Source: Acidovorax sp. NCPPB 4044
GTDB taxonomy: Bacteria; Pseudomonadota; Gammaproteobacteria; Burkholderiales; Burkholderiaceae_C
Direction of reading: 5' to 3'
DNA length: 64,000 bases
Assembly: GCF_028069655.1 (NCBI RefSeq)
Contig: NZ_JAMCOS010000001.1
Coordinates: 1,332,001 to 1,396,000 of the forward strand
The notes under the pieces are model-generated. The model was not told where the DNA came from and did no database searches. It saw only the letters and a program-made list of their open reading frames with translations. Shown piece by piece: positions 1 through 64,000 of the stretch. A program made the position numbers and the translations under genes. The first letter of the stretch is position 1. Each line of letters opens with the position of its first letter.

Positions 1-2219
1 TTGCCGGCATCCTTGAAGCGCTGGTAGGCCTTGCCGGGCCACACGGTGTCGCCCGTGCGGCGGGCGGCCAGGCACAGCATCGAGAGCGCCATGCCCGCGA
101 GCGCCCGGCGCCCCGCGGAAATCGCATCGGGGCGGTAGCCGCCGGTGTCGTGGTGCTGCTCCCAGGCCCATTCCCAGTCGGGCTGCAGGGCCACGGCCAG
201 TTGCTCGCGCATGGCTTCGCGCACGGCGTGCACGCGCTGCGGATCGACCACGTCGAGCTGTTCGGCGATGTAGCCCTCGGAGGGCAGGGCGAGCACCAGT
301 TCCTTGAAGGCTGCGTCCAGCGTCGGATGGCGCAGCACGTCGCGCATGGCCGCCACGAAGCTGGCGGGCAGCAGTTCTGCATCGATAGTGCCTGGTGCCG
401 CCGTATTCATTGAATAGTTTGCTATTTTTTTAATAGCAATCCGCAGCGCGAGGCGCTGGCCCGCCTCCCAGCGGTTGAACGGGTCGGTGTCATGCGCGAG
501 CAGGGCGAGCAGGGCTTCGTCGGAGTAGTCGATGTCCAGCAGCACCGGCGCGCTGAAGCCGCGCAGCAGCGAGGGCACGGGCTCGGAGGCCACGTTCACG
601 AAGGTGTAGGTGTGGCTCGGCTCGGTCAGCACGACGGTGCGGTCCGCGGCGCCGGCCCCTGCCTCGCCTTCAAGCTGCAGCGGCAGGGCGCTGCCGTCAT
701 CGCCGAGCAGGCCGAGCGCCACGGGGATGACCATGGGCTCCTTCACGGGCTGGCCGGGCGTGGGCGCGAGGCTCTGCGCCAGCGTGAGGGTGTAGGTGCG
801 GCCAGCGGCATCGTAGGTGCCGGAAGCGCGCACGCGCGGCGTGCCGGCCTGGGCGTACCAGCGCTTGAACTGCGGCAGCAGGCGCGCGAGTTCGCTGTCC
901 GGATTGGCGTCGGCGATGGCCTGGGCGAAGTCGTCGCAGGTCACTGCCTGGCCGTCGTGGCGCTCGAAGTACCGCTTCATGCCCGCGGCGAAGCCGTCGC
1001 GGCCGACCAGCGTGTGCATCATGCGCACGACCTCGGCACCCTTCTCGTAGATGGTGACGGTGTAGAAGTTGTTGATCTCGACATAGCTGTCGGGCCGCAC
1101 CGGGTGGGCCATGGGGCCCGCGTCCTCGGGGAACTGCACGGTGCGCAGCACGCGCACGTCCTCGATGCGTTTCACCGCACGCGCCGAAGGGCTGCCCGAG
1201 AGGTCCTGGCTGAATTCCTGGTCGCGGAAGACCGTGAGGCCTTCCTTGAGCGAGAGCTGGAACCAGTCGCGGCAGGTGACGCGGTTGCCGGTCCAGTTGT
1301 GGAAGTACTCGTGGCCGACCACCGATTCGATGTTGCCGAAATCCACGTCGGTGGCCGTGGCCTGGCTCGCCAGCACGTACTTCGTGTTGAAGATGTTCAG
1401 TCCCTTGTTCTCCATCGCGCCCATGTTGAAATCGCTGGTGGCGACGATCATGAAGCGCTCCAGGTCGAGCGGCAGGCCGAAGCGCGCCTCGTCCCAGGCG
1501 ATGCTGGCCATGAGCGATTCCATCGCGTGCTCGGTCTTCTCCAGGTCGCCCGGGCGCACGAAGATCTGCAGCAGGTGGTCGTTGCCCGACCGCGCGCGGA
1601 TGCGCTGCTCGCGCGCCACGAGCTTGCCGGCCACGAGCGCGAACAGGTAGCAGGGCTTCTTGTGCGGATCGACCCATTGGGCGAAATGCCGGCCGTCGGC
1701 CAGCTCGCCCTGGTCCACGAGGTTGCCGTTGGACAGCAGCACCGGGTACTCGGCCTTGCTGGCGCGCAGCGTGACCGTGTAGCTCGCCATCACGTCGGGC
1801 CGGTCGAGGAAGTAGGTGATGCGGCGGAAGCCCTCGGCCTCGCACTGCGTGAAGAACGTGCCCTGGCTCACGTAGAGGCCCGAGAGCTGGGTGTTCTTCA
1901 CGGGCGCGCAGGTCGTGAAGATCTCCAGGTCGAAGGGCTCGTGGCCTTCGGGCAGGTTCTCCAGCACGAGCTGGCTGCCTTCGAGCTTGAAGGACGTGCC
2001 CGCCCCGTTGACCAGCACCCGCGCGAGGTTCAGCTCCTGGCCGTCCAGGCGCAGGGGGGCCGGTGCCACGTCGGCATTGCGGCGCACCCGCAGGCGGCTC
2101 AGCACGCGGGTCTTGGCGGGGTCCAGGTCGAACGTGAGGTCGACGTTGTCGATCCAGAACGCGGGGGCGGTGTAGTCGGCGCGGTGGATGGCCGCGGCGG
2201 CTTGTCCTTCTCTCATCAT
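1..2219 (-). CDS. pepN: Aminopeptidase N, M1 family (3' end beyond window)
   Basis: Zinc metallo-aminopeptidase that removes N-terminal residues from peptides in the cytoplasm. The translated minus strand shows the M1 substrate motif GAMENKGLN and the zinc motif HEYFHNWTGNRV, followed by the downstream glutamate in LSLKEGLTVF. About 739 codons are visible; the family is about 870-900 residues, so the C-terminus lies left of base 1. The start is the first of two adjacent ATGs (2219, 2216), 25 bp after prfB, with which it is probably co-transcribed. Odd: residues about 594-608 read IAIKKIANYSMNTAA. They are encoded by a dispersed palindromic repeat sitting in frame (see 389-440), in AT-rich DNA unlike the rest of the gene. 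Family call is certain; whether the insertion affects activity is unknown. Confidence 0.95.
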   Translation of the reverse strand, partial: MMREGQAAAAIHRADYTAPAFWIDNVDLTFDLDPAKTRVLSRLRVRRNADVAPAPLRLDGQELNLARVLVNGAGTSFKLEGSQLVLENLPEGHEPFDLEIFTTCAPVKNTQLSGLYVSQGTFFTQCEAEGFRRITYFLDRPDVMASYTVTLRASKAEYPVLLSNGNLVDQGELADGRHFAQWVDPHKKPCYLFALVAGKLVAREQRIRARSGNDHLLQIFVRPGDLEKTEHAMESLMASIAWDEARFGLPLDLERFMIVATSDFNMGAMENKGLNIFNTKYVLASQATATDVDFGNIESVVGHEYFHNWTGNRVTCRDWFQLSLKEGLTVFRDQEFSQDLSGSPSARAVKRIEDVRVLRTVQFPEDAGPMAHPVRPDSYVEINNFYTVTIYEKGAEVVRMMHTLVGRDGFAAGMKRYFERHDGQAVTCDDFAQAIADANPDSELARLLPQFKRWYAQAGTPRVRASGTYDAAGRTYTLTLAQSLAPTPGQPVKEPMVIPVALGLLGDDGSALPLQLEGEAGAGAADRTVVLTEPSHTYTFVNVASEPVPSLLRGFSAPVLLDIDYSDEALLALLAHDTDPFNRWEAGQRLALRIAIKKIANYSMNTAAPGTIDAELLPASFVAAMRDVLRHPTLDAAFKELVLALPSEGYIAEQLDVVDPQRVHAVREAMREQLAVALQPDWEWAWEQHHDTGGYRPDAISAGRRALAGMALSMLCLAARRTGDTVWPGKAYQRFKDAG
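389..440 (-). repeat. Palindromic repeat copy 1, in frame in pepN
   Basis: Read on the minus strand: TTGCTATT-AAAAA-AATAGCAA stem-loop, then ACTATTCAATGAATACGGCGG and CACCAGGCAC. It shares the stem, the ACTATTCAATGAAT tail and the GGCGGCACCAGGCAC end with copy 2 at 3481-3533. It keeps the pepN frame open and encodes about 15 residues. It is an AT-rich island in a GC-rich gene. Confidence 0.88.
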
Positions 2220-2244
2220 GGCTTAGGCTGCTTTCCGGGCGCGG

Positions 2245-3349
2245 TCAAACGCCCTGCTTGAGGGAGGCTTCGATGAATACGTCGAGATCGCCATCCAGCA
2301 CCTTCTGGGTGGCGGAGATTTCGACGTTGGTGCGCAGGTCCTTGATGCGGCTGTTGTCCAGCACGTAGCTTCGGATCTGGTGGCCCCAACCCACATCGGT
2401 CTTGGTGTCTTCGAGCTTCTGCTGCTCTTCCATGCGCTTGCGCATCTCGAAGTCGTACAGGCGCGAGCGCAGACGCTGCCAGGCGACGTCGCGGTTGCTG
2501 TGCTGGCTGCGGCCGTCCTGGCACTGCACCACGATGCCGGTCGGGATGTGCGTGAGGCGCACGGCCGAGTCGGTCTTGTTGATGTGCTGGCCGCCCGCGC
2601 CGGAAGCGCGGAAGGTGTCGGTGCGCACGTCGGCCGGATTGATGTTGATCTCGATCGAGTCGTCGATCTCCGGATAGACGAACAGCGAGGCGAAGCTCGT
2701 GTGGCGGCCGCCCGAGGAGTCGAACGGGCTCTTGCGCACCAGGCGGTGCACGCCGGTTTCGGTGCGCAGCAGGCCGTAGGCGTATTCGCCTTCGATCTTG
2801 ATCGTGGCGCTCTTGATGCCGGCCACGTCGCCCGGGGTTTCGTCTTCGACCGTGGACTTGAAACCCTTGCGCTCGGCGTACTTGAGGTACTGGCGCAGCA
2901 GCATGCCGGCCCAGTCGCAGGCTTCGGTGCCGCCCGCGCCGGCCTGGATGTCCACGAAGCAGTTCAGCGGATCGGCCTCGTTGCTGAACATGCGGCGGAA
3001 CTCCAGCTCCTCGATGAGCGGGCGCAGCTTGGTGGTTTCGGATTCGATGGTGAGCAGGCCCGGCTCATCGCCTTCTTCCTTGCTCATCTCGTACAGCTCG
3101 ATGTTGTCGGCCAGCTCCTGCGTGAGCTTGTCCAGCGTGAGCACCACGCTGTCGAGGGATTTCTTTTCCTTGCCCAGTTCCTGGGCGCGCTTCGGATCGT
3201 TCCAGACCGCGGGGTCTTCGAGCGAGGCGTTGACGGTTCTCAGACGTTCGAATTTGGCATCGAAGTCAAAGATACCTCCGTAACTCTTGCGTCCGCTGGG
3301 AGAGGTCTTCGAGGGTGGTGCCGATGAGGTTGATGCGTTCTGCGTCCAT
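2245..3349 (-). CDS. prfB: Peptide chain release factor 2 (programmed +1 frameshift)
   Basis: Class I release factor that recognises UAA and UGA and triggers peptide release. The reading starts at ATG 3349 ([20 protein letters not shown]), reaches an in-frame UGA as codon 28, and continues after a +1 shift as [12 protein letters not shown] through to the stop at 2245. The RF2-type GGQ motif appears as [17 protein letters not shown]. Total length of about 367 residues is normal. A continuous reading from 3396 skips the true N-terminus and should not be used. pepN follows after 25 bp on the same strand. Regulation is translational: low RF2 favours the shift. Confidence 0.96.
3265..3280 (-). promoter_or_regulatory. 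RF2 programmed +1 frameshift signal
   Basis: On the coding strand the bases read CGGAGGTATCTTTGAC: an internal Shine-Dalgarno GGAGG (3275-3279), then CTT (codon 27), the in-frame stop TGA and C. This is the conserved layout of RF2 frameshift sites, where slow termination at UGA-C lets tRNA-Leu slip one base from CUU to UUU. Reading resumes with GAC in the frame that runs to 2245. Confidence 0.95.
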
Positions 3350-3480
3350 GGTGTGTCCTGGTGTCGGTTCGTTGGAGTAACCGGCGATTTTCTCACGCGC
3401 GGACGCCGGCGCCCTCCAATGTCCCTTCGCTGCCCGGAACGCGGTGCCGGGAGGAGGCCGCCGGCCCGCGATCCGGAGGG

Positions 3481-3533
3481 TTTGCTATTGAATCAATAGC
3501 AAACTATTGAATGGAATCGGCGGCACCAGGCAC
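3481..3533 (+). repeat. Palindromic repeat copy 2, intergenic
   Basis: TTGCTATTG-AAT-CAATAGCAA stem (9-bp arms), then ACTATTGAATGGAATCGGCGG and CACCAGGCAC. It lies between the stop of the alpha/beta hydrolase (3552) and the start of prfB (3349), on the strand opposite to both. The tail differs from copy 1 by only a few bases. Apart from this element I see nothing in the 202-bp gap. Confidence 0.85.
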
Positions 3534-3551
3534 GTTGGATCCGCAGAGGCG

Positions 3552-4481
3552 TCAGGGGGCCTGCAGGAACTCCTCGATGAGCCGCGCCACCGCGGCGGGC
3601 TGGTCGTGGTGCAGCATGTGCCCCGCGTCCTGCACCCGGGCCACGCGGCAGTCGGGCACGTGCCGCAGCCGCTCGTGGTATTGGTCCAGGTCGTAGCGGC
3701 CCTTCCACCACAGTCCCATGCTGTCGTCGCTCGCCTCCACGGCCAGCACCGGGGCGGCGATGGCGGCGTAGAGCGCCAGGGCTTCCTCGACGCGGTAGAG
3801 CAGCGGGTTGACCACCTTGTGCGCCGCGTCGCCCAGGATGTGCCAGGCGCTGTGGTCATCGGGCTGCGCCCATTCGCGCGCCAGCCATTCGGCCTGGCCG
3901 CGCCCGAGCCGCGGGTTGGTCTTCATGAGCCGCGCCGCGACCGCCTCGGCGCTGGCATAGGCCTTCAGGTGCCTGTCGCCGGCGTCCAGGCCGCGCAGTT
4001 CGTCCAGCCACTGCGCGTAGCGCGCGGGCGCCTGGGCGGGCTCGGTGGCCGGCAGGCCGAAGCCTTCGAGATTGACCAGGCGCCGGATGCGCTGCGGCCG
4101 CACGCCCGCGTAGGCCATGGCCACGTTGCCGCCCATGCTGTGGCCCACCAGGTCCACGGGCTGGCCGGGGGCGTAGTGGTCGAGCAGCCGGTCCAGGTCG
4201 GCGAGGTAATCGGCGAAGGGGTAGTGGTCGCAGCGCGCGGGCGGCATGCTGTGGCCGAAGCCGCGCCAGTCCGGCGCGATGATGCGGCGCCCCGCGGCGA
4301 AGGCCTCGCCGAAGGCGTCCACCACGAACTGGTAGGACGCGCCGACGTCCATCCAGCCGTGCACCATCACGAGCGGCGGCGCGGCGGGAGCGATGCCACC
4401 GCCCTCCCACAGGCGGACGTGGTAGTCGAGGGTGCGGATGGGCAGGCGTTCGCTGCGCGAAGCTCGGAGGGGCTGGTACAT
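3552..4481 (-). CDS. Alpha/beta-fold hydrolase
   Basis: Predicted serine hydrolase of 309 residues. Visible are the oxyanion region HGWMDVGAS, the nucleophile elbow VGHSMGGNVAMAY and the C-terminal catalytic-His segment AGHMLHHDQP. No signal peptide, so probably cytoplasmic. The reading frame is open much further upstream (to 4670), but that extension is proline/arginine-rich low-complexity sequence. The start MYQPLRASRSERLPIR at 4481 gives a normal family length. It is divergent from tas, with 214 bp between. Substrate cannot be read from the sequence; esters or epoxides are typical for the fold. Confidence 0.85.
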   Translation of the reverse strand: MYQPLRASRSERLPIRTLDYHVRLWEGGGIAPAAPPLVMVHGWMDVGASYQFVVDAFGEAFAAGRRIIAPDWRGFGHSMPPARCDHYPFADYLADLDRLLDHYAPGQPVDLVGHSMGGNVAMAYAGVRPQRIRRLVNLEGFGLPATEPAQAPARYAQWLDELRGLDAGDRHLKAYASAEAVAARLMKTNPRLGRGQAEWLAREWAQPDDHSAWHILGDAAHKVVNPLLYRVEEALALYAAIAAPVLAVEASDDSMGLWWKGRYDLDQYHERLRHVPDCRVARVQDAGHMLHHDQPAAVARLIEEFLQAP

Positions 4482-4695
4482 CGGGCGATTATTGATACGC
4501 AGCCCGCGCGAGGCAGTCAAGGCAGGGACAACGCGGCGGCGGGTGGCGGGCCGGGGCTTCGCTCGTGCGGGACCGGGCTGCGCGGCTTCCTCGGGGCAGG
4601 ACGAGGGACGGGCCTTCGGGCACGGGGCGGTCTGCGGGGATCGGGAAAATCCATTATTCTCGCCAGCCACTTTCGCCGCTTGTAGGCCTTAATCC

Positions 4696-5757
4696 ATGCA
4701 AAAAGTCACGTTGGGAGCCAGCGCGCTCCAGGTCACTCCCATCTGCCTCGGCACCATGACCTTCGGTGAACAGGTGAGCGAAGCGGATGCGCATGCCATC
4801 CTGGACCGCTCGCTGGCCGCGGGCATCAACTTCATCGACACTGCCGAGATGTACGCCGTGCCCGCGCGGGCCGAGACCTACGGCGCCACCGAGACCATCA
4901 TCGGCCGCTGGTTCGCCAAGACCCCCGGCGCCCGCGAGAAGACCGTGCTGGCCACCAAGGTGGCCGGTCCGTCGCGCGGCATGCCCTGGGTGCGCGAAGG
5001 CAAGGGCATGACCCCGGCCGACATCCAGGCCTCCTGCGAGGCGAGCCTGCGCCGGCTGCAGACCGACGTGATCGATCTCTACCAGATCCACTGGCCCGAG
5101 CGCCACGTGCCGGCGTTCGGCACCATGACCTACGACCCGGCCAAGGAAACCTCGGCCACGCCGATCCAGGAGCAGCTCGAAGCGCTCGCGAAGCTCGTGC
5201 AGGCCGGCAAGGTGCGCTGCGTGGGCCTGTCCAACGAAACGCCCTACGGCGTACATGAGTTCGTGCGGCTGGCCGAGGCGCACGGCCTGCCGCGCGTGGC
5301 GACGGTGCAGAACCCGTACTGCCTCATCAACCGCACCTGGGAGAACGCGATGGACGAAAGCTGCCATCGCCTGGGCGTGTCGCTGCTGGCCTATTCGCCG
5401 CTGGGTTTCGGCCTGCTCACGGGCAAGTACGACCAGCATGCGCCCACCGACCCCGGGGCGCCGCAGGACGGGCGCATCGCCCGCTACGAGTCCGTGCGCA
5501 AGCAGCGCTGGGGCCGGCCCGAAGCGCTGGCCGCCTCGCGCCGCTACAACCAGCTCGCGCGCGACCACGGCCTCACCCCCACGCAGCTGGCGCTGGCGTT
5601 CTGCTACCGCAACTGGCGCGTGGCGAGCACCATCATCGGCGTGACCTCGGTGGCGCAGTTCGAGGAAGACCTCGCCGCCTGGGACGTGGCGCTGTCGCCC
5701 GACGTGCTGGCCGCCATCGACGCCATCCGCTGGGAGCTGCGGGACCCGGCCCTGTGA
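4696..5757 (+). CDS. tas: Tas-like NADP(H)-dependent aldo/keto reductase
   Basis: 353-residue TIM-barrel oxidoreductase. The N-terminus (LGTMTFGEQVSEADAHAIL) and the segment INFIDTAEMY with its catalytic Tyr match E. coli Tas closely; the active-site Lys is in LATKVAG. Tas was found as a suppressor of tyrosine auxotrophy under starvation, but its natural substrate is unsettled. The ATG at 4696 gives the standard N-terminus. The stop codon overlaps the GTG start of ybaK by 4 nt (GTGA), so the two are translationally coupled. Confidence 0.9.
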   Translation: MQKVTLGASALQVTPICLGTMTFGEQVSEADAHAILDRSLAAGINFIDTAEMYAVPARAETYGATETIIGRWFAKTPGAREKTVLATKVAGPSRGMPWVREGKGMTPADIQASCEASLRRLQTDVIDLYQIHWPERHVPAFGTMTYDPAKETSATPIQEQLEALAKLVQAGKVRCVGLSNETPYGVHEFVRLAEAHGLPRVATVQNPYCLINRTWENAMDESCHRLGVSLLAYSPLGFGLLTGKYDQHAPTDPGAPQDGRIARYESVRKQRWGRPEALAASRRYNQLARDHGLTPTQLALAFCYRNWRVASTIIGVTSVAQFEEDLAAWDVALSPDVLAAIDAIRWELRDPAL

Positions 5758-6257
5758 GCCGCCGGGACCGGGCGGCCGCGCACGTGAGCGAGACGCCCGC
5801 CACGCAGTTCCTGCGCCGGCACGGCGTGGCGTTCACCGAGCATCCCTACGACTACGTGGAGCACGGCGGCACCGCCGAGTCGGCGCGCCAGCTCGGACTG
5901 GACGAACATACGGTCGTGAAAACGCTGGTCATGCAGGACCAGGACGCGCGGCCCCTGATCGTGCTCATGCACGGCGACCGCAAGGTGTCCACCAAGAACC
6001 TCGCGCGGCAGATCGGCGCGAAATCGGTGGAGCCCTGCCAGCCCGAGGTCGCGAACCGCCACAGCGGCTATCTGGTGGGCGGCACCTCGCCCTTCGGCCT
6101 GCGGCGGGAGATGCCGGTGTACATCGAGGACACCATCCTGGCGCTGCCGCGCATCGCCATCAACGGCGGCCGCCGCGGCTTCCTGGTGCAGCTCGATCCG
6201 CAGGCCTGCGTGCAGTGGCTGGGTGCGCGCCCGGTGCAGTGCGCGCTGGCAGAATAG
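5754..6257 (+). CDS. ybaK: Cys-tRNA(Pro)/Cys-tRNA(Cys) deacylase, YbaK/EbsC type
   Basis: Trans-editing protein of 167 residues that hydrolyses cysteine mis-attached to tRNA-Pro. The YbaK core is visible: [11 protein letters not shown] with the conserved Lys, [17 protein letters not shown] and [13 protein letters not shown]. The start is GTG at 5754, overlapping the tas stop; a GTG at 5784 ([14 protein letters not shown]) would match shorter homologues and cannot be excluded. It probably forms one transcript with tas, and plsY follows after 61 bp. Confidence 0.92.
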
Positions 6258-6318
6258 CCGGCCCGCGCGCGGCGGCGCTGCTGCCGCGCCCCGTTGTCGA
6301 CCCACAAGGACCGAAATC

Positions 6319-6957
6319 TTGACCGCCGTGTATTCCCTCCTGGCCACCGTGGCCGCCTACCTGCTGGGTTCGCTGTCCTTCGCCGTCATCGTGAGCCGTG
6401 CCATGGGCCTGAACGATCCGCGCACCTACGGCAGCAAGAACCCCGGCGCCACGAACGTGCTGCGCTCGGGCAGCAAGGCCGCGGCGGCGGTGACGCTGCT
6501 CTTCGACGCCCTGAAGGGCTGGCTGCCGGTGGTGCTGGCCCAGGCGTACGGGCCGCGCTACGGGCTGGGAGACGGCACCGTGGCGCTCGTCGGCCTGGCG
6601 GCCTTCCTGGGGCACCTCTGGCCGGTGTTCTTCCGCTTCGAAGGCGGCAAGGGCGTGGCCACGGCGCTCGGCGTGCTGATGGGCGTGAGCGGCTGGCTGG
6701 GGCTGGCCACGCTGCTCACGTGGGCCATCATCGCCTTCTTCTTCCGCTATTCGTCCCTGGCCTCGATCGTGGCCGCGCTGTTCGCGCCGCTCTACTACGT
6801 GCTGGGCGACGGCGTGGCCTGGTACGCGGAGGCCCCCGTGGGCGTGGCCATCGCGGTGATGTCGGGCCTGCTGATCTGGCGCCACCGTGAGAACATCCGC
6901 CGCCTCATGGCCGGCACGGAGTCGCGGCTGGGCAGGAAAAAGGCGGGCAGGGGCTGA
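6319..6957 (+). CDS. plsY: Acyl-phosphate:glycerol-3-phosphate acyltransferase
   Basis: Inner-membrane enzyme making lysophosphatidic acid from acyl-phosphate and glycerol-3-phosphate, the first step of phospholipid synthesis. It has five hydrophobic segments and the three PlsY motifs: [26 protein letters not shown] and [16 protein letters not shown]. The start is TTG at 6319, supported by an AAGGA 8 nt upstream (6306-6310); a GTG at 6328 is the alternative. 212 residues is typical. The 84 bp after it are the convergent junction with the next gene. Confidence 0.95.
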
Positions 6958-7041
6958 AGCCGCCCCCGGCGCGGCAGGCCGGGCACAAGGCCGGCCTCCT
7001 CGTTCACCGCGGTATTTCGTTTCAGCGGCCGCAATGCCCGG

Positions 7042-8088
7042 TCAGCGCGGCGCGGCCGGGGCATTGCCCAGGCGTGCCAGGCCGCGGTACTGGCGTGCGG
7101 CGTAGAGCCCCAGGCGCACGAGCATGCGGTGGTCGAGTTCCACCTGCACGGCCGAGCGCGCCAGCGCCGACTGGATGCGCGGCCGGCCCGTGGCCGTCTG
7201 GTGCAGTGCGGGCTGGCGGCGGTGCTCGCCGTTGCGGTCCAGCAGGCTCGCCACCAGCGGCGAATTGACCTTCTCGCTGCGGCGCAGCACGAGCGCCGTC
7301 TCGCCGTTGTCCAGCCGCACGAACGTGCCCGGCGGGCACAGGCCCACCGACCGCACGAGCGCATAGGTGACCTCGTCGCGGCGCTCCTCGTCGTTGCCCA
7401 CGATGGCGCGCACCGAATCGGTGGCGCTGCGCCCCGCGCGGGACTTGCGCGGGCTGATCATGGCCGCGTAGCGGTCGATGGTGCCCAAAATGCGGTTGAG
7501 GCGCTGCGCGGGCGGCAGCGTGGCGAGGGGGCGCGCATCGCCTTCGGGCGGCAGCGCGTGGTGGTGGCCCACCACGTCGAGCCAGAGCGGGTCGCGGATG
7601 CCCTGGTGGTGCAGCAGCTGGCGGCTGCGGTGCGGGTGTTCGTCGATGGATTTCTGCTGGGCCGGCGTGGGGCGCTCGCGCTGGTTGGCCAGTTCGTCCT
7701 GCAGGGCCGTCATGCCGATGTTCATCGTCATCGCCGCGCGCACGAGGCTGTCGCGCTCGGCGGGCGGCAGCTGCAATTCATGCGCGAGGATGTGGCAGAG
7801 CGTGCCGCAGACCAGCGCGTGCGAGGCGCTGTAGCCCACGCTGGAGGTGGCTGCCAGCTGGAACATGAGGTAGAGGGCCGCATCGGTGTCGTGCGCGACC
7901 AGGTCCTGCAGCCAGCGGTCGCACTGCTGCACCTTCGCAGCGAAATCCACCACCTGGGCAGGCCGCGCCAGCAGCACCGACATGGCGGATTCGAGGTCGG
8001 ACCAGAGCCCGAGCAGGTCTTCGTACTCGCTGTCGGAAGATTCCGCGTGCAGAGCGGAAGGGTGCGTCGAAATGCCGGTGGAAGCCAT
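7042..8088 (-). CDS. Degenerate HD-GYP-like domain protein
   Basis: 348-residue cytoplasmic protein whose middle part aligns with the HD-GYP fold of c-di-GMP phosphodiesterases: HALVCGTLCHILAHELQL, AAMTMNIGMTALQDEL, HPHRSRQLLHHQGI and VVGHHHALPPEG. The HD pair that binds metal is replaced (TMNIG where HDIG is expected) and the GYP loop is absent, so phosphodiesterase activity is doubtful. It may act as a binding or scaffold protein. It is last in a minus-strand run after yajQ (a c-di-GMP-binding family) and a retropepsin-like protein, with 17 bp between it and the latter. The family reading is moderately sure; loss of activity is inference. Confidence 0.72.
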   Translation of the reverse strand: MASTGISTHPSALHAESSDSEYEDLLGLWSDLESAMSVLLARPAQVVDFAAKVQQCDRWLQDLVAHDTDAALYLMFQLAATSSVGYSASHALVCGTLCHILAHELQLPPAERDSLVRAAMTMNIGMTALQDELANQRERPTPAQQKSIDEHPHRSRQLLHHQGIRDPLWLDVVGHHHALPPEGDARPLATLPPAQRLNRILGTIDRYAAMISPRKSRAGRSATDSVRAIVGNDEERRDEVTYALVRSVGLCPPGTFVRLDNGETALVLRRSEKVNSPLVASLLDRNGEHRRQPALHQTATGRPRIQSALARSAVQVELDHRMLVRLGLYAARQYRGLARLGNAPAAPR

Positions 8089-8105
8089 GGGCCGCAGCGG
8101 TGGGG

Positions 8106-8762
8106 TCAGCGCCGCTTTTCCAGCACCAGCTGGTCGTTGGAGCGTGTCATCTGGAACTCGTTGAGCACGCTGTTGCCCAGCAGCACGAAGGGCATGCCCT
8201 GCGGCGTGACGACCGCGTCCACGCCGAACACCTCGACATCGCCCAGCCGGACCGAATCGAGCTTCACGCGCCAGCCCCGGGCGGTGCCATTGGCGGTGCC
8301 CAGCGCCACGGGCGTGCCGCTGCGGTAATCGAGGCCCATGCGGTCCGCGTCGGGCTGGCCGATGGCGACCGTGCTGGCCCCCGTGTCCACGAGGTACTGC
8401 ATGGCCTTTCCGTTGATGGTGCCGCTGCTCACGAAATGGCCGCGGCCGTCGGCGGTGAGCACCACGCGCCGGCCGGTGCCCGCACCGCGGCCGCCCACGC
8501 TCACGGGCGCTTCGCCCAGCAGCACCGTGCGGCGCCCGCTGGCGGTTTCGAGCACGGCATCGTCGCGCCCGACGGAGATCACCTTCACGCCCTGGAAGCT
8601 CTCCCCGGCGCCGAGCGCGCGCGGCGGGTTGGCATCGACCACGATCAGCGCCTTGCTGCCCAGGATGCCTGTGAGCGCGACGGCCTGCGCGCCCGCCAGC
8701 GCCGGGGCCAGCGCCAGGGCGCAGGCCCCCACGGCGCGCGGAAAGCGGGGCAGGAAGCGCAT
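8106..8762 (-). CDS. Retropepsin-like aspartic protease, exported
   Basis: 218 residues with an N-terminal signal-like segment (ACALALAPALAGAQA). The C-terminal half carries the single-domain aspartic protease motif VDTGASTVAIG and a matching hydrophobic-hydrophobic-Gly segment near the end (MPFVLLGNSVLNEF). Such proteins work as dimers like retroviral proteases. The N-terminal 100 residues have no motif I recognise. It lies 41 bp downstream of yajQ and 17 bp upstream of the HD-GYP-like gene, so the three may share a transcript. Substrate unknown; the periplasm is the likely site. Confidence 0.85.
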   Translation of the reverse strand: MRFLPRFPRAVGACALALAPALAGAQAVALTGILGSKALIVVDANPPRALGAGESFQGVKVISVGRDDAVLETASGRRTVLLGEAPVSVGGRGAGTGRRVVLTADGRGHFVSSGTINGKAMQYLVDTGASTVAIGQPDADRMGLDYRSGTPVALGTANGTARGWRVKLDSVRLGDVEVFGVDAVVTPQGMPFVLLGNSVLNEFQMTRSNDQLVLEKRR

Positions 8763-8803
8763 GGAGGGCCTTGGCTAGGGAGGGAGAGGGCGGGCGGCGG
8801 CGA

Positions 8804-9289
8804 TCAGTCGCGGAAGTTGTCGAACGACAGCGGCACGTCGGTGACGTCCTTGCGGATCAGCGCCATGGCGGTCTGCAGGTCGTCGCGCTTGGCGCCGGTG
8901 ACGCGCACCTTGTCTTCCTGGATGGCTCCCTGCACCTTGAGCTTGCTCTCCTTGAGCAGCTTCTGGATCTTCTTGGCCAGCTCGCTCTCGATGCCGTTGC
9001 GCACCTTGATGACCTGCTTGACCTTGTCGCCGCCGATCTTCTGCACGGCGCCCTTGTCGAGGAAGCGCACGTCCACGTTGCGCTTGGTGAGCTTGCTGCG
9101 CAGGATGTCCTCGACCTGCTGGAGCTGGAAGTCGGCATCGCCGAACAGGGTGATTTCCTTGTCCTTGATCTCGATGGCGGCGGAAGTGCCCTTGAAATCG
9201 AAACGGGTGCCGATTTCCTTGGCCGAGTTCTCCACGGCGTTCTTCACTTCGACAAGATTGGCTTCACAGACGGTATCAAAAGAAGGCAT
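8804..9289 (-). CDS. yajQ: YajQ-family c-di-GMP/nucleotide-binding protein
   Basis: 161-residue protein matching YajQ throughout: [20 protein letters not shown] at the start, then [31 protein letters not shown] and a C-terminus ending PLSFDNFRD. Family members in Xanthomonas bind cyclic di-GMP and modulate transcription with a LysR partner; E. coli YajQ is linked to tRNA and nucleotide binding. It is divergent from murB, with a 66-bp gap that must hold both promoters. Confidence 0.95.
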
Positions 9290-9355
9290 GGCTTCGCTCT
9301 CGGTATCTCGGGTGGGTGGCCTCGCGCGGCGGGGCCGGATGCGACAATCCGGTGG

Positions 9356-10429
9356 ATGTTAGTCGAGAAAAACGCCCCCCTGCAGGCCTGCAACACCTTC
9401 GGCATCGTGGCCCGGGCCCATGCGCTGGTACGGGCGCGCTCGGTGCAGGACGTACAGGCCCTGGTGGCCGATCCGCAATGGGGCACGGGCCCGCTGTTCG
9501 TGCTCGGCGGCGGCAGCAACATCGTCCTCACGGGCGACGTGAAGCCCACCGTCCTCAAGATGGAGATCCGCGGCATCCGCCTGGTCGAGGAGACGCCGCG
9601 CGCCTGGATCGTCGAGGCCGGCGCGGGCGAGCGCTGGCACGATGCCGTTGCCTGGACGCTGGAGCACGGCTTCCCGGGGCTGGAGAACCTGGCGCTCATC
9701 CCGGGCACCGTGGGCGCCGCGCCCGTGCAGAACATCGGCGCCTACGGCGTGGAGCTGCAGGACCGGTTCGAGTCGCTGGACGCCATCGACCTCTCCACGG
9801 GCCTGCCTTTCACGCTCCAGGCGTCCCAGTGCGCCTTCGGCTACCGCGATTCCGTCTTCAAACATGCGCCTTCCGGTGCCGAGCCGGCCACGGGCCTGCC
9901 GCGCGGCATGGGGCTGGCGGGGCGCGCGGCCATCACGCACGTGCGGTTTCGCCTGCCCAAGCCCTGGAAACCTGTGCTGGGCTACCTCGACCTGGAGCGC
10001 AAGCGCGCGGAAGCCGGCGTGGACACGCCCACCGCGCGCCAGATCTTCGACTGGGTGTGCGAGGTGCGCCGCGCCAAGCTGCCCGACCCGGCCGTGCTGG
10101 GCAACGCCGGCAGCTTCTTCAAGAACCCGACGGTGACGCCCGAGCAGTGCTCGGACATCATCGCGCGCGACCCCAAGATCGTGCACTACCCCATGCCCGA
10201 CGGCACCATCAAGCTCGCGGCCGGATGGCTCATCGACGCCTGCGGCTGGAAGGGCAAGACCGTGGGCAAGGCCGGCGTGTACGAAAAGCAGGCACTGGTG
10301 CTGGTCAACCGGGGCGGCGGCAGCGACAGCGTCACGGGCGGCGAGGTGATGACGCTCGCCAAGGCTATCCAGACCAGTGTCTACGAGCGCTTCGGCATCC
10401 GGCTCGAGCCCGAGCCCGTGGTGGTCTGA
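9356..10429 (+). CDS. murB: UDP-N-acetylenolpyruvoylglucosamine reductase
   Basis: FAD enzyme that reduces UDP-GlcNAc-enolpyruvate to UDP-MurNAc in peptidoglycan synthesis. Visible are the N-terminal NTFGIVARA, the FAD-binding [14 protein letters not shown], the [17 protein letters not shown] segment and the catalytic-serine region [11 protein letters not shown]. Its 357 residues and central insert fit the E. coli-type (type I) enzyme. ATG at 9356 gives the expected N-terminus; a much longer open frame upstream runs over the yajQ gene and is not real. Confidence 0.96.
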
Positions 10430-10468
10430 GCCGCCGGGTGCGCGCGCCCGGCGGAGCGCGGTGCGGCC

Positions 10469-11356
10469 TCACCAGGCCATCTCGCCCTTGAGCACCTTCG
10501 CACCCAGGTCGAGCGAAGAGCTTTCGCCGAGCTGCGGATAGGCCTCGCGCATGGCGCGGACCACGCCGGCACTGTCCTTCGACTGCTGCAGCACGGACTC
10601 GAACTTCACGAGGTAGCCGCGCGTGAAATCGATGGCGCCGGCATCGAGCGGTGTGCCGGCCGCCATGTGCCCGGGCACCACCACGCGTGGTTGAAGGGCC
10701 TTCATCTCGTCGAGCTGCGCGATCCACGCCTGGCGTTCGGCGGGCTTTTGCGTGTCGGCGGTCCACACGTGCATGTTGCCGAACACCGCCACGTTGCCCA
10801 CGATGGCATGCAGCGAAGGCACCCAGACGTACGGCCGCTGCGCCAGCAGGCCCGTGGTGCCGCGCACTTCGATGGCCTCGCCGTCCACCGCCAGCCGGTC
10901 GCCCGTGATGGCGTCGGGCACGATGGGCTGCGTGGGGGCGTTGGCGCCCATCTTGGGACCCCAGAAGGCGACCTTGGCAGGCAGCTTGGCGACGATCTTC
11001 TCGCGCACGGCGGGGGTGGTGAGCACCTTGGCCTGCGGGAAGATCGCCTTCAGCACCTCGGCGCCGAAGTAGTAGTCGGGGTCGGCATTGCTCACGAAGA
11101 CCGTGGTCAGCGTCTTGCCGCTGTCGAGCACGTTGGCGGCGATGCGGTAGGCATCGGCGCGCGTGAAGCCGGCGTCGATCACCACCGCCTCCCTGGGGCC
11201 CGTGATGAGGGCCGAATTCACGAGGAAACTGCTGGCGGGGGCGTTGTACACCTTGAGTTCCAGCGGCTGTGCGGCCGTGGCCGTGCCGAAGGCGACGGAC
11301 AGGGTGGCGGCGAGCACGGTGGCGCGGACGGACGTATTGGCGAAGGTCGAGGTCAT
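10469..11356 (-). CDS. MBL-fold protein lacking the canonical metal motif
   Basis: 295 residues with a probable signal peptide (ATVLAATLSVAFGTATAAQP), so likely periplasmic. The order of segments is that of metallo-beta-lactamase-fold hydrolases: AVVIDAGFTRADA, then VSNADPDYYFGAEV at the place of HxHxDH, and VVVPGHMAAG near the C-terminus. Only the last His is in its usual place; the metal-binding histidines of the first motif are Asn and Tyr. It may still bind one metal or act differently. It is transcribed divergently from a LysR gene 105 bp away that probably controls it. The start MTSTFANTS is chosen over an upstream ATG at 11413, which would overlap the promoter region. Confidence 0.78.
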   Translation of the reverse strand: MTSTFANTSVRATVLAATLSVAFGTATAAQPLELKVYNAPASSFLVNSALITGPREAVVIDAGFTRADAYRIAANVLDSGKTLTTVFVSNADPDYYFGAEVLKAIFPQAKVLTTPAVREKIVAKLPAKVAFWGPKMGANAPTQPIVPDAITGDRLAVDGEAIEVRGTTGLLAQRPYVWVPSLHAIVGNVAVFGNMHVWTADTQKPAERQAWIAQLDEMKALQPRVVVPGHMAAGTPLDAGAIDFTRGYLVKFESVLQQSKDSAGVVRAMREAYPQLGESSSLDLGAKVLKGEMAW

Positions 11357-11461
11357 GGTTGGTTTCCGTAGATTGCGGGACAGCCGTGACTCTATGGGCT
11401 TGGTTCGGTCCAATAAACGGGCCAGAATGCCCTTATTTGTTGCATCGATCGATCAAATACC

Positions 11462-12352
11462 ATGGACCGACTCACCGCCATGCAGGTCTATGCCGACGTG
11501 GCCTCCACCGGCAGCTTCACGGCCAGCGCGGAGCGGCTGCAGATGTCGCGGGCGATGGTCACGCGCTACGTGGCCGAGATGGAGCGCTGGCTGGGTGCGC
11601 GGCTGCTGCAGCGCACCACCCGGCGCGTCACCCTCACCGACGCGGGCGAGCAGTGCCTGCGCCGCTGCCTGCAGATGATCGACATCGCGCAGGAGGTGGT
11701 GGACGAGACCTCGCCGGCGGACGGCATGCTGCGCGGCCAGCTCCGGCTGACCTGCAGCATGTCGTTCGGCGTGGCGCAGCTGGCGGCCGCGCTGGGCGAC
11801 TTCCTGGCCCGCCATCCGCACCTCAAGGTGGACCTGGACGTGAGCGAGGGCAACGTGAACCTGGTCGCGTCGCGCATCGACCTGGCCATCCGCATCAGCA
11901 GCGACCCCGATCCCGCACTGATCGCGCGGCCGCTCGCGGTGTGCGATTCGGTGCTGGTGGCTTCGTCGGCGTACCTGGCGCGCGCGGGCCGGCCGGCGCA
12001 CCCGTCCGAACTGGCGGGCCATGCCTGCCTCGGCCACGCGACCTTCGGCCGCAGCCGGTGGCGTTTCACGGAAGGCACCGAGACGGTGGAGGTGCCCGTT
12101 ACCACCCGCTTCACCGCCAACGATGCGGTGGTGCTGCTGGCCGCGGCGGAATCGGGCGCGGGCGTGGCGCTGCAGCCCACCTACCTCGCGCGGCCGCGCA
12201 TCGCTGCCGGCGCGCTGGAGGCGCTGCTGCCGCACTGGCGTCCACCCGAACTCACCGTGTATGCGCTCTATCCATCGCGCAAGCACCTGCCCGTGGCAGT
12301 GCGGGCGCTGCTCGATTTTTTGGTGGAGCGCTTCGCGGGCGTGCGCTGGTAG
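11462..12352 (+). CDS. LysR-family transcriptional regulator
   Basis: 296 residues with the LysR winged helix at the N-terminus (MQVYADVASTGSFTASAERL, then MSRAMVTRYVAEMERWLG and RRVTLTDAGEQ) and a substrate-binding domain from about residue 90 (RGQLRLTCSMSFG). It belongs to the short-N-terminus group typified by CrgA/DsdC-like regulators. It faces the MBL-fold gene, the normal arrangement for a LysR regulator and its target. Inducer unknown. Confidence 0.92.
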   Translation: MDRLTAMQVYADVASTGSFTASAERLQMSRAMVTRYVAEMERWLGARLLQRTTRRVTLTDAGEQCLRRCLQMIDIAQEVVDETSPADGMLRGQLRLTCSMSFGVAQLAAALGDFLARHPHLKVDLDVSEGNVNLVASRIDLAIRISSDPDPALIARPLAVCDSVLVASSAYLARAGRPAHPSELAGHACLGHATFGRSRWRFTEGTETVEVPVTTRFTANDAVVLLAAAESGAGVALQPTYLARPRIAAGALEALLPHWRPPELTVYALYPSRKHLPVAVRALLDFLVERFAGVRW

Positions 12353-12389
12353 GCGGGCTGCAGGCACCCCGGGCCCGGAGGTCCCGGGC

Positions 12390-12860
12390 TCATGCCACGG
12401 CGTGGCCGCCCGGGGGCGTGCGGAACGCCACCATCAGGCGGTTCCAGCCGTTGATCGCGACGATGGCCATCGACAGCTCGACGATCTCCGCTTCGGTGAA
12501 CTGCGCCGAGACCTCCGCGTAGACGCTGTCGGGCACCTGCGAGGAAGCCACGAGCGTGAGCGCCTCGGTCCACGCCAGGGCCGCGCATTCGCGCGCATCG
12601 AAGGCGCCGGATTCGCGCCAGGCGGCCAGCAGGTGCAGGCGCCGGTCGCTCTCGCCGTGTTCGCGCGCCACGCGGGCATGCAGGTCGATGCAGAACGCGC
12701 AGCCGTTGATCTGCGAGGCGCGCATCTTCACCAGTTCGTGCAGTCCCGTGGGCAAGGCGCCCGCATTCACGTGTTTCTGCAGCGCGAACATGGCGTGGTA
12801 GCTGGCGGCGTGGCGCCGCGGCAGGTCGATGCGCTGGGTAGGGGACGGGGCGGAGGACAT
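12390..12860 (-). CDS. Carboxymuconolactone decarboxylase/AhpD-like protein
   Basis: 156-residue all-alpha protein with the AhpD-type redox motif CAFC in MRASQINGCAFCIDLHARV, followed by the conserved acidic and His residues. Such proteins reduce peroxides or act as small redox partners; decarboxylase activity is not implied. It lies 64 bp downstream of an ECF41 sigma gene on the same strand, which is the known partner arrangement of that sigma group (COE genes). Start MSSAPSPTQRIDLPRRH at 12860; the longer open frame upstream runs through the sigma gene in another frame. Confidence 0.92.
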   Translation of the reverse strand: MSSAPSPTQRIDLPRRHAASYHAMFALQKHVNAGALPTGLHELVKMRASQINGCAFCIDLHARVAREHGESDRRLHLLAAWRESGAFDARECAALAWTEALTLVASSQVPDSVYAEVSAQFTEAEIVELSMAIVAINGWNRLMVAFRTPPGGHAVA

Positions 12861-12924
12861 GGGTTTTCCTTTCGGGGGAATGGCCAAACAGCGGGGAAGG
12901 CGGCAGGCGGGAGCCGGCGCGAGC

Positions 12925-13836
12925 TCAGAGGCCGCGCAGCTTGTCGGGGTTGAGCATGGAATACACGGCGCGGATGCGCACGCCGTCGGTGTCGAAGGCC
13001 ATGACCGATTGCACGGAGCCATCGGCCGCGCGCACCAGCAGGCCGGGACCGCCGTTGACCGGCGTGGCTTCGATGCGGTGCCCGCCCAGGTAATGGCGCC
13101 AGACCGCCACGGCCAGCCGTGTGAGCGCGCGCGGACCGCGCAGCACCTTGCTGGCCGCGCGCACGCGGCCGCCGCCGTCGGCAGTCCACAGCGCATCCTC
13201 GGAAAACAGCGCCAGCAGCTCGGCATGGTTCTGCGTGCGCATGCCCTCCAGGAACCGCGCCACGAGGGCCTGGGCGGCCTCGGGCGTGGCGGTGAAGCGC
13301 GCCTTGCGCTGGCGCACCTGCGTGCGGGCGCGGTGCACCAGCTGCCGGCAGGCGGCTTCGCTGCGGCCCAGCACGCTGGCCACTTCGGGGTAGTCGCTGT
13401 CGAACACGTCGTGCAGCAGGAAGGCTGCGCGCTCGTCGGGTGTCAGGCGCTCCAGCAGCACCAGCAGCGCGACGGAGAGGTCGCTGGCCAGTTCGGCGCG
13501 CGCATCGGCTGCGGGCGCGGCCTCCGCGCCGATCCAGGGCCCGGGCAGCCACGGGCCGCTGTAGGCTTCGCGCTCGGAGCGGGCCGAACGCAGCCGGTCC
13601 ACGCACAGCCGCGTGAGCGTGGCGACCAGCCAGGCTTCGGCGGTCTCGATGCGTTCGGCGGGCGTCGCCTGCCAGCGCAGCCACGCATCCTGCACCGCGT
13701 CGTCGGCATCGGCGCGCGATCCCAGCATCCGGTAGGCGATCGCCGCCAGCCGCGCCCGGTGCCGCTGGAACACGGCGGTGTGGGGGTCGCCACCCGGCGC
13801 GGGGGCGGGCGAGGGCGCGGAGAAATCGGTGTTCAT
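12925..13836 (-). CDS. sigJ: ECF41-type RNA polymerase sigma factor (SigJ-like)
   Basis: 303-residue extracytoplasmic-function sigma factor. Region 2 is at about residues 20-90 (AIAYRMLGSRADADDAVQDAWLRW) and region 4 at about 120-180 (LTPDERAAFLLHDVFDSDYPEVASVLGRSEAACRQLVHRAR). A SnoaL-like C-terminal extension follows (FLEGMRTQNHAELLALFSED) and ends VYSMLNPDKLRGL. In ECF41 the fused extension replaces an anti-sigma factor and tunes activity. No anti-sigma gene is adjacent, as expected. The decarboxylase-like target gene follows directly. The upstream sequence has the ECF41 promoter signature, so it is probably autoregulated. Confidence 0.93.
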   Translation of the reverse strand: MNTDFSAPSPAPAPGGDPHTAVFQRHRARLAAIAYRMLGSRADADDAVQDAWLRWQATPAERIETAEAWLVATLTRLCVDRLRSARSEREAYSGPWLPGPWIGAEAAPAADARAELASDLSVALLVLLERLTPDERAAFLLHDVFDSDYPEVASVLGRSEAACRQLVHRARTQVRQRKARFTATPEAAQALVARFLEGMRTQNHAELLALFSEDALWTADGGGRVRAASKVLRGPRALTRLAVAVWRHYLGGHRIEATPVNGGPGLLVRAADGSVQSVMAFDTDGVRIRAVYSMLNPDKLRGL

Positions 13837-13844
13837 GCCATCAA

Positions 13845-13871
13845 CACGGATGGCACGGCCGGTTTGTGACA
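13845..13871 (-). promoter_or_regulatory. ECF41-type autoregulatory promoter
   Basis: Minus strand: TGTCACA (13871-13865), a 16-nt spacer, then CGTG (13848-13845). The published ECF41 signature is TGTCACA, about 16 nt, CGTC. The -10 element ends only 8 bases before the annotated ATG at 13836, so the message would be almost leaderless unless translation starts downstream. Confidence 0.72.
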
Positions 13872-13904
13872 GCCGGCGGCATTTTTCGATCGCCGCCGCG
13901 GCAT

Positions 13905-13938
13905 GAAAAAACCGCCCGGCCGGTGGGCGGGGCGGTTC
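13905..13938 (-). terminator. Rho-independent terminator after argG
   Basis: Read on the minus strand: AACCGCC, a GC-rich loop, GGCGGTT and a run of T. It lies about 80 bp past the argG stop, with palindromic repeat copy 3 in between. Confidence 0.82.
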
Positions 13939-13948
13939 AATAGGTTGA

Positions 13949-13993
13949 TCGCTATATTTTTAATAGCAAACTTTTCAATGTTTCCGCCGGCAT
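13949..13993 (+). repeat. Palindromic repeat copy 3, intergenic
   Basis: CGCTATATTTTTAATAGCAA, then ACTTTTCAATGTTTCCGCCGG and CATG. It is the most diverged copy but retains stem, tail and CCGCCGGCATG end. It sits between the argG stop and the argG terminator, so it is transcribed in antisense orientation at the 3' end of the argG message. Confidence 0.75.
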
Positions 13994-14018
13994 GAAGCCT
14001 GCAGAGCATGAAACCGCC

Positions 14019-15706
<1,688 letters not shown>

Positions 15707-15824
15707 GGATGCGCTGCTCTGGGAAGTGAAAGGGAGGGGGGAAGAGGCGAAACCGAAGATTCTAGGGCGATTCGCTGCCGCCCCGGCCCCACGGCCGGGC
15801 CGCGGGCCGGGCCCGGGCGGGCAT

Positions 15825-15847
15825 GAAAAAAGGAGCCCGGAGGCTCC
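15825..15847 (-). terminator. Rho-independent terminator after the glycine-zipper gene
   Basis: Minus strand: GGAGCC-TCCG-GGCTCC followed directly by seven T. It lies 23 bp after the stop of the glycine-zipper gene and ends that transcript before ppnP. Confidence 0.88.
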
Positions 15848-15870
15848 CTGTCGATGCGGCGAAGGCCGTG

Positions 15871-16512
15871 TCAGCGCCAGTAGGGGTCGCGCGGCGGGCC
15901 GTAGGGGCGGCCATAGGCGTCGCGGTACTCGATCACGGTGGCGGCGGGCGGCGTCACGTAGGCCGGCGGTCCCGGCACCGTGGAAACCACCACGCCGGGC
16001 TGCACGTAGGTCGTGGTATTGCCGTAGACGGGCTGCTGCTGCGGGGCGCTTGCCAAGGGTTGCACGCTGAGCGGAATCCAGGCGCCCGGATCGTGCTGGG
16101 TGCGGGTGGTGTACTGGCGCCCTGCGTATTCGTACAGCACGTCGTAGCCCATGACCCGGTTCTCGTAGCGCGTCTGGTTGGTGCAGCGCGTGACGTTCTG
16201 GTATTCGGGGCGGCCGCCGCCTTCGATGTTGTTGCCCAGCAGCGCGCCGCCGATGAGGCCCAGCGCCGTCGCGGCGGCCCGGCCGCTGCCCTTGCCGATG
16301 GCATTGCCGGCCGCGCCGCCCGCCACGGCGCCGAGCACGGCACCCGCGCCGGTGGGGCGGGATTCGGAATAGATCGTTTCGTTGCCGCAGTACTGCTGGG
16401 GAACGGCCACCTGCTGGGTGACGGGGGTGGCGGAGAGCACTCGGCCCTGCTCCTGTGCGCTGGCGCCGGCAGCCAGGGCGGCGAGGGCGGTCAACACGAT
16501 GGTCTTTTTCAT
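15871..16512 (-). CDS. Exported glycine-zipper 2TM-domain protein
   Basis: 213 residues. A clean signal peptide (MKKTIVLTALAALAAGASA) is followed by a glycine-zipper segment, GAGAVLGAVAGGAAGNAIG and GLIGGALLGNNI, of the kind that inserts in or associates with membranes. The C-terminal half is rich in Tyr, Pro and Gln and contains two Cys pairs (QYCGNE, RCTNQ). Related proteins (SlyB/OsmB-like, 17-kDa antigen type) respond to envelope or osmotic stress. A strong AAAGGAG stands before ATG 16512. The upstream region holds paired direct repeats that may bind a response regulator. Confidence 0.85.
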   Translation of the reverse strand: MKKTIVLTALAALAAGASAQEQGRVLSATPVTQQVAVPQQYCGNETIYSESRPTGAGAVLGAVAGGAAGNAIGKGSGRAAATALGLIGGALLGNNIEGGGRPEYQNVTRCTNQTRYENRVMGYDVLYEYAGRQYTTRTQHDPGAWIPLSVQPLASAPQQQPVYGNTTTYVQPGVVVSTVPGPPAYVTPPAATVIEYRDAYGRPYGPPRDPYWR

Positions 16513-16564
16513 GGAGAAGCTCCTTTCGGTCGGCATACAACGCTCCGGCCTGCTGAAAAGTTTA

Positions 16565-16614
16565 GGCGCCCCGTGTGTAGTCCGTTGGGGGGCGCCGTAA
16601 AACTCCGTAAAGTT
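16565..16614 (-). promoter_or_regulatory. Direct and inverted repeats upstream of the glycine-zipper gene
   Basis: Plus-strand 16595-16614 holds two adjacent 10-bp direct repeats, CCGTAAAACT and CCGTAAAGTT. One helical turn of spacing is typical of OmpR-family response-regulator sites. Next to them is a perfect 8-bp inverted repeat, GGCGCCCC (16565-16572) and GGGGCGCC (16589-16596). The region lies between two minus-strand genes, 53-102 bp before the start at 16512. No regulator can be named. Confidence 0.5.
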
Positions 16615-16646
16615 TCTTTCCCCGATGGGCGGCAGGCCGGGCCGGT

Positions 16647-17030
16647 TCACCGCTTGGAGGCCGCCTGCGCGCGTTCGTTCCACTGCGCTTCCTGGAAACC
16701 CACTGTCGCGCTTTCCGGCGTGCCTGTCCACTCCACGACCGGCCGTTTGATGGCGCTGGGCTGGGCCTGCAGCAGCGCCGCGGCGCTGGGCGCGTCCTGC
16801 ACGGCCGCCTGGGCCTGCGGCGCCAGCCTGCGCCATGTGGTGCCCTGGCGATTCACCAGCGGTTCCCAGCCGAGCGATGCCATCCAGGCAGACAGGCGCT
16901 CAGTGGGGACACCCTGTTTCTTGAAATCGTGGAAGCGGTATTCGATGCCGCGGTCCGCCAGCCACGCGCGGGCCTTCTTGACCGTGTCGCAGTTGGGAAT
17001 GCCATAGACGATGGGGGTGGGGGTACTCAT
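16647..17030 (-). CDS. ArsC/YffB-family thioredoxin-fold protein
   Basis: 127 residues. IVYGIPNCDTVKKARAWL near the N-terminus has the single active Cys and the KKA that mark the YffB/Spx-like branch of the ArsC family, and EYRFHDFKKQGV matches E. coli YffB. The Lys/Arg-rich C-terminus (KRPVVEWTG) is also typical. These are thought to be glutathione-dependent reductases; arsenate reduction is not established for this branch. ATG 17030 is used; an upstream start at 17066 would overlap the divergent folC promoter. Confidence 0.88.
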   Translation of the reverse strand: MSTPTPIVYGIPNCDTVKKARAWLADRGIEYRFHDFKKQGVPTERLSAWMASLGWEPLVNRQGTTWRRLAPQAQAAVQDAPSAAALLQAQPSAIKRPVVEWTGTPESATVGFQEAQWNERAQAASKR

Positions 17031-17077
17031 GCGCGGAATCATCGGGCAAGGCGGGCTCGGCGACAATCGCCCGCTCT

Positions 17078-18403
17078 ATGCAAAGCACTTTCGACACCCT
17101 GGACGGATGGCTGGCCCATTGCGAGCGCATCCACCCGAAAACGATCGACATGGGCCTGGATCGTGTGAGCGAAGTGGCTCGCCGCCTCGGCCTGCGCTTC
17201 GACTGCCCCGTGATCACGGTGGCGGGCACGAATGGCAAGGGCTCCACCTGCGCCATGCTCGAAGCGGTGGCGCTGCAGTCGGGCTACCGGACGGGGGTGT
17301 ACACCTCGCCCCACCTCGTGCGCTTCGAGGAGCGGTGCCGGATCCGGGGCGACAGCGTGGATGCTCCTGAATTAATAGCGAACTTCGCAGCAGTCGAGGC
17401 GGCACGGACGCAAAACGGGCAGGAAGTCTCGCTCTCGTACTTCGAGTTCACCACGCTGGCCATCCTGCGGCTCATGAGCCAGGCGCGGCTGGACGTCGCC
17501 ATCCTGGAGGTCGGCCTCGGCGGGCGGCTCGACGCCACCAACGTCATCGATGCCGACTGCGCGGTCATCACCAGCATCGACATCGACCACACCGAATTCC
17601 TCGGGCCGGACCGCGAAACCATCGGCCGCGAGAAGGCCGGCATCATGCGTGCCGGCCGGCCGGCCGTGGTCAGCGACCCCATGGCGCCGCAGAGCGTGAT
17701 CGACCACGCCCAGGCCATCGGCGCGGACCTGTGGCGTTTCGGCCAGGATTTCAATTTCTCGGGCGACAAGCAGCAATGGGGCTGGGCCGGCCGCGGGCGG
17801 CGGTATGCGGGCCTGGCGTACCCGGCACTGCGGGGCGCCAACCAGCTCGTCAATGCCTCGGGCGTGCTGGCGGCGCTGGAGGCGGTGCGCGACCGCCTGC
17901 CCATCACGGCCCAGGCCGTGCGGACCGGCCTGGCCATGGTGGAGCTGCCCGGCCGGTTCCAGATCGTTCCCGGGCAGCCGACGCTGGTGTTGGACGTGGC
18001 GCACAACCCCCATTCCGTGGCCGCCCTCACGGCGAACCTCGACGCCATGGGCTTCTTCCCGACGACCCATGCGGTGTTCGGAGCGATGGCCGACAAGGAC
18101 CTGGCGCCGATGCTGGCCAAGATCGGGCCGCTGGTGGACCGGTGGTATTTCACCGATCTCCCGACGCCGCGTGCGGAAACCGCCGCCGCGCTGCAACAGA
18201 AATGGAATGCGCTCCAGATCGTCGCGGGAGGGCGGCGCGACGTGCGCACCAGCCTGCACGCAGGCCCCCAGCCGGCGCTGGATGCTGCCGTGGCCGCCGC
18301 AGAGCCGACTGATAGAATCGTGGTCTTTGGCTCTTTCTACACGGTAGGCGGTGTGCTGCTCCACGGAACGCCCCGCCTGCAGGCCAAGCACCTGGGCGCT
18401 TGA
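17078..18403 (+). CDS. folC: Bifunctional dihydrofolate/tetrahydrofolate (folylpolyglutamate) synthase
   Basis: Adds glutamate to dihydropteroate and to tetrahydrofolates. Motifs: the ATP P-loop VAGTNGKGSTCAMLE, YTSPHLVRFEERCRI, VGLGGRLDATNVI, SIDIDHTEFLG and the Mur-ligase-type VLDVAHNPHSV. 441 residues is usual. It opens the block folC - SPOR - cvpA - purF - metZ - gltX. A short AT-rich stretch at 17371-17389 (coding ELIANF, with a rare ATA codon) resembles the tail of the palindromic repeats and may be a decayed copy. Confidence 0.96.
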   Translation: MQSTFDTLDGWLAHCERIHPKTIDMGLDRVSEVARRLGLRFDCPVITVAGTNGKGSTCAMLEAVALQSGYRTGVYTSPHLVRFEERCRIRGDSVDAPELIANFAAVEAARTQNGQEVSLSYFEFTTLAILRLMSQARLDVAILEVGLGGRLDATNVIDADCAVITSIDIDHTEFLGPDRETIGREKAGIMRAGRPAVVSDPMAPQSVIDHAQAIGADLWRFGQDFNFSGDKQQWGWAGRGRRYAGLAYPALRGANQLVNASGVLAALEAVRDRLPITAQAVRTGLAMVELPGRFQIVPGQPTLVLDVAHNPHSVAALTANLDAMGFFPTTHAVFGAMADKDLAPMLAKIGPLVDRWYFTDLPTPRAETAAALQQKWNALQIVAGGRRDVRTSLHAGPQPALDAAVAAAEPTDRIVVFGSFYTVGGVLLHGTPRLQAKHLGA

Positions 18404-18435
18404 AACCCTACAGCGCACCTCCCCGCACCGCATCC

Positions 18436-19326
18436 ATGGCATTTTTCAAGTTTCGTTGGCCCGGCCGCAAGGAGCAGCCCGAAAAGCCCGCCAAGCGGTC
18501 ACGCGGCGGCAGTGGCGCCCAGGCCGAGAGCATCGAGGCGATGCGTCGGCGTGCCCGCCATCGCCTGATCGGCGCCGCCGTCCTGGTGCTGGCCGGCATC
18601 ATCGGCTTCCCCGTCCTCTTCGACACGCAGCCCCGGCCCATCCCGGTGGACATCCCGATCGACATTCCCGACCGCAACAAGGTCGCGCCGCTCGTCGTTC
18701 CGGAGCCCGCCCAGGCGGCTGCGTCTTCGCCAGCCCAGGCGCCTGCTGCCGCCGCCTCGACCGGCCGCACGGCTGCCAGCCCGCCCACGGCCGGCCTGTC
18801 CGACGGGGAGGAAGTCATCCAGCCTTCGCGCGGCACGGCCGCTGCCGCAGCCTCTTCCGCACCGGCACACAGGGCGGAGGCCCACGCCGAACGCTCTGCC
18901 ACCGCACCCGCATCCAAGCCCGCCGCCAAGCCGGCCCATGAACCCAGGCCGGAGCCGAAGCCCGCGGTGGCCGAAACCCGTCCGGCGCCCCCCGCACCGG
19001 TATCGCGCGACGACGCGGCCCGCGCCCGTGCCTTGCTGGAGGGCCGCGACGGGGCTGCGGGCGCTGCCGCCACCGTGGCCGCGAAGGCTGACGATGGCGG
19101 GCGTCTGATCGTGCAGGTGGGCGCCTTCGCGGATGCCGACAAGGCCCGCGAAGTGCGGCAGTCTCTGGAACGCTCGGGGCTCAAGACCTACACGCAGGTC
19201 GTCGACACCAAGGATGGCAAGCGCACGCGCGTGCGGGTGGGGCCTTTCTCCAGCAAGGCCGAGGCCGACAAGGCGGCGGCACGCATCAAGGGCCTGGGTC
19301 TGTCTGCGTCGGTCCTCGCGCTGTAG
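18436..19326 (+). CDS. SPOR-domain cell-division protein (DedD-like)
   Basis: 296 residues: a short cytoplasmic N-terminus, one membrane segment (LIGAAVLVLAGIIGFPVLF, about residues 48-66), a long Ala/Pro-rich periplasmic linker and a C-terminal SPOR domain of about 75 residues (LIVQVGAFADADKAREVRQS and TRVRVGPFSSKAEADKAA). SPOR domains bind septal peptidoglycan lacking stem peptides. Topology and position beside folC and cvpA match DedD. ATG 18436 starts MAFFKFRWPGRK, 32 bp after folC. Confidence 0.92.
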   Translation: MAFFKFRWPGRKEQPEKPAKRSRGGSGAQAESIEAMRRRARHRLIGAAVLVLAGIIGFPVLFDTQPRPIPVDIPIDIPDRNKVAPLVVPEPAQAAASSPAQAPAAAASTGRTAASPPTAGLSDGEEVIQPSRGTAAAAASSAPAHRAEAHAERSATAPASKPAAKPAHEPRPEPKPAVAETRPAPPAPVSRDDAARARALLEGRDGAAGAAATVAAKADDGGRLIVQVGAFADADKAREVRQSLERSGLKTYTQVVDTKDGKRTRVRVGPFSSKAEADKAAARIKGLGLSASVLAL

Positions 19327-19352
19327 TCCGGGTGGGGCAGGCTTTCCGAGGT

Positions 19353-19841
19353 ATGTCGGCGCTGGACTGGATCTTCGTGGCGGCGTTGCTGGCATCCCTG
19401 CTGCTGGGCGCATGGCGCGGGCTGGTGTACGAAGTGCTGTCGTTGGCGGGTTGGGTGCTTGCTTTCTTCGTGGCGCAATGGTTCGCGGCCGATGTGGCTG
19501 CCTGGCTGCCCATTGCCGAATCGGCCGGTTCGATCCGCCATGCGGCGGGATTTCTGGTGGTGTTCGTGGGAACGGTGTTCGCGTGCGGTTTTCTTGCGTG
19601 GCTTGCCAAGAAGCTCATCGAGGCCGTGGGCCTGCGGCCCGCGGATCGCACGCTGGGCGCGGCCTTCGGGCTGCTGCGCGGATTGGTGTTGCTGTTGGCC
19701 GCCACGCTCGTCGCCCTGTGGACGCCGGTCCATGAGGCCGCATGGTGGAAAGAGTCCGCAACGGTCCCCATATGGACCGAAATGCTGGTGGTGCTGAAGC
19801 CGGCGCTGCCTGAATCCCTCGGACGGCATCTGCCGGGCTGA
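19353..19841 (+). CDS. cvpA: CvpA-family membrane protein
   Basis: 162 residues with four hydrophobic segments, starting LDWIFVAALLASLLLGAWRG and including the conserved RGLVYEVLSLAGWVLAFFVA. CvpA was first linked to colicin V production and is now tied to envelope tolerance; its position directly before purF is conserved in many proteobacteria. I use ATG 19353, which places the conserved LDWIF five residues in; a GTG at 19332 is possible. It lies 26 bp after the SPOR gene. Confidence 0.93.
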   Translation: MSALDWIFVAALLASLLLGAWRGLVYEVLSLAGWVLAFFVAQWFAADVAAWLPIAESAGSIRHAAGFLVVFVGTVFACGFLAWLAKKLIEAVGLRPADRTLGAAFGLLRGLVLLLAATLVALWTPVHEAAWWKESATVPIWTEMLVVLKPALPESLGRHLPG

Positions 19842-19946
19842 GCAGGTTTGTTTCGTGCACGTGGCGGCCATCCCGACAAGGGCGCCGCGGCGGGTTTCTT
19901 TGGTGTGTATCGCGGGCCGGGCCCGCCTTTGGATGGAACGCTAACT

Positions 19947-21452
19947 ATGTGTGGAATCGTCGGTGTGGTCAGTACGGCTCCCGTCAACCAGCTGATCTAT
20001 GACGCCTTGCTGTTGTTGCAGCACCGGGGCCAGGATGCCGCGGGCATCGTCACGCAGCAGGAACGCAAGTTCTTCATGCACAAGGCCAAGGGCATGGTGC
20101 GCGACGTGTTCCGCACCCGCAACATGCGCGCGCTGCCTGGCACGGTGGGCCTGGGACAGGTCCGCTATCCCACGGCCGGCAATGCATACAGCGAGGAAGA
20201 GGCGCAGCCTTTCTACGTGAATGCCCCGTTCGGCATCGTGCTGGTGCACAACGGCAACCTGACCAATGCACAGCCCCTGCGCGCCGAACTGTTCTCGACG
20301 GACCATCGCCACACGAACACCGAGAGCGACTCCGAAGTGCTGCTCAACGTGTTCGCGCACGAGCTCGAGCGTTCCACCCATGGGGTGCCCCTGCAGGTCA
20401 AGGACGTCTTCGCGGCAGTGCGCGCGGTGCACAAGCGCGTCAAGGGTTCGTACGCGGTGATCGCGCTGATCGCCGGCCACGGCCTGCTGGCGTTCCGCGA
20501 TCCGCACGGCATCCGCCCTCTGTGCCTGGGCCGCAGCAGCGACGGCGCGGTGATGGTGGGCAGCGAGTCGGTGGCGCTCGAAGGCACCAACCACGTGTTC
20601 GAGCGCGATGTCCAGCCGGGCGAGGCCGTGTTCATCACGCCCGACGGCACCGTGCACGCCGAGCAGTGCGCCGAGGTGCCGCAGCTCAACCCGTGCATCT
20701 TCGAGTTCGTGTATCTCGCCCGGCCGGACTCCGTGCTGGACGGCATCTCGGTCTACCAGGCGCGTCTCAACCTGGGCGAGTCGCTCGCCAAGCGGGTGGT
20801 GTCCACCGTGCCGCCCAACGAGATCGACGTGATCATCCCCATCCCCGAATCCAGCCGCCCCAGCGCCACGCAGCTCGCGCACCTGCTGGGCATTCCGTAC
20901 CGCGAGGGTTTCGTGAAGAACCGCTACGTGGGCCGCACCTTCATCATGCCGGGGCAGGGTGTGCGCAAGAAGTCGGTCCGCCAGAAGCTCAACGTGATCG
21001 GCAGCGAGTTCAAGGGCCGCAACGTGCTGCTCGTGGACGACTCCATCGTCCGCGGCACCACCTCGCGCGAGATCGTGCAGATGGCCCGCGATGCCGGCGC
21101 GCGCAAGGTCTACCTGGCGAGTGCCGCGCCACCGGTGCGCTATCCCAACGTGTACGGCATCGACATGCCCACGAGCAACGAACTCGTGGCCCATGGCCGT
21201 ACCGTCGAGGAGATCCGCGAGGCGATCGGCTGCGATGCCCTGATCTACCAGGACGTGAATGCCATGAAGAAGTCCGTGGGCTCGCTCAATGGCCGCATCC
21301 AGGGGTTCGATGCATCGTGCTTCGATGGCGTGTACGTCACGGGCGACATCACGGCCCAGGACATCGCGCGCCTGAACGAAGGCCGCGTCGGCAAGGAAGA
21401 GCAGGAAGAGGACACGTCCCGCCTGGCTTTGCCCAACGCGCAAGACGCTTGA
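19947..21452 (+). CDS. purF: Amidophosphoribosyltransferase
   Basis: First committed step of purine synthesis, PRPP and glutamine to phosphoribosylamine. Cys2 directly after Met (MCGIVGVVS) is the glutaminase nucleophile, so there is no propeptide, as in the E. coli-type enzyme. The NTN-hydrolase domain occupies about residues 1-235. The PRPP loop is VLLVDDSIVRGTTSREIV. 501 residues. The 105 bp upstream may hold its promoter; I see no clear operator. metZ follows after 13 bp. Confidence 0.97.
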   Translation: MCGIVGVVSTAPVNQLIYDALLLLQHRGQDAAGIVTQQERKFFMHKAKGMVRDVFRTRNMRALPGTVGLGQVRYPTAGNAYSEEEAQPFYVNAPFGIVLVHNGNLTNAQPLRAELFSTDHRHTNTESDSEVLLNVFAHELERSTHGVPLQVKDVFAAVRAVHKRVKGSYAVIALIAGHGLLAFRDPHGIRPLCLGRSSDGAVMVGSESVALEGTNHVFERDVQPGEAVFITPDGTVHAEQCAEVPQLNPCIFEFVYLARPDSVLDGISVYQARLNLGESLAKRVVSTVPPNEIDVIIPIPESSRPSATQLAHLLGIPYREGFVKNRYVGRTFIMPGQGVRKKSVRQKLNVIGSEFKGRNVLLVDDSIVRGTTSREIVQMARDAGARKVYLASAAPPVRYPNVYGIDMPTSNELVAHGRTVEEIREAIGCDALIYQDVNAMKKSVGSLNGRIQGFDASCFDGVYVTGDITAQDIARLNEGRVGKEEQEEDTSRLALPNAQDA

Positions 21453-21465
21453 GAGGGACCGCTCC

Positions 21466-22695
21466 ATGAGTTCCGAATCGAACCGCGGCGGCCTGCCGCA
21501 AGGTCTGCATCCCGACACGCTGGCCGTACGGGAGTCCATTCCGCGCAGCCAATATGGCGAGCATTCCGAGGCGCTCTACCTCAGCAGCAGTTTCGTGCAA
21601 CCCGATGCGCAGACGGCCGCGCTGCGCTTTGCGGGCGAGGAAGAGGGCTACACCTACACCCGCACCAGCAATCCCACCGTAACCGCCTTCGAGCGCCGTC
21701 TCGCGGCCATGGAGGGCACCGAGACCGCCATCGGTACTGCGACGGGCATGTCCGCCATCCTGCTGATGTGTCTGGCCCTGCTCAAGACGGGCGACCATGT
21801 CGTCTGCTCGCAGTCGATGTTCGGATCCACCATCAAGCTGATCGGTGGAGAGCTGTCGCGGTTCGGTGTGCAGACCACCTTCGTGCCGCAGACGGATGCT
21901 GCTGCATGGAAGGCCGCGCTGCGGCCCGAAACCCGCCTTCTCTTCGCTGAGACGCCCACCAACCCGCTTACCGACCTGTGCGACATCGCCGCGCTGTCGG
22001 CGATTGCGCGGGAGGCCGGCGTGCTGCTGGCCGTGGACAACTGCTTCGCATCGCCGGCGCTCCAGCAGCCTGCGAAGCTGGGCGCGGATCTCGTCATCCA
22101 TTCGGGGACCAAGTTCCTGGACGGGCAAGGGCGTGTGATGGCAGGTGCCGTGTGCGGCCCGCGATCGCTCATCGACGAGAAGCTCGGCCCGATGATTCGC
22201 AGCGCGGGAATGAACCTCTCGCCCTTCAATGCCTGGGTGGTGCTCAAGGGGCTGGAAACGCTCTCGATCCGCGTGCGGGCACAGGCCGACAATGCACTGC
22301 GCCTGGCCACCTGGCTGGAAACGCATCCGGCCGTGGGCCGGGTGTACTACCCCGGCCTCGCCTCTCATCCGCAGCACGCGCTGGCGATGCGCCAGCAGTC
22401 GGGCCTCGGCGGCGCGGTGCTCTCCTTCGACGTGAAGACCGAAGGCGATGCGGCACAGGCGCGCCTGCGCGCCTTCCACGTGATCGACAGCACGCAGGTG
22501 TGCAGCATCACGGCCAACCTGGGCGACGTGAAGACGACCATCACCCATCCCGCGAGCACATCGCATGGACGGCTCAGCGAAGCCCAGCGCCAGGCCGCAG
22601 GCATCGGACAGGGCCTGATCCGCGTGGCCGTGGGCCTGGAACACATCGACGACTTGAAGGCCGACCTTGCGCGCGGCCTGGATACCTTGCAATGA
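21466..22695 (+). CDS. metZ: O-succinylhomoserine sulfhydrylase
   Basis: PLP enzyme making homocysteine from O-succinylhomoserine and sulfide. The PLP lysine is in [16 protein letters not shown]; other Cys/Met-metabolism blocks are [22 protein letters not shown] and [13 protein letters not shown]. 409 residues. Gene order purF-metZ is typical of Burkholderiales. MetB/MetC-type functions cannot be wholly excluded by sequence alone. The stop overlaps the gltX start by 4 nt (ATGA). Confidence 0.93.
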
Positions 22696-24128
22696 GCCAA
22701 AGCCCTTCTTCCGCAGCTTCCGCTGGCGGCACGCAACGCGTGCGCACCCGTTTCGCTCCGTCGCCCACGGGCTTCATCCACCTGGGCAACATCCGGTCTG
22801 CTCTCTATCCCTGGGCATTCGCCCGCGCCACGGGCGGGGATTTCATCCTGCGCATCGAAGACACCGACGTGGAGCGATCGAGCCAGGCCGCCGTCGATGT
22901 GATTCTGGAAGGCATGCAGTGGCTGGGCATGCAGCCCGATGAGGGCCCGTTCTACCAGATGCAGCGCATGGATCGCTACAAGGAGGTGCTGGCCCAGATG
23001 CAGGCGCAAGGCCTCGTGTACCCGTGCTACATGAGCGTGCAGGAACTCGATGCCCTGCGCGAGCGGCAGATGCAGGCCAAGGAAAAGCCGCGCTACGACG
23101 GCACGTGGCGGCCCGAACCCGGCAAGACGCTGCCGGCGATCCCCGCGGGCGTGCAGCCCGTTTTGCGGTTCTGCAATCCCATCGGCGGATCGGTCGTGTG
23201 GGAAGACAAGGTCAAGGGCCGCATCGAGATCCGCAACGAAGAGCTGGACGATCTCGTGATCGCGCGCCCCGATGGCACGCCCACCTACAACTTCTGCGTG
23301 GTGGTGGACGATATCGACATGGCGATCACGCATGTGATCCGCGGCGATGACCACGTGAACAACACGCCGCGGCAGATCAACATCTTTCGTGCGTTGGGCA
23401 AGGAGCCGCCCGTGTACGCCCACCTGCCGACCGTGCTCAATGAGCAGGGCGAGAAGATGAGCAAGCGCAATGGCGCCAAGGCCGTGACGCAATACCGCGA
23501 GGAAGGCTATCTGGCGGAAGCCATGGTGAACTATCTTGCCCGCCTGGGTTGGAGCCATGGCGACGACGAGATCTTCTCGCGCGAGCAGTTCCTGGGATGG
23601 TTCGATCTGGACCACCTGGGGCGCAGCGCCGCGCAGTTCGACGAAGCCAAGCTGCGCTGGGTGAATGCCCAGCACATGAAGGCTTCTTCCGATGAGCGGC
23701 TGGCGGAGTTGATCGCCCCCCGCCTGCTGGAGCGTGGGATCGCGGAGACCGACCTTGCCGATGGGCGGCTGCCCCGCATCTGCGCGCTTTTCAAGGACCG
23801 CTGCGACACATTGGTGTCGCTGTGCGACTGGGCCTTCGTTTTCTACGGCGATGTGGTGCCCAACGAAGAGGAGCGTGCCAAGCACGTGGTGGACGCCGTG
23901 AAGCCCGCCATCGGAGCGCTCTCCGCAGCGTTGGCAGGATGCGCATGGGACAAGGCCTCCATCGCCACCGCCTTCAAGGAAGTGCTCACCGCCCATGGCC
24001 TGAAGATGCCGCAACTGGCCATGCCCGTTCGCGTGCTGACCGTGGGCACTGCGCATACACCTTCGGTCGATGCCGTCCTTGAATTGCTGGGGCGCGAAAA
24101 AATTGCCGCCAGATTGCGAAACGCATAA
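22692..24128 (+). CDS. gltX: Glutamyl-tRNA synthetase
   Basis: Class I synthetase charging tRNA-Glu. The HIGH-type motif reads [18 protein letters not shown] and the KMSKS-type motif [10 protein letters not shown]. The catalytic segment [11 protein letters not shown] and the C-terminal anticodon-binding helical region are present. 478 residues. ATG 22692 overlaps the metZ stop. The tRNA-Ala/Glu/Asp cluster begins 65 bp after the stop, and its promoter overlaps the last codons. Confidence 0.97.
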
Positions 24129-24143
24129 AAAGCTGTCTATAAT
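24114..24143 (+). promoter_or_regulatory. Sigma-70 promoter of the tRNA cluster
   Basis: TTGCGA (24114-24119), an 18-bp spacer and a perfect TATAAT (24138-24143), about 50 bp before the first tRNA. The -35 overlaps the gltX stop region. Confidence 0.7.
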
Positions 24144-24192
24144 TCGAGGCTCAGAAGATAGCGCCAGTAGTTAATACAGGTTCTGTCCAAGT

Positions 24193-24268
<76 letters not shown>

Positions 24269-24301
24269 CTGAGAGTTAGCCAGTCGTTGGTTCCAGGTTT
24301 T

Positions 24302-24377
24302 GACCCTATCGTCTAGAGGCCTAGGACATCACCCTTTCACGGTGAGTACCGGGGTTCGAATCCCCGTAGGGTCGCCA
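24302..24377 (+). tRNA. tRNA-Glu (TTC), copy 1
   Basis: Acceptor GACCCTA/TAGGGTC, anticodon stem TCACC/GGTGA with loop CTTTCAC, anticodon TTC. T loop GGTTCGAATCC; CCA is encoded. It lies just downstream of the gltX gene, whose product charges it. Confidence 0.97.
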
Positions 24378-24427
24378 AGTTTGTAGCACTTGGTTTGCAC
24401 GGATGTGCAAGCAAACGCTGCCTGCCA

Positions 24428-24504
24428 GGAGTGGTAGTTCAGTTGGTTAGAATACCGGCCTGTCACGCCGGGGGTCGCGGGTTCGAGTCCCGTCCACTCC
24501 GCCA
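24428..24504 (+). tRNA. tRNA-Asp (GTC), copy 1
   Basis: 77 nt. Acceptor GGAGTGG pairs with CCACTCC, anticodon stem CCGGC/GCCGG with loop CTGTCAC, anticodon GTC. T arm CGGGTTCGAGTCCCG; CCA is encoded. Confidence 0.97.
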
Positions 24505-24512
24505 GTCATGGA

Positions 24513-24540
24513 CCTTGAAAGTGCAACTTTCAAGGTTCTT
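24513..24540 (+). terminator. Hairpin between the two tRNA units
   Basis: Perfect 10-bp stem CCTTGAAAGT/ACTTTCAAGG with a 3-nt loop, then TTCTT. It could be a weak terminator or a processing stem between the duplicated units. The T tract is interrupted, so full termination is doubtful. Confidence 0.5.
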
Positions 24541-24562
24541 CTTGGTGAAAGCCAGGAAAAGT

Positions 24563-24638
<76 letters not shown>

Positions 24639-24671
24639 CTGAGAGTTAGCCAGTCGTTGGTTCCAGGTTTT

Positions 24672-24747
24672 GACCCTATCGTCTAGAGGCCTAGGACATC
24701 ACCCTTTCACGGTGAGTACCGGGGTTCGAATCCCCGTAGGGTCGCCA
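24672..24747 (+). tRNA. tRNA-Glu (TTC), copy 2
   Basis: Same sequence as the copy 370 bp upstream, anticodon TTC, CCA encoded. Confidence 0.97.
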
Positions 24748-24797
24748 AGTTTGTAGCACTTGGTTTGCACGGATGTGCAAGCAAACGCTGCCTGCCA

Positions 24798-24874
24798 GGA
24801 GTGGTAGTTCAGTTGGTTAGAATACCGGCCTGTCACGCCGGGGGTCGCGGGTTCGAGTCCCGTCCACTCCGCCA
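24798..24874 (+). tRNA. tRNA-Asp (GTC), copy 2
   Basis: Same sequence as the copy 370 bp upstream, anticodon GTC, CCA encoded; last gene of the cluster. Confidence 0.97.
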
Positions 24875-24916
24875 GTTAATCAGGGCCTAATTTAATCGGG
24901 CTCCGAAAACATATTC

Positions 24917-24954
24917 AAAGCCGCAGCGATTTGTCGTTGCGGCTTTTGTTTTTT
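24917..24954 (+). terminator. Terminator of the tRNA cluster
   Basis: Strong hairpin AAAGCCGCAGCGA/TCGTTGCGGCTTT with a TTTG loop, then TGTTTTTT. It ends the tRNA transcript. From here to 25222 (268 bp) I see no gene or clear signal. Confidence 0.93.
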
Positions 24955-25222
24955 CCGAACGGTGTTTCAGCCCTCGTGCTCTGGGCGGCGGGTGATGTGT
25001 TGTTTTCCTGAAGGCGCAGGGTCGAGGTGGCTTGCGTTTATAGATGCGGGTTTCTGCACAAAGGCTGGACGTTTTTTGTGTAAGCCCTCTTGACCAGCAA
25101 CTGGACGGCACAATCGCAGGCTTTTCGAAAAGCGTTGCGCATGCCGTGGCTGCAAAGCGACCCTTCGATCGCGGCGACAGGTTCCTGCCTGCGCATTCGT
25201 CCATCCCTCCTGCCGTCCCGCC

Positions 25223-26395
25223 GTGTCTTACGTTTCCTCGCCTGTGCCTGTCCCTCCCTCATCGCGCCTGCAATCCATCGATGCGCTGCGCGGGCTGGTG
25301 ATCCTGTTCATGTTGCTCGACCATGTGCGGGAGACATTCTTCCTGCACCAGCAGGTGATGGACCCGATGGTGGTTGCCGACACGTCTCCCGCAGTCTTCT
25401 TCAGCCGTTTGCTCGCGCACGTGTGCGCTCCGGTTTTCGTCTTCCTGACCGGGTTGTCCGCTTTCCTCTACGGGTCGCGGCAGACCGACGCACGGACGAC
25501 GGCATCGGTCTTCCTGCTCAAGCGCGGGCTGTTTCTCGTGCTGCTCGAAGTCACGCTGGTCAATTTCGCCTGGACCTTCCAGTGGCCTCCTCGCGTCATC
25601 TATCTGCAGGTGATCTGGGCGATCGGCCTCAGCATGCTGGCGCTGGCAGCGCTGCTGTGGCTGCCGCGCGGCGTGCTGGCGGCGGTGGGCCTGGCCGTGG
25701 TCACCGGGCACAACCTGCTGGATGGATGGCACTTTCCCGCCGGGCACCCGTTGCATGTGCCCTGGGCGATTCTCCATGACCGTGGCTGGCTGGGCGAAGA
25801 AGGGGTGCTGCGCCTGCGAACCTCCTATCCGGTCTTGCCCTGGATCGGCGTGATCGCGTTGGGTTATGCCGCAGGACCCTGGTTCTCCCCCTCGCAGGAT
25901 GCGGCAGCCCGCCAGCGGCGGCTGCTCGCCTGGGCGCTGGGGCTTCTGGGGCTGTTCTTCGCGGTGCGTGGCCTGAACCTCTATGGCGACAAGCCATGGA
26001 CGGTGGGCGGCACGGCGCTGGAAACCACGATGGGCTTTCTCAACGTGACGAAGTACCCGCCTTCGCTGCTGTTCGTGGCCCTCACGCTGGGTTCGGGACT
26101 GGGGCTCCTCTGGGCCTTCGAACGCGTGCCGGCTGCGCGGTGGCTGCGCATTCTCGTGGCCTTCGGCGCTGCGCCCATGTTCTTCTACGTGCTGCACCTG
26201 TATGTGCTCAAGGCCCTGTATCTGGGCGCGCTCGCGGTGTGGGGGCCCAACCGGGGAACGGTTTTCGGCTTCGGTGCGATGTGGCAGATCTGGCTATGCA
26301 CGGCATTGCTCGCCGTGCTGCTCTACCGGCCGGTGCGGGCGTTCGGGGCGTTCAAGGCCCGCCGCAAGGATCTGGCCTGGCTGAAATATCTGTAG
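25223..26395 (+). CDS. Multi-pass membrane protein, HGSNAT/DUF1624-like acyltransferase family
   Basis: 390 residues with about ten hydrophobic segments. The N-terminus SRLQSIDALRGLVILFMLLDHVRE is the hallmark of the heparan-alpha-glucosaminide N-acetyltransferase-like/DUF1624 and acyltransferase-3 superfamilies (RSxDxLRGL plus a His on helix 1). A second conserved block is FYVLHLYVLKA near residue 325. The start is GTG 25223. Members move acyl groups across the inner membrane to sugars; the acceptor here is unknown. It is followed 68 bp later by an MFS exporter. Confidence 0.82.
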   Translation: MSYVSSPVPVPPSSRLQSIDALRGLVILFMLLDHVRETFFLHQQVMDPMVVADTSPAVFFSRLLAHVCAPVFVFLTGLSAFLYGSRQTDARTTASVFLLKRGLFLVLLEVTLVNFAWTFQWPPRVIYLQVIWAIGLSMLALAALLWLPRGVLAAVGLAVVTGHNLLDGWHFPAGHPLHVPWAILHDRGWLGEEGVLRLRTSYPVLPWIGVIALGYAAGPWFSPSQDAAARQRRLLAWALGLLGLFFAVRGLNLYGDKPWTVGGTALETTMGFLNVTKYPPSLLFVALTLGSGLGLLWAFERVPAARWLRILVAFGAAPMFFYVLHLYVLKALYLGALAVWGPNRGTVFGFGAMWQIWLCTALLAVLLYRPVRAFGAFKARRKDLAWLKYL

Positions 26396-26463
26396 CAGCG
26401 CCGCTGTCGGCCGCCACAAGCCGCAGGCCTGCCGGGGACTCCCCGACTGGCGACAATGCGGTG

Positions 26464-27684
26464 ATGTCTTCTTCGCCTTTTCTGCGCATGGCCCTGGTTC
26501 TGGGCCTGCTTTCGGCCATCGGGCCCTTCGCCATCGACATGTACCTGCCCGCGCTGCCCGAGATCGGGCGCGGCCTGGATGCGCCCGTGGGTGCCGTGCA
26601 ATGGAGCCTGACGGCCTTTTTCCTGTCGCTCGGGGCGGGCCAGCTGCTCTACGGCCCCGTGTCCGACATGGCGGGGCGCAAGCCTCCGCTGTATTTCGGC
26701 CTGGGGCTTTTCACGGTGGCCAGCATCGGCTGCGCGCTGGCGACCAGCATCGAAGCCTTGCTGGTGCTGCGCTTCCTGCAGGGCCTGGGCGCCGCGGCGG
26801 GCATGGTGGTGCCGCGCGCGGTGGTGCGTGACCTGCACACGGGCCCCGAGGCCGCGCGGCTGATGTCGCTGCTCATGCTGGTGTTCAGCGTGTCGCCCTT
26901 GCTCGCGCCTCTGGCGGGCAGCGGAGTGATCGCCGTGGCGGGCTGGCGCGGCGTTTTCTGGGCGGTGGCGGTGGCGGCGGTGGCTGGCCTGTTGCTGGTG
27001 CGCTCTGCACTGCAGGAAACCCGGCCCGCTGCCGACCGTGCAGGCAGCAATCTGGCCGGTGCGTTGCGCGGCTACGCACAGCTGCTGCGCGATCCCCATT
27101 ACATGGGCCTGGTGTTCATCGGCGGCTGCGCGATGGCGGGTTTCTTCGTCTACCTGGCCGGTTCGCCGTTCGTGCTGATCAACCACTACGGGCTCACGCC
27201 GCTGCAGTACAGCCTGGCGTTCTCCTTCAACGCGGCCGCGTTCTTCGCGATGGCCCAGTTCAACGGCATGCTGAGCGCGCGCTATGGGCTCGTGCCGCTG
27301 GTGAAGGTGGCGGCCACGGCGTCGGGGCTGGTGATGGCCGCGATGCTCACCTACTACCTCTTGGGCGGCGACCGGCTGGCCGTGCTGATCGCGCTGTATT
27401 TCGTGGCTAGCGCCCTGATGGGGCTGGTGATTCCCACCACCTCGGTCCTCGCGCTGGAAGACCACGGAGCGATCGCCGGCACGGCCTCCGCGCTCATGGG
27501 CACGCTGCAGATGCTGACGGGCGCCGTGGCGATGGCGCTGGTCGGCATGTTCGCCGATGGCCGGCCGCTGCCCATGGTGACCGGGATGGCCACGGGCGCC
27601 TTTCTGGGCGTGGCGCTCTGCTGGATCACCCTCGGCCGCGGCGGCCCGTCGGCCCCGGCGGCAGGGCAGGGGGCGCAGGGTTGA
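26464..27684 (+). CDS. Bcr/CflA-family multidrug MFS exporter
   Basis: 406 residues, 12 predicted membrane helices. Conserved landmarks are IGPFAIDMYLPALPEIG in helix 1, the MFS motif A region GPVSDMAGRKPPLYFG, and RFLQGLGAAAGMVVPRAVVRDL, the Bcr/CflA signature. Inner-membrane proton antiporter, usually of drugs such as bicyclomycin or chloramphenicol; the substrate is not readable. Its stop overlaps the TTG start of the following MFS gene by 3-4 nt, so the two exporters are translationally coupled. Confidence 0.9.
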   Translation: MSSSPFLRMALVLGLLSAIGPFAIDMYLPALPEIGRGLDAPVGAVQWSLTAFFLSLGAGQLLYGPVSDMAGRKPPLYFGLGLFTVASIGCALATSIEALLVLRFLQGLGAAAGMVVPRAVVRDLHTGPEAARLMSLLMLVFSVSPLLAPLAGSGVIAVAGWRGVFWAVAVAAVAGLLLVRSALQETRPAADRAGSNLAGALRGYAQLLRDPHYMGLVFIGGCAMAGFFVYLAGSPFVLINHYGLTPLQYSLAFSFNAAAFFAMAQFNGMLSARYGLVPLVKVAATASGLVMAAMLTYYLLGGDRLAVLIALYFVASALMGLVIPTTSVLALEDHGAIAGTASALMGTLQMLTGAVAMALVGMFADGRPLPMVTGMATGAFLGVALCWITLGRGGPSAPAAGQGAQG

Positions 27685-29183
27685 CGAACGACGCCGCCCC
27701 GATGGCCGGCGCGCAGGCTCCAGCCTCCGCTGCCGGCGCTGCGGTTCCTGCGGGAGTGCCGGACGGGCTCGAGCCTCCTGCCCGCGCGCGGGCCATGCTG
27801 GTCATCATCCTGGGCATCGCGGTCGCGGTGCTGGACGGCAGCATCGTCAATCTCGCCCTGCCCGCCATCGCGCGCGAGTTGAATGCCGGCGCGCCGCAGG
27901 CCATCTGGGTGGTGAACGCCTACCAGATCGCCACGCTCGGCATGCTGCTGCCGCTGGCGGCGCTGGGAGAGCGCATCGGCTACCGGCGCGTCTACCTCAT
28001 CGGCATGCTGCTGTTCGCGGTGTCGTCCATCGGAGCGATGCTTGCCTCGTCGCTCACCACGCTCATCGCGGCGCGTGCCGTGCAGGGCCTGGGGGCTGCC
28101 GGGATCATGAGCGTGAACGCGGCACTGGTGCGGCTGACCTACCCACGCGCGCGCCTGGGACAGGGGCTGGCGATCAACTCGCTGGTGGTGGCGGCCTCGT
28201 CGGTGGCCGGTCCCTCGGTGGCCGCGGCCATCCTGTCGGTGTCGTCGTGGCCGATGTTGTTCGCCATCAATCTGCCGCTGGGGCTGGTGACGCTCTGGCT
28301 CGGGCGCCGCGCGCTGCCCTTCAACCCGCAGCGGCCGGCGGGCAGCGCGCCCGGCGCCGGCGCGGCGCGGTTCTCGGTGCTGGACGTGGCGCTCAATGTG
28401 CTGATGTTCGCGCTGGTATTCATCGGGGGCGACCAGCTGGGCGTGCGCGCCGAGGCGGGCGGCTCGCCGCTCGCCGGGGCGGCGATGCTGCTGGCGGGCG
28501 TGGCCGTGGGCGTGGTCTACCTGCGCCGGCAGATCGCGCTCGAACGGCGCCATGCCACGCCGCTCTTCCCCGTGGACCTGATGCGCATCCCCGTGTTCGC
28601 GCTGTCGATGGGGGCGTCGGTGGCGGCGTTCTGCGCGCAGATGCTGGCATTCCTTTCGCTGCCCTTTCTGCTGCTGGAGGCCCACGGGCGCTCGCACGTG
28701 GAGGCCGGGCTGCTGATCACGCCGTGGCCGCTGGCCATCGTGGCGGTGGCGCCGCTGGCCGGCCGCCTGATCGGGCGCGTGCCGGACGGAGTGCTGGGCG
28801 GTATCGGCATGGCGGTGCTGGCGGGTGGGCTCGCCGCGCTGGCCACCCTGCCGGTCGACCCGGGCGCGCTGGGCGTCGTCTGGCGGATGGCGCTGTGCGG
28901 TGCCGGGTTCGCGCTGTTCCAGTCGCCCAACAACCACACCATCGTGACCTCGGCGCCGCTGCAGCGCTCGGGCGCCGCCGGCGGCATGCTGAGCACGGCG
29001 CGCCTGACCGGGCAGACGCTCGGCGCCGTGCTGCTGGCCGTGATCTTCGCGGTGTGGGGCACCCACGGCGGCCGCGCGGAAACCGTGGCGCTGTGGCTCG
29101 CTTCGGGCTGCGCGGTGCTGGCGGGCGTGTGCAGCGTGCTGCGCCTGCGCCCGGCCGGCACGCAGCGCACGAATGGGCATTGA
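27681..29183 (+). CDS. DHA2-type (14-TMS) MFS transporter
   Basis: About 500 residues with around 14 hydrophobic segments. Motif C-like and DHA2 landmarks: AVLDGSIVNLALPAIAREL in helix 1, WVVNAYQIATLGMLLPLAAL, GERIGYRRVYLIGM and RAVQGLGAAGIMSVN. It resembles EmrB/SmvA-type exporters of dyes and biocides. The start is TTG 27681 overlapping the previous stop; an ATG at 27702 is a possible alternative, since the first 30 residues are low-complexity. No membrane-fusion partner gene is adjacent. Confidence 0.88.
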   Translation: MTNDAAPMAGAQAPASAAGAAVPAGVPDGLEPPARARAMLVIILGIAVAVLDGSIVNLALPAIARELNAGAPQAIWVVNAYQIATLGMLLPLAALGERIGYRRVYLIGMLLFAVSSIGAMLASSLTTLIAARAVQGLGAAGIMSVNAALVRLTYPRARLGQGLAINSLVVAASSVAGPSVAAAILSVSSWPMLFAINLPLGLVTLWLGRRALPFNPQRPAGSAPGAGAARFSVLDVALNVLMFALVFIGGDQLGVRAEAGGSPLAGAAMLLAGVAVGVVYLRRQIALERRHATPLFPVDLMRIPVFALSMGASVAAFCAQMLAFLSLPFLLLEAHGRSHVEAGLLITPWPLAIVAVAPLAGRLIGRVPDGVLGGIGMAVLAGGLAALATLPVDPGALGVVWRMALCGAGFALFQSPNNHTIVTSAPLQRSGAAGGMLSTARLTGQTLGAVLLAVIFAVWGTHGGRAETVALWLASGCAVLAGVCSVLRLRPAGTQRTNGH

Positions 29184-29191
29184 ACAGCCCT

Positions 29192-29239
29192 CATGCCGCC
29201 GGATTCATTGAATAGTTTGCTATTAAAAAAATAGCGATT
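29192..29239 (-). repeat. Palindromic repeat copy 4, intergenic
   Basis: Minus strand: CGCTATTTTTTTAATAGCAA, then ACTATTCAATGAATCCGGCGG and CATGA. It fills the gap between the convergent MFS gene (stop 29183) and the DUF72 gene, whose TAA lies at the element edge. The DUF72 message therefore runs through it in sense orientation. Confidence 0.85.
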
Positions 29240-30372
29240 TAGTCCGGCGGTGGCGATGGCTGCGGAGCGCGCAGCGCTGCCACCTGCGCGGCCAGGGTCC
29301 GTATCGTGAGGGGCGCGCAGCCCTCCGCATGGTTGCTGATCGCCACGAAGGCGTTCTGCCCGGCGCCGGTGATGCCGGACAGGGCGCGGGCCAGCACGGC
29401 CTGCACCTCCGGCGCGGGGTGGACGATGCGGTCGAACGGGCTGTAGAGCGCTTCGGCATCTTCGTAGCCATAGGCGCCATGCACGGGGTTGAGGTTCCAG
29501 CGGCACACCAGCGGGCCGGGCCACAGGCGCCGCAGCAGCCGCAGCTGCTCCTGGAGCGGGGGCATCTTGGCGTGCAAGCCCAGGCAGTAGGTGGCGCCGG
29601 CCGAACGCAGGGCATCCGCGAACAGCGGCTCGTACTCGGGCCACAGCCATTGCGGATCGCGCACCTCCACGGCCAGCACGCCGTCCGGCGCGGTGGGCGC
29701 GAGCGGCGGCATGGCGCGCAGCAGGGCGCCGAGGCGCTCGATGGTGGCTTCGAGGCGGTCGAGCTGCGCGAGTGGCAGGGGGCTCAGCTGGAACACCAGC
29801 GCCCCGACCTTGGCCCCCAGGCCCTCCAGCGCCGGCGCCACGAATTCCTGCAGCGCCAGCGCAGCGTCCAGAAAGGCCGGATTGGGCGCGCGTCCCCGGC
29901 CGTCCTCGGCGCGCACGAGCGCATCGGTCACGAGGCTCGGCGCCTTCACGATGAAGCGGAAGTCCTCCGGCACCTGGGCCGCGTAGCCCGCGTACTGGCT
30001 CACCGTGAGCGGCCGGTAGAACCCCCGGTCGATGCTCACGGTGCGCATCAGCGGATGCTGCGCATACGCCGCCAGGCCCTGCCGGGCGAGCGTGGATTCG
30101 GAATGATCGCCCTCCCAGACGAGGCCCTTCCAGCCGGGATAGCTCCAGGACGAGCCACCCAGCCGCAAAGGGGGCGGGAGCGCTGCGGCGAGCGCGAGCA
30201 GGTCGGCATCCGGTGCGACGGGCCGCACGCCGCCGGCGCCGCGCCGCGCCGGTGCGGCGGGAGGTTTGGTATCCGAGGGGGCCGGGTCCGCGGCCGGGGC
30301 GGGCGGCGGGGGCGGTGGAGGAGGGGGCGGAAGGTCGTCGCCGAAAAGGGATTCTTGCATCGGAGCGGCCAT
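29239..30372 (-). CDS. DUF72-family protein (YecE-like)
   Basis: 377 residues. The DUF72 TIM-barrel-like pattern is visible: LRLGGSSWSYPGWKGLVW, STLARQGLAAYAQHPLMRTVSID, FYRPLTVSQYAGYAAQVPEDFRFIVKAP, VEVRDPQWL and YGYEDAEALYSPF. A poly-proline stretch (ten Pro, about residues 15-24) lies near the N-terminus. Function of the family is unknown. I start at ATG 30372 (MAAPMQESLFGDD); ATG 30360 is equally good. The open frame runs further upstream through the GCGTG repeat (RHATP repeats), which I regard as noncoding. The stop lies against repeat copy 4. Confidence 0.85.
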   Translation of the reverse strand: MAAPMQESLFGDDLPPPPPPPPPPAPAADPAPSDTKPPAAPARRGAGGVRPVAPDADLLALAAALPPPLRLGGSSWSYPGWKGLVWEGDHSESTLARQGLAAYAQHPLMRTVSIDRGFYRPLTVSQYAGYAAQVPEDFRFIVKAPSLVTDALVRAEDGRGRAPNPAFLDAALALQEFVAPALEGLGAKVGALVFQLSPLPLAQLDRLEATIERLGALLRAMPPLAPTAPDGVLAVEVRDPQWLWPEYEPLFADALRSAGATYCLGLHAKMPPLQEQLRLLRRLWPGPLVCRWNLNPVHGAYGYEDAEALYSPFDRIVHPAPEVQAVLARALSGITGAGQNAFVAISNHAEGCAPLTIRTLAAQVAALRAPQPSPPPD

Positions 30373-30460
30373 GGTATCGGCGGTCGGGGCGGCGACGCCT
30401 CCGGTCGCCATGACCGGCGCTATGACAGGGCGCTGTAGGCCATGCCGTGTCCCGGACAGG

Positions 30461-30521
30461 GCGTGGCGTGGCGTGGCGTGGCGTGGCGTGGCGTGGCGTG
30501 GCGTGGCGTGGCGTGGCGTGG
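30461..30521. repeat. Pentanucleotide microsatellite (GCGTG)12
   Basis: Twelve perfect copies of GCGTG in a row between the divergent DUF72 gene (start 30372) and tex (start 30638). The unit length is not a multiple of three, and copy-number change would also shift promoter spacing by half a helical turn per unit. The run ends about 117 bp before the tex ATG and 89 bp before the DUF72 start. Confidence 0.97.
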
Positions 30522-30637
30522 CCACTGTGTCACGAATTGTTGTCGGCTCCCGTGTGTCCTTCTGGCCGGCCGGTGGGCGTCCGCGCCGCTATGGCACACT
30601 CGCCCGCTTCGTTTTTCGGCGTTCTTTCGCAAGGGAT

Positions 30638-33004
<2,367 letters not shown>

Positions 33005-33053
33005 AAGGCGTTGCGGGCATGGATAATGGGCCGGTCCCCGCCCGCCCCACGCC

Positions 33054-33881
33054 ATGGAACTCAACGCCCTGCTGGAAATGCCCGTGGCGCTGCCGAGCCA
33101 TCCGCGCGCGGTGGCGCTGCTGATGGCCGAACTCGCGCACGCCGAGCCCAGCCTGCGCCGCCTCACGCAGATCTTCTGCACCGACCCCGCCCTGGCGGCG
33201 CGCCTGCTGGAGCTGGCCAACACTCCCGCCTTCCAAGCCCCGCGCGCGATCTGTGGCGTGCCCGAGGCGCTGGCGCTGGTGGGCGTGCCGCAACTGCAGA
33301 CGCTGGTCGGCTCGGCGGCGCTGGGCACCACCTCGCGCTCGGTGCCGGGCGTCAACCTGCAGCAGTTCTGGCGCTACAGCCTGCACACGGCCAAGATGGC
33401 GCGCTCGCTGGCCGGCATCGTGCGGCACAACCCGCTGGCCGCCTACACGGCCGGCCTGCTGCACGGCCTGGGCGAGTTGCTGATCCACCTGGGCCACCCC
33501 GAACGGCTGGTGTCGATCAACTCGCTGGTGGGCCTGTTCGACCCGCGCCGCGCGGCGCTGGAGCAGCGCCTGCTCGGATACGGTTTCGGCGAGGTGAGCG
33601 CGGCCATGGCGCGGCGCTGGCAATTGCCGCAGATGGTGGTCGATGCGCTGCAGTACCAGCACGCGCCGTTCGACAACAGCGTCTACGAGCCCCTGGCGGG
33701 CGTCCTGCACCTCGCCGCCTGGCGGGCCTGGGCGCGCGAGGCCGGCTGGGGCGACAAGGAACTGGCCGTGTCGTTCCCCGCGGAAGTCGGGCTGCCGCTG
33801 GGCCTGGACATCGACATGGTGCTGCAGCAGGACTCCATCGACTGGACGGCGCACGCGGACGCGAGCGCCTACATGGTGTGA
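33054..33881 (+). CDS. HDOD-domain protein
   Basis: 275 residues forming one HDOD domain, a relative of HD phosphohydrolases without catalytic activity. Visible: LPSHPRAVALLMAELAHAEPSLRRL, IFCTDPALAARLLELANTPAF, ALALVGVPQLQTLV and the HD-like YTAGLLHGLGELLIHLGH. Such proteins take part in signalling and in cell-cycle or motility control, often beside c-di-GMP proteins. No receiver domain is present. It follows tex by 49 bp and precedes the patatin-like gene by 34 bp. Confidence 0.9.
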   Translation: MELNALLEMPVALPSHPRAVALLMAELAHAEPSLRRLTQIFCTDPALAARLLELANTPAFQAPRAICGVPEALALVGVPQLQTLVGSAALGTTSRSVPGVNLQQFWRYSLHTAKMARSLAGIVRHNPLAAYTAGLLHGLGELLIHLGHPERLVSINSLVGLFDPRRAALEQRLLGYGFGEVSAAMARRWQLPQMVVDALQYQHAPFDNSVYEPLAGVLHLAAWRAWAREAGWGDKELAVSFPAEVGLPLGLDIDMVLQQDSIDWTAHADASAYMV

Positions 33882-33915
33882 TGCGCCGCGCGTTGCCGCC
33901 CTGCCGGGGGTGCGC

Positions 33916-35151
33916 ATGACGGCGCCCCGGCCGCTGCGCGCGCTGCGCATCCACGCCGGACCGGAGGCGCTCCGGCACATCGCATGCCACGGCCTCGGGC
34001 CCTCCGACATCGGCGTGGTGCCGGCCGCCGCGGGCGGGCCCAAGGGGCTGGTGCTGGGCCCGCTGGACCGCTTTCTCTTCGGCGACTGGCTGGCGCGCGG
34101 TGCCGGGCCCGTGGACCTCGTGGGCGCCTCGATCGGCGCCTGGCGCATGGCCACGGCCTGCATGGCGCGGCCCGTGGAGGCCTTCGACCGCCTGGAGCAG
34201 GCCTACATCCACCAGGCCTACGACGTGCCGCCCGGCCGCACGCGCCCCGCGCCCGCCCACGTCAGCGAGCGGTTCGGCCAGAGCCTGCAGGCCTTCTATG
34301 CAGGCCATGTGGCCGAGGTGCTCTCGCACCCGCGGTTCCGGCTGCACCTGGTCACTTCCCGCGGCCGGCACCTGCTCGCGCGGGAGCACCGGGTCGCCAC
34401 GCCGCTCGGCTACCTCGGCGCGTTCGCGGCCAATGCGGTGCACCGGCGCGCGATGGGGCTGTGGCTGGAACGGGTGGTGTTCTCTTCGTCCCCCGTGCGA
34501 GCGGCCGGGCCGGGCGGACCGGCGGGCGCCGGCGGAGGAGGGCCGCACTCCGCACCGGCCGCGCTGCCCTTCGCTACCGGCGACTACCCCACGCGGCAGG
34601 TGGCGCTGCGCGAAGACAACTTCCTGCCCGCGCTGCAGGCGAGCTGCTCGATCCCGTTCGTGCTGCAGGCGGTGCACGACATCCCGGGCGCACCACGCGG
34701 CGCCTACTGGGACGGCGGCATCACCGACTACCACCTGCATCTGCGCTATGGACATCCGAATGCTATTAAAGATATAGCAAACTATTCAATGAATACGGCG
34801 GCATGGAAGGGTTTTGACTCCAATGCTGCCGCACCCGGCCGGCTGGTGCTGTACCCCCACTTCCAGCAGCAGGTGGTGCCGGGCTGGCTCGACAAGGGGC
34901 TGCGCTGGCGCCACCGGGCCACGCGGGCGCTCGATCGGGTGGTGCTGCTCTCGCCCGACCCCGCCTGGGTGAGCGCGTGCCTGCCGGGTGGCAAGCTGCC
35001 CGACCGGCAGGACTTCCTGCGCTACGGCACCGACACGCCGGCCCGCGCCCGCGCCTGGGGCGCGGCGGTGGCGGCCAGCCGGCAACTGGCCGACGAGTTC
35101 GCCGCGTGGGTGGAGGGCGGGTGCCCGCTGGAGGCGGTCGAGCCGCTCTGA
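33916..35151 (+). CDS. Patatin-like phospholipase with repeat-encoded insertion
   Basis: 411 residues. Patatin hallmarks: oxyanion segment AAGGPKGLVLGPLDRFL, nucleophile elbow VGASIGAW (GxSxG) and the catalytic Asp motif YWDGGITDYHLHL. Probably an intracellular lipid acyl hydrolase. Start ATG 33916 (MTAPRPLRALRIHAGP). Odd: directly after the catalytic-Asp loop, residues about 282-296 read NAIKDIANYSMNTAA. This is the same peptide as in pepN, encoded by palindromic repeat copy 5 in frame. The segment after it (GRLVLYPHFQQQVVPGWLDKG) resumes normal GC-rich coding. Whether activity survives is unknown. Confidence 0.85.
   Translation: MTAPRPLRALRIHAGPEALRHIACHGLGPSDIGVVPAAAGGPKGLVLGPLDRFLFGDWLARGAGPVDLVGASIGAWRMATACMARPVEAFDRLEQAYIHQAYDVPPGRTRPAPAHVSERFGQSLQAFYAGHVAEVLSHPRFRLHLVTSRGRHLLAREHRVATPLGYLGAFAANAVHRRAMGLWLERVVFSSSPVRAAGPGGPAGAGGGGPHSAPAALPFATGDYPTRQVALREDNFLPALQASCSIPFVLQAVHDIPGAPRGAYWDGGITDYHLHLRYGHPNAIKDIANYSMNTAAWKGFDSNAAAPGRLVLYPHFQQQVVPGWLDKGLRWRHRATRALDRVVLLSPDPAWVSACLPGGKLPDRQDFLRYGTDTPARARAWGAAVAASRQLADEFAAWVEGGCPLEAVEPL
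34760..34806 (+). repeat. Palindromic repeat copy 5, in frame in patatin-like gene
   Basis: TGCTATTAAAGATATAGCAA, then ACTATTCAATGAATACGGCGG and CATGG. The tail is identical to that of copy 1 through ACTATTCAATGAATACGGCGG. It keeps the reading frame and encodes AIKDIANYSMNTAA on the coding strand. Confidence 0.9.
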
Positions 35152-35167
35152 GCGCGGGCGCTCCTGC

Positions 35168-36304
35168 CTACATCGATTCCGCCAGCATCGCCCGGTAGTC
35201 GTCCGCGCTGGCTTCGCGCGGGTTGGTCTTGTGGCAGTGGTCGGCCATGGCGCCGCGGATCACGTCGTCCCAGGCGTCGGGCGTGACGCCCATCGCGGCG
35301 AGGCCCGTGGGCAGGCCCAGCCTGGCGCTCATGTCGAGGATGGCGTCGGGCACGTCGGCTGCCGAGCCCAGGCCCATCGCATGCGCCATGCGCTCCAGCC
35401 GGCGGTCGCGGCGCACGGCGGCGTCCTGGGCGTTGAAGCGCACCACGGAAGGCAGGAAGACGGCGTTCAACGTGCCGTGGTGCAGCCGCGGGTTGACGCC
35501 GCCCAGGCTGTGGCTCAGCGAATGCACGCAGCCCAGCCCTTTCTGGAAGGCCATGGCGCCCTGCATGCTCGCGCTCATCATCTGCAGGCGCGCCTCGCGG
35601 TCCTGCCCGTCGCGCGTGGCCCGCTCGATGTGGGCCCAGCCGCGCGCCAAGCCGTCGAGCGCGATGCCGTCGGCCGGCGGATTGAAGGCCGAGGACATGA
35701 AGGTCTCCATGCAGTGCGCGATCGCGTCCATGCCCGTGGCGGCGGTGAGGTGCGGCGGCAGGCCCAGCGTCAGTTCGGGGTCGCAGATGGCCGTCCTGGG
35801 CACCAGGTGCCACGAGTGGAAGCCGAGCTTGCGGTGGTCGTCCACGATGATGATCGCCCCGCGCGCCACTTCGCTGCCGGTGCCGGCCGTCGTGGGCACG
35901 GCGATGAGGGGCGCGACGCGCTCCGTGATGCGCGGCGAGCCGCCCTCGATGGTGGCGTAGTGCGTGAGCGGGCCCTCGTGCGTGGCCGCGATGGCGATGC
36001 CTTTGGCGCAGTCGATGGCCGATCCGCCGCCCACGGCCACGAGCCCGTCGCAGCCGTGGGCCCGGTAGACCTCCACGGCCGCGCGCACGGCCGCCTCGGT
36101 GGGGTTGGCCGGCGTCTGGTCGAACACGGCCACGGGCAGGCCGGAGAGCGCATCCAGCGCATGCTGCAGCACGCCGGCCGCCTTGACGCCGGCGTCGGTG
36201 ACCACGAGGGGGCGGGCGATGCCCGCGCGTTCGCATTCCTGCGCGAGCAGCCGCACCGCGCCGAAGTCGATCTGGATCTGGGTGATGTAGTGGATGAGGG
36301 CCAT
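35168..36304 (-). CDS. Iron-containing alcohol dehydrogenase (group III)
   Basis: 378 residues. NAD-binding [13 protein letters not shown], the family signature [18 protein letters not shown], and metal-ligand regions [35 protein letters not shown] and [12 protein letters not shown]. Oxidises or reduces small alcohols or hydroxy acids; 4-hydroxybutyrate-type enzymes are among the closest in pattern, but the substrate cannot be fixed. Convergent with the patatin gene (16-bp gap) and divergent from the hydratase-like gene. Confidence 0.92.
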
Positions 36305-36420
36305 GGTGGTGATTGCCAGAATGCGCGCCGGGCGCGTTGGTGGTCTGATGGCGGCGGCGGCGCCGTGCAGGTTGCACCGGCGCCGGTTCCATCCACCAAT
36401 CTATTACCCCGGAGCTTTCC

Positions 36421-37290
36421 ATGGTCCTGCAGCAAACCCTCACAGCGGCCCTGGTGGCCGTCGCTTGTGCGACAGCCGCGCAGGCGGCCTGCCTGGACGA
36501 CGCGCAGGTGGCCGACCTTGCGGCGAACTATGCCGCGCGCACGCCCGCCGCCAACCCGCCGCCGATGGACGCGGCCGACGCCGCCTGCACGCGCGCCAAA
36601 TTCAATGCCCTGCTCGCGCAGCGGCTCGGCAAGCCCGTGGGCTACAAGGCCGGGCTCACGAACCCGGCCGTGCAGCAGCGGTTCCGCACCGACCAGCCGG
36701 TCTGGGGCAAGCTCTACGCGGGCATGGTGCTGCCTTCCGGCAGCACGGTGGACGCAGCCTTCGGCGCGCGGCCGCTCTATGAAGCCGACATGCTCGTGCG
36801 CGTGAAGAGCGCGGCCATCAACCATGCGCGCACGCCCCTGGAGGTGCTGGACGCCATCGACCAGGTGATCCCGTTCATCGAGCTGCCCGATCTGCTGGTG
36901 CAGGCTCCGCCGCAGCTCGACGGTGCGGGCGTGGCGGCCATCAACGTGGGCGCGCGCCTGGGCGTGGCCGGCACGCCCATCGCCGTGCCGGCGCTGCGTG
37001 CCGAGCGCTATGCGCTCCTGGATGCGCTGGCCTCGATGTCGGTCACCCTCACCGATGCGGCCGGCGTGCGCCTGGGCGGCGGGCGCGGCAGCGACATCCT
37101 GGGCCACCCGCTGCAGGCCGTGGTCTGGCTGGCGGGCGCGCTGCAGAAGGAGGAGATCACGCTGCAGCCGGGCGACCTCGTGAGCCTCGGATCCTTCTCC
37201 GCGCTGCTGCCGCCCCAGCCCGGGCTGGCCGTGACGGCCACCTTCGCCGGCCTGCCGGGGGCGGCGCCCGTGCGGGTCGAATTCAAGTAG
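36421..37290 (+). CDS. Exported 2-keto-4-pentenoate hydratase-like protein
   Basis: 289 residues of the MhpD/fumarylacetoacetase-like hydratase fold: GKPVGYKAGLTNPAVQQRF, WGKLYAGMVLPSG, the metal-site region LYEADMLVRVKS, PFIELPDLL and a C-terminal LGSFSALLPPQPG. It begins with a convincing signal peptide, QQTLTAALVAVACATAAQA, followed by ACLDD. That is unusual, since known members are cytoplasmic enzymes of aromatic meta-cleavage pathways. No other meta-cleavage genes are nearby. Divergent from the alcohol dehydrogenase. Role unknown. Confidence 0.8.
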   Translation: MVLQQTLTAALVAVACATAAQAACLDDAQVADLAANYAARTPAANPPPMDAADAACTRAKFNALLAQRLGKPVGYKAGLTNPAVQQRFRTDQPVWGKLYAGMVLPSGSTVDAAFGARPLYEADMLVRVKSAAINHARTPLEVLDAIDQVIPFIELPDLLVQAPPQLDGAGVAAINVGARLGVAGTPIAVPALRAERYALLDALASMSVTLTDAAGVRLGGGRGSDILGHPLQAVVWLAGALQKEEITLQPGDLVSLGSFSALLPPQPGLAVTATFAGLPGAAPVRVEFK

Positions 37291-37490
37291 CGCAGCCTTC
37301 GCGGCAGGGCCTTTCCGCTGCCGTGCGCGGGCGTTGCGTGCGGGGCTGCGCCGGCCGCGGTTTTTCGGGGATGATCGGCGGCGGCCTTCGCTGCGCCGGC
37401 GATCTCGCGCTCTCCGCGGCGGCGCCGTCCAGGTCTTTCGCATTCCGTTCCTGCCCGTTCTCTGTCGAACTGCTCTTGCGTTTCCGTCCC

Positions 37491-38507
37491 GTGACCGCTC
37501 TCTCCCATCCTTCCTCCGCCTTGCATGCCGACGCTGCCGCCGCGCGCCACCTCACGCCGCAGATGCGCAGCGTGATCGACCGCATGCACCGCGCGCGCCG
37601 CCCGCCCATGGAAACCGTGCCCGTGGCCGAGGCCCGGGCCGCCTACGAACTGGGTGCCGGCGTGCTCGAAATCCCCAAGCCCGCGCTGGCCCGCGTGGAC
37701 GAGCTGCGCCTGCCCGCGCGGGACGGCCATGCCTTGCCCGCGCGTCTCTACGCGCCCCGCCCGGGCGGCGGGCCGCTGCCGGCGCTGCTCTACCTGCACG
37801 GCGGCGGCTTCACGGTGGGCAGCATCGCCACCCACGACACGCTGTGCCGCGAAATCGCCCGGCGCGCCGGCTGCGCGGTGGTCTCGCTCGATTACCGGCT
37901 TGCGCCCGAGCACCGCTTTCCGACGGCCGTGGAAGACACGTGGGACGCGCTGGCCTGGCTGGCCGCGGAGGGCGCGTCCCTGGGGATCGACCCCGCCCGG
38001 CTGGCGGTGGGCGGCGACAGCGCCGGGGGCACGCTGGCCGCGGTGGCCGCCCTGCAGGCGCGCGATGCGGGCCTGCCGCTGGCGCTGCAACTGCTGTTCT
38101 ACCCGGGCTGCACGGCCCACCAGGACACGCCGTCGCATGCGGCCTACGCCCGCGGATTCGTGCTGGAAGAGCCGGCCATCACCTGGTTCTTCAGCCACTA
38201 CATCGACCGCGGCGAGCGTGACGACTGGCGCTTCGCGCCGCTCAACGCGCCCGACGTGGACGGCGTGGCGCCCGCCTGGGTCGGCCTGGCGGAATGCGAC
38301 CCGCTCGTGGACGAGGGCATCGCCTACGCCGACAGGCTGCGCGCCGCGGGCGTTGCGGTGGACCTTGAGATCTACCGCGGCGTGACGCACGAATTCATCA
38401 AGATGGGCCGCGCCATTCCCGAGGCGCGCACGGCCCATGCCCATGCCGCCGCCGCACTGCGCGCGGCCTTCGGACTGCCCGATCCCGACACGGAGGAAAC
38501 CCCATGA
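37491..38507 (+). CDS. HSL-family alpha/beta hydrolase (esterase/lipase)
   Basis: 338 residues. Hormone-sensitive-lipase signature HGGGFTVGS, nucleophile elbow GGDSAGGTLAA, catalytic Asp in AECDPLVDEG and His in GVTHEFIKMG. Cytoplasmic esterase on short-chain esters is the usual role. I start at GTG 37491; an open frame reaches back to 37323 but looks like noncoding GC-rich sequence. The 200 bp between the hydratase gene and this start hold nothing else I recognise. Its stop overlaps the next start (ATGA), so the two are coupled. Confidence 0.88.
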   Translation: MTALSHPSSALHADAAAARHLTPQMRSVIDRMHRARRPPMETVPVAEARAAYELGAGVLEIPKPALARVDELRLPARDGHALPARLYAPRPGGGPLPALLYLHGGGFTVGSIATHDTLCREIARRAGCAVVSLDYRLAPEHRFPTAVEDTWDALAWLAAEGASLGIDPARLAVGGDSAGGTLAAVAALQARDAGLPLALQLLFYPGCTAHQDTPSHAAYARGFVLEEPAITWFFSHYIDRGERDDWRFAPLNAPDVDGVAPAWVGLAECDPLVDEGIAYADRLRAAGVAVDLEIYRGVTHEFIKMGRAIPEARTAHAHAAAALRAAFGLPDPDTEETP

Positions 38508-39370
38508 TGCGCCGCGCTGATTTCCGCTGCACCGAACGCCTGCGCGTGCGCTGGGCCGAGGTGGACATGCAGAAGATCGTCTTCAACGGCCACTACCTGA
38601 TGTACATCGACACGGCCATGTCGGCCTATTGGCGGGCCCTGGCCATGCCCTACGAAGCGGGCATGCAGGCGCTGGGCGGCGAGCTGTACGTCAAGAAGGC
38701 CACGCTCGAATACCACGGCTCGGCGCGGCTGGACGACGTGCTGGACGTGGGCCTGCGCTGCGCGCGCATCGGCACCAGTTCGATGCAGTTCCAGGCCGGC
38801 ATCTTCGCGGGCGACCGCCTGCTGGTGTCGGGCGAGCTGGTCTACGTGTTCGCCGATCCGGCCAGCCAGACCTCGCGTCCCGTGCCGGGTGCGCTGCGCG
38901 CGCTCATCGAGGCCCACGAGGCCGGGCACGAGGTGGTGGAGATGCGCGTGGGCGACTGGGCCACGCTGGGCGCGGATGCGCTGCGGCTGCGCATGGCCGT
39001 GTTCGTGCACGAGCAGGGCATCGACCCGGCCCTGGAGGCCGATGCGCTAGACGCGGGGGCCCTGCACGCCGTGGCCTACAACCGCATCGGCCTGCCCGTG
39101 GCGACGGGCCGGCTGCTGCAGCCCGCTCCCGGCGAGGCCCGCATCGGCCGCATGGCCGTGGACCGCACGGTGCGCGGCCAGCGCTGGGGCCGGGCCGTGC
39201 TGGATGCGCTGGTGGAGGCGGCCCGTCAGCGCGGCGACCGGCAGGTCACGCTGCATGCGCAGTGCACCGCAGAGAACTTCTACCGCCGCGCGGGCTTCGA
39301 GGTGGATGGTGAGCGCTACGAGGAAGCCGGGCTGCCGCACGTGAATATGAGCATCCCCCTGAGCGGCTGA
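38504..39370 (+). CDS. Hotdog thioesterase - GNAT acetyltransferase fusion
   Basis: 288 residues in two parts. Residues 1-140 are a YbgC/4-hydroxybenzoyl-CoA-type thioesterase (RVRWAEVDMQKIVFNGHYLMYID, with the Asp usually catalytic here). Residues about 145-288 are a GNAT acetyltransferase of the ElaA-like type (AVFVHEQGIDPALEADALD, the acetyl-CoA loop VDRTVRGQRWGRAVLDALV and AENFYRRAGFEVDGERYEEAG). There is no stop or frameshift between them. It is coupled to the upstream esterase by a 4-nt overlap. A fused acyl-CoA hydrolase and acetyl-CoA-using transferase suggests linked acyl-CoA chemistry, but the substrate is unknown. Confidence 0.85.
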   Translation: MMRRADFRCTERLRVRWAEVDMQKIVFNGHYLMYIDTAMSAYWRALAMPYEAGMQALGGELYVKKATLEYHGSARLDDVLDVGLRCARIGTSSMQFQAGIFAGDRLLVSGELVYVFADPASQTSRPVPGALRALIEAHEAGHEVVEMRVGDWATLGADALRLRMAVFVHEQGIDPALEADALDAGALHAVAYNRIGLPVATGRLLQPAPGEARIGRMAVDRTVRGQRWGRAVLDALVEAARQRGDRQVTLHAQCTAENFYRRAGFEVDGERYEEAGLPHVNMSIPLSG

Positions 39371-39379
39371 CGCCGCTCC

Positions 39380-39413
39380 CCCCCTTCTCTTGCGCTGGCG
39401 CGCGGGAAGGGGG
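39380..39413. repeat. GC-rich inverted repeat downstream of the fusion gene
   Basis: CCCCCTTC (39380-39387) pairs with GAAGGGGG (39406-39413), with an inner GCGC/GCGC stem. There is no T tract. The 192 bp between the fusion gene and the convergent ygfZ hold only this; it may be a transcript-end hairpin or part of a dispersed repeat. Only one copy is seen here. Confidence 0.5.
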
Positions 39414-39562
39414 ACGACGCCGGTGGCCGGGCAGAGCCCGTTCCACGGCGTCCGCTGGCCTGGCCTGCTCCGCGGCCCTCTGGCCGGAAAAGCCGTGGTG
39501 GTTTCAACGCGTCTGACGTAGGGCGACCGCTCGATCACCAGTTCCCGGCGGCTCGGCCACGT

Positions 39563-40477
39563 TCAGATGTCTTCGAGCAGCGCGTAAGGCAGATCACCCA
39601 GGGCGAGTGGCACGCCTTCCGGGCCGCCCACGCGCAGCGCCTCGCCGGTGGAGGCCACCTGCAGCGACACCAGCGCGTCGAAGCCGCCGCCGGGCGCGGG
39701 GGCGGCCTGCACCACGGTGCCGCAGGGCTGCTCGGCGTCGCTGGCCGCGAACACCTCGGCGCCCACGGCCACGGCTTCGGCCGCATGGGCGACGTAGGTG
39801 CGGCGCTTGAGCGTGCCGCGGAACTGGCTGCGTGCCACCACTTCCTGGCCCGGGTAACAGCCCTTCTTGAAATTCACGCCGCCCACGGATTCGTAGTTGA
39901 GCATCTGTGGCACGAACAGCTCGGCCAGGGGCGCCGTGAGGGTGGGCACGCCGCTCTGCACTTCGCTCCATTCCCACAGGCCGGGCGCCAGGGCCGTGCC
40001 GGCGGGCGCGGGCTGCCCGGCGGGCTGCACCAGCAGCGCCCGCGGCTGGCCGGCCGCGGGGTATAGGTGGATGAGCGTGCCTTGGGGCGTGTCGGAGCGG
40101 CTCCAGGGGGCCTGCGCGCCGCCCGCGGCCGCCTGCACGGCATCGCCCGCCAGGCCCCAGAGCGCGAAGTCGGCCGTGGCGTCGCTGAGCCGCGCCTTGG
40201 CGCGCAGCACGAACATCGAAAGCCGCTTGAGCACGGGGGCCAGCAGATCGCGGCTGCAGACCAGCAGCACCTCGGCATCGCCCTGGCGCCAGCCGATGAA
40301 ACTGGCCTGCATGCGGCCCTTGGCCGAGAGGAAGGCCGCCAGCCGGGCCTGTCCGGGCGGCAGCAGCAGGAAGTCCTGGGTGAGCTGGCCGTGGAGGAAT
40401 TGCGCCGCGTCTTCGCCTTGCACGCGGATCACGCCGAGCCCGTTGAGGGGGGCCAGGCCATTCAGGGGGGACGTCAT
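39563..40477 (-). CDS. ygfZ: Folate-binding protein YgfZ
   Basis: 304 residues, related to the glycine-cleavage T-protein. YgfZ helps assemble and repair iron-sulfur clusters of enzymes such as MiaB with folate. The signature KKGCYPGQEVVARSQFRGTLKRR with its conserved Cys is present, as is FLHGQLTQDFLLL near the N-terminus. Start MTSPLNGLAPLNGLG at 40477. Divergent from mltG with a gap of only 13 bp, so the promoters must overlap the coding ends. Confidence 0.94.
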   Translation of the reverse strand: MTSPLNGLAPLNGLGVIRVQGEDAAQFLHGQLTQDFLLLPPGQARLAAFLSAKGRMQASFIGWRQGDAEVLLVCSRDLLAPVLKRLSMFVLRAKARLSDATADFALWGLAGDAVQAAAGGAQAPWSRSDTPQGTLIHLYPAAGQPRALLVQPAGQPAPAGTALAPGLWEWSEVQSGVPTLTAPLAELFVPQMLNYESVGGVNFKKGCYPGQEVVARSQFRGTLKRRTYVAHAAEAVAVGAEVFAASDAEQPCGTVVQAAPAPGGGFDALVSLQVASTGEALRVGGPEGVPLALGDLPYALLEDI

Positions 40478-40490
40478 GCCGTGAATTATC

Positions 40491-41546
40491 ATGCCCGGCT
40501 CTTTCCCCTCTGCTTCTCGGGTCGTGCGCCGTCTATTCCTACTCATCGTGCTGGTGGCCTTCGCGGCGGCCGGCGCCGGCTACTGGTGGCTGAACCAGCC
40601 TTTGCCGCTGCGCGCGGCCGCGGGCACGGGTGCGGGCGCACCCCCGGCGCTGGAACTCGAGATCGAGCCCGGCACCACCCCGCGCGGCGTCGCCGCGGCC
40701 GCGGTGGCCGCGGGCGTGGACACCGATCCGCGCCTGCTGTATGCGTGGTTCCGCATCTCGGGCAAGGACCGCCTCATCAAGGCCGGCAACTACGAGATCC
40801 CCGCGGGCACGACGCCTTTCGGCCTGCTGCAGAAACTCGTGCGCGGCGAAGAGGCCCTGCGCGCCATCACCCTCGTGGAAGGCTGGACCTTCCGGCAGTT
40901 CCGCCAGGCCCTCGGCCGCGAAGAGCAGCTGCGGCACGACACCCAGGGACTGGCCGACGACGCCATCATGCTGCGGCTCGAACGCCCGGGCATGCACCCG
41001 GAGGGCCGCTTCTTTCCTGACACGTACACCTATGCCAAGGGCACGAGCGACCTGGCCGTGCTGCGCCGCGCGCTGCATGCGATGGACCGTCGCCTGGAGG
41101 CGGCCTGGGCGCAGCGGGCGGCCGACACGCCGCTCAAGACCGCGGACGAGGCGCTGATCCTCGCCAGCATCGTCGAGAAGGAAACCGGCCGCGCCTCCGA
41201 CCGCGGCCAGATCGCGGGGGTGTTCAGCAACCGGCTGCGCACCGGCATGCTGCTCCAGACCGATCCCACCGTCATCTACGGCATGGGCGAGAAGTTCGAC
41301 GGCAACCTGCGCCGGCGCGACCTGCTGGCGGATACGCCCTGGAACACCTACACCCGGCCGGGCCTGCCGCCCACGCCGATCTCCATGCCCGGCAAGGCCT
41401 CGCTCATCGCGGCCGTGCAGCCCGAGCGCACGCAGGCGCTGTACTTCGTGGCGCGGGGCGACGGCACGAGCCAGTTCAGTCCCACGCTCGACGAGCACAA
41501 CCGCGCCGTGAACCGCTTCCAGCGGGGGCAGGGGCTCCAGCCGTAG
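40491..41546 (+). CDS. mltG: Endolytic murein transglycosylase
   Basis: 351-residue inner-membrane protein: one N-terminal membrane segment (LFLLIVLVAFAAAGAGYWW), a LysM-like region and the YceG domain. Conserved blocks: EGRFFPDTYTYAKG, ILASIVEKETGRASDRGQIAGVF with the catalytic Glu, LQTDPTVIYG and NTYTRPGLPPTPISMPG. It cleaves nascent glycan strands to set their length. The order mltG-tmk-holB-pilZ is conserved in many proteobacteria. Confidence 0.96.
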   Translation: MPGSFPSASRVVRRLFLLIVLVAFAAAGAGYWWLNQPLPLRAAAGTGAGAPPALELEIEPGTTPRGVAAAAVAAGVDTDPRLLYAWFRISGKDRLIKAGNYEIPAGTTPFGLLQKLVRGEEALRAITLVEGWTFRQFRQALGREEQLRHDTQGLADDAIMLRLERPGMHPEGRFFPDTYTYAKGTSDLAVLRRALHAMDRRLEAAWAQRAADTPLKTADEALILASIVEKETGRASDRGQIAGVFSNRLRTGMLLQTDPTVIYGMGEKFDGNLRRRDLLADTPWNTYTRPGLPPTPISMPGKASLIAAVQPERTQALYFVARGDGTSQFSPTLDEHNRAVNRFQRGQGLQP

Positions 41547-41624
41547 TGCCGGGGCGGGGCGCAGGGCTGCCCCGGGGCTCGGCACGGCAGGCACACGGCA
41601 CGCATCACCAGAGGTCTTTCTTCC

Positions 41625-42296
41625 ATGCAGCGACGGGGTTGGTTCATCACATTCGAAGGCATCGATGGCGCGGGCAAGTCCTCGCACATCGAAGCCGTGG
41701 CCGAGGCGCTGCGCAGCGAGGGCCGCACCGTCACGGTCACCCGTGAACCCGGCGGCACGCCGCTGGCCGAAACCCTGCGGTCGCTGCTCCTGAACGAGGC
41801 CATGGATGCCCTCACCGAATCGCTGATCGTCTTCGCGGCCCGGCGCGACCACCTGCGCACCGTGATCGTCCCGGCGCTCGAACGGGGCGAAGCGGTGTTG
41901 TGCGACCGGTTCACCGATGCCACCTTCGCCTACCAGGGCGCCGGGCGGGGCTTCGATCGTGCGGTGCTATCGAATTTGGAGCAAATAACCCAGTCAGGAC
42001 TGCGGCATGAAGGCGATTCGATCCTGAATCCAGACCTCACGCTGTGGTTCGACCTGGCGGCGGAGGTGGCGGCAGCGCGCCTCTCCGGTGCCCGGGCGCC
42101 GGACCGGTTCGAGGCGCAGCCCGCCGAATTCTTCCGCCGGGTGGCCGGCGGGTACTCGGACCGCGAAGCCGCCGATCCGGGCCGCTTCGCGCGGCTCGAT
42201 GCCGACCAGCCGCGCGAAGCGGTGCGGGCCCAGCTCATGGCGGCCCTGCGCGCCCGGGGTGTGCTGGGCACGCAAGGGAGCACGGCATGGGCGTGA
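41625..42296 (+). CDS. tmk: Thymidylate kinase
   Basis: 223 residues. P-loop [19 protein letters not shown] motif [17 protein letters not shown] and [12 protein letters not shown]. Makes dTDP from dTMP. Odd: between RAVLSNLEQ and [10 protein letters not shown] there is a stretch ([14 protein letters not shown]) encoded by relatively AT-rich DNA at 41967-42035, unlike the rest of the gene. It could be a tolerated repeat-derived insertion in a surface loop. The stop overlaps holB by 10 nt. Confidence 0.96.
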
Positions 42297-43297
42297 CCAC
42301 GGCTGCTCCCACCCCGCCCTGGATCGCCGCGCAACGGCGGCAACTGCTCGCCCAGCGGGGCCACGCGTGGCTGCTGAGCGGCCCGTCCGGCCTGGGCCAA
42401 TACACGCTGGCGCTGGAGATGGTGCGCGCCTGGCTGTGCGAAGCGCCTGCGCCGGATGGCGCCTGCGGCCAGTGCGGCAGCTGCCATGCCATCGAGGTGC
42501 GCACGCACGCCGATCTGTGCGTGCTCATGCCCGAAACCGAGATGGTGGCGCGCGGCTGGCCGCTCCCCGAGAAGGCGCAGGCGGAGATCGACGACAAGAA
42601 GCGCAAGGCCAGCCGCGAGATCCGCGTGGAGGCCATGCGCGATGCGGTGCAGTTCGCACAGCGCACCTCGGCGCGCGGACGGGGCAAGGCCGTGCTGGTG
42701 TATCCCGCCGAACAGATGAACACCATCGCCGCCAACGCGCTGCTCAAGACGCTGGAGGAGCCCGCCGGCGACGTGCGTTTCGTGCTGGCGAGCGAGGCCG
42801 CTCACCAGCTGCTGCCCACCATCCGCAGCCGGTGCCTGGGCCATACGCTGCAATGGCCGGACGAGGCGCAATCGCTCGCCTGGCTGGCAGAGCAGGGCGT
42901 CGCGGCCGACGCCGCTGCGGCGCTGCTGCGCGCGGCCGGCGGGCGGCCCGAGGATGCGCTGGCCCTGTCGCAGGGCGGGCGCAGCCCGCAGTCGTGGGCG
43001 CAGATTCCGCGGGCGGTGGCGCGCGGCGATGCCACCGCGCTGGCGGAGATGTCGCCGCCCGAGGCCGTGGACGCGCTGCAGAAGCTCTGCCATGACCTGC
43101 TCGCAAGGCGGGTGGGCGCGGCGCCCCGGTATTTTGCAGAGGCCGACCTGCCGACCCCTCCGGGTGTGGGGCCGCTCACGCGCTGGGCCCGCGCCCTGGC
43201 CAAGGAAGCCCGCACCGCGGACCATCCGTTCAACGCCGGCCTCATGCTGGAGGCGCTTGTTGCCCAGGCGCGAAACGCCCTAAACTCCCGCCATTGA
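42287..43297 (+). CDS. holB: DNA polymerase III subunit delta'
   Basis: 336-residue clamp-loader subunit. The AAA+ fold is seen in [20 protein letters not shown] (a degenerate P-loop, as expected for delta'), a zinc module [18 protein letters not shown], the sensor region [19 protein letters not shown] and [18 protein letters not shown] with the SRC motif. ATG 42287 lies within the end of tmk, a 10-nt overlap. It is followed by pilZ after 19 bp. Confidence 0.94.
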
Positions 43298-43316
43298 ACG
43301 ACCGCCAGGCCCCACC

Positions 43317-43676
43317 ATGAGCACCCCCCCCAGCGCCCCCCGCCCCAGTGTCATGCAGCTGGCCATCAAGGAGAAGGCGGCGCTCTACGCGGCATACATC
43401 CCGTTCTTCGTCGAAGGGGGCATCTTCGTCCCCACCCAGCGCGACTACCGCCTGGGCGACGACGTGTACGTGCTGCTCACCCTTCCCGAAGACACCCAGC
43501 GTTATCCCGTCGCCGGCCGGGTGGCCTGGGTCACCCCGGCCCGCGCTGCCGGCAACCGGACGCAGGGCGTGGGCATCCAGTTTCCGAAGGACGACAAGTC
43601 CCGCGTGCTCAGGGCCCGCATCGAAGAGATCCTGGGCTCCGCCCTGGGCTCGGAACGGCCCACGCAGACCATCTGA
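43317..43676 (+). CDS. pilZ: PilZ-domain protein
   Basis: 119 residues. Pattern VEGGIFVPTQRDYRLGDDVYVLL, YPVAGRVAWVTPA and TQGVGIQFPKDD is that of the type IV pilus PilZ from which the domain is named. It lacks the RxxxR that binds c-di-GMP in other PilZ proteins, as does the pilus-biogenesis version, so it probably works with PilB/FimX-like partners rather than as a c-di-GMP sensor. Position after holB is conserved. Confidence 0.92.
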   Translation: MSTPPSAPRPSVMQLAIKEKAALYAAYIPFFVEGGIFVPTQRDYRLGDDVYVLLTLPEDTQRYPVAGRVAWVTPARAAGNRTQGVGIQFPKDDKSRVLRARIEEILGSALGSERPTQTI

Positions 43677-43832
43677 GCCTGCTGTCCCGCAGAGCCCCGC
43701 CGCCGGGCACAGTCTGCGACGCTCCTGCCGGCCTGCGCGCTGCAGCCAGGGTGGTCTGGGCGGGCGTTCGTGCCCACGCAGCCGGTTTTCCTACGGGCGC
43801 GGCTGTCCGGCCCGCCTAACATCCCTCCCGCC

Positions 43833-44642
43833 ATGTTCACCGATTCGCATTGCCACCTGAGTTTTCCCGAGCTGTCCGCGCAACTGCCCACGATCCGCGA
43901 GGCCATGGTAGAGGCCCGCGTGACCCGTGCGCTCTGCATCTGCACCACCATCGAGGAGTTCGGCAGCGTCCATGCGCTGGCGCTCGCGCACGACAACTTC
44001 TGGAGCACCGTGGGCGTGCACCCGGACAACGAAGGCGTCACCGAACCTTCGGTGCAGGATCTCCTCGACCGTGCAGCCCTGCCGCGCGTGATCGCCATCG
44101 GTGAAACGGGGCTGGACTACTACGGCATGGAAGACCGCAAGGGCGGCCGCAGCGTGGCCGACCTGGAATGGCAACGCGAGCGCTTTCGCACCCATATCCG
44201 TGCCGCGCGTGCCTGCGGCAAGCCATTGGTCATCCACACGCGCAGTGCGTCCGAAGACACGTTGGCGATCCTGCGCGAGGAGGGCGAAGACGGCCCGGGC
44301 AACCGTGCGGGCGGCGTGTTCCACTGTTTCACGGAAAGCGCCGAGGTGGCGCGGGCCGCGCTGGACCTCGGCTACTACATCTCGTTCTCGGGCATCCTCA
44401 CGTTCAAGAATGCCCAGCCGCTGCGCGACGTGGCGGCCTTCGTGCCGCTCGACCGGCTCCTGATCGAAACCGACAGTCCGTACCTTGCGCCGGTGCCTTA
44501 CCGCGGCAAGACCAACAACCCGTCCTACGTCCCCTTCGTGGCGCAGCAGATCGCCGCGCTGAAAGGGCTCGACGCCGATGCCGTGGGCGAGGCCACGAGC
44601 CGCAATTTCGATACGCTGTTCTTCCGAAAGGCCGCCCCATGA
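43833..44642 (+). CDS. tatD: TatD-family metal-dependent DNase
   Basis: 269 residues. Metal-binding DSHCHLSF at the N-terminus, GETGLDYY, VIHTRSASEDT, GVFHCFTES and LIETDSPYLAPVPYRGKTNNP. Cytoplasmic 3'-5' exonuclease of the TatD/YcfH type; position after mltG-tmk-holB-pilZ matches YcfH. ATG 43833 is the first codon that gives the conserved N-terminus. The 156-bp gap before it shows no clear signal. The stop overlaps the next gene start (ATGA). Confidence 0.94.
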   Translation: MFTDSHCHLSFPELSAQLPTIREAMVEARVTRALCICTTIEEFGSVHALALAHDNFWSTVGVHPDNEGVTEPSVQDLLDRAALPRVIAIGETGLDYYGMEDRKGGRSVADLEWQRERFRTHIRAARACGKPLVIHTRSASEDTLAILREEGEDGPGNRAGGVFHCFTESAEVARAALDLGYYISFSGILTFKNAQPLRDVAAFVPLDRLLIETDSPYLAPVPYRGKTNNPSYVPFVAQQIAALKGLDADAVGEATSRNFDTLFFRKAAP

Positions 44643-45328
44643 CCCCCACGCTGTCGCGCCGGGTTTTCGTCTCTTCCATCGCCGTGGCCGCCGCGGGCCT
44701 GTGCAGCGCCTGCGCGCATGCGGGCGCCTACGACGACTTCTTCACGTCCATCGTGCGCGACGAGGCCCGCGACATCACGGCGCTCATCCGCCGGGGGTTC
44801 GATCCCAATACGCGCAGTGCGAAAGGCGAGGTCGGTCTCACGCTCGCGTTGCAGCAGGGCTCCATGCAGGCGTTCAATGCGCTCATGGCGGCGCCGGGCA
44901 TCAAGGTGGAGACCCGCAATGCCAAGGACGAGAGCCCGCTCATGATCGCGTGCCTGCGCGGACAGGTCGCCGCGGCGCGCGCACTCATCGCCAAGGATGC
45001 CGATGTCAACAAGACCGGTTGGACGCCGCTGCACTACGCCGCGTCGGGCACGACCGATCGGCAACTGGAGCTGGCGCAGATGCTCATCGAGCAGAGTGCC
45101 TACATCGATGCCGAATCGCCCAACGGCACCACGCCGCTCATGATGGCCGTGAGCTATGGCCGCGCCGACGTGGCGCGTTTTCTGCTGGAGCAGGGGGCGG
45201 ATCCGACGATCAAGAACCAGGTCGGCCTGACCGCCGCCGATTTCGCGCGCCGCGCCGCGCGGCAGGACATGGCCGATCTGGTGGCCGAAGCCATCCGCCG
45301 GCGCCAGCCCCAGCAGGGCAAGTGGTAG
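44639..45328 (+). CDS. Exported ankyrin-repeat protein
   Basis: 229 residues with a signal sequence (FVSSIAVAAAGLCSACAHAG); the Cys could be a lipobox variant. About four or five ankyrin repeats follow (DESPLMIACLRGQVAAARALI, GWTPLHYAASGTTDRQLELA, GTTPLMMAVSYGRADVARFLL). It probably mediates protein contacts in the periplasm. Translationally coupled to tatD, an arrangement common in Burkholderiales. Convergent with msbA 39 bp away. Specific function unknown. Confidence 0.88.
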   Translation: MTPTLSRRVFVSSIAVAAAGLCSACAHAGAYDDFFTSIVRDEARDITALIRRGFDPNTRSAKGEVGLTLALQQGSMQAFNALMAAPGIKVETRNAKDESPLMIACLRGQVAAARALIAKDADVNKTGWTPLHYAASGTTDRQLELAQMLIEQSAYIDAESPNGTTPLMMAVSYGRADVARFLLEQGADPTIKNQVGLTAADFARRAARQDMADLVAEAIRRRQPQQGKW

Positions 45329-45367
45329 GCCGCACCGGCGGCTGAAAGGCGGCTGCCGGCCCCCGAA

Positions 45368-47164
45368 TCAGGAGTGGCCCAGGCCTTGCAGGCGCGCGTA
45401 GAGCCCGCCACGGGCCATCAGCTCGGCGTGCGTGCCTTGCTCCGCGATGCGGCCGCGCTCCATCACCACCACGCGGTCCGCATGCTCGATGGTGGAGAGG
45501 CGGTGGGCGATCACGAGCGTGGTGCGCCCGCGCATCAGGCGCTGCAGCGCATCCTGTACGAGGCGCTCCGATTCGGTGTCCAGCGCAGAAGTGGCTTCGT
45601 CCAGGATCAGGATCGGTGCATCCTTGTAGAGCGCGCGGGCGATCGCCAGGCGCTGGCGCTGGCCGCCGGACAGTTGGGTGGCGTTGTGCCCCACCACCGT
45701 GTGGATTCCCTGCGGCATCGAGGCCACGTGGCTTGCCAGATTGGCGGCCTCCAGGCAGGACTGCACACGGGCTTCGTCCACTTCATGCCCCAGCGCCACG
45801 TTGGCGGCCACGGTGTCGTTGAACATCACAACGTCCTGGCTGACCATCGCGAACTGCGCTCGCAACGCCTGCAGATCCCATTCGCCGATCGGCTGGCCGT
45901 CGAGCAGCACGCGGCCCTCGGTGGGCGGCAGGAAGCGGGGCAGCACGTTCACCAAGGTCGTCTTGCCCGCACCGGATGGGCCCACCAGCGCGACGATCTC
46001 GCCCGGCTGCACGGTGAGGTGCACGCGGTCCAGTGCCGGAGCCAGGTCGGTGCCGAAAGCCACGCTGACGCCGTCCAGCACGAGTGCGCCTTGCGCACGC
46101 GCAGAAGGTGCATGTTTTCCGCCGGTCTCGGCAGGCGTGCCTTCGAGCAGCGACAGGCCGCGCTCCAGTGCCGCGACGCCGCGCGTGAGCGGGTTGGCGA
46201 TATCGGCCAACCGGCGGATCGGTGCGATCAGCATCAGCATCGCCGTGATGAACGCCGCGAAACCGCCCACGGTGACCGCGCGCGTGTCGCTGGCGTTGTT
46301 TTGCCAGAGGGCCACGCAGATCACCCCGGAGAGCGCTGCGGCTGCCAGCAGTTGGGTGAGGGGCGTCATTGCAGCGGAGGCGATGGTGGCCTTGATCGCG
46401 AGCCGGCGCAGGCTGTGGCTCAGTGTGCCGAAGCGCTGCGTCTGGCCGGCCTGTGCACCGTGCAGGCGCACCATGCGGTGCGCGAGGACGTTCTCTTCCA
46501 CCACGTAGGCGAGCTGGTCGGTGGCCTGCTGGCTGCTCTTGGTGATCTGGTACAGGCGGCGCGAGAGCGTCTTCATGATCCAGGCCACGCCGGGCACCAC
46601 CACGGCCACGATCAGCGTGAGTTGCCAGTTCAGGTACACCAGGTACCCTAGCAGCGCGACCAGCGTGAAACCATCGCGTGAAATCCCCATGAGCGCCTGC
46701 ACCAGCAGGGTGGAGCCTGTCTGCACCTCGTACACGACGGTGTTCGAAAGCGTACTGGCCGATTGCCGCGAGAAGAGGGCCATGTCGGCAGCCAGCAAGC
46801 GCTCGAAGAGCGATTCGCGCAGCTTCAGCATGCCTTCGTTGGCGATGCGCGCGAGGGCGTATTGCCCTGCGAACTGCGCAAAGCCGCGCACGAGGAAAAC
46901 CCCGATCACGGCGATGGGCACCATCCAGAGTTTCAGCGAGCCTTCGGTGAACCCCTCGTCGAGCAGGGGCTTCAGCAGGGCGGGCATGAGCGGCTCCGTG
47001 GCGGCACCGACCAGGGTGGCCAGAACGGCCAGGGTCCAGGCGAGGCGCTGTCCCCCGAAGTACACGGACAGGCGCCTCAATCGGGTGCTCAGGGGGAGCG
47101 TTGGGGGAGGGGGGGCGGCGGCAGGCGCCGGCGCAGCGGCTTTCGGGGGGGCAGGAGCTTGCAT
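45368..47164 (-). CDS. msbA: Lipid A-type ABC exporter, MsbA-like
   Basis: 598-residue half-transporter: six membrane helices (about residues 40-330), then an ATPase domain with Walker A GPSGAGKTTLVNVL, signature LSGGQRQRLAIARAL, Walker B LILDEATSALD and H-loop IAHRLSTI. Flips lipid A-core across the inner membrane. An Ala/Pro-rich N-terminal tail precedes helix 1. Other lipid exporters of the same family are possible, but the domain order and length fit MsbA well. Divergent from tolB with a 134-bp gap. Confidence 0.9.
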   Translation of the reverse strand: MQAPAPPKAAAPAPAAAPPPPTLPLSTRLRRLSVYFGGQRLAWTLAVLATLVGAATEPLMPALLKPLLDEGFTEGSLKLWMVPIAVIGVFLVRGFAQFAGQYALARIANEGMLKLRESLFERLLAADMALFSRQSASTLSNTVVYEVQTGSTLLVQALMGISRDGFTLVALLGYLVYLNWQLTLIVAVVVPGVAWIMKTLSRRLYQITKSSQQATDQLAYVVEENVLAHRMVRLHGAQAGQTQRFGTLSHSLRRLAIKATIASAAMTPLTQLLAAAALSGVICVALWQNNASDTRAVTVGGFAAFITAMLMLIAPIRRLADIANPLTRGVAALERGLSLLEGTPAETGGKHAPSARAQGALVLDGVSVAFGTDLAPALDRVHLTVQPGEIVALVGPSGAGKTTLVNVLPRFLPPTEGRVLLDGQPIGEWDLQALRAQFAMVSQDVVMFNDTVAANVALGHEVDEARVQSCLEAANLASHVASMPQGIHTVVGHNATQLSGGQRQRLAIARALYKDAPILILDEATSALDTESERLVQDALQRLMRGRTTLVIAHRLSTIEHADRVVVMERGRIAEQGTHAELMARGGLYARLQGLGHS

Positions 47165-47298
47165 GAGGGGCGGATTCTACGTAGGACCATGCCGCCAACT
47201 TGCACAGTTTGTCACAGGGGTATCCGCCCTGTGTGTAACATTCGGGCCCTGTCCTTCCGGCTTCCACCGGCGAATGGCCCGGTATCCCAACGCTGTCA

Positions 47299-48618
47299 AT
47301 GACTTCAGACCGCCCATCCCAATCCCTCCTCGCGGCCCTGCCGCTGTCCACGCGACGCCACGCCATCGTGGCCCTCGCCGCTGCTTCATCCTCTTTTTCC
47401 GCGCTGGCGCAGTTCCGCGTCGAAATCACGGGCGTCGGCCTCACGCAATTGCCGACGGCCATCGCGCCGTTCCGCGGCGAAGGGAGCGCGCCTCAGAAGA
47501 TTTCGGCCATCGTGCAGGCCGACCTGGAGCGCAGCGGGCAGTTCCGCGCTGTGGACGCTTCCGGCCAGCAACTCGACGAGACCTCCCGGCCCGACGTGGC
47601 GCTCTGGAAGCAAAAGGGCGCCGACTCCCTCACGACCGGCAGCATCACGCGCCTGCCCGACGGCCGGTACGACGTGCGTTTCCGTCTGTGGGAAACCGTG
47701 CGTGGAGAAGACCTGGGTGGCCAGAGTTTCGTGGTGACGCAGGCGGACCTGCGTCTGGTGGCCCACCGGGTGGCCGATTACGTCTACGAAAAGCTCACCG
47801 GCCAGCGCGGCATCTTCTCGACCCGCATTGCCTACGTGACCAAGGCCGGCAGCCGCTACAGCCTGTGGATCGCCGATGCCGATGGCGAGAATGCGCAGTC
47901 GGCTCTGTCCAGCCCCGAGCCAATCATCTCGCCGGCATGGTCGCCCTCCGGGTCGCAAGTGGCCTATGTGTCCTTCGAATCGCGCAAGCCGGTCGTCTAT
48001 GTGCACGATGTCGCTTCGGGCCGCCGCCGGTTGATAGCGAACTTCCGGGGTTCCAACAGTGCCCCGGCATGGTCTCCCGACGGGCGTACGCTGGCCGTCA
48101 CCTTGAGCCGCGATGGCAATTCCCAGCTCTACACGATCGACGCCAACGGCGGCGAGCCGCGCCGCCTCATGCAGAGTTCCGGCATCGACACCGAGCCCAC
48201 CTATTCCAGCGACGGGCGCAGCATCTACTTCGTGAGCGACCGGGGTGGTGCGCCGCAGATCTACCGCGTGCCGGCTTCGGGAGGCAATGCAGAGCGCGTG
48301 ACCTTCACGGGCACCTACAACATTTCCCCGAGCATCAGCCCTGACGGCAAGTGGTTGGCCTACATCTCCCGTGTGGGGGGCGCTTTCAAACTCCACGTCA
48401 TGGACCTGGCGACGGGCACGGTCAACGCGATCACCGACACGACCGCCGACGAGAATCCCAGCTTCGCACCCAACAGCCGCCTCATCGTTTATGCGACCCA
48501 GCAGCAAGGCCGCGAAGCGCTCATGACCGCAACGTTGGACGGCAAGATCAAGGCACGCCTCGCAGGCCAGGGCGGAGACATCCGCGAGCCGGACTGGGGC
48601 CCGTTCCAGAAGCAATGA
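47299..48618 (+). CDS. tolB: Tol-Pal system beta-propeller protein TolB
   Basis: 439 residues, periplasmic. Signal region AIVALAAASSSFSALA, then QFRVEITG. The N-terminal alpha/beta domain is followed by a six-bladed propeller with repeats such as IISPAWSPSGSQVAYVS, SAPAWSPDGRTLAVT and ISPSISPDGKWLAYIS. It binds Pal and, through its N-terminus, TolA, for outer-membrane constriction at division. tolQ, tolR and tolA are not beside it; the upstream neighbour is a divergent msbA. Confidence 0.96.
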   Translation: MTSDRPSQSLLAALPLSTRRHAIVALAAASSSFSALAQFRVEITGVGLTQLPTAIAPFRGEGSAPQKISAIVQADLERSGQFRAVDASGQQLDETSRPDVALWKQKGADSLTTGSITRLPDGRYDVRFRLWETVRGEDLGGQSFVVTQADLRLVAHRVADYVYEKLTGQRGIFSTRIAYVTKAGSRYSLWIADADGENAQSALSSPEPIISPAWSPSGSQVAYVSFESRKPVVYVHDVASGRRRLIANFRGSNSAPAWSPDGRTLAVTLSRDGNSQLYTIDANGGEPRRLMQSSGIDTEPTYSSDGRSIYFVSDRGGAPQIYRVPASGGNAERVTFTGTYNISPSISPDGKWLAYISRVGGAFKLHVMDLATGTVNAITDTTADENPSFAPNSRLIVYATQQQGREALMTATLDGKIKARLAGQGGDIREPDWGPFQKQ

Positions 48619-48677
48619 TCTGAACCCTTTCGCAATTTTTCGATATCGACAATCTGGACTAGAGGAGAACCTTCCCA

Positions 48678-49223
48678 ATGATCAGCCTTCCCTTCAAGCG
48701 TATTTCCCTGGCCCTGACCGTGGCCGCCGTCATGGCCGGCTGCAGCTCCGGTGTGAAGCTGGAAGACGTGCCCGTCGAGAACAAGGGCGCTACTTCCACC
48801 GTGCCTGACGGCGCCAATGCCAATGGCAGCTCGCAGAGCGGCGTGGCCCCGGTGGACCTGAGCCAGTCCTCGCGTGACGCGGCCGGCCCTGCGGGCGTGA
48901 GCCGCATCGTGTATTTCGACTTCGACAGCTACGTGGTGAAGCCCGAGTACCAATCCCTCATCGAACAGCACGCCCGCTTCATCAAGGCCAACCAGGGCCG
49001 CAAGGTCATGATCGAAGGCCATACCGACGAGCGCGGTGGCCGTGAATACAACCTGGCGCTGGGCCAGAAACGCGCCGAAGCCGTGCGCCGGTCACTGGGC
49101 CTGTTGGGTGTGCCGGACAGCCAGGTGGAAGCCGTGAGCTTTGGCAAGGAAAAGCCGGCCGCCCAGGGCGGTTCCGAAGATTCCTACGCTCAGAACCGCC
49201 GCGCTGAACTGTCCTACCGTTGA
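48678..49223 (+). CDS. pal: Peptidoglycan-associated lipoprotein
   Basis: 181 residues. Lipobox VMAGCSSG after a basic, hydrophobic leader, so an outer-membrane lipoprotein. The C-terminal OmpA-like domain (YFDFDSYVVKPEYQSL, IEGHTDERGGREYNLALGQ, NRRAELSYR) binds meso-diaminopimelate. Partner of TolB, 59 bp upstream. The stop overlaps the cpoB start by 1 nt (TGATG). Confidence 0.97.
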   Translation: MISLPFKRISLALTVAAVMAGCSSGVKLEDVPVENKGATSTVPDGANANGSSQSGVAPVDLSQSSRDAAGPAGVSRIVYFDFDSYVVKPEYQSLIEQHARFIKANQGRKVMIEGHTDERGGREYNLALGQKRAEAVRRSLGLLGVPDSQVEAVSFGKEKPAAQGGSEDSYAQNRRAELSYR

Positions 49224-50020
49224 TGACCACTTTTGTGCAGCAGCGGGCCCGGGCCCGCAATGCGGTGGCGCTGGCGGCCCTGTCGCTCGCCGCTGCCTTC
49301 GGCACTTCTTCCAGCCATGCGGCGTTGTTCGAGGATGACGAGGCGCGCCGCGCCATCCTTGAACTGCGCCAGCGCATCGACGCGCTCCAGCAGCGGGGCG
49401 GCGATGACCAGCGCCGGACATCGGAAGAAGGTGCGCAGATGCGCCGCAGCCTGATCGACCTGCAGTCGCAGATCGAGGCGCTGCGGTCCGAGCAGGCGAG
49501 CCTGCGCGGACAGAACGAACAGCTCCAGCGTGACGTGGCCGATCTGCAGCGCCGCCAGAAAGACATGGCACAGGGCATGGAAGAGCGGCTTCGGCAGTTC
49601 GAGCCTGTCAAGGTCACGTCGGACGGCCAGGAATTCCAGGCCGACCCAGCGGAGAAACGCGATTTCGAGGCGGCGCTGGCTGTCTTCCGCTCCGGCAAAT
49701 TCCCGGATGCGGTCACGGCGTTCGGCAACTTCATTCGCCAGTACCCACGCAGCGGTTATGTGCCTTCATCGCGGTTTTGGCTGGGCAACGCCCAGTACGC
49801 CACCCGCGACTACAAGGAGGCCATCAACAACTTCAAGGCCTTGCTGGCGGCGGCGCCCGACCACGCACGTGCACCGGAAGCGGCACTGTCGATCGCCAAT
49901 TGCCAGATCGAGCTCAAGGACACGCGTGCCGCGCGCAAGACGCTGGAAGACCTCATCCGTGTGTACCCGCAGGCGGAGGCCGCTGCCGCGGCCAAGGAAC
50001 GCCTGGCCCGACTGCGGTGA
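49223..50020 (+). CDS. cpoB: Cell division coordinator CpoB
   Basis: 265 residues: signal peptide (VALAALSLAAAFGTSSSHA), N-terminal coiled coil (ILELRQRIDALQQRG and LIDLQSQIEALRSEQ), then tetratricopeptide repeats (FRSGKFPDAVTAFGNFIRQYP, DYKEAINNFKALLAAAP). Periplasmic; coordinates PBP1B activity with the Tol machine. ATG 49223 overlaps the pal stop. Its own stop overlaps the tcdA start. Confidence 0.94.
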   Translation: MTTFVQQRARARNAVALAALSLAAAFGTSSSHAALFEDDEARRAILELRQRIDALQQRGGDDQRRTSEEGAQMRRSLIDLQSQIEALRSEQASLRGQNEQLQRDVADLQRRQKDMAQGMEERLRQFEPVKVTSDGQEFQADPAEKRDFEAALAVFRSGKFPDAVTAFGNFIRQYPRSGYVPSSRFWLGNAQYATRDYKEAINNFKALLAAAPDHARAPEAALSIANCQIELKDTRAARKTLEDLIRVYPQAEAAAAAKERLARLR

Positions 50021-50865
50021 CGGCGAGCACGTTGCCTGGCGCAGTGGCGGAAGCGGTCGCAGTTGCAGCGTCCTTGCCATCGCCTGGCATCGAGGCTGAC
50101 CTTCAACGCAGATTCGGTGGCCTCGACCGCCTGTATGGCACGGAAGGGGCTGCCCGCATCCGCGCATCGCACGTGGCGGTGATTGGGGTGGGTGGCGTGG
50201 GTTCCTGGGCCGTGGAAGCGCTTGCACGCAGCGGCGTCGGGCGGCTCACCCTCATCGACCTCGACAACGTGTCGGAGTCGAACATCAACCGCCAGATACA
50301 CGCCCTGTCCAATACGGTGGGACAGGCCAAGGTCGAGGCAATGCGCGAGCGCATCGCCTTGATCCATCCCGGCTGCGAGGTCCGTTGCATCGAGGACTTC
50401 GTCGAACCAGCCAACTGGCCGACGATCCTCCCCGAAGGGATAGGCGCGGTGATCGACGCGTGCGATCAAGTCGCTGCAAAGACGGCCATGGCCGCATGGG
50501 CCACCAGAACCAATCAGCCATGCTTCATCAGCGTGGGGGCCGCAGGCGGCAAGCGCCTGGCCCACCAGGTGGATATCGATGACCTGTCCCGCACCACGCA
50601 CGATCCCCTGTTGGCTCAACTGCGCTACCGGCTGCGCAAGCACCATGGCGCGCCACGGGAAGGACGGCGTATTGGTGTTGCGTGCGTATTCAGCCGGGAG
50701 GCCGTGGCACCGCCCCATGCATCCTGCGCCCTGGAAGAGGGCGGCGATGGCAGCTTGAACTGCCATGGCTATGGCTCGGTGGTGTCCGTCACCGCCACGT
50801 TCGGCCAGTGTGCGGCGGGCTGGGTACTCGATAAGATCGCCAAATCTGCCCGAGCGCCAAAATAG
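50017..50865 (+). CDS. tcdA: tRNA threonylcarbamoyladenosine dehydratase
   Basis: 282-residue E1-like enzyme (CsdL/TcdA) that cyclises t6A37 of tRNA to ct6A. Nucleotide-binding VAVIGVGGVGSWAVEALARSG, SNINRQIHAL, IDACDQVAAKTAM and SVGAAGGKR. GTG 50017 overlaps the cpoB stop (GTGA). The first 30 residues are not conserved, so a later start cannot be excluded. It is the last gene before tRNA-Lys, a tRNA that itself carries t6A in bacteria. Confidence 0.93.
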   Translation: MTASTLPGAVAEAVAVAASLPSPGIEADLQRRFGGLDRLYGTEGAARIRASHVAVIGVGGVGSWAVEALARSGVGRLTLIDLDNVSESNINRQIHALSNTVGQAKVEAMRERIALIHPGCEVRCIEDFVEPANWPTILPEGIGAVIDACDQVAAKTAMAAWATRTNQPCFISVGAAGGKRLAHQVDIDDLSRTTHDPLLAQLRYRLRKHHGAPREGRRIGVACVFSREAVAPPHASCALEEGGDGSLNCHGYGSVVSVTATFGQCAAGWVLDKIAKSARAPK

Positions 50866-50869
50866 GCAC

Positions 50870-50875
50870 TATAAT
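50870..50875 (+). promoter_or_regulatory. -10 box of tRNA-Lys promoter
   Basis: Perfect TATAAT 44 bp before the tRNA, five bases after the tcdA stop. The -35 (about 50847) is weak: TGCCCG at 17-bp spacing. Confidence 0.6.
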
Positions 50876-50918
50876 CTTAGGCTTTGCTGCAATGTGTGGA
50901 AACGTGCATTGCAGTGGA

Positions 50919-50994
50919 GGGACGTTAGCTCAGTTGGTAGAGCAGCGGACTTTTAATCCGTTTGTCGTGGGTTCGACCCCCGCACGTCCCACCA
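50919..50994 (+). tRNA. tRNA-Lys (TTT)
   Basis: Acceptor GGGACGT pairs with ACGTCCC; loop CTTTTAA gives anticodon TTT. T arm GGGTTCGACCC; CCA encoded. A single copy in this window, with its own promoter and terminator. Confidence 0.97.
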
Positions 50995-51002
50995 GGAACA
51001 TG

Positions 51003-51042
51003 AGCCGCTACAGCCGTCATCGCTGTAGCGGCTTTCTTGTTT
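51003..51042 (+). terminator. Terminator of tRNA-Lys
   Basis: Perfect 12-bp stem AGCCGCTACAGC/GCTGTAGCGGCT with a 7-nt loop, then TTCTTGTTT. From here to 51331 (289 bp) I see no gene; the last 30 bp contain the csbD leader. Confidence 0.92.
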
Positions 51043-51331
51043 CTGCCTTTGGCGAGCGACCGTTGGGCGCGGCTCGCCGCGTGGCTTGGCTGCGTGGCTC
51101 GGACACCCGTGGTGATGTGGGCGGGCAGGGCGAAGTGCGCCCTGTCTGTCTGTGGCCAGGAGAACATTGAATGGCTGAGGTGTCTTGCAGCAAGGCCCTT
51201 CGCTGTAGGCTCGGCCTTACGGATTCGGAAGGCATTGCCCGGCCGTGGCGGGAATGCTCCGGGCGTACTATTTTTCGGTGAGGAACGGCTTTTCGCCATA
51301 CCCGCAAACCCCATCACCGAAAGGACTCACC

Positions 51332-51511
51332 ATGAACACCGATCAAATCAAGGGCGCTGCAAAGGAAGTCGTTGGCAAGGTCCAACAAAAGACCGGCGAA
51401 GTGTTCAACAGCCCTGAGCAGCAGGTCAAGGGTGTCGCAAAGCAAGTGGAAGGCAATGCCCAGAAGAACTACGGCGATGCCAAGGAAACGATCAAGGACG
51501 CCACCCGCTGA
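51332..51511 (+). CDS. CsbD-family stress protein
   Basis: 59-residue, highly charged and probably helical or disordered protein: MNTDQIKGAAKEVVGKVQQK, then a second repeat-like half QQVKGVAKQVEGNAQKNYGD. CsbD-like proteins are abundant under general stress and in stationary phase; their molecular role is unknown. Start ATG 51332 with GAAAGGA 8-12 nt upstream; longer open frames upstream are spurious. A monocistronic unit with its own terminator. Confidence 0.93.
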   Translation: MNTDQIKGAAKEVVGKVQQKTGEVFNSPEQQVKGVAKQVEGNAQKNYGDAKETIKDATR

Positions 51512-51546
51512 ATCACGGCGCGCAGGCGCCTGTCTCCGTGAAAACA

Positions 51547-51578
51547 AAAGCCCGCACGGCTTGCCCGGCGGGCTTTTT
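51547..51578 (+). terminator. Terminator of csbD-family gene
   Basis: AAAGCCCGC pairs with GCGGGCTTT around a 12-nt loop, then TT. It lies 36 bp past the stop. The 119 bp between it and the next gene stop (51698) hold nothing evident. Confidence 0.85.
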
Positions 51579-51697
51579 CCATGGTGCCGGGAGGATCGCA
51601 GTACAAGCCTTGGCTGCATGAAGCAAGCGACTTGCTGCCTGTGTTCAGCACCTCGCCTGCTTCCACGCGGTGAATCTCGTGGATCTGCCCCACCGGT

Positions 51698-52705
51698 TTA
51701 TGCCAGCCAGCACCGGATCCTGTTGGCCAGGGTTTCGCGGCTGATTTCGTATCGATCGTGCAGTGTGGGCAACGCACCTGCATCCAGGAAGGCATCTGGC
51801 AGTCCTGCCAGCCTGAAGGCAGCGGGGCGGATGTTCTCCTGCATTAAAGCGCTCGCGACCGCCTCTCCCAGACCGCCGACCACGGAGTGGTTCTCGGCGA
51901 CGACAACCAGCCGCGGCCCGCTACCGGCCGCGTGCGCGATGGCCTGAACGTCCAGCGGCTTGATGGTGGGGCAGTGCAGCACGGCCACGCCCAGGTTGTC
52001 CAGCGCGAGCGTCTCGGCCACTTCCAGGGCGCGCATGGTCATGAAACCACTGGAGATGATGAGCACGTCGCGGCCGTCGCGCAGCAACTTGGCTTTGCCG
52101 AGTTCGAACCGGTAGTCGTATTCATCGAGGACCAGGGGCACGTTGCCCCTCAGCAGGCGCATGTAGACGGGGCCGGCGTGCGCTGCAATCTGGGGAACCG
52201 CCTGCTCGATATCGAGTGCATCGCACGGATCGACGATCGTGAGCCCGGGTACCGCGCGCATCATCGCCAGATCGTCGGTGGCCTGGTGGCTGGGGCCGTA
52301 TCCCGTGGTCAGGCCCGGCAGCGCACAGCAGATCTTGACGTTGAGGTTTTCTTCGGCGATGACTTGGTGGATGAAGTCGTAGGCCCTGCGGGTGCCGAAA
52401 ACCGCGTAGGTCGTGGCGAAGGGCATCAGCCCCTCTTTCGCCATGCCGCCTGCAGCAGCCATCAGGAGTTGTTCTGCCATGCCCATCTGGAAGTAACGGT
52501 CCGGGTGGGCCTGGGCGAACAGGTGCAGGTCCGTGTACTTGGCCAGGTCCGCAGTCATGCCCACGACGTCGGCGCGGTGCGCGGCAAGCTCCAGCAGCGC
52601 CTTGCCGAACGGTGCGGCCCTGACCCGCTGGCCTTCGCTGGCGATGGAGGCGATCATGGCGGAGGTGGTCAATCGGGGTTTTTTCTCGGCGACGGGGGTG
52701 TTCAT
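51698..52705 (-). CDS. Transketolase-like C-terminal subunit
   Basis: 335 residues with the pyrimidine-binding and C-terminal domains of transketolase: the cofactor-activating Glu region YFQMGMAEQLLMAAAGGMA, GPSHQATDDLAMMRAVPGL, and the C-terminal VVVAENHSVVGGLGEAV. It forms one enzyme with the subunit upstream, to which it is coupled by a 4-nt overlap. Split transketolases serve special sugar or keto-acid routes rather than the pentose phosphate pathway. Last gene of the TRAP operon. Substrate unknown. Confidence 0.88.
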   Translation of the reverse strand: MNTPVAEKKPRLTTSAMIASIASEGQRVRAAPFGKALLELAAHRADVVGMTADLAKYTDLHLFAQAHPDRYFQMGMAEQLLMAAAGGMAKEGLMPFATTYAVFGTRRAYDFIHQVIAEENLNVKICCALPGLTTGYGPSHQATDDLAMMRAVPGLTIVDPCDALDIEQAVPQIAAHAGPVYMRLLRGNVPLVLDEYDYRFELGKAKLLRDGRDVLIISSGFMTMRALEVAETLALDNLGVAVLHCPTIKPLDVQAIAHAAGSGPRLVVVAENHSVVGGLGEAVASALMQENIRPAAFRLAGLPDAFLDAGALPTLHDRYEISRETLANRIRCWLA

Positions 52706-53562
52706 GGCAGGGCCTCCTCTGGGGGCTGGGACTGGTCCAGGATCTCTATGGCTTTCTGCCACTCGGGGGGATCGACGCGGATGAAGTGGTTCTTCTCGCG
52801 CTGCTCCAGGAACGGCACGCCCTTGCCCATGAGGGTGTCGAAGAGGATGACCCGTGGCCGCGGCTCGCCGACATGGCGCGCAATATCGAATGCCTCCAGC
52901 ACGCGGGGCAAGTCATTGCCGTCCACCCGCTGCACGTGCCAACCGAATGCAGACCATTTGTCGGCCAGTGGCTCGAAGCCGAGCACCTGCCTGGAGGGCC
53001 CGTCGGCCTGTTGGTTGTTCACGTCGATCAGGCAGACCAGGTTGCCCAGCGCATGGTGCGCGGCCGACATGGCAGCCTCCCACGTCGATCCTTCGTCGAG
53101 CTCACCGTCTGACATGGAGTTGTAGACGAATGCCGGGTTGCCTTTGTGCCGCAGCGCGAGCGCCATGCCCACGGCAATCGGAAGCCCCTGGCCCAACGAG
53201 CCGCCGGATATTTCCATGCCCGGCGTATAGGTCGCCATGCCGGACATCGGCAACCTGCTGTCGTCGCCGCCATAGGTTTCCAGCTCGCTCTCCGCAAGGA
53301 TGCCGGCCTCTGTCAGCGCGGAGTAGAAGGCGATGGCGTAGTGCCCATGGGAGAGGAGAAAACGGTCTCGGCCTTCCCATTGCGGTTCGCCGGGGCGCAG
53401 GTTCAGCGCATGGCCGTAGGCCACCGCCAGCACATCGGCCCATCCCAGGGCTTGGCCGATATAGCCCTGGCCCTGGACTTCTCCCATCCGCAACGCATAG
53501 CGGCGGATGCGGTACGCGCATCGGGACAGCCTGTCCAGCCGGTGCTGCAGATCATGGTTCAT
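52702..53562 (-). CDS. Transketolase-like N-terminal (ThDP-binding) subunit
   Basis: 286 residues: GQGYIGQALGWADVLAVAY, FLLSHGHYAIAFYSAL, GSLGQGLPIAVGMALALR and the ThDP motif SDGELDEGSTWEAAMSAAHH with LVCLIDVNNQQADG. Carries the diphosphate-binding half of the active site; the partner gene supplies the rest. Together they transfer a two-carbon unit from a ketose or similar donor. A good AGGAGA stands before ATG 53562. The TRAP genes lie upstream on the same strand, 41 bp away. Confidence 0.9.
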   Translation of the reverse strand: MNHDLQHRLDRLSRCAYRIRRYALRMGEVQGQGYIGQALGWADVLAVAYGHALNLRPGEPQWEGRDRFLLSHGHYAIAFYSALTEAGILAESELETYGGDDSRLPMSGMATYTPGMEISGGSLGQGLPIAVGMALALRHKGNPAFVYNSMSDGELDEGSTWEAAMSAAHHALGNLVCLIDVNNQQADGPSRQVLGFEPLADKWSAFGWHVQRVDGNDLPRVLEAFDIARHVGEPRPRVILFDTLMGKGVPFLEQREKNHFIRVDPPEWQKAIEILDQSQPPEEALP

Positions 53563-53604
53563 TGAAGGTCTCCTGTTGTGTCTCGGGTTGCTGCAGCCGC
53601 TGCG

Positions 53605-54864
53605 TCAGCGCAGGATGCTGGCGGGCACGTAGGACACCAGCATCAGCACTGCCAGCGCCACCACATAGAAGGGAATAAGTTCGCGCACGGTCTGCCCCAC
53701 CTTGACCTTGGCCAGCGAGCTGGTGATGAAAAGCGTGGTTCCGACGGGCGGCGTATAGAGGCCAAGGGCCAGGTTCACCACCATCATGATTCCGAGCTGC
53801 GTCATGTCCATACCGATGCTCTGCGCCAGCGGCACGAATACCGGGGTGAGCAGCAGCACGGCCGCGGGCAGATCGATGCACATGCCGATGAAAAGCATCA
53901 AACCGTTCATCAGCAGGATCACCATCCAGGGCGATTCGACGTGCGATTGCACCCAGTGCACGATGCCGGTGGGCATCTGGTCGTAGGTCAGCAGCCAGCC
54001 GATGGCTGCAGAAGCCATGATCACGAGCAGCACCACGCCGGTCGCCAGGCCGGCATGGACCACGGCATCGTTGAGCCGGCGCCAGCCGAGGTCGCGGTAG
54101 ATGGCCGCCGAAACCACGCCGGCATACAGCGTCGACAGAACCGCCACTTCCGTCGGCGTTGCGATGCCGAACCGCAGGAAGACGATGATCAATACCGGGA
54201 GCAGCAGCGCCGGAGAGGCATATGCCAGGTGGCGTCGGAAGGCGGGCCACTGGAACGGCGTGGTGTCGCGAGGAAAGTCGCGGCGCCGGCCCACCCACCA
54301 GCACACCGCCATGAAGCCTGCGCACATCAGCAGGCCCGGCAGTACGCCGGCCACGAACAGCGCGGCGATGGATGCGTTCGCGCTCAAGGCGAACAGGATC
54401 ATCGGGATCGACGGCGGGATCAGTATGTCGATCGTGGCGGCCGAAGCGAGCGTGGCGGCGGAGAACGCTGCGGGGTAGCCCAGCCGCTTGTGCCACGGGA
54501 TCATGAGCGAGCCGATCGCCGATGCGTCCGCCACGGCCGAACCCGACACCCCCCCGAAGAGGGTCGAAGACATCACGCCCACCTGGGCCGGGCCGCCGTG
54601 GAAGCGCCCGATCAGTGCAGAAAGCACGCCCACCAGGGCTTCGCCCAGCTTGCCTCCCATCATCAGGGAGCCCGTGAGCATGAAGAACGGAATGGCGATG
54701 AGCGGAAAGCTCTGCACCTGGGCCACCATCTGCTGCACGAGCAGGTCCAGTGGAATGCGGTCGGAGCTGGCTGCCGCGGCCATGGCGCCCATCAGCAGGG
54801 CGTGCGCGATGGGCATGGCAACCACGGCGCCAGCCATGAAGACGAAGAGCATGAGGATGGACAT
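53605..54864 (-). CDS. dctM: TRAP transporter large permease (DctM)
   Basis: 419 residues, about 12 membrane segments. Conserved DctM regions: IPFFMLTGSLMMGGKLGEAL, STLFGGVSGSAVADASAIGS, ATIDILIPPSIPMILFA and NLALGLYTPPVGTTLFI. Sodium-driven transmembrane subunit of the tripartite ATP-independent periplasmic transporter. The open frame runs upstream through dctQ, but MSILMLFVFMAG at 54864 is the proper start, 14 bp after dctQ. Confidence 0.95.
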   Translation of the reverse strand: MSILMLFVFMAGAVVAMPIAHALLMGAMAAAASSDRIPLDLLVQQMVAQVQSFPLIAIPFFMLTGSLMMGGKLGEALVGVLSALIGRFHGGPAQVGVMSSTLFGGVSGSAVADASAIGSLMIPWHKRLGYPAAFSAATLASAATIDILIPPSIPMILFALSANASIAALFVAGVLPGLLMCAGFMAVCWWVGRRRDFPRDTTPFQWPAFRRHLAYASPALLLPVLIIVFLRFGIATPTEVAVLSTLYAGVVSAAIYRDLGWRRLNDAVVHAGLATGVVLLVIMASAAIGWLLTYDQMPTGIVHWVQSHVESPWMVILLMNGLMLFIGMCIDLPAAVLLLTPVFVPLAQSIGMDMTQLGIMMVVNLALGLYTPPVGTTLFITSSLAKVKVGQTVRELIPFYVVALAVLMLVSYVPASILR

Positions 54865-54878
54865 GTGCGCGCCTCCGT

Positions 54879-55403
54879 CTACCAGTGGACACCGGCCACC
54901 GGACGGGCCGGCGCGTCCCCATCCACCGGGCGCTGCGGTCCACCGGCCAGCCATGCGCGGACGGCCGATTGCAGGGCGAGGAGGCTGAGCATGGCCATGC
55001 CGACCATCACGCATGCGTAGGTCACCGATCCGGGAATGTTGAGGATCTGGCTGCGTTCGTCATGCACGATCTCCAGCATGTTGGCCGTGGCCCACGCCAG
55101 CGTGGCGTAGAGGCCCGCGACGATCAGCCAGCTCAGCGTGGCCACCGCCCGTTGGATGCCCGCAGGCAGGATCTCCACGAGAAACGTCGTGGTGATGTGC
55201 GCTCCGTGGGCTGCCGCCAGCACCACGCCGGACATCACGAGCCAGGGAAAGAGCAGTTCGGGGACTTCATTGGCCCACTGCAGGCTGGCGCCGGTGGCAT
55301 ACCGCAATGCCGTGTTGCACACCAGGATCACGAAAATGACGAGTGTGCTGATCCACAGCACGGTGCGGCATGTGCCGACGACCATGCGTTCGAGAATATT
55401 CAT
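54879..55403 (-). CDS. dctQ: TRAP transporter small permease (DctQ)
   Basis: 174 residues, four membrane segments, with the DctQ signature LQWANEVPELLFPWLVMSG and GAHITTTFLVE. It bridges the periplasmic binding protein and DctM. Order dctP-dctQ-dctM is standard. Confidence 0.94.
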   Translation of the reverse strand: MNILERMVVGTCRTVLWISTLVIFVILVCNTALRYATGASLQWANEVPELLFPWLVMSGVVLAAAHGAHITTTFLVEILPAGIQRAVATLSWLIVAGLYATLAWATANMLEIVHDERSQILNIPGSVTYACVMVGMAMLSLLALQSAVRAWLAGGPQRPVDGDAPARPVAGVHW

Positions 55404-55458
55404 CAGGGTTCTCCTCGCCGCGCCGGCAGCGCGGTTGGTGTATCGCTGGGGAGTGCGT

Positions 55459-56451
55459 TTAGCGGCCGTTGGCGGCCTTCACCACTTTGGTGAGGTACGG
55501 GCCGATGGGGCCGGATTGCCATTTCTCCTGCACCTTGCCCGTCGCCTGCGCGAAAGCCTTCGGGTCGATCGTGGTGACCTCGACGCCCTTGGCCTTGATG
55601 TCGCCCAGCAGCTTCTCGTCCATCTCCCGGGACAACTGCCGCTGGTAGGCCGTGGCTTCCTGTGCGGCCTGGGTGATGGCCGTGCGGTCCGCGGGAGCCA
55701 GGCGGTCCCAGCTGCGCTTGCTCATGACCAGTGGCGTCATCTGGAACATGTGGCCGGTCAAGGCCAGGTGCTTCTGGACTTCATAGAGCTTGCTGGCGTG
55801 GAAGTTGGCCAGCGGGTTCTCCTGCCCGTCCACCACGCCCTGCTGCAGGGCCACGTACAGCTCCGCGAATTTGATCTGCTGCGCCTCGGCGCCGAGGGCC
55901 TGCATGATGTCCACCAGCACGGCATCGGGCGGCGTGCGCATCTTCAAGCCCTTCAGGTCATCGACCGTGCGGATGGGCTTGCGGCTGTTGGTCATGTGGC
56001 GGATGCCGTTGTCCCAGTACCCCAGGACCACCATGCCTTTGGCCGCCGACTTGTCTGCCAGCTCCTTGCCGAGCGGGCCATCCAAGATCGCGAATGCCTG
56101 GGCCGGTGTCGAGAACAGAAAAGGCATGCCGTACGCCGCGTACTCCGGAACTGCAGCGGCCACCGCGCCCTGCGAATTGGCGGAAATGTCCAGCGCTCCG
56201 GTGCGCAGGGCCGTGACCATGGCCGCGTCGTCGCCCAATTGGGCGGACGGCGCGACCTGCACTTCGATGCGGCCACCGCTGGCGGCCTTCACCTGCTCAG
56301 CGAACTTCACCGATGCCAGGTGGCGCGGGTTGTCCGGGGCGGCTCCGTGGCCCAGGGTCAGCTTGACGGTCTGGGCCCAGGCAGCGGGGTACGCGGTCAG
56401 CACGCCCAGGGCCAGGGCGGCGGCTCCCACGAAAAATGTCTTGCGTTGCAT
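55459..56451 (-). CDS. dctP: TRAP transporter substrate-binding protein (DctP)
   Basis: 330 residues. Signal peptide FFVGAAALALGVLTAYPAAWA. DctP-family pattern: LGHGAAPDNPRHLASVKFAE, VAPSAQLGDDAAMVTALRTG, LKGLKMRTPPDAVLVD with the conserved Arg that grips a carboxylate, and VDGQENPLANFHASKLYEV. The ligand is therefore probably an organic acid or acidic sugar derivative; isethionate-like or polyol ligands are also known in the family. 55 bp upstream of dctQ. Confidence 0.94.
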   Translation of the reverse strand: MQRKTFFVGAAALALGVLTAYPAAWAQTVKLTLGHGAAPDNPRHLASVKFAEQVKAASGGRIEVQVAPSAQLGDDAAMVTALRTGALDISANSQGAVAAAVPEYAAYGMPFLFSTPAQAFAILDGPLGKELADKSAAKGMVVLGYWDNGIRHMTNSRKPIRTVDDLKGLKMRTPPDAVLVDIMQALGAEAQQIKFAELYVALQQGVVDGQENPLANFHASKLYEVQKHLALTGHMFQMTPLVMSKRSWDRLAPADRTAITQAAQEATAYQRQLSREMDEKLLGDIKAKGVEVTTIDPKAFAQATGKVQEKWQSGPIGPYLTKVVKAANGR

Positions 56452-56517
56452 GTTTTGTCTCCTTCGTTTTGTTGTGTGGCCATGCCTTGTCCTGCATGGC
56501 TTGCTCGGTGAAGCGGC

Positions 56518-57267
56518 TCAGTGGATGAGCATGCCCCCGTTGACATCGAGCGTGATGCCTGTGCAGTAGGCTGCGAGGTCGCTGGCCAGGAACACGCAGG
56601 CACCCGCCACGTCGTCGGCACGCCCGAGGCGCGCGAGCGGGATGGTGTCGGAGATCTCCCGCTTGCGATCGGGGGTGAGCTTGCCCTGGGTGATGTCCGT
56701 CTCGATCAGGCCGGGCGTGATGCAGTTCACCCGGATGCCTTCGGTGCCGAATTCGCGCGCCATCGCTCGGGCCAGCCCGAGCACGCCGGCCTTGGCAGCG
56801 GAGTAGTGGGGCCCGCCGAAGATGCCGCCGCCCCGCTGTGCCGACACCGACGAGATGCAGACGATCGAGCCCGACTGCTGGCTCCGCATCGCGGGCAGCG
56901 CTGCCTGCGACATGTAGAGCGTGCCCCGCAGGCTCACGTCGAGAATGCGGTCGTAGTCGGCACCGGAGATGTCCAGGGTCTTGACCGGCTGCGTGATGCC
57001 CGCGTTGTTGATCAGCACATCGATGCGGCCGAACGCGCCCATGACCGCTGCGGCGGCGGCCTCGCACGATGCCTTGTCGGTCACGTCGCCCACCAGCCCC
57101 AGGTGTGCATTGCCGAGGCGGGCTGCAGCGCCCGCCGGGTCAGCACGCTCCAGATCGATGATGGCCACCCGTGCGCCTTGCGCCGCCAGTTGCCGTGCCG
57201 TGGCATAGCCCAGGCCGTTGGCGCCCGCACCGCCGGTGACGATGGCGACCTTGTCTTTGAGCAGCAT
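56518..57267 (-). CDS. Short-chain dehydrogenase/reductase
   Basis: 249 residues, FabG-like. NAD(P)-binding VTGGAGANGLGYATARQLAA, NNAGITQP, catalytic Ser in CISSVSAQRG and YSAAKAG, and the C-terminal GITLDVNGGMLIH. An acidic residue after beta-2 (AIIDLERADP) suggests NAD rather than NADP. First gene of the minus-strand operon SDR-dctP-dctQ-dctM-transketolase, so it likely oxidises the imported alcohol to a ketose that the split transketolase then cleaves. That route is inference. Confidence 0.9.
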   Translation of the reverse strand: MLLKDKVAIVTGGAGANGLGYATARQLAAQGARVAIIDLERADPAGAAARLGNAHLGLVGDVTDKASCEAAAAAVMGAFGRIDVLINNAGITQPVKTLDISGADYDRILDVSLRGTLYMSQAALPAMRSQQSGSIVCISSVSAQRGGGIFGGPHYSAAKAGVLGLARAMAREFGTEGIRVNCITPGLIETDITQGKLTPDRKREISDTIPLARLGRADDVAGACVFLASDLAAYCTGITLDVNGGMLIH

Positions 57268-57381
57268 CCGTTTGTCTCCTTGTGTTTCGTGGACCGATCT
57301 TCGGCCACGTCGAACATGAAGACAAACGATGTTTTCTCAGCCTAACATGATGGTTCTTCAGTTTAGATGCGGGGTCACCCT
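57268..57381. promoter_or_regulatory. Divergent promoter/operator region, SDR operon and LysR gene
   Basis: 114 bp between two divergent starts, more AT-rich than the flanks from about 57305 on. It holds imperfect dyads TGAAGA-N11-TTCTCA (57314-57336) and AACATGATGGTT (57344-57355), plausible LysR binding sites. No clear -35/-10 pair can be chosen by eye. Confidence 0.45.
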
Positions 57382-58272
57382 ATGCCGTCCATTCCTTCCA
57401 GCGCCCATCTGCTGGCGTTCGAGGCCGTGGCCCGGCGGCGCAGCTTTGCGCTGGCGGCCGCCGAACTGCACCTCACGGCCTCGGCGGTCAGCCACCAGGT
57501 GGCCAAGCTCGAAGGGCAGCTCGGCATCCGCCTCTTCGAGCGCAGTGCCCATGGCGTGCGCCTCAGCATGGCGGGCGAGACCTACCTGCAGAGGGTGGCG
57601 GGCGCGCTGTCAGCCATCGTCTCGGCCACCGAGGACCTGCGCCACAGCGTGAGCAACAGCCTGTATGTGCATTGCGCACCCAGCATCGCCAGTCTGTGGC
57701 TCATGCCCCGGCTGCGCGCCTTCGCCCAGGCGCATCCCGAGATTTCCCTCAACCTCTCGGCGGCGCACTCCCACAGCGACTTCGCGCTGGGGCAGGCCGA
57801 CATCGATATCCGCTACGGGGTCCCGCAGTGGCCCGAACTCGAAGTGGAGCCCCTGTTCGAGGAGCGTGTTCTGCCCCTGGCAAGCCCGGCCTTCATCGCC
57901 GAGCATGGCCTGCGGCGGATGGAGCAGTTGCTGGATGTTCCGCTCATCCAGAGCAATGTGAGCGTCGTGCAGTGGGCGGACTGGTTCCGCTCTTTCACGC
58001 GCCTGCGGGCGCCCGACCGCTTCGCCGTGCGTTTCGACCGCGCGCAGATGTCGCTGGATGCAGCCACCCAGGGGCTCGGCGTGGCCCTCGAAAGCGCGAT
58101 GAACGCCGGCGGGCATCTGGCGGAAGGCAAGCTGGTGCCGCCGTTCGGTGCCGATCCTTCCATCAAGGTAAAGGCACATTTCGTGGTCTATCCGCCGCAC
58201 CACGCGCACCGCCCCGCGGTGGCGGCATTCCTCGCCTGGGTCCACAGCGAAGCGGCGAAGACCGGCGGCTGA
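57382..58272 (+). CDS. LysR-family regulator (GcvA-like) of the TRAP operon
   Basis: 296 residues. Winged helix: AFEAVARRRSFALAAAELHL, TASAVSHQVAKLEGQLGIRLFE and MAGETYLQRV. Substrate domain of the GcvA/AmpR type (PRLRAFAQAHPEISLNLSA). It faces the SDR-TRAP-transketolase operon and is its likely activator, responding to the imported substrate or a product. ATG 57382 is preferred over 57367, since GGGG stands just upstream. Confidence 0.9.
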   Translation: MPSIPSSAHLLAFEAVARRRSFALAAAELHLTASAVSHQVAKLEGQLGIRLFERSAHGVRLSMAGETYLQRVAGALSAIVSATEDLRHSVSNSLYVHCAPSIASLWLMPRLRAFAQAHPEISLNLSAAHSHSDFALGQADIDIRYGVPQWPELEVEPLFEERVLPLASPAFIAEHGLRRMEQLLDVPLIQSNVSVVQWADWFRSFTRLRAPDRFAVRFDRAQMSLDAATQGLGVALESAMNAGGHLAEGKLVPPFGADPSIKVKAHFVVYPPHHAHRPAVAAFLAWVHSEAAKTGG

Positions 58273-58392
58273 TCGGTGGCGCCGTGCGCACGCGCCCCGG
58301 GCGCCTGACCGCCCCATGGTGCGTTGTCTGACGCGCGGTGCCCTCGATGCACGCTACCGTCGCTGCATCCCTCGATTCCACAGGAAAACGCC

Positions 58393-58677
58393 ATGATCAC
58401 CACCGAGCCGACGATGACCAACCTGTTCCTGCAACTGGGCCTGGAAGAAAGCCCCGAAGCCATCGCCGAATTCATCCGGACCCACCAGTTGGCCAACGAA
58501 GTGCGCGTGGCCGATGCGCCTTTCTGGAACGATGCGCAGCGGCAATTCCTTGCCGAGCAACTCAAGGCCGATGCAACCTGGGCGATGGTGGTGGACCAGT
58601 TCAACGAAGCGCTGCATGCGGAGGATGTGCGCGAGCGCACCGAAACCGAAGTCGCCCAGGGCACCGCTGCTCAATAA
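58393..58677 (+). CDS. DUF2789 protein
   Basis: 94 residues: MTNLFLQLGLEESPEAIAEFI, then FWNDAQRQFLAEQLKADATWAMVVDQFNEALH. This is the DUF2789 pattern, a small helical protein of unknown function common in proteobacteria. The ATG at 58393 follows AGGAAAA. A separate unit from the LysR gene upstream (120-bp gap). Confidence 0.85.
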   Translation: MITTEPTMTNLFLQLGLEESPEAIAEFIRTHQLANEVRVADAPFWNDAQRQFLAEQLKADATWAMVVDQFNEALHAEDVRERTETEVAQGTAAQ

Positions 58678-58809
58678 GCCGATACGGTTTGCGGCACCCG
58701 CACTCTGCCTGTGTGCCGGTGCGCCCGCACGGGTTTCCTGCTCGCCGCCCGCCACTTGGCCACAATGCGCATGTCGCCCGGTCGGGGCGGTGTTCCAAGG
58801 ACCGAGCAA

Positions 58810-59853
58810 ATGACGGAAATTGCAGACAACGCGGTGGCCACCGCGGCCCATCGGACATCCGCATTGGGCATACCCGCGCTGGAGCCGGTGTGGTCCCGCA
58901 TGGCGGCGGTGCGTGCGGGCCGTGCGGCTCCCGTGACGATGCGGCAGGCGCAGCAGGACCACTGGGTGCTGCATGCGGCCGGCATCGGCCTGGAGCCTTT
59001 CTACGCCTGGTTCGGGGAGGGCGGTGGAAATTTCGACGATTTCGAGCGCTGGGTGGTCGAGCATGTGGGACGCCCCCCTGCCGACCGGGCCGAGCGGCTC
59101 AATGCCGCGCTGGCCGGAGCCCCGCCCCCGCAAGCGGCCCAGGATGCGCAGGCTGCCATCGAAGCCATGCCGCCGGTGCTCTCTGCCCAAGACCTGGCTT
59201 TCTGGGACGAGAACGGCTATGTCGTGCTGCACGACGCCATCACGCCCGAGGCCGCGCAGGACACCGCATCGGCGGTCTGGAAATTCCTGGGGGCGCAGCC
59301 CGACGATCCCCGTACCTGGTACCCACCCAACGAGCACGGGATCATGGTGCAGTTCTTCCACGACGCGGTGCTGGAACGCAACCGGCAGAGCCCGCGCATC
59401 CGCAAGGCCTTCTCGCAACTGTGGGGCACCGCCGACCTTTGGAGCACGACAGACCGCGTGGGCTTCAACGCCCCCGAGACCGCCTCGCACCGCTTCCGGG
59501 GCCCGCATCTGCACTGGGACGTCAGCCTGCAGACACCGGTGCCGCTCGGCACGCAGGGCATCTTGTATCTCACCGACACGCAGGCGCAGCAAGGCGCCTT
59601 CACACTGGTGCCCGGGTTCCACCGCCGGCTCGGCGCGTGGCTGGACAGCCTGCCGGGGGGGCCTGCCAGCGCACGTCAGCAGGATCTGGCTGCCCTGGGC
59701 GCCGTACCGATCGCGGGCCGTGCCCGCGATCTCATCATCTGGCACCACGCCCTGCCGCACGGCAGCCGGCCCAACACCACCGACCGGCCGCGCTTGGTCC
59801 AGTACATCAACCTTTTTCCTGCGGACGCGCCGGTCCACGAAGGGTGGGTGTAG
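58810..59853 (+). CDS. Phytanoyl-CoA dioxygenase (PhyH)-family protein
   Basis: 347 residues. Fe(II)/2-oxoglutarate dioxygenase fold in the second half: FWDENGYVVLHDAITPEAA, iron ligands in HLHWDVSLQTPVP (HxD type) and the distal His/Arg region WHHALPHGSRPNTTDRPRLVQ. The first 110 residues are not typical and are Ala-rich. PhyH-like enzymes hydroxylate lipids, ectoine or natural products. No biosynthetic neighbours give a clue. Start MTEIADNAV at 58810; the frame is open to 58711 without conserved sequence. Confidence 0.87.
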   Translation: MTEIADNAVATAAHRTSALGIPALEPVWSRMAAVRAGRAAPVTMRQAQQDHWVLHAAGIGLEPFYAWFGEGGGNFDDFERWVVEHVGRPPADRAERLNAALAGAPPPQAAQDAQAAIEAMPPVLSAQDLAFWDENGYVVLHDAITPEAAQDTASAVWKFLGAQPDDPRTWYPPNEHGIMVQFFHDAVLERNRQSPRIRKAFSQLWGTADLWSTTDRVGFNAPETASHRFRGPHLHWDVSLQTPVPLGTQGILYLTDTQAQQGAFTLVPGFHRRLGAWLDSLPGGPASARQQDLAALGAVPIAGRARDLIIWHHALPHGSRPNTTDRPRLVQYINLFPADAPVHEGWV

Positions 59854-59962
59854 CGCGCGGCGGCGCGTTCCTGCACCCCGGGGCGTGATGTTGTCCGACG
59901 CAGCGGGCCGCGGGCACTGGGTACCTTCGGGGTTTATTTTCTACGTCGATTGGAGCCCCACC

Positions 59963-60097
59963 ATGAATGCACCGCGAGACTCTTCCGGCGCCGTCCCCAC
60001 CTCTTCGAGCCGCAACCGGTTCGCCAGCGCCCGCACCCTCTGGGTGGCCGGCATCGTGCTGGCGGTACTGCTGGTCGCTTTCGTCATTCCCTGGTAG
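59963..60097 (+). CDS. Tiny single-pass membrane protein (44 aa)
   Basis: Starts MNAPRDSSGAVPTSSSRNRF and ends with a hydrophobic segment (LWVAGIVLAVLLVAFVIPW) at the very C-terminus, a tail-anchor layout. TTGGAG stands 8-13 nt before ATG 59963, and a strong terminator follows 18 bp after the stop, so it looks like a real small transcription unit. Unrecognised family. Confidence 0.65.
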   Translation: MNAPRDSSGAVPTSSSRNRFASARTLWVAGIVLAVLLVAFVIPW

Positions 60098-60115
60098 GCC
60101 ACTGTCGGGTACAAC

Positions 60116-60149
60116 ACGCCCGGGAGGCTTCGGTTTCCCGGGCGTTTTT
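60116..60149 (+). terminator. Rho-independent terminator after the 44-aa gene
   Basis: ACGCCCGGGA pairs with TCCCGGGCGT around a GGCTTCGGTT loop, followed by TTTT. Confidence 0.93.
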
Positions 60150-60217
60150 GCGTCCGCAGGGGGCGTTAGCATCGTGCAGCGGGGCACGATCGGGCCATTC
60201 CAACAACGGAGGTTGCA

Positions 60218-61216
60218 ATGTCGGTACTTTCTTTCAAACGCCTGGGCGGGCGCGGCGCGCAGGCGATGGGCTGGCTGCTGGTGGCCGCGGCGCTACCGGC
60301 GGTGGCGCAGAGCAGCGGGGAGGACGTGCACGCCGGCCGCGGCACGTTCTACGGCTACGACGGCGGGGGCAATTGCAGCCTGCCCATGCCGAGCCATGTG
60401 CTCACGGCGGCGATGAACCACACCGACTACCAGGGGTCGCAGGCCTGCGGCGCCTACATCGAAGTGACCAACCTCAATACCGCACAGACCGTGCTGGTGC
60501 GCATCGACAACCGGTGCCCCGAGTGCGCGCCTGGCGATGTCGATCTGGCGGAGCCGGCCTTCGCGCAGATCTCGCCGCTGGCCGCGGGCGAGATCCCGAT
60601 CCGCTGGCGCTATGTGTCGGGCCCGGACGCGCAGGCGGCTGTGGTGTTCAAGGAGGGGTCGAGCGCCTGGTGGAGTGCCGTGCAGGTGCGCAACCACCGC
60701 AATCCGGTGGCCTCGCTGGCGTACCGCGCGAGCGGCTCCACGGGCGACTACACCGTGCTCTCCCGCGAGATGTACAACTATTTCGTCGCCCCGGGCGGCA
60801 TGGGGGCGGGACCCTTCGATCTGAAGATCACCGACACCCTGGGACAGGTGCTGGAGGTGTCCGGCGTGCCGCTGGACGTGGGCCCGGAAATTCCCCTCGG
60901 AGCGCAGTTTCCCGCAGCGCTTCCTGCGCCGGGTTCTGCCTGGCCCGAACAGCCGGCAGCGTCCCTGCCCGCCACGTTCTCCACGCAGAGCAACAGCGAT
61001 TGGGGCCAGGGCTATTGCCTCGACGTGACCGTGGCCAACCCCAATGCCGTTCCGCTGAACTGGTCCGTGCACATTCCGGTGGAGGGGACGGTCTACACGG
61101 CATGGAACGCGCAGGTCTCGCAAACCGGCGCCGTGCTCTCGGCAGCCGGAGACCCGTGGAACCAGACGCTGCAGGCCGGGGCCACCGCCCAGTTCGGGTT
61201 CTGCGCCAACCGCTGA
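60218..61216 (+). CDS. Secreted bacterial expansin with C-terminal CBM2-like domain
   Basis: 332 residues: signal peptide (GWLLVAAALPAVAQS), expansin D1 double-psi barrel (GRGTFYGYDGGGNCSLP, ACGAYIEVTN, RIDNRCPECAPGDVDLAE, with the expected Asp), expansin D2 (about residues 135-230) and a C-terminal cellulose-binding-like domain (SDWGQGYCLDVTVANPNAVP, GFCANR). Expansins loosen plant cell walls without hydrolysis and support xylem colonisation by plant pathogens. GGAGG stands 8 nt before ATG 60218. No type II secretion genes are nearby. Strong hint of a plant-associated lifestyle. Confidence 0.9.
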   Translation: MSVLSFKRLGGRGAQAMGWLLVAAALPAVAQSSGEDVHAGRGTFYGYDGGGNCSLPMPSHVLTAAMNHTDYQGSQACGAYIEVTNLNTAQTVLVRIDNRCPECAPGDVDLAEPAFAQISPLAAGEIPIRWRYVSGPDAQAAVVFKEGSSAWWSAVQVRNHRNPVASLAYRASGSTGDYTVLSREMYNYFVAPGGMGAGPFDLKITDTLGQVLEVSGVPLDVGPEIPLGAQFPAALPAPGSAWPEQPAASLPATFSTQSNSDWGQGYCLDVTVANPNAVPLNWSVHIPVEGTVYTAWNAQVSQTGAVLSAAGDPWNQTLQAGATAQFGFCANR

Positions 61217-61351
61217 GATCCGGCCGCCTGGCCCCTCGGCCGCCGGCACGGCCGGGGCGCGGACCATTGCACGCGAGGAATGCCCGTTGTCCGACAAGGC
61301 GTGGGCATGCGACTGCCTACCTTGAAGGCGTCGCAAACCGGAGCCCGTGCC

Positions 61352-61717
61352 ATGGAGCCATCGAAACAAAATCCTCCCCCATCGCAGACCGCACCGGGCG
61401 GAACGCCCCTGCCGTCGGCCAGCAACCGGGACAACCGCCGCGTCTGGTGGATGGCCGTGGGGGCTGCGGTCATCGTGCTGCTGGCCGTGATCGCCTTCAA
61501 CGCGATGGGGCCGAAGATGCCCACACGCGCGCCGGGGGAAGGCACCGGAGCGCCCGCATCGCAAGGTGCCGCACAGTCCGGCGGCCCACCGTCCAGCGGG
61601 TCGGTGCAGGGCGCCGCGCCGCAGCGTTCCGACACGCCCACGCCGGCAGGCCGCGAGGCCATGGGTGCACCGGCAGGCGCAGCGCCTGCGGCGCAGCCGG
61701 CCTCTTCCGCGCGCTGA
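61352..61717 (+). CDS. Small membrane-anchored Ala/Pro/Gly-rich protein
   Basis: 121 residues: a hydrophilic N-terminus (MEPSKQNPPPSQTAPGG), one membrane helix (VWWMAVGAAVIVLLAVIAF, about residues 31-49) and a low-complexity periplasmic tail rich in Ala, Gly, Pro and Ser. GGAG stands 9-12 nt before ATG 61352; longer open frames upstream lack support. It resembles the 44-aa protein upstream in its leading segment. Function unknown. Confidence 0.68.
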   Translation: MEPSKQNPPPSQTAPGGTPLPSASNRDNRRVWWMAVGAAVIVLLAVIAFNAMGPKMPTRAPGEGTGAPASQGAAQSGGPPSSGSVQGAAPQRSDTPTPAGREAMGAPAGAAPAAQPASSAR

Positions 61718-61765
61718 CTGTTCGGCATCCGCGGCAGGGGCTCGTGTCGCCGGGGCTTCGTGCCG

Positions 61766-63451
61766 TCAGCCGTGGTCCGTGCCGGCCCCCGGTGGGGCTT
61801 CGCCGTCATCAAGCCTCTCATTGGAATTCGTGAGCGGCTGCGGCGGTGGATCCGCGGCGGCCACCACGCGGTTGCGGCCTTCCTGCTTGGCGGCATACAG
61901 CGCCGCGTCGGCCCGGCCCATCAGGTCCGAGGGTGTCTGCCCCAGCGGCTCCCAGGTGCAGCAGGCGAGTCCGCCGCTCACGGTGACGTGGCCGAACGGG
62001 CTGCCCGGGTGCGGCAACTGCAGCGCGCTCACCGCCGAGCGTGCAGCCGATGCCACCAGGTAGGCGCCGGCCACGTCGGTCTCGGGCAGCACGATGGCGA
62101 ATTCCTCCCCGCCGTAGCGAGCGATGAAGTCGCCCGGCCTGCGGATCGCGCCCGCCAGGGCGGCGGCCACCTGGCGCAGGCATTCATCGCCCTGCAGGTG
62201 CCCGCACCCGTCGTTGTAGCGCTTGAAGAAATCGACGTCGAACATCATCACCGACACAGGCCGCCGGTTGCGCCGGCACTGGGCCATGACGTCGGCGATG
62301 CGCCGGTCGTAGGCGCGGCGGTTGTGCACGCCGGTCAGCCCGTCGTGCTCGGCCATGTGCTCCACCCGCACGTGCGCCTGCATCAGCGCCTCGTGCGCCG
62401 CGCGCAGGCGCTGCTCGGCATCGCGCCGGTGCTTCACGGCGCGGACCATGTAACCGCCGGCCAGGGCGATCACGCCCAGCAGCAGCAGGATGCCGGCGGC
62501 CTGCACCGAAGTGGCCTGCCGCCACTGCGCGAGGATTTCGTCCTCGGCGAGCGCCACGGCCACCGCGAGCGGGTTGTTGCGCGCATGCTCGAAGCTGATG
62601 AGTCGCGTGACCCCGTCGATGGGCGACGGCGTGGTGATGACGCCCGAGCGGTTCTGGGTGATCTGCGCGTGCAGCGGCGTGCCGGCGATGCTGCGCCCCA
62701 GGTCCTCGACGTAGAACGGGCGCCGGGTGAGGATGCTGCCGTCCGCCTGCAGCAGCGCGATGGCCCCTTTCTGCCCTACGTCGAAACCGTCGAGGATGTC
62801 GAGCACGTAGGTCAGCCGGATGGTGGCGAGCACCACGCCCGCGAAGCGTCCCTCGGCGTCGTTGACGCGGCGGGACACGGGAATGATCCACGCCCCGGTC
62901 GAGCGGCTCACGATGGGCTTGCCGATGAGCGTGCGCATGCTCGGGTTGTCGCGGTGGTGGATGAAGTATTCGCGGTCGGAATTGTTGGCGCCGGGGTTCT
63001 GCACCGGCTGGGTGTTGACCAGCCAGCTGCCGTCCCGGCCGTACACGAACAGCCCGTGCAGGTGTTCGGCCTGGGAGATGTGGTTCACCAGCACGGGCTG
63101 CAGGGCTTCCAGCGTGGCGGGCGACATCTCGCCGCGCTCCAGTTCGTAGCCGATGCCGACCAGCACGCGGTCGATCTCGGAGATCATGCTGTCCATCTGC
63201 TGGGTCACCGCGCGGGCCAGGTTCTGCGCGAAGGTCTGCGCCTGCTGCCATTCGGCCTGGCGCGCGCGCCAGGCCAGCCAGATGTTCGAGCTGACGAGCA
63301 GCAGCGCCACCAGCACGACGAAGCCGATGGTGGAACGGACGGAGCGGTCTTTGCCGAAGGGCAGGGAGGGGCCGGAGGTGGAGGCTTCCGGGGGCACTGA
63401 GGACATGGATTCAGGAGTATGCGGCGTGCCGGAGGGGGCGGGCGCCTTCAT
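61766..63451 (-). CDS. Membrane diguanylate cyclase with extracytoplasmic Cache-like sensor
   Basis: 561 residues: membrane helix 1 (STIGFVVLVALLLVSSNIWLAW, about 41-62), a periplasmic Cache/PDC-like domain (LFVYGRDGSWLVNTQPV, IPVSRRVNDAEGRFAGVVLA), helix 2 (AGILLLLGVIALAGGYMV) and a GGEEF domain (RYGGEEFAIVL). An I-site RPGD lies five residues before GGEEF, so product inhibition by c-di-GMP is expected. No EAL domain. Start MKAPAPSGTPHTPE at 63451; MSSVPPEAS at 63406 is the alternative. It follows the partial LysR gene by 16 bp. Confidence 0.9.
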   Translation of the reverse strand: MKAPAPSGTPHTPESMSSVPPEASTSGPSLPFGKDRSVRSTIGFVVLVALLLVSSNIWLAWRARQAEWQQAQTFAQNLARAVTQQMDSMISEIDRVLVGIGYELERGEMSPATLEALQPVLVNHISQAEHLHGLFVYGRDGSWLVNTQPVQNPGANNSDREYFIHHRDNPSMRTLIGKPIVSRSTGAWIIPVSRRVNDAEGRFAGVVLATIRLTYVLDILDGFDVGQKGAIALLQADGSILTRRPFYVEDLGRSIAGTPLHAQITQNRSGVITTPSPIDGVTRLISFEHARNNPLAVAVALAEDEILAQWRQATSVQAAGILLLLGVIALAGGYMVRAVKHRRDAEQRLRAAHEALMQAHVRVEHMAEHDGLTGVHNRRAYDRRIADVMAQCRRNRRPVSVMMFDVDFFKRYNDGCGHLQGDECLRQVAAALAGAIRRPGDFIARYGGEEFAIVLPETDVAGAYLVASAARSAVSALQLPHPGSPFGHVTVSGGLACCTWEPLGQTPSDLMGRADAALYAAKQEGRNRVVAAADPPPQPLTNSNERLDDGEAPPGAGTDHG

Positions 63452-63467
63452 GCGATGCGCCCCATTC

Positions 63468-64000
63468 TCACACCGGCGGGCGGTTCGCCAGCACGCGTTC
63501 GTAGAGTCCCCGCGCGGCGACGGACAAGCCGCGGCCCCGCCGCCGCACGAGGTAGATCTGCCGCGTGAGGCCCGGCAGCGAGAGCGGGCGCGTGACGAGG
63601 TCGGGGTGCGAGAAGTGGAACAGCGTGAGCGTGGGCACCACGCTGATGCCGAGCCCGGCACGCACCATCCCGGTCACCGTGGCGAGCTGCTCGACCTCCA
63701 TCAGCGTGTTCATGGCATGGGGATGGATGGCGGCCTCCAGGTACTGGCGCACGCTGCTCGTGCGTGCCAGGTGCACGAAAGGCCAGGGCGCGAGATCGGC
63801 CACCTGCAGGCCGCCCTTGCGGCGCCGCCGCGCGAGCGGATGGTCGGCGCGGCACACCAGGTGGAAGCCGTCGGTGCAGAACGGTTCGGCCTGCAGCGAG
63901 GGCGTGTCGGCGCGGATGGCGGCCAGCGCGAAGTCGGCCCGGCCCGACGCCACGCGTTCGATGCAGGGCTCCGACAGGACGTCGGCGATGTCCAGCTCGA
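63468..64000 (-). CDS. LysR-family regulator, partial (5' part beyond window)
   Basis: Only the substrate-binding domain is visible, about 177 codons: ELDIADVLSEPCIERVASG, FALAAIRADTPSLQAEPFC, LVCRADHPLARRR and GMVRAGLGISVVPTLTLF, the usual LysR C-terminal pattern. The DNA-binding N-terminus lies right of base 64000. It ends 16 bp before the diguanylate cyclase start. Target unknown. Confidence 0.88.
   Translation of the reverse strand, partial: ELDIADVLSEPCIERVASGRADFALAAIRADTPSLQAEPFCTDGFHLVCRADHPLARRRRKGGLQVADLAPWPFVHLARTSSVRQYLEAAIHPHAMNTLMEVEQLATVTGMVRAGLGISVVPTLTLFHFSHPDLVTRPLSLPGLTRQIYLVRRRGRGLSVAARGLYERVLANRPPV

Follow-up and report, generated by a model that had tools for sequence, protein, structure and literature searches.

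Bacterial dispersed repeats are usually viewed as mobile and short-lived. Rickettsia palindromic elements have their copies mainly inside genes, and DNA uptake sequences are short words of approximately 9-12 bases that occur at a density of about one per kb. REP elements are described as carrying a GTAG- or CGTC-type tag at one end (PMC3733652). The BRE repeat of Bordetella, as characterized in PMC3110155, is approximately 90 bases long with 69% GC and has some copies in coding sequences. PMC5217627 lists two sequences among its 'potential novel motifs', GCTTAT(N)5AAGCG from Acidovorax ebreus and ATAGCT(N)22CAAAAG from Polaromonas naphthalenivorans. Both are mostly intergenic there, with 14% of the latter in genes, and the section gives them as motifs alone, with no element, dialects or orthologous sites.

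Here we report the analysis of a dispersed element in a 64,000-nucleotide stretch of the Acidovorax sp. NCPPB 4044 genome (the window; its 5.3-Mb genome is referred to as G000). The element resembles REP/REPIN sequences with their RAYT in having a short palindrome present hundreds of times, a bias toward intergenic positions and a RAYT in the same genome, but differs in arms that do not covary, an asymmetric tail of approximately 45 bases, shared sites that look old, and RAYT adjacency that fails outside the genus. Like the Rickettsia elements, it includes palindromic copies in frame within genes; unlike them, it is mostly extragenic, with DNA conserved at shared sites. BRE is likewise a dispersed betaproteobacterial repeat, set apart from the present element by its described length and GC content. 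The A. ebreus motif matches letter for letter inside a copy of genome G153, and the Polaromonas motif looks, by appearance only, like another tail type. Our search of open-licence papers turned up no description of the element, of its dialects or of the orthologous sites.

Copies in the window and layout of the element

The initial annotation had placed five copies (389-440, 3481-3533, 13949-13993, 29192-29239 and 34760-34806) on both strands, two of them in frame inside genes. All five were recovered at these places and on both strands, and the two in-frame copies lie in pepN and in a patatin-domain open reading frame (ORF). The copies, as redrawn, and their host ORFs are as follows.

382-439, minus strand: copy c1, palindrome at 421-437, in frame inside pepN
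3482-3539, plus strand: copy c2, palindrome at 3484-3500, between an alpha/beta-hydrolase gene and a release-factor gene (PCRF/RF-1)
13949-14006, plus strand: copy c3, palindrome at 13951-13967, directly 3' of the argininosuccinate synthase gene
29180-29237, minus strand: copy c4, palindrome at 29219-29235, between convergent MFS and DUF72 genes
34760-34817, plus strand: copy c5, palindrome at 34762-34778, in frame inside the patatin-domain ORF
3-2219, minus strand: pepN-like aminopeptidase ORF, host of c1, extending past the window edge (from its translation and orthologues)
33643-35151, plus strand: patatin-domain ORF, host of c5 (PF01734, 28.3 bits versus a cut-off of 27.7)

We take the ORF at 3-2219 to be pepN from a reading of its protein sequence, not from the family scan, and likewise assume the name truB from the protein sequence of a gene outside the window that holds a third in-gene copy, in antisense. 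Copies c2, c3 and c4 are intergenic, with neighbouring genes supported by Pfam, and c4 as drawn by the profile reaches the stop codon of the MFS gene. A scan of the window with at most two mismatches to the palindrome gave 6 matches versus 0.35 expected (0 of 100 shuffles reached 6), the sixth of which, at 17363, scores just 8.3 bits (E 0.51) against the element profile. The Rfam scan of the window at gathering scores returned seven tRNAs and no other match.

The stem initially proposed, GCTATT-N5-AATAGC, fits three of the five window copies exactly and has one mismatch in the other two, and the core palindrome is better described as GCTAT-N7-ATAGC. Its one-sided tail of approximately 45 bases runs through CGGCGGCATGGAG(G)C and slightly further, which makes the whole element approximately 65 bases long, longer than first drawn. 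By its letters, the palindrome always contains TAG in one reading frame, so that only the other frames are usable inside genes; in pepN, patatin and truB it is translated in the frame A-I-x-x-I-(A/V).

Among 24 copies of G000 found by their tails, the 3' arm is intact in all 24, and the 5' arm is altered in 8 and compensated in none of these, so REP-type upkeep of the stem by compensatory base pairing was not seen in this set. Single-strand folding of two window copies did not exceed that of shuffles (z of -0.52 and -0.87); a hand-written consensus folded better than shuffles (z of -2.86). A stem kept as structure was rejected on the zero compensatory changes and the shuffle-like folds of the window copies. 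Since the stem lacks compensatory change, GCTAT-N7-ATAGC would be recognised as sequence rather than as a hairpin, probably via a dimeric DNA-binding or DNA-cutting protein.

Distribution among genomes and inside genes

The 19-mer core AATAGCAAACTATTSAATG, searched with at most two mismatches, gave 224 matches throughout G000, and the reversed control gave none. The element profile detected 24 copies at E<1e-6 in 400 kb of unselected sequence, which extrapolates to approximately 320 copies per genome, and the spacing is one copy per 16-24 kb. Both counts agree with the earlier extrapolation from the window to hundreds of copies, and the genome-wide search for the core returned far more than these few copies.

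Within the host family, the palindrome has at least 20 copies in 45 of 150 genomes and is absent from 49 (reversed controls 0-6). The genus is represented by 17 genomes, of which 11 are rich (78-274 palindromes) and a clade of 6 is poor (10-15). Two tail types are nearly exclusive of each other genome-wide within the genus. The type A core has 224 matches in G000, 218 in G159, 19 in G158, 1 in G154 and 0 in the other 13 genomes; the type B tail has 139 in G155, 129 in G164, 103 in G154, 99 in G151 and 3-6 in each of the other 13, the matches listed from these 13 being GC-rich lookalikes. Outside the genus, the type A core recurs in G110 (34 matches) and G117 (18 matches), which represent two other genera, so the dialects are not strictly bound to clades. 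Because the poor clade is nested among rich genomes in a pepN tree (54 genomes, site columns removed), the element family was probably lost there. No replacement palindrome was enriched in 38-kb stretches of five poor genomes. In the same comparison, a GC-rich palindrome was observed at one site in G163.

Three in-gene sites were followed across genomes. At one codon position of pepN, 41 of 49 family-rich genomes carry the palindrome, as do 3 of 65 poor ones, the exceptions being the 8 rich genomes without it and these 3 poor ones (Fisher 1.1e-16 for the 103 genomes placed first). These 114 genomes, 100 of which belong to the 150-genome family sample (148 with a match), include 11 placed later, with scores entered by hand, seven poor ones as 5. 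In the first 40 carriers the arms are almost fixed, the isoleucine codon is ATA in 40 of 40 and the loop is free; several genera retain perfect arms next to a decayed tail. The poor clade has GCCATCCAGGCCATCGG or a near variant at this place, encoding a similar protein with GC-rich codons. Among the matches listed, 72 of 80 named pepN records could be placed. Five of them match at 9-10 of the 10 arm letters (two from Acidovorax and one each from Polaromonas, Curvibacter and an unclassified Comamonadaceae), and 67 do not. At truB, 30 loci were obtained from 48 matching genomes and 28 were placed (all except G009, a rich genome, and G001); 15 of 16 rich genomes retain at least 8 of 10 arm letters, as does none of the 12 poor ones, and at the element site the clade from which the family was lost uses GC-rich codons.

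The DNA letters at pepN and truB seem to be kept beyond the protein sequence alone, because the clade that lost the element has GC-rich codons at both sites. A phylogenetic control at pepN is weak, with too few pairs: of five independent pairs on supported branches, an average of 3.1 were concordant and 0.1 were discordant (p.25 in a sign test). Occurrence of the same sequence at the same sites in other genera, which the initial annotation would have taken for ordinary ancestral sequence, is indeed seen for pepN and truB. The shared sequence is nevertheless something other than ordinary ancestral coding sequence, because GC-rich codons occupy these sites in relatives that lack the family.

The patatin site bears on the reading first proposed, a protein-inserting element like those of Rickettsia. 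The element is present at the same place in 9 of 15 aligned genus genomes (G000 included) and missing from the 6 poor-clade genomes, so that an in-frame insertion with empty orthologous sites, which had been suggested as a check, is found at patatin only; the pepN and patatin copies also use the same peptide frame. Against this reading, the copies lie mostly outside genes, with 3 of 24 in the 400 kb fully inside genes called by a crude gene caller, one of them at the extreme 3' end. The length of pepN at c1 is unchanged relative to the nearest element-free relatives, and it is the DNA, beyond the peptide only, that is conserved. Within 198 kb, at least 3 of 12 copies are inside genes (pepN, patatin and truB), the annotation covering 6 of the 12. 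The interpretation first proposed is partly supported, by the hundreds of copies and by the in-frame insertion in patatin; protein insertion is highly improbable as an account of the family, which is mainly a dispersed DNA site.

Shared sites and clade-specific tails

The sites are mostly shared between genomes. In the 198-kb region, G155, which belongs to another clade of the genus, has a copy at the orthologous position for 10 of 11 G000 sites, versus 0.54 expected (0 of 20000 simulations reached 10). Between G000 and G159, 11 of 12 copies are clearly common to both, and no recent insertions were seen in this comparison; between G155 and G164, all 6 comparable copies (of 7 in G155) have a counterpart, some with damaged arms. 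The element sites look older than the genus, as judged from these orthologous placements.

Repeated independent insertion of lineage-specific elements at the same targets could also place copies at matching positions. It would fit site s3, where the tail stands on the opposite side of the palindrome in G155 and G164, and the c2 site, where G000, G158 and G159 have the palindrome but neither G155 and G164 nor any of five poor genomes examined does. We nevertheless consider it unlikely, given that the palindrome sits at an identical codon offset in the pepN gene of 38 of 40 genomes, that the tail is on the same side at 9 of 10 shared sites, and that the pepN tails have decayed in several genera next to perfect arms.

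Parts of the element change at different rates. Between G000 and G159, identity is 107/110 in the arms (a count anchored on the 3' arm), 350/385 in the tail, 61/77 in the loop and approximately.80 in the flanks; the arms are thus kept, whereas the loop drifts. Tails are clade-specific: at shared sites they are of type A in G000 and mostly of type B in G155, in line with the type that prevails throughout each genome. Their mean identity within G000 is.72 (55 pairs), versus.41 when shuffled, and falls between orthologues to.50 for G000-G155 (10 sites) and.56 for G000-G158 (7 sites). For these comparisons, arm score was the sole guide to palindrome position, and the G000 strand determined on which side the tail was read. 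Orthologous tails of sister species are closer than paralogues, at.905 and.82, with the G155-G164 figure lowered by a misplaced MFS/DUF72 row of G164. The tails of G155 are mixed (.525 within the genome), and the pepN tails of G155 and G164 are not of type B. When genome labels were permuted within sites, 0 of 2000 permutations reached the observed pattern for G000, G155 and G158 together, 6 of 2000 for G000/G155 and 37 of 2000 for G000/G158 (7 sites), G164 not being included. The same clade-wise switch of tails is seen in patatin and truB.

For the copies compared between G000 and G159, the sequence nearest to the G159 copy is another G000 copy in 5 of 11 cases, and the orthologue is nearest or tied in 6 of 11. 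Site-specific variants common to both genomes at the argG and truB sites imply that any rewriting is slow or selective. As read from the tails, the shared sites evolve in concert, at a pace slower than the splits between sister species, and such in-step rewriting suggests active upkeep by something in the cell.

Candidate mechanism and partner systems

One candidate partner is the genome's RAYT, which would move the element as a classical REP. The genome encodes one NF047646 gene (82.2 bits, cut-off 80), and within the genus 10 of the 11 genomes that bear the family, but none of the 6 poor ones, have a copy with at least 9 of 10 arm letters at most 300 bases upstream of the RAYT gene. The test for a RAYT proposed in the initial annotation thus shows a gene beside a copy in this genus, an arrangement that does not extend to the other genera sampled: an upstream copy was found in 0 of 32 family-rich genomes (of 43 sampled), one of which has a copy downstream. 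Of 150 genomes, 132 have RAYT-like matches, 44 of them above the cut-off, with or without the element family, and G020, with 235 palindromes, has only a weak RAYT match (E 1.9e-4). A RAYT as general partner was rejected outside the genus on these grounds, the link between element and RAYT is weak, and mobilisation as a classical REP element has little probability in our estimate.

Because RAYT adjacency fails outside the genus and RAYT-like matches are near universal whether or not the family is present, we propose another recognising protein together with copying between elements. We favour, and consider somewhat probable, a reading in which the DNA element is old and dispersed, occupies fixed sites and has its sequence actively maintained. 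Initial spread would presumably have occurred via transposition. Tails would later be overwritten by non-reciprocal copying from other copies, either through gene conversion or through re-targeted insertion starting at the palindrome; the opposite tail side at s3 in G155 and G164 is also compatible with re-insertion. Such overwriting in place could produce clade dialects without new sites. A bolder form of this reading, which we put forward only tentatively and consider rather doubtful, is that many genera carry chromosome-wide fixed DNA addresses and a dedicated copying system that rewrites their letters in situ, with one dialect per lineage at hundreds of orthologous sites including housekeeping codons. 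In contrast to the usual view of such repeats, clades here have sites in common, the letters at these sites change in concert, and the pepN and truB codons go with the DNA element. Should this be true, the homogenisation of bacterial repeats in place, together with its purpose, would become open to direct testing.

Dialects could also arise if the element were an uptake or self-recognition sequence, with competent cells favouring DNA of the local dialect and transformation pulling existing sites toward it. We regard this as improbable. A density of one copy per 16-24 kb is far rarer than that in Neisseria, and 224 core matches in 5.3 Mb with approximately 65 conserved bases do not resemble a short word present about once per kb. 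A preference for a dialect cannot easily create tails, and the tail of approximately 45 bases is far longer than the 9-11 bases of the uptake words given in PMC4212676. In favour of the uptake reading, the same source reports that A. temperans and A. facilis were transformable and that no tested Acidovorax had detectable uptake of DNA from another Acidovorax species (PMC4212676). The uptake sequences of Neisseriaceae, as described in PMC3630211, likewise form lineage dialects, occur in permissive regions and also inside genes, and often stand between genes as inverted pairs, in stem-loop forms; the present element shares the lineage dialects, the tolerance inside genes and the intergenic stem-loop forms, and is far longer and rarer.

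Element copies in the host genome and its relatives

In the host genome, two copies of the palindromic element (G000:C1:1401799 and G000:C1:1401978) share a strand at a spacing of 179 bases, and both members of this pair are also present in the sister species G159. The patatin gene of G159 (G159:C11:93744) looks degraded, with a partial match containing stops, and holds an element copy whose flanks are mostly unalignable. In G155, a genome from another clade of the genus, the middle segment of the tail at locus L291 (near G155:C1:1910000) is reversed relative to other G155 tails, as if it had been flipped.

A pepN gene on a contig titled Desulfovibrionaceae

Locus L436 encodes a Comamonadaceae-like pepN (70% identity) on a contig titled Desulfovibrionaceae, which may reflect a binning error.

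tRNA genes in the window

Six tRNA genes are arranged as two runs of three at window positions 24193-24871; the offset between the runs is a constant 370 bases, so an array of three tRNA genes has been duplicated in tandem.
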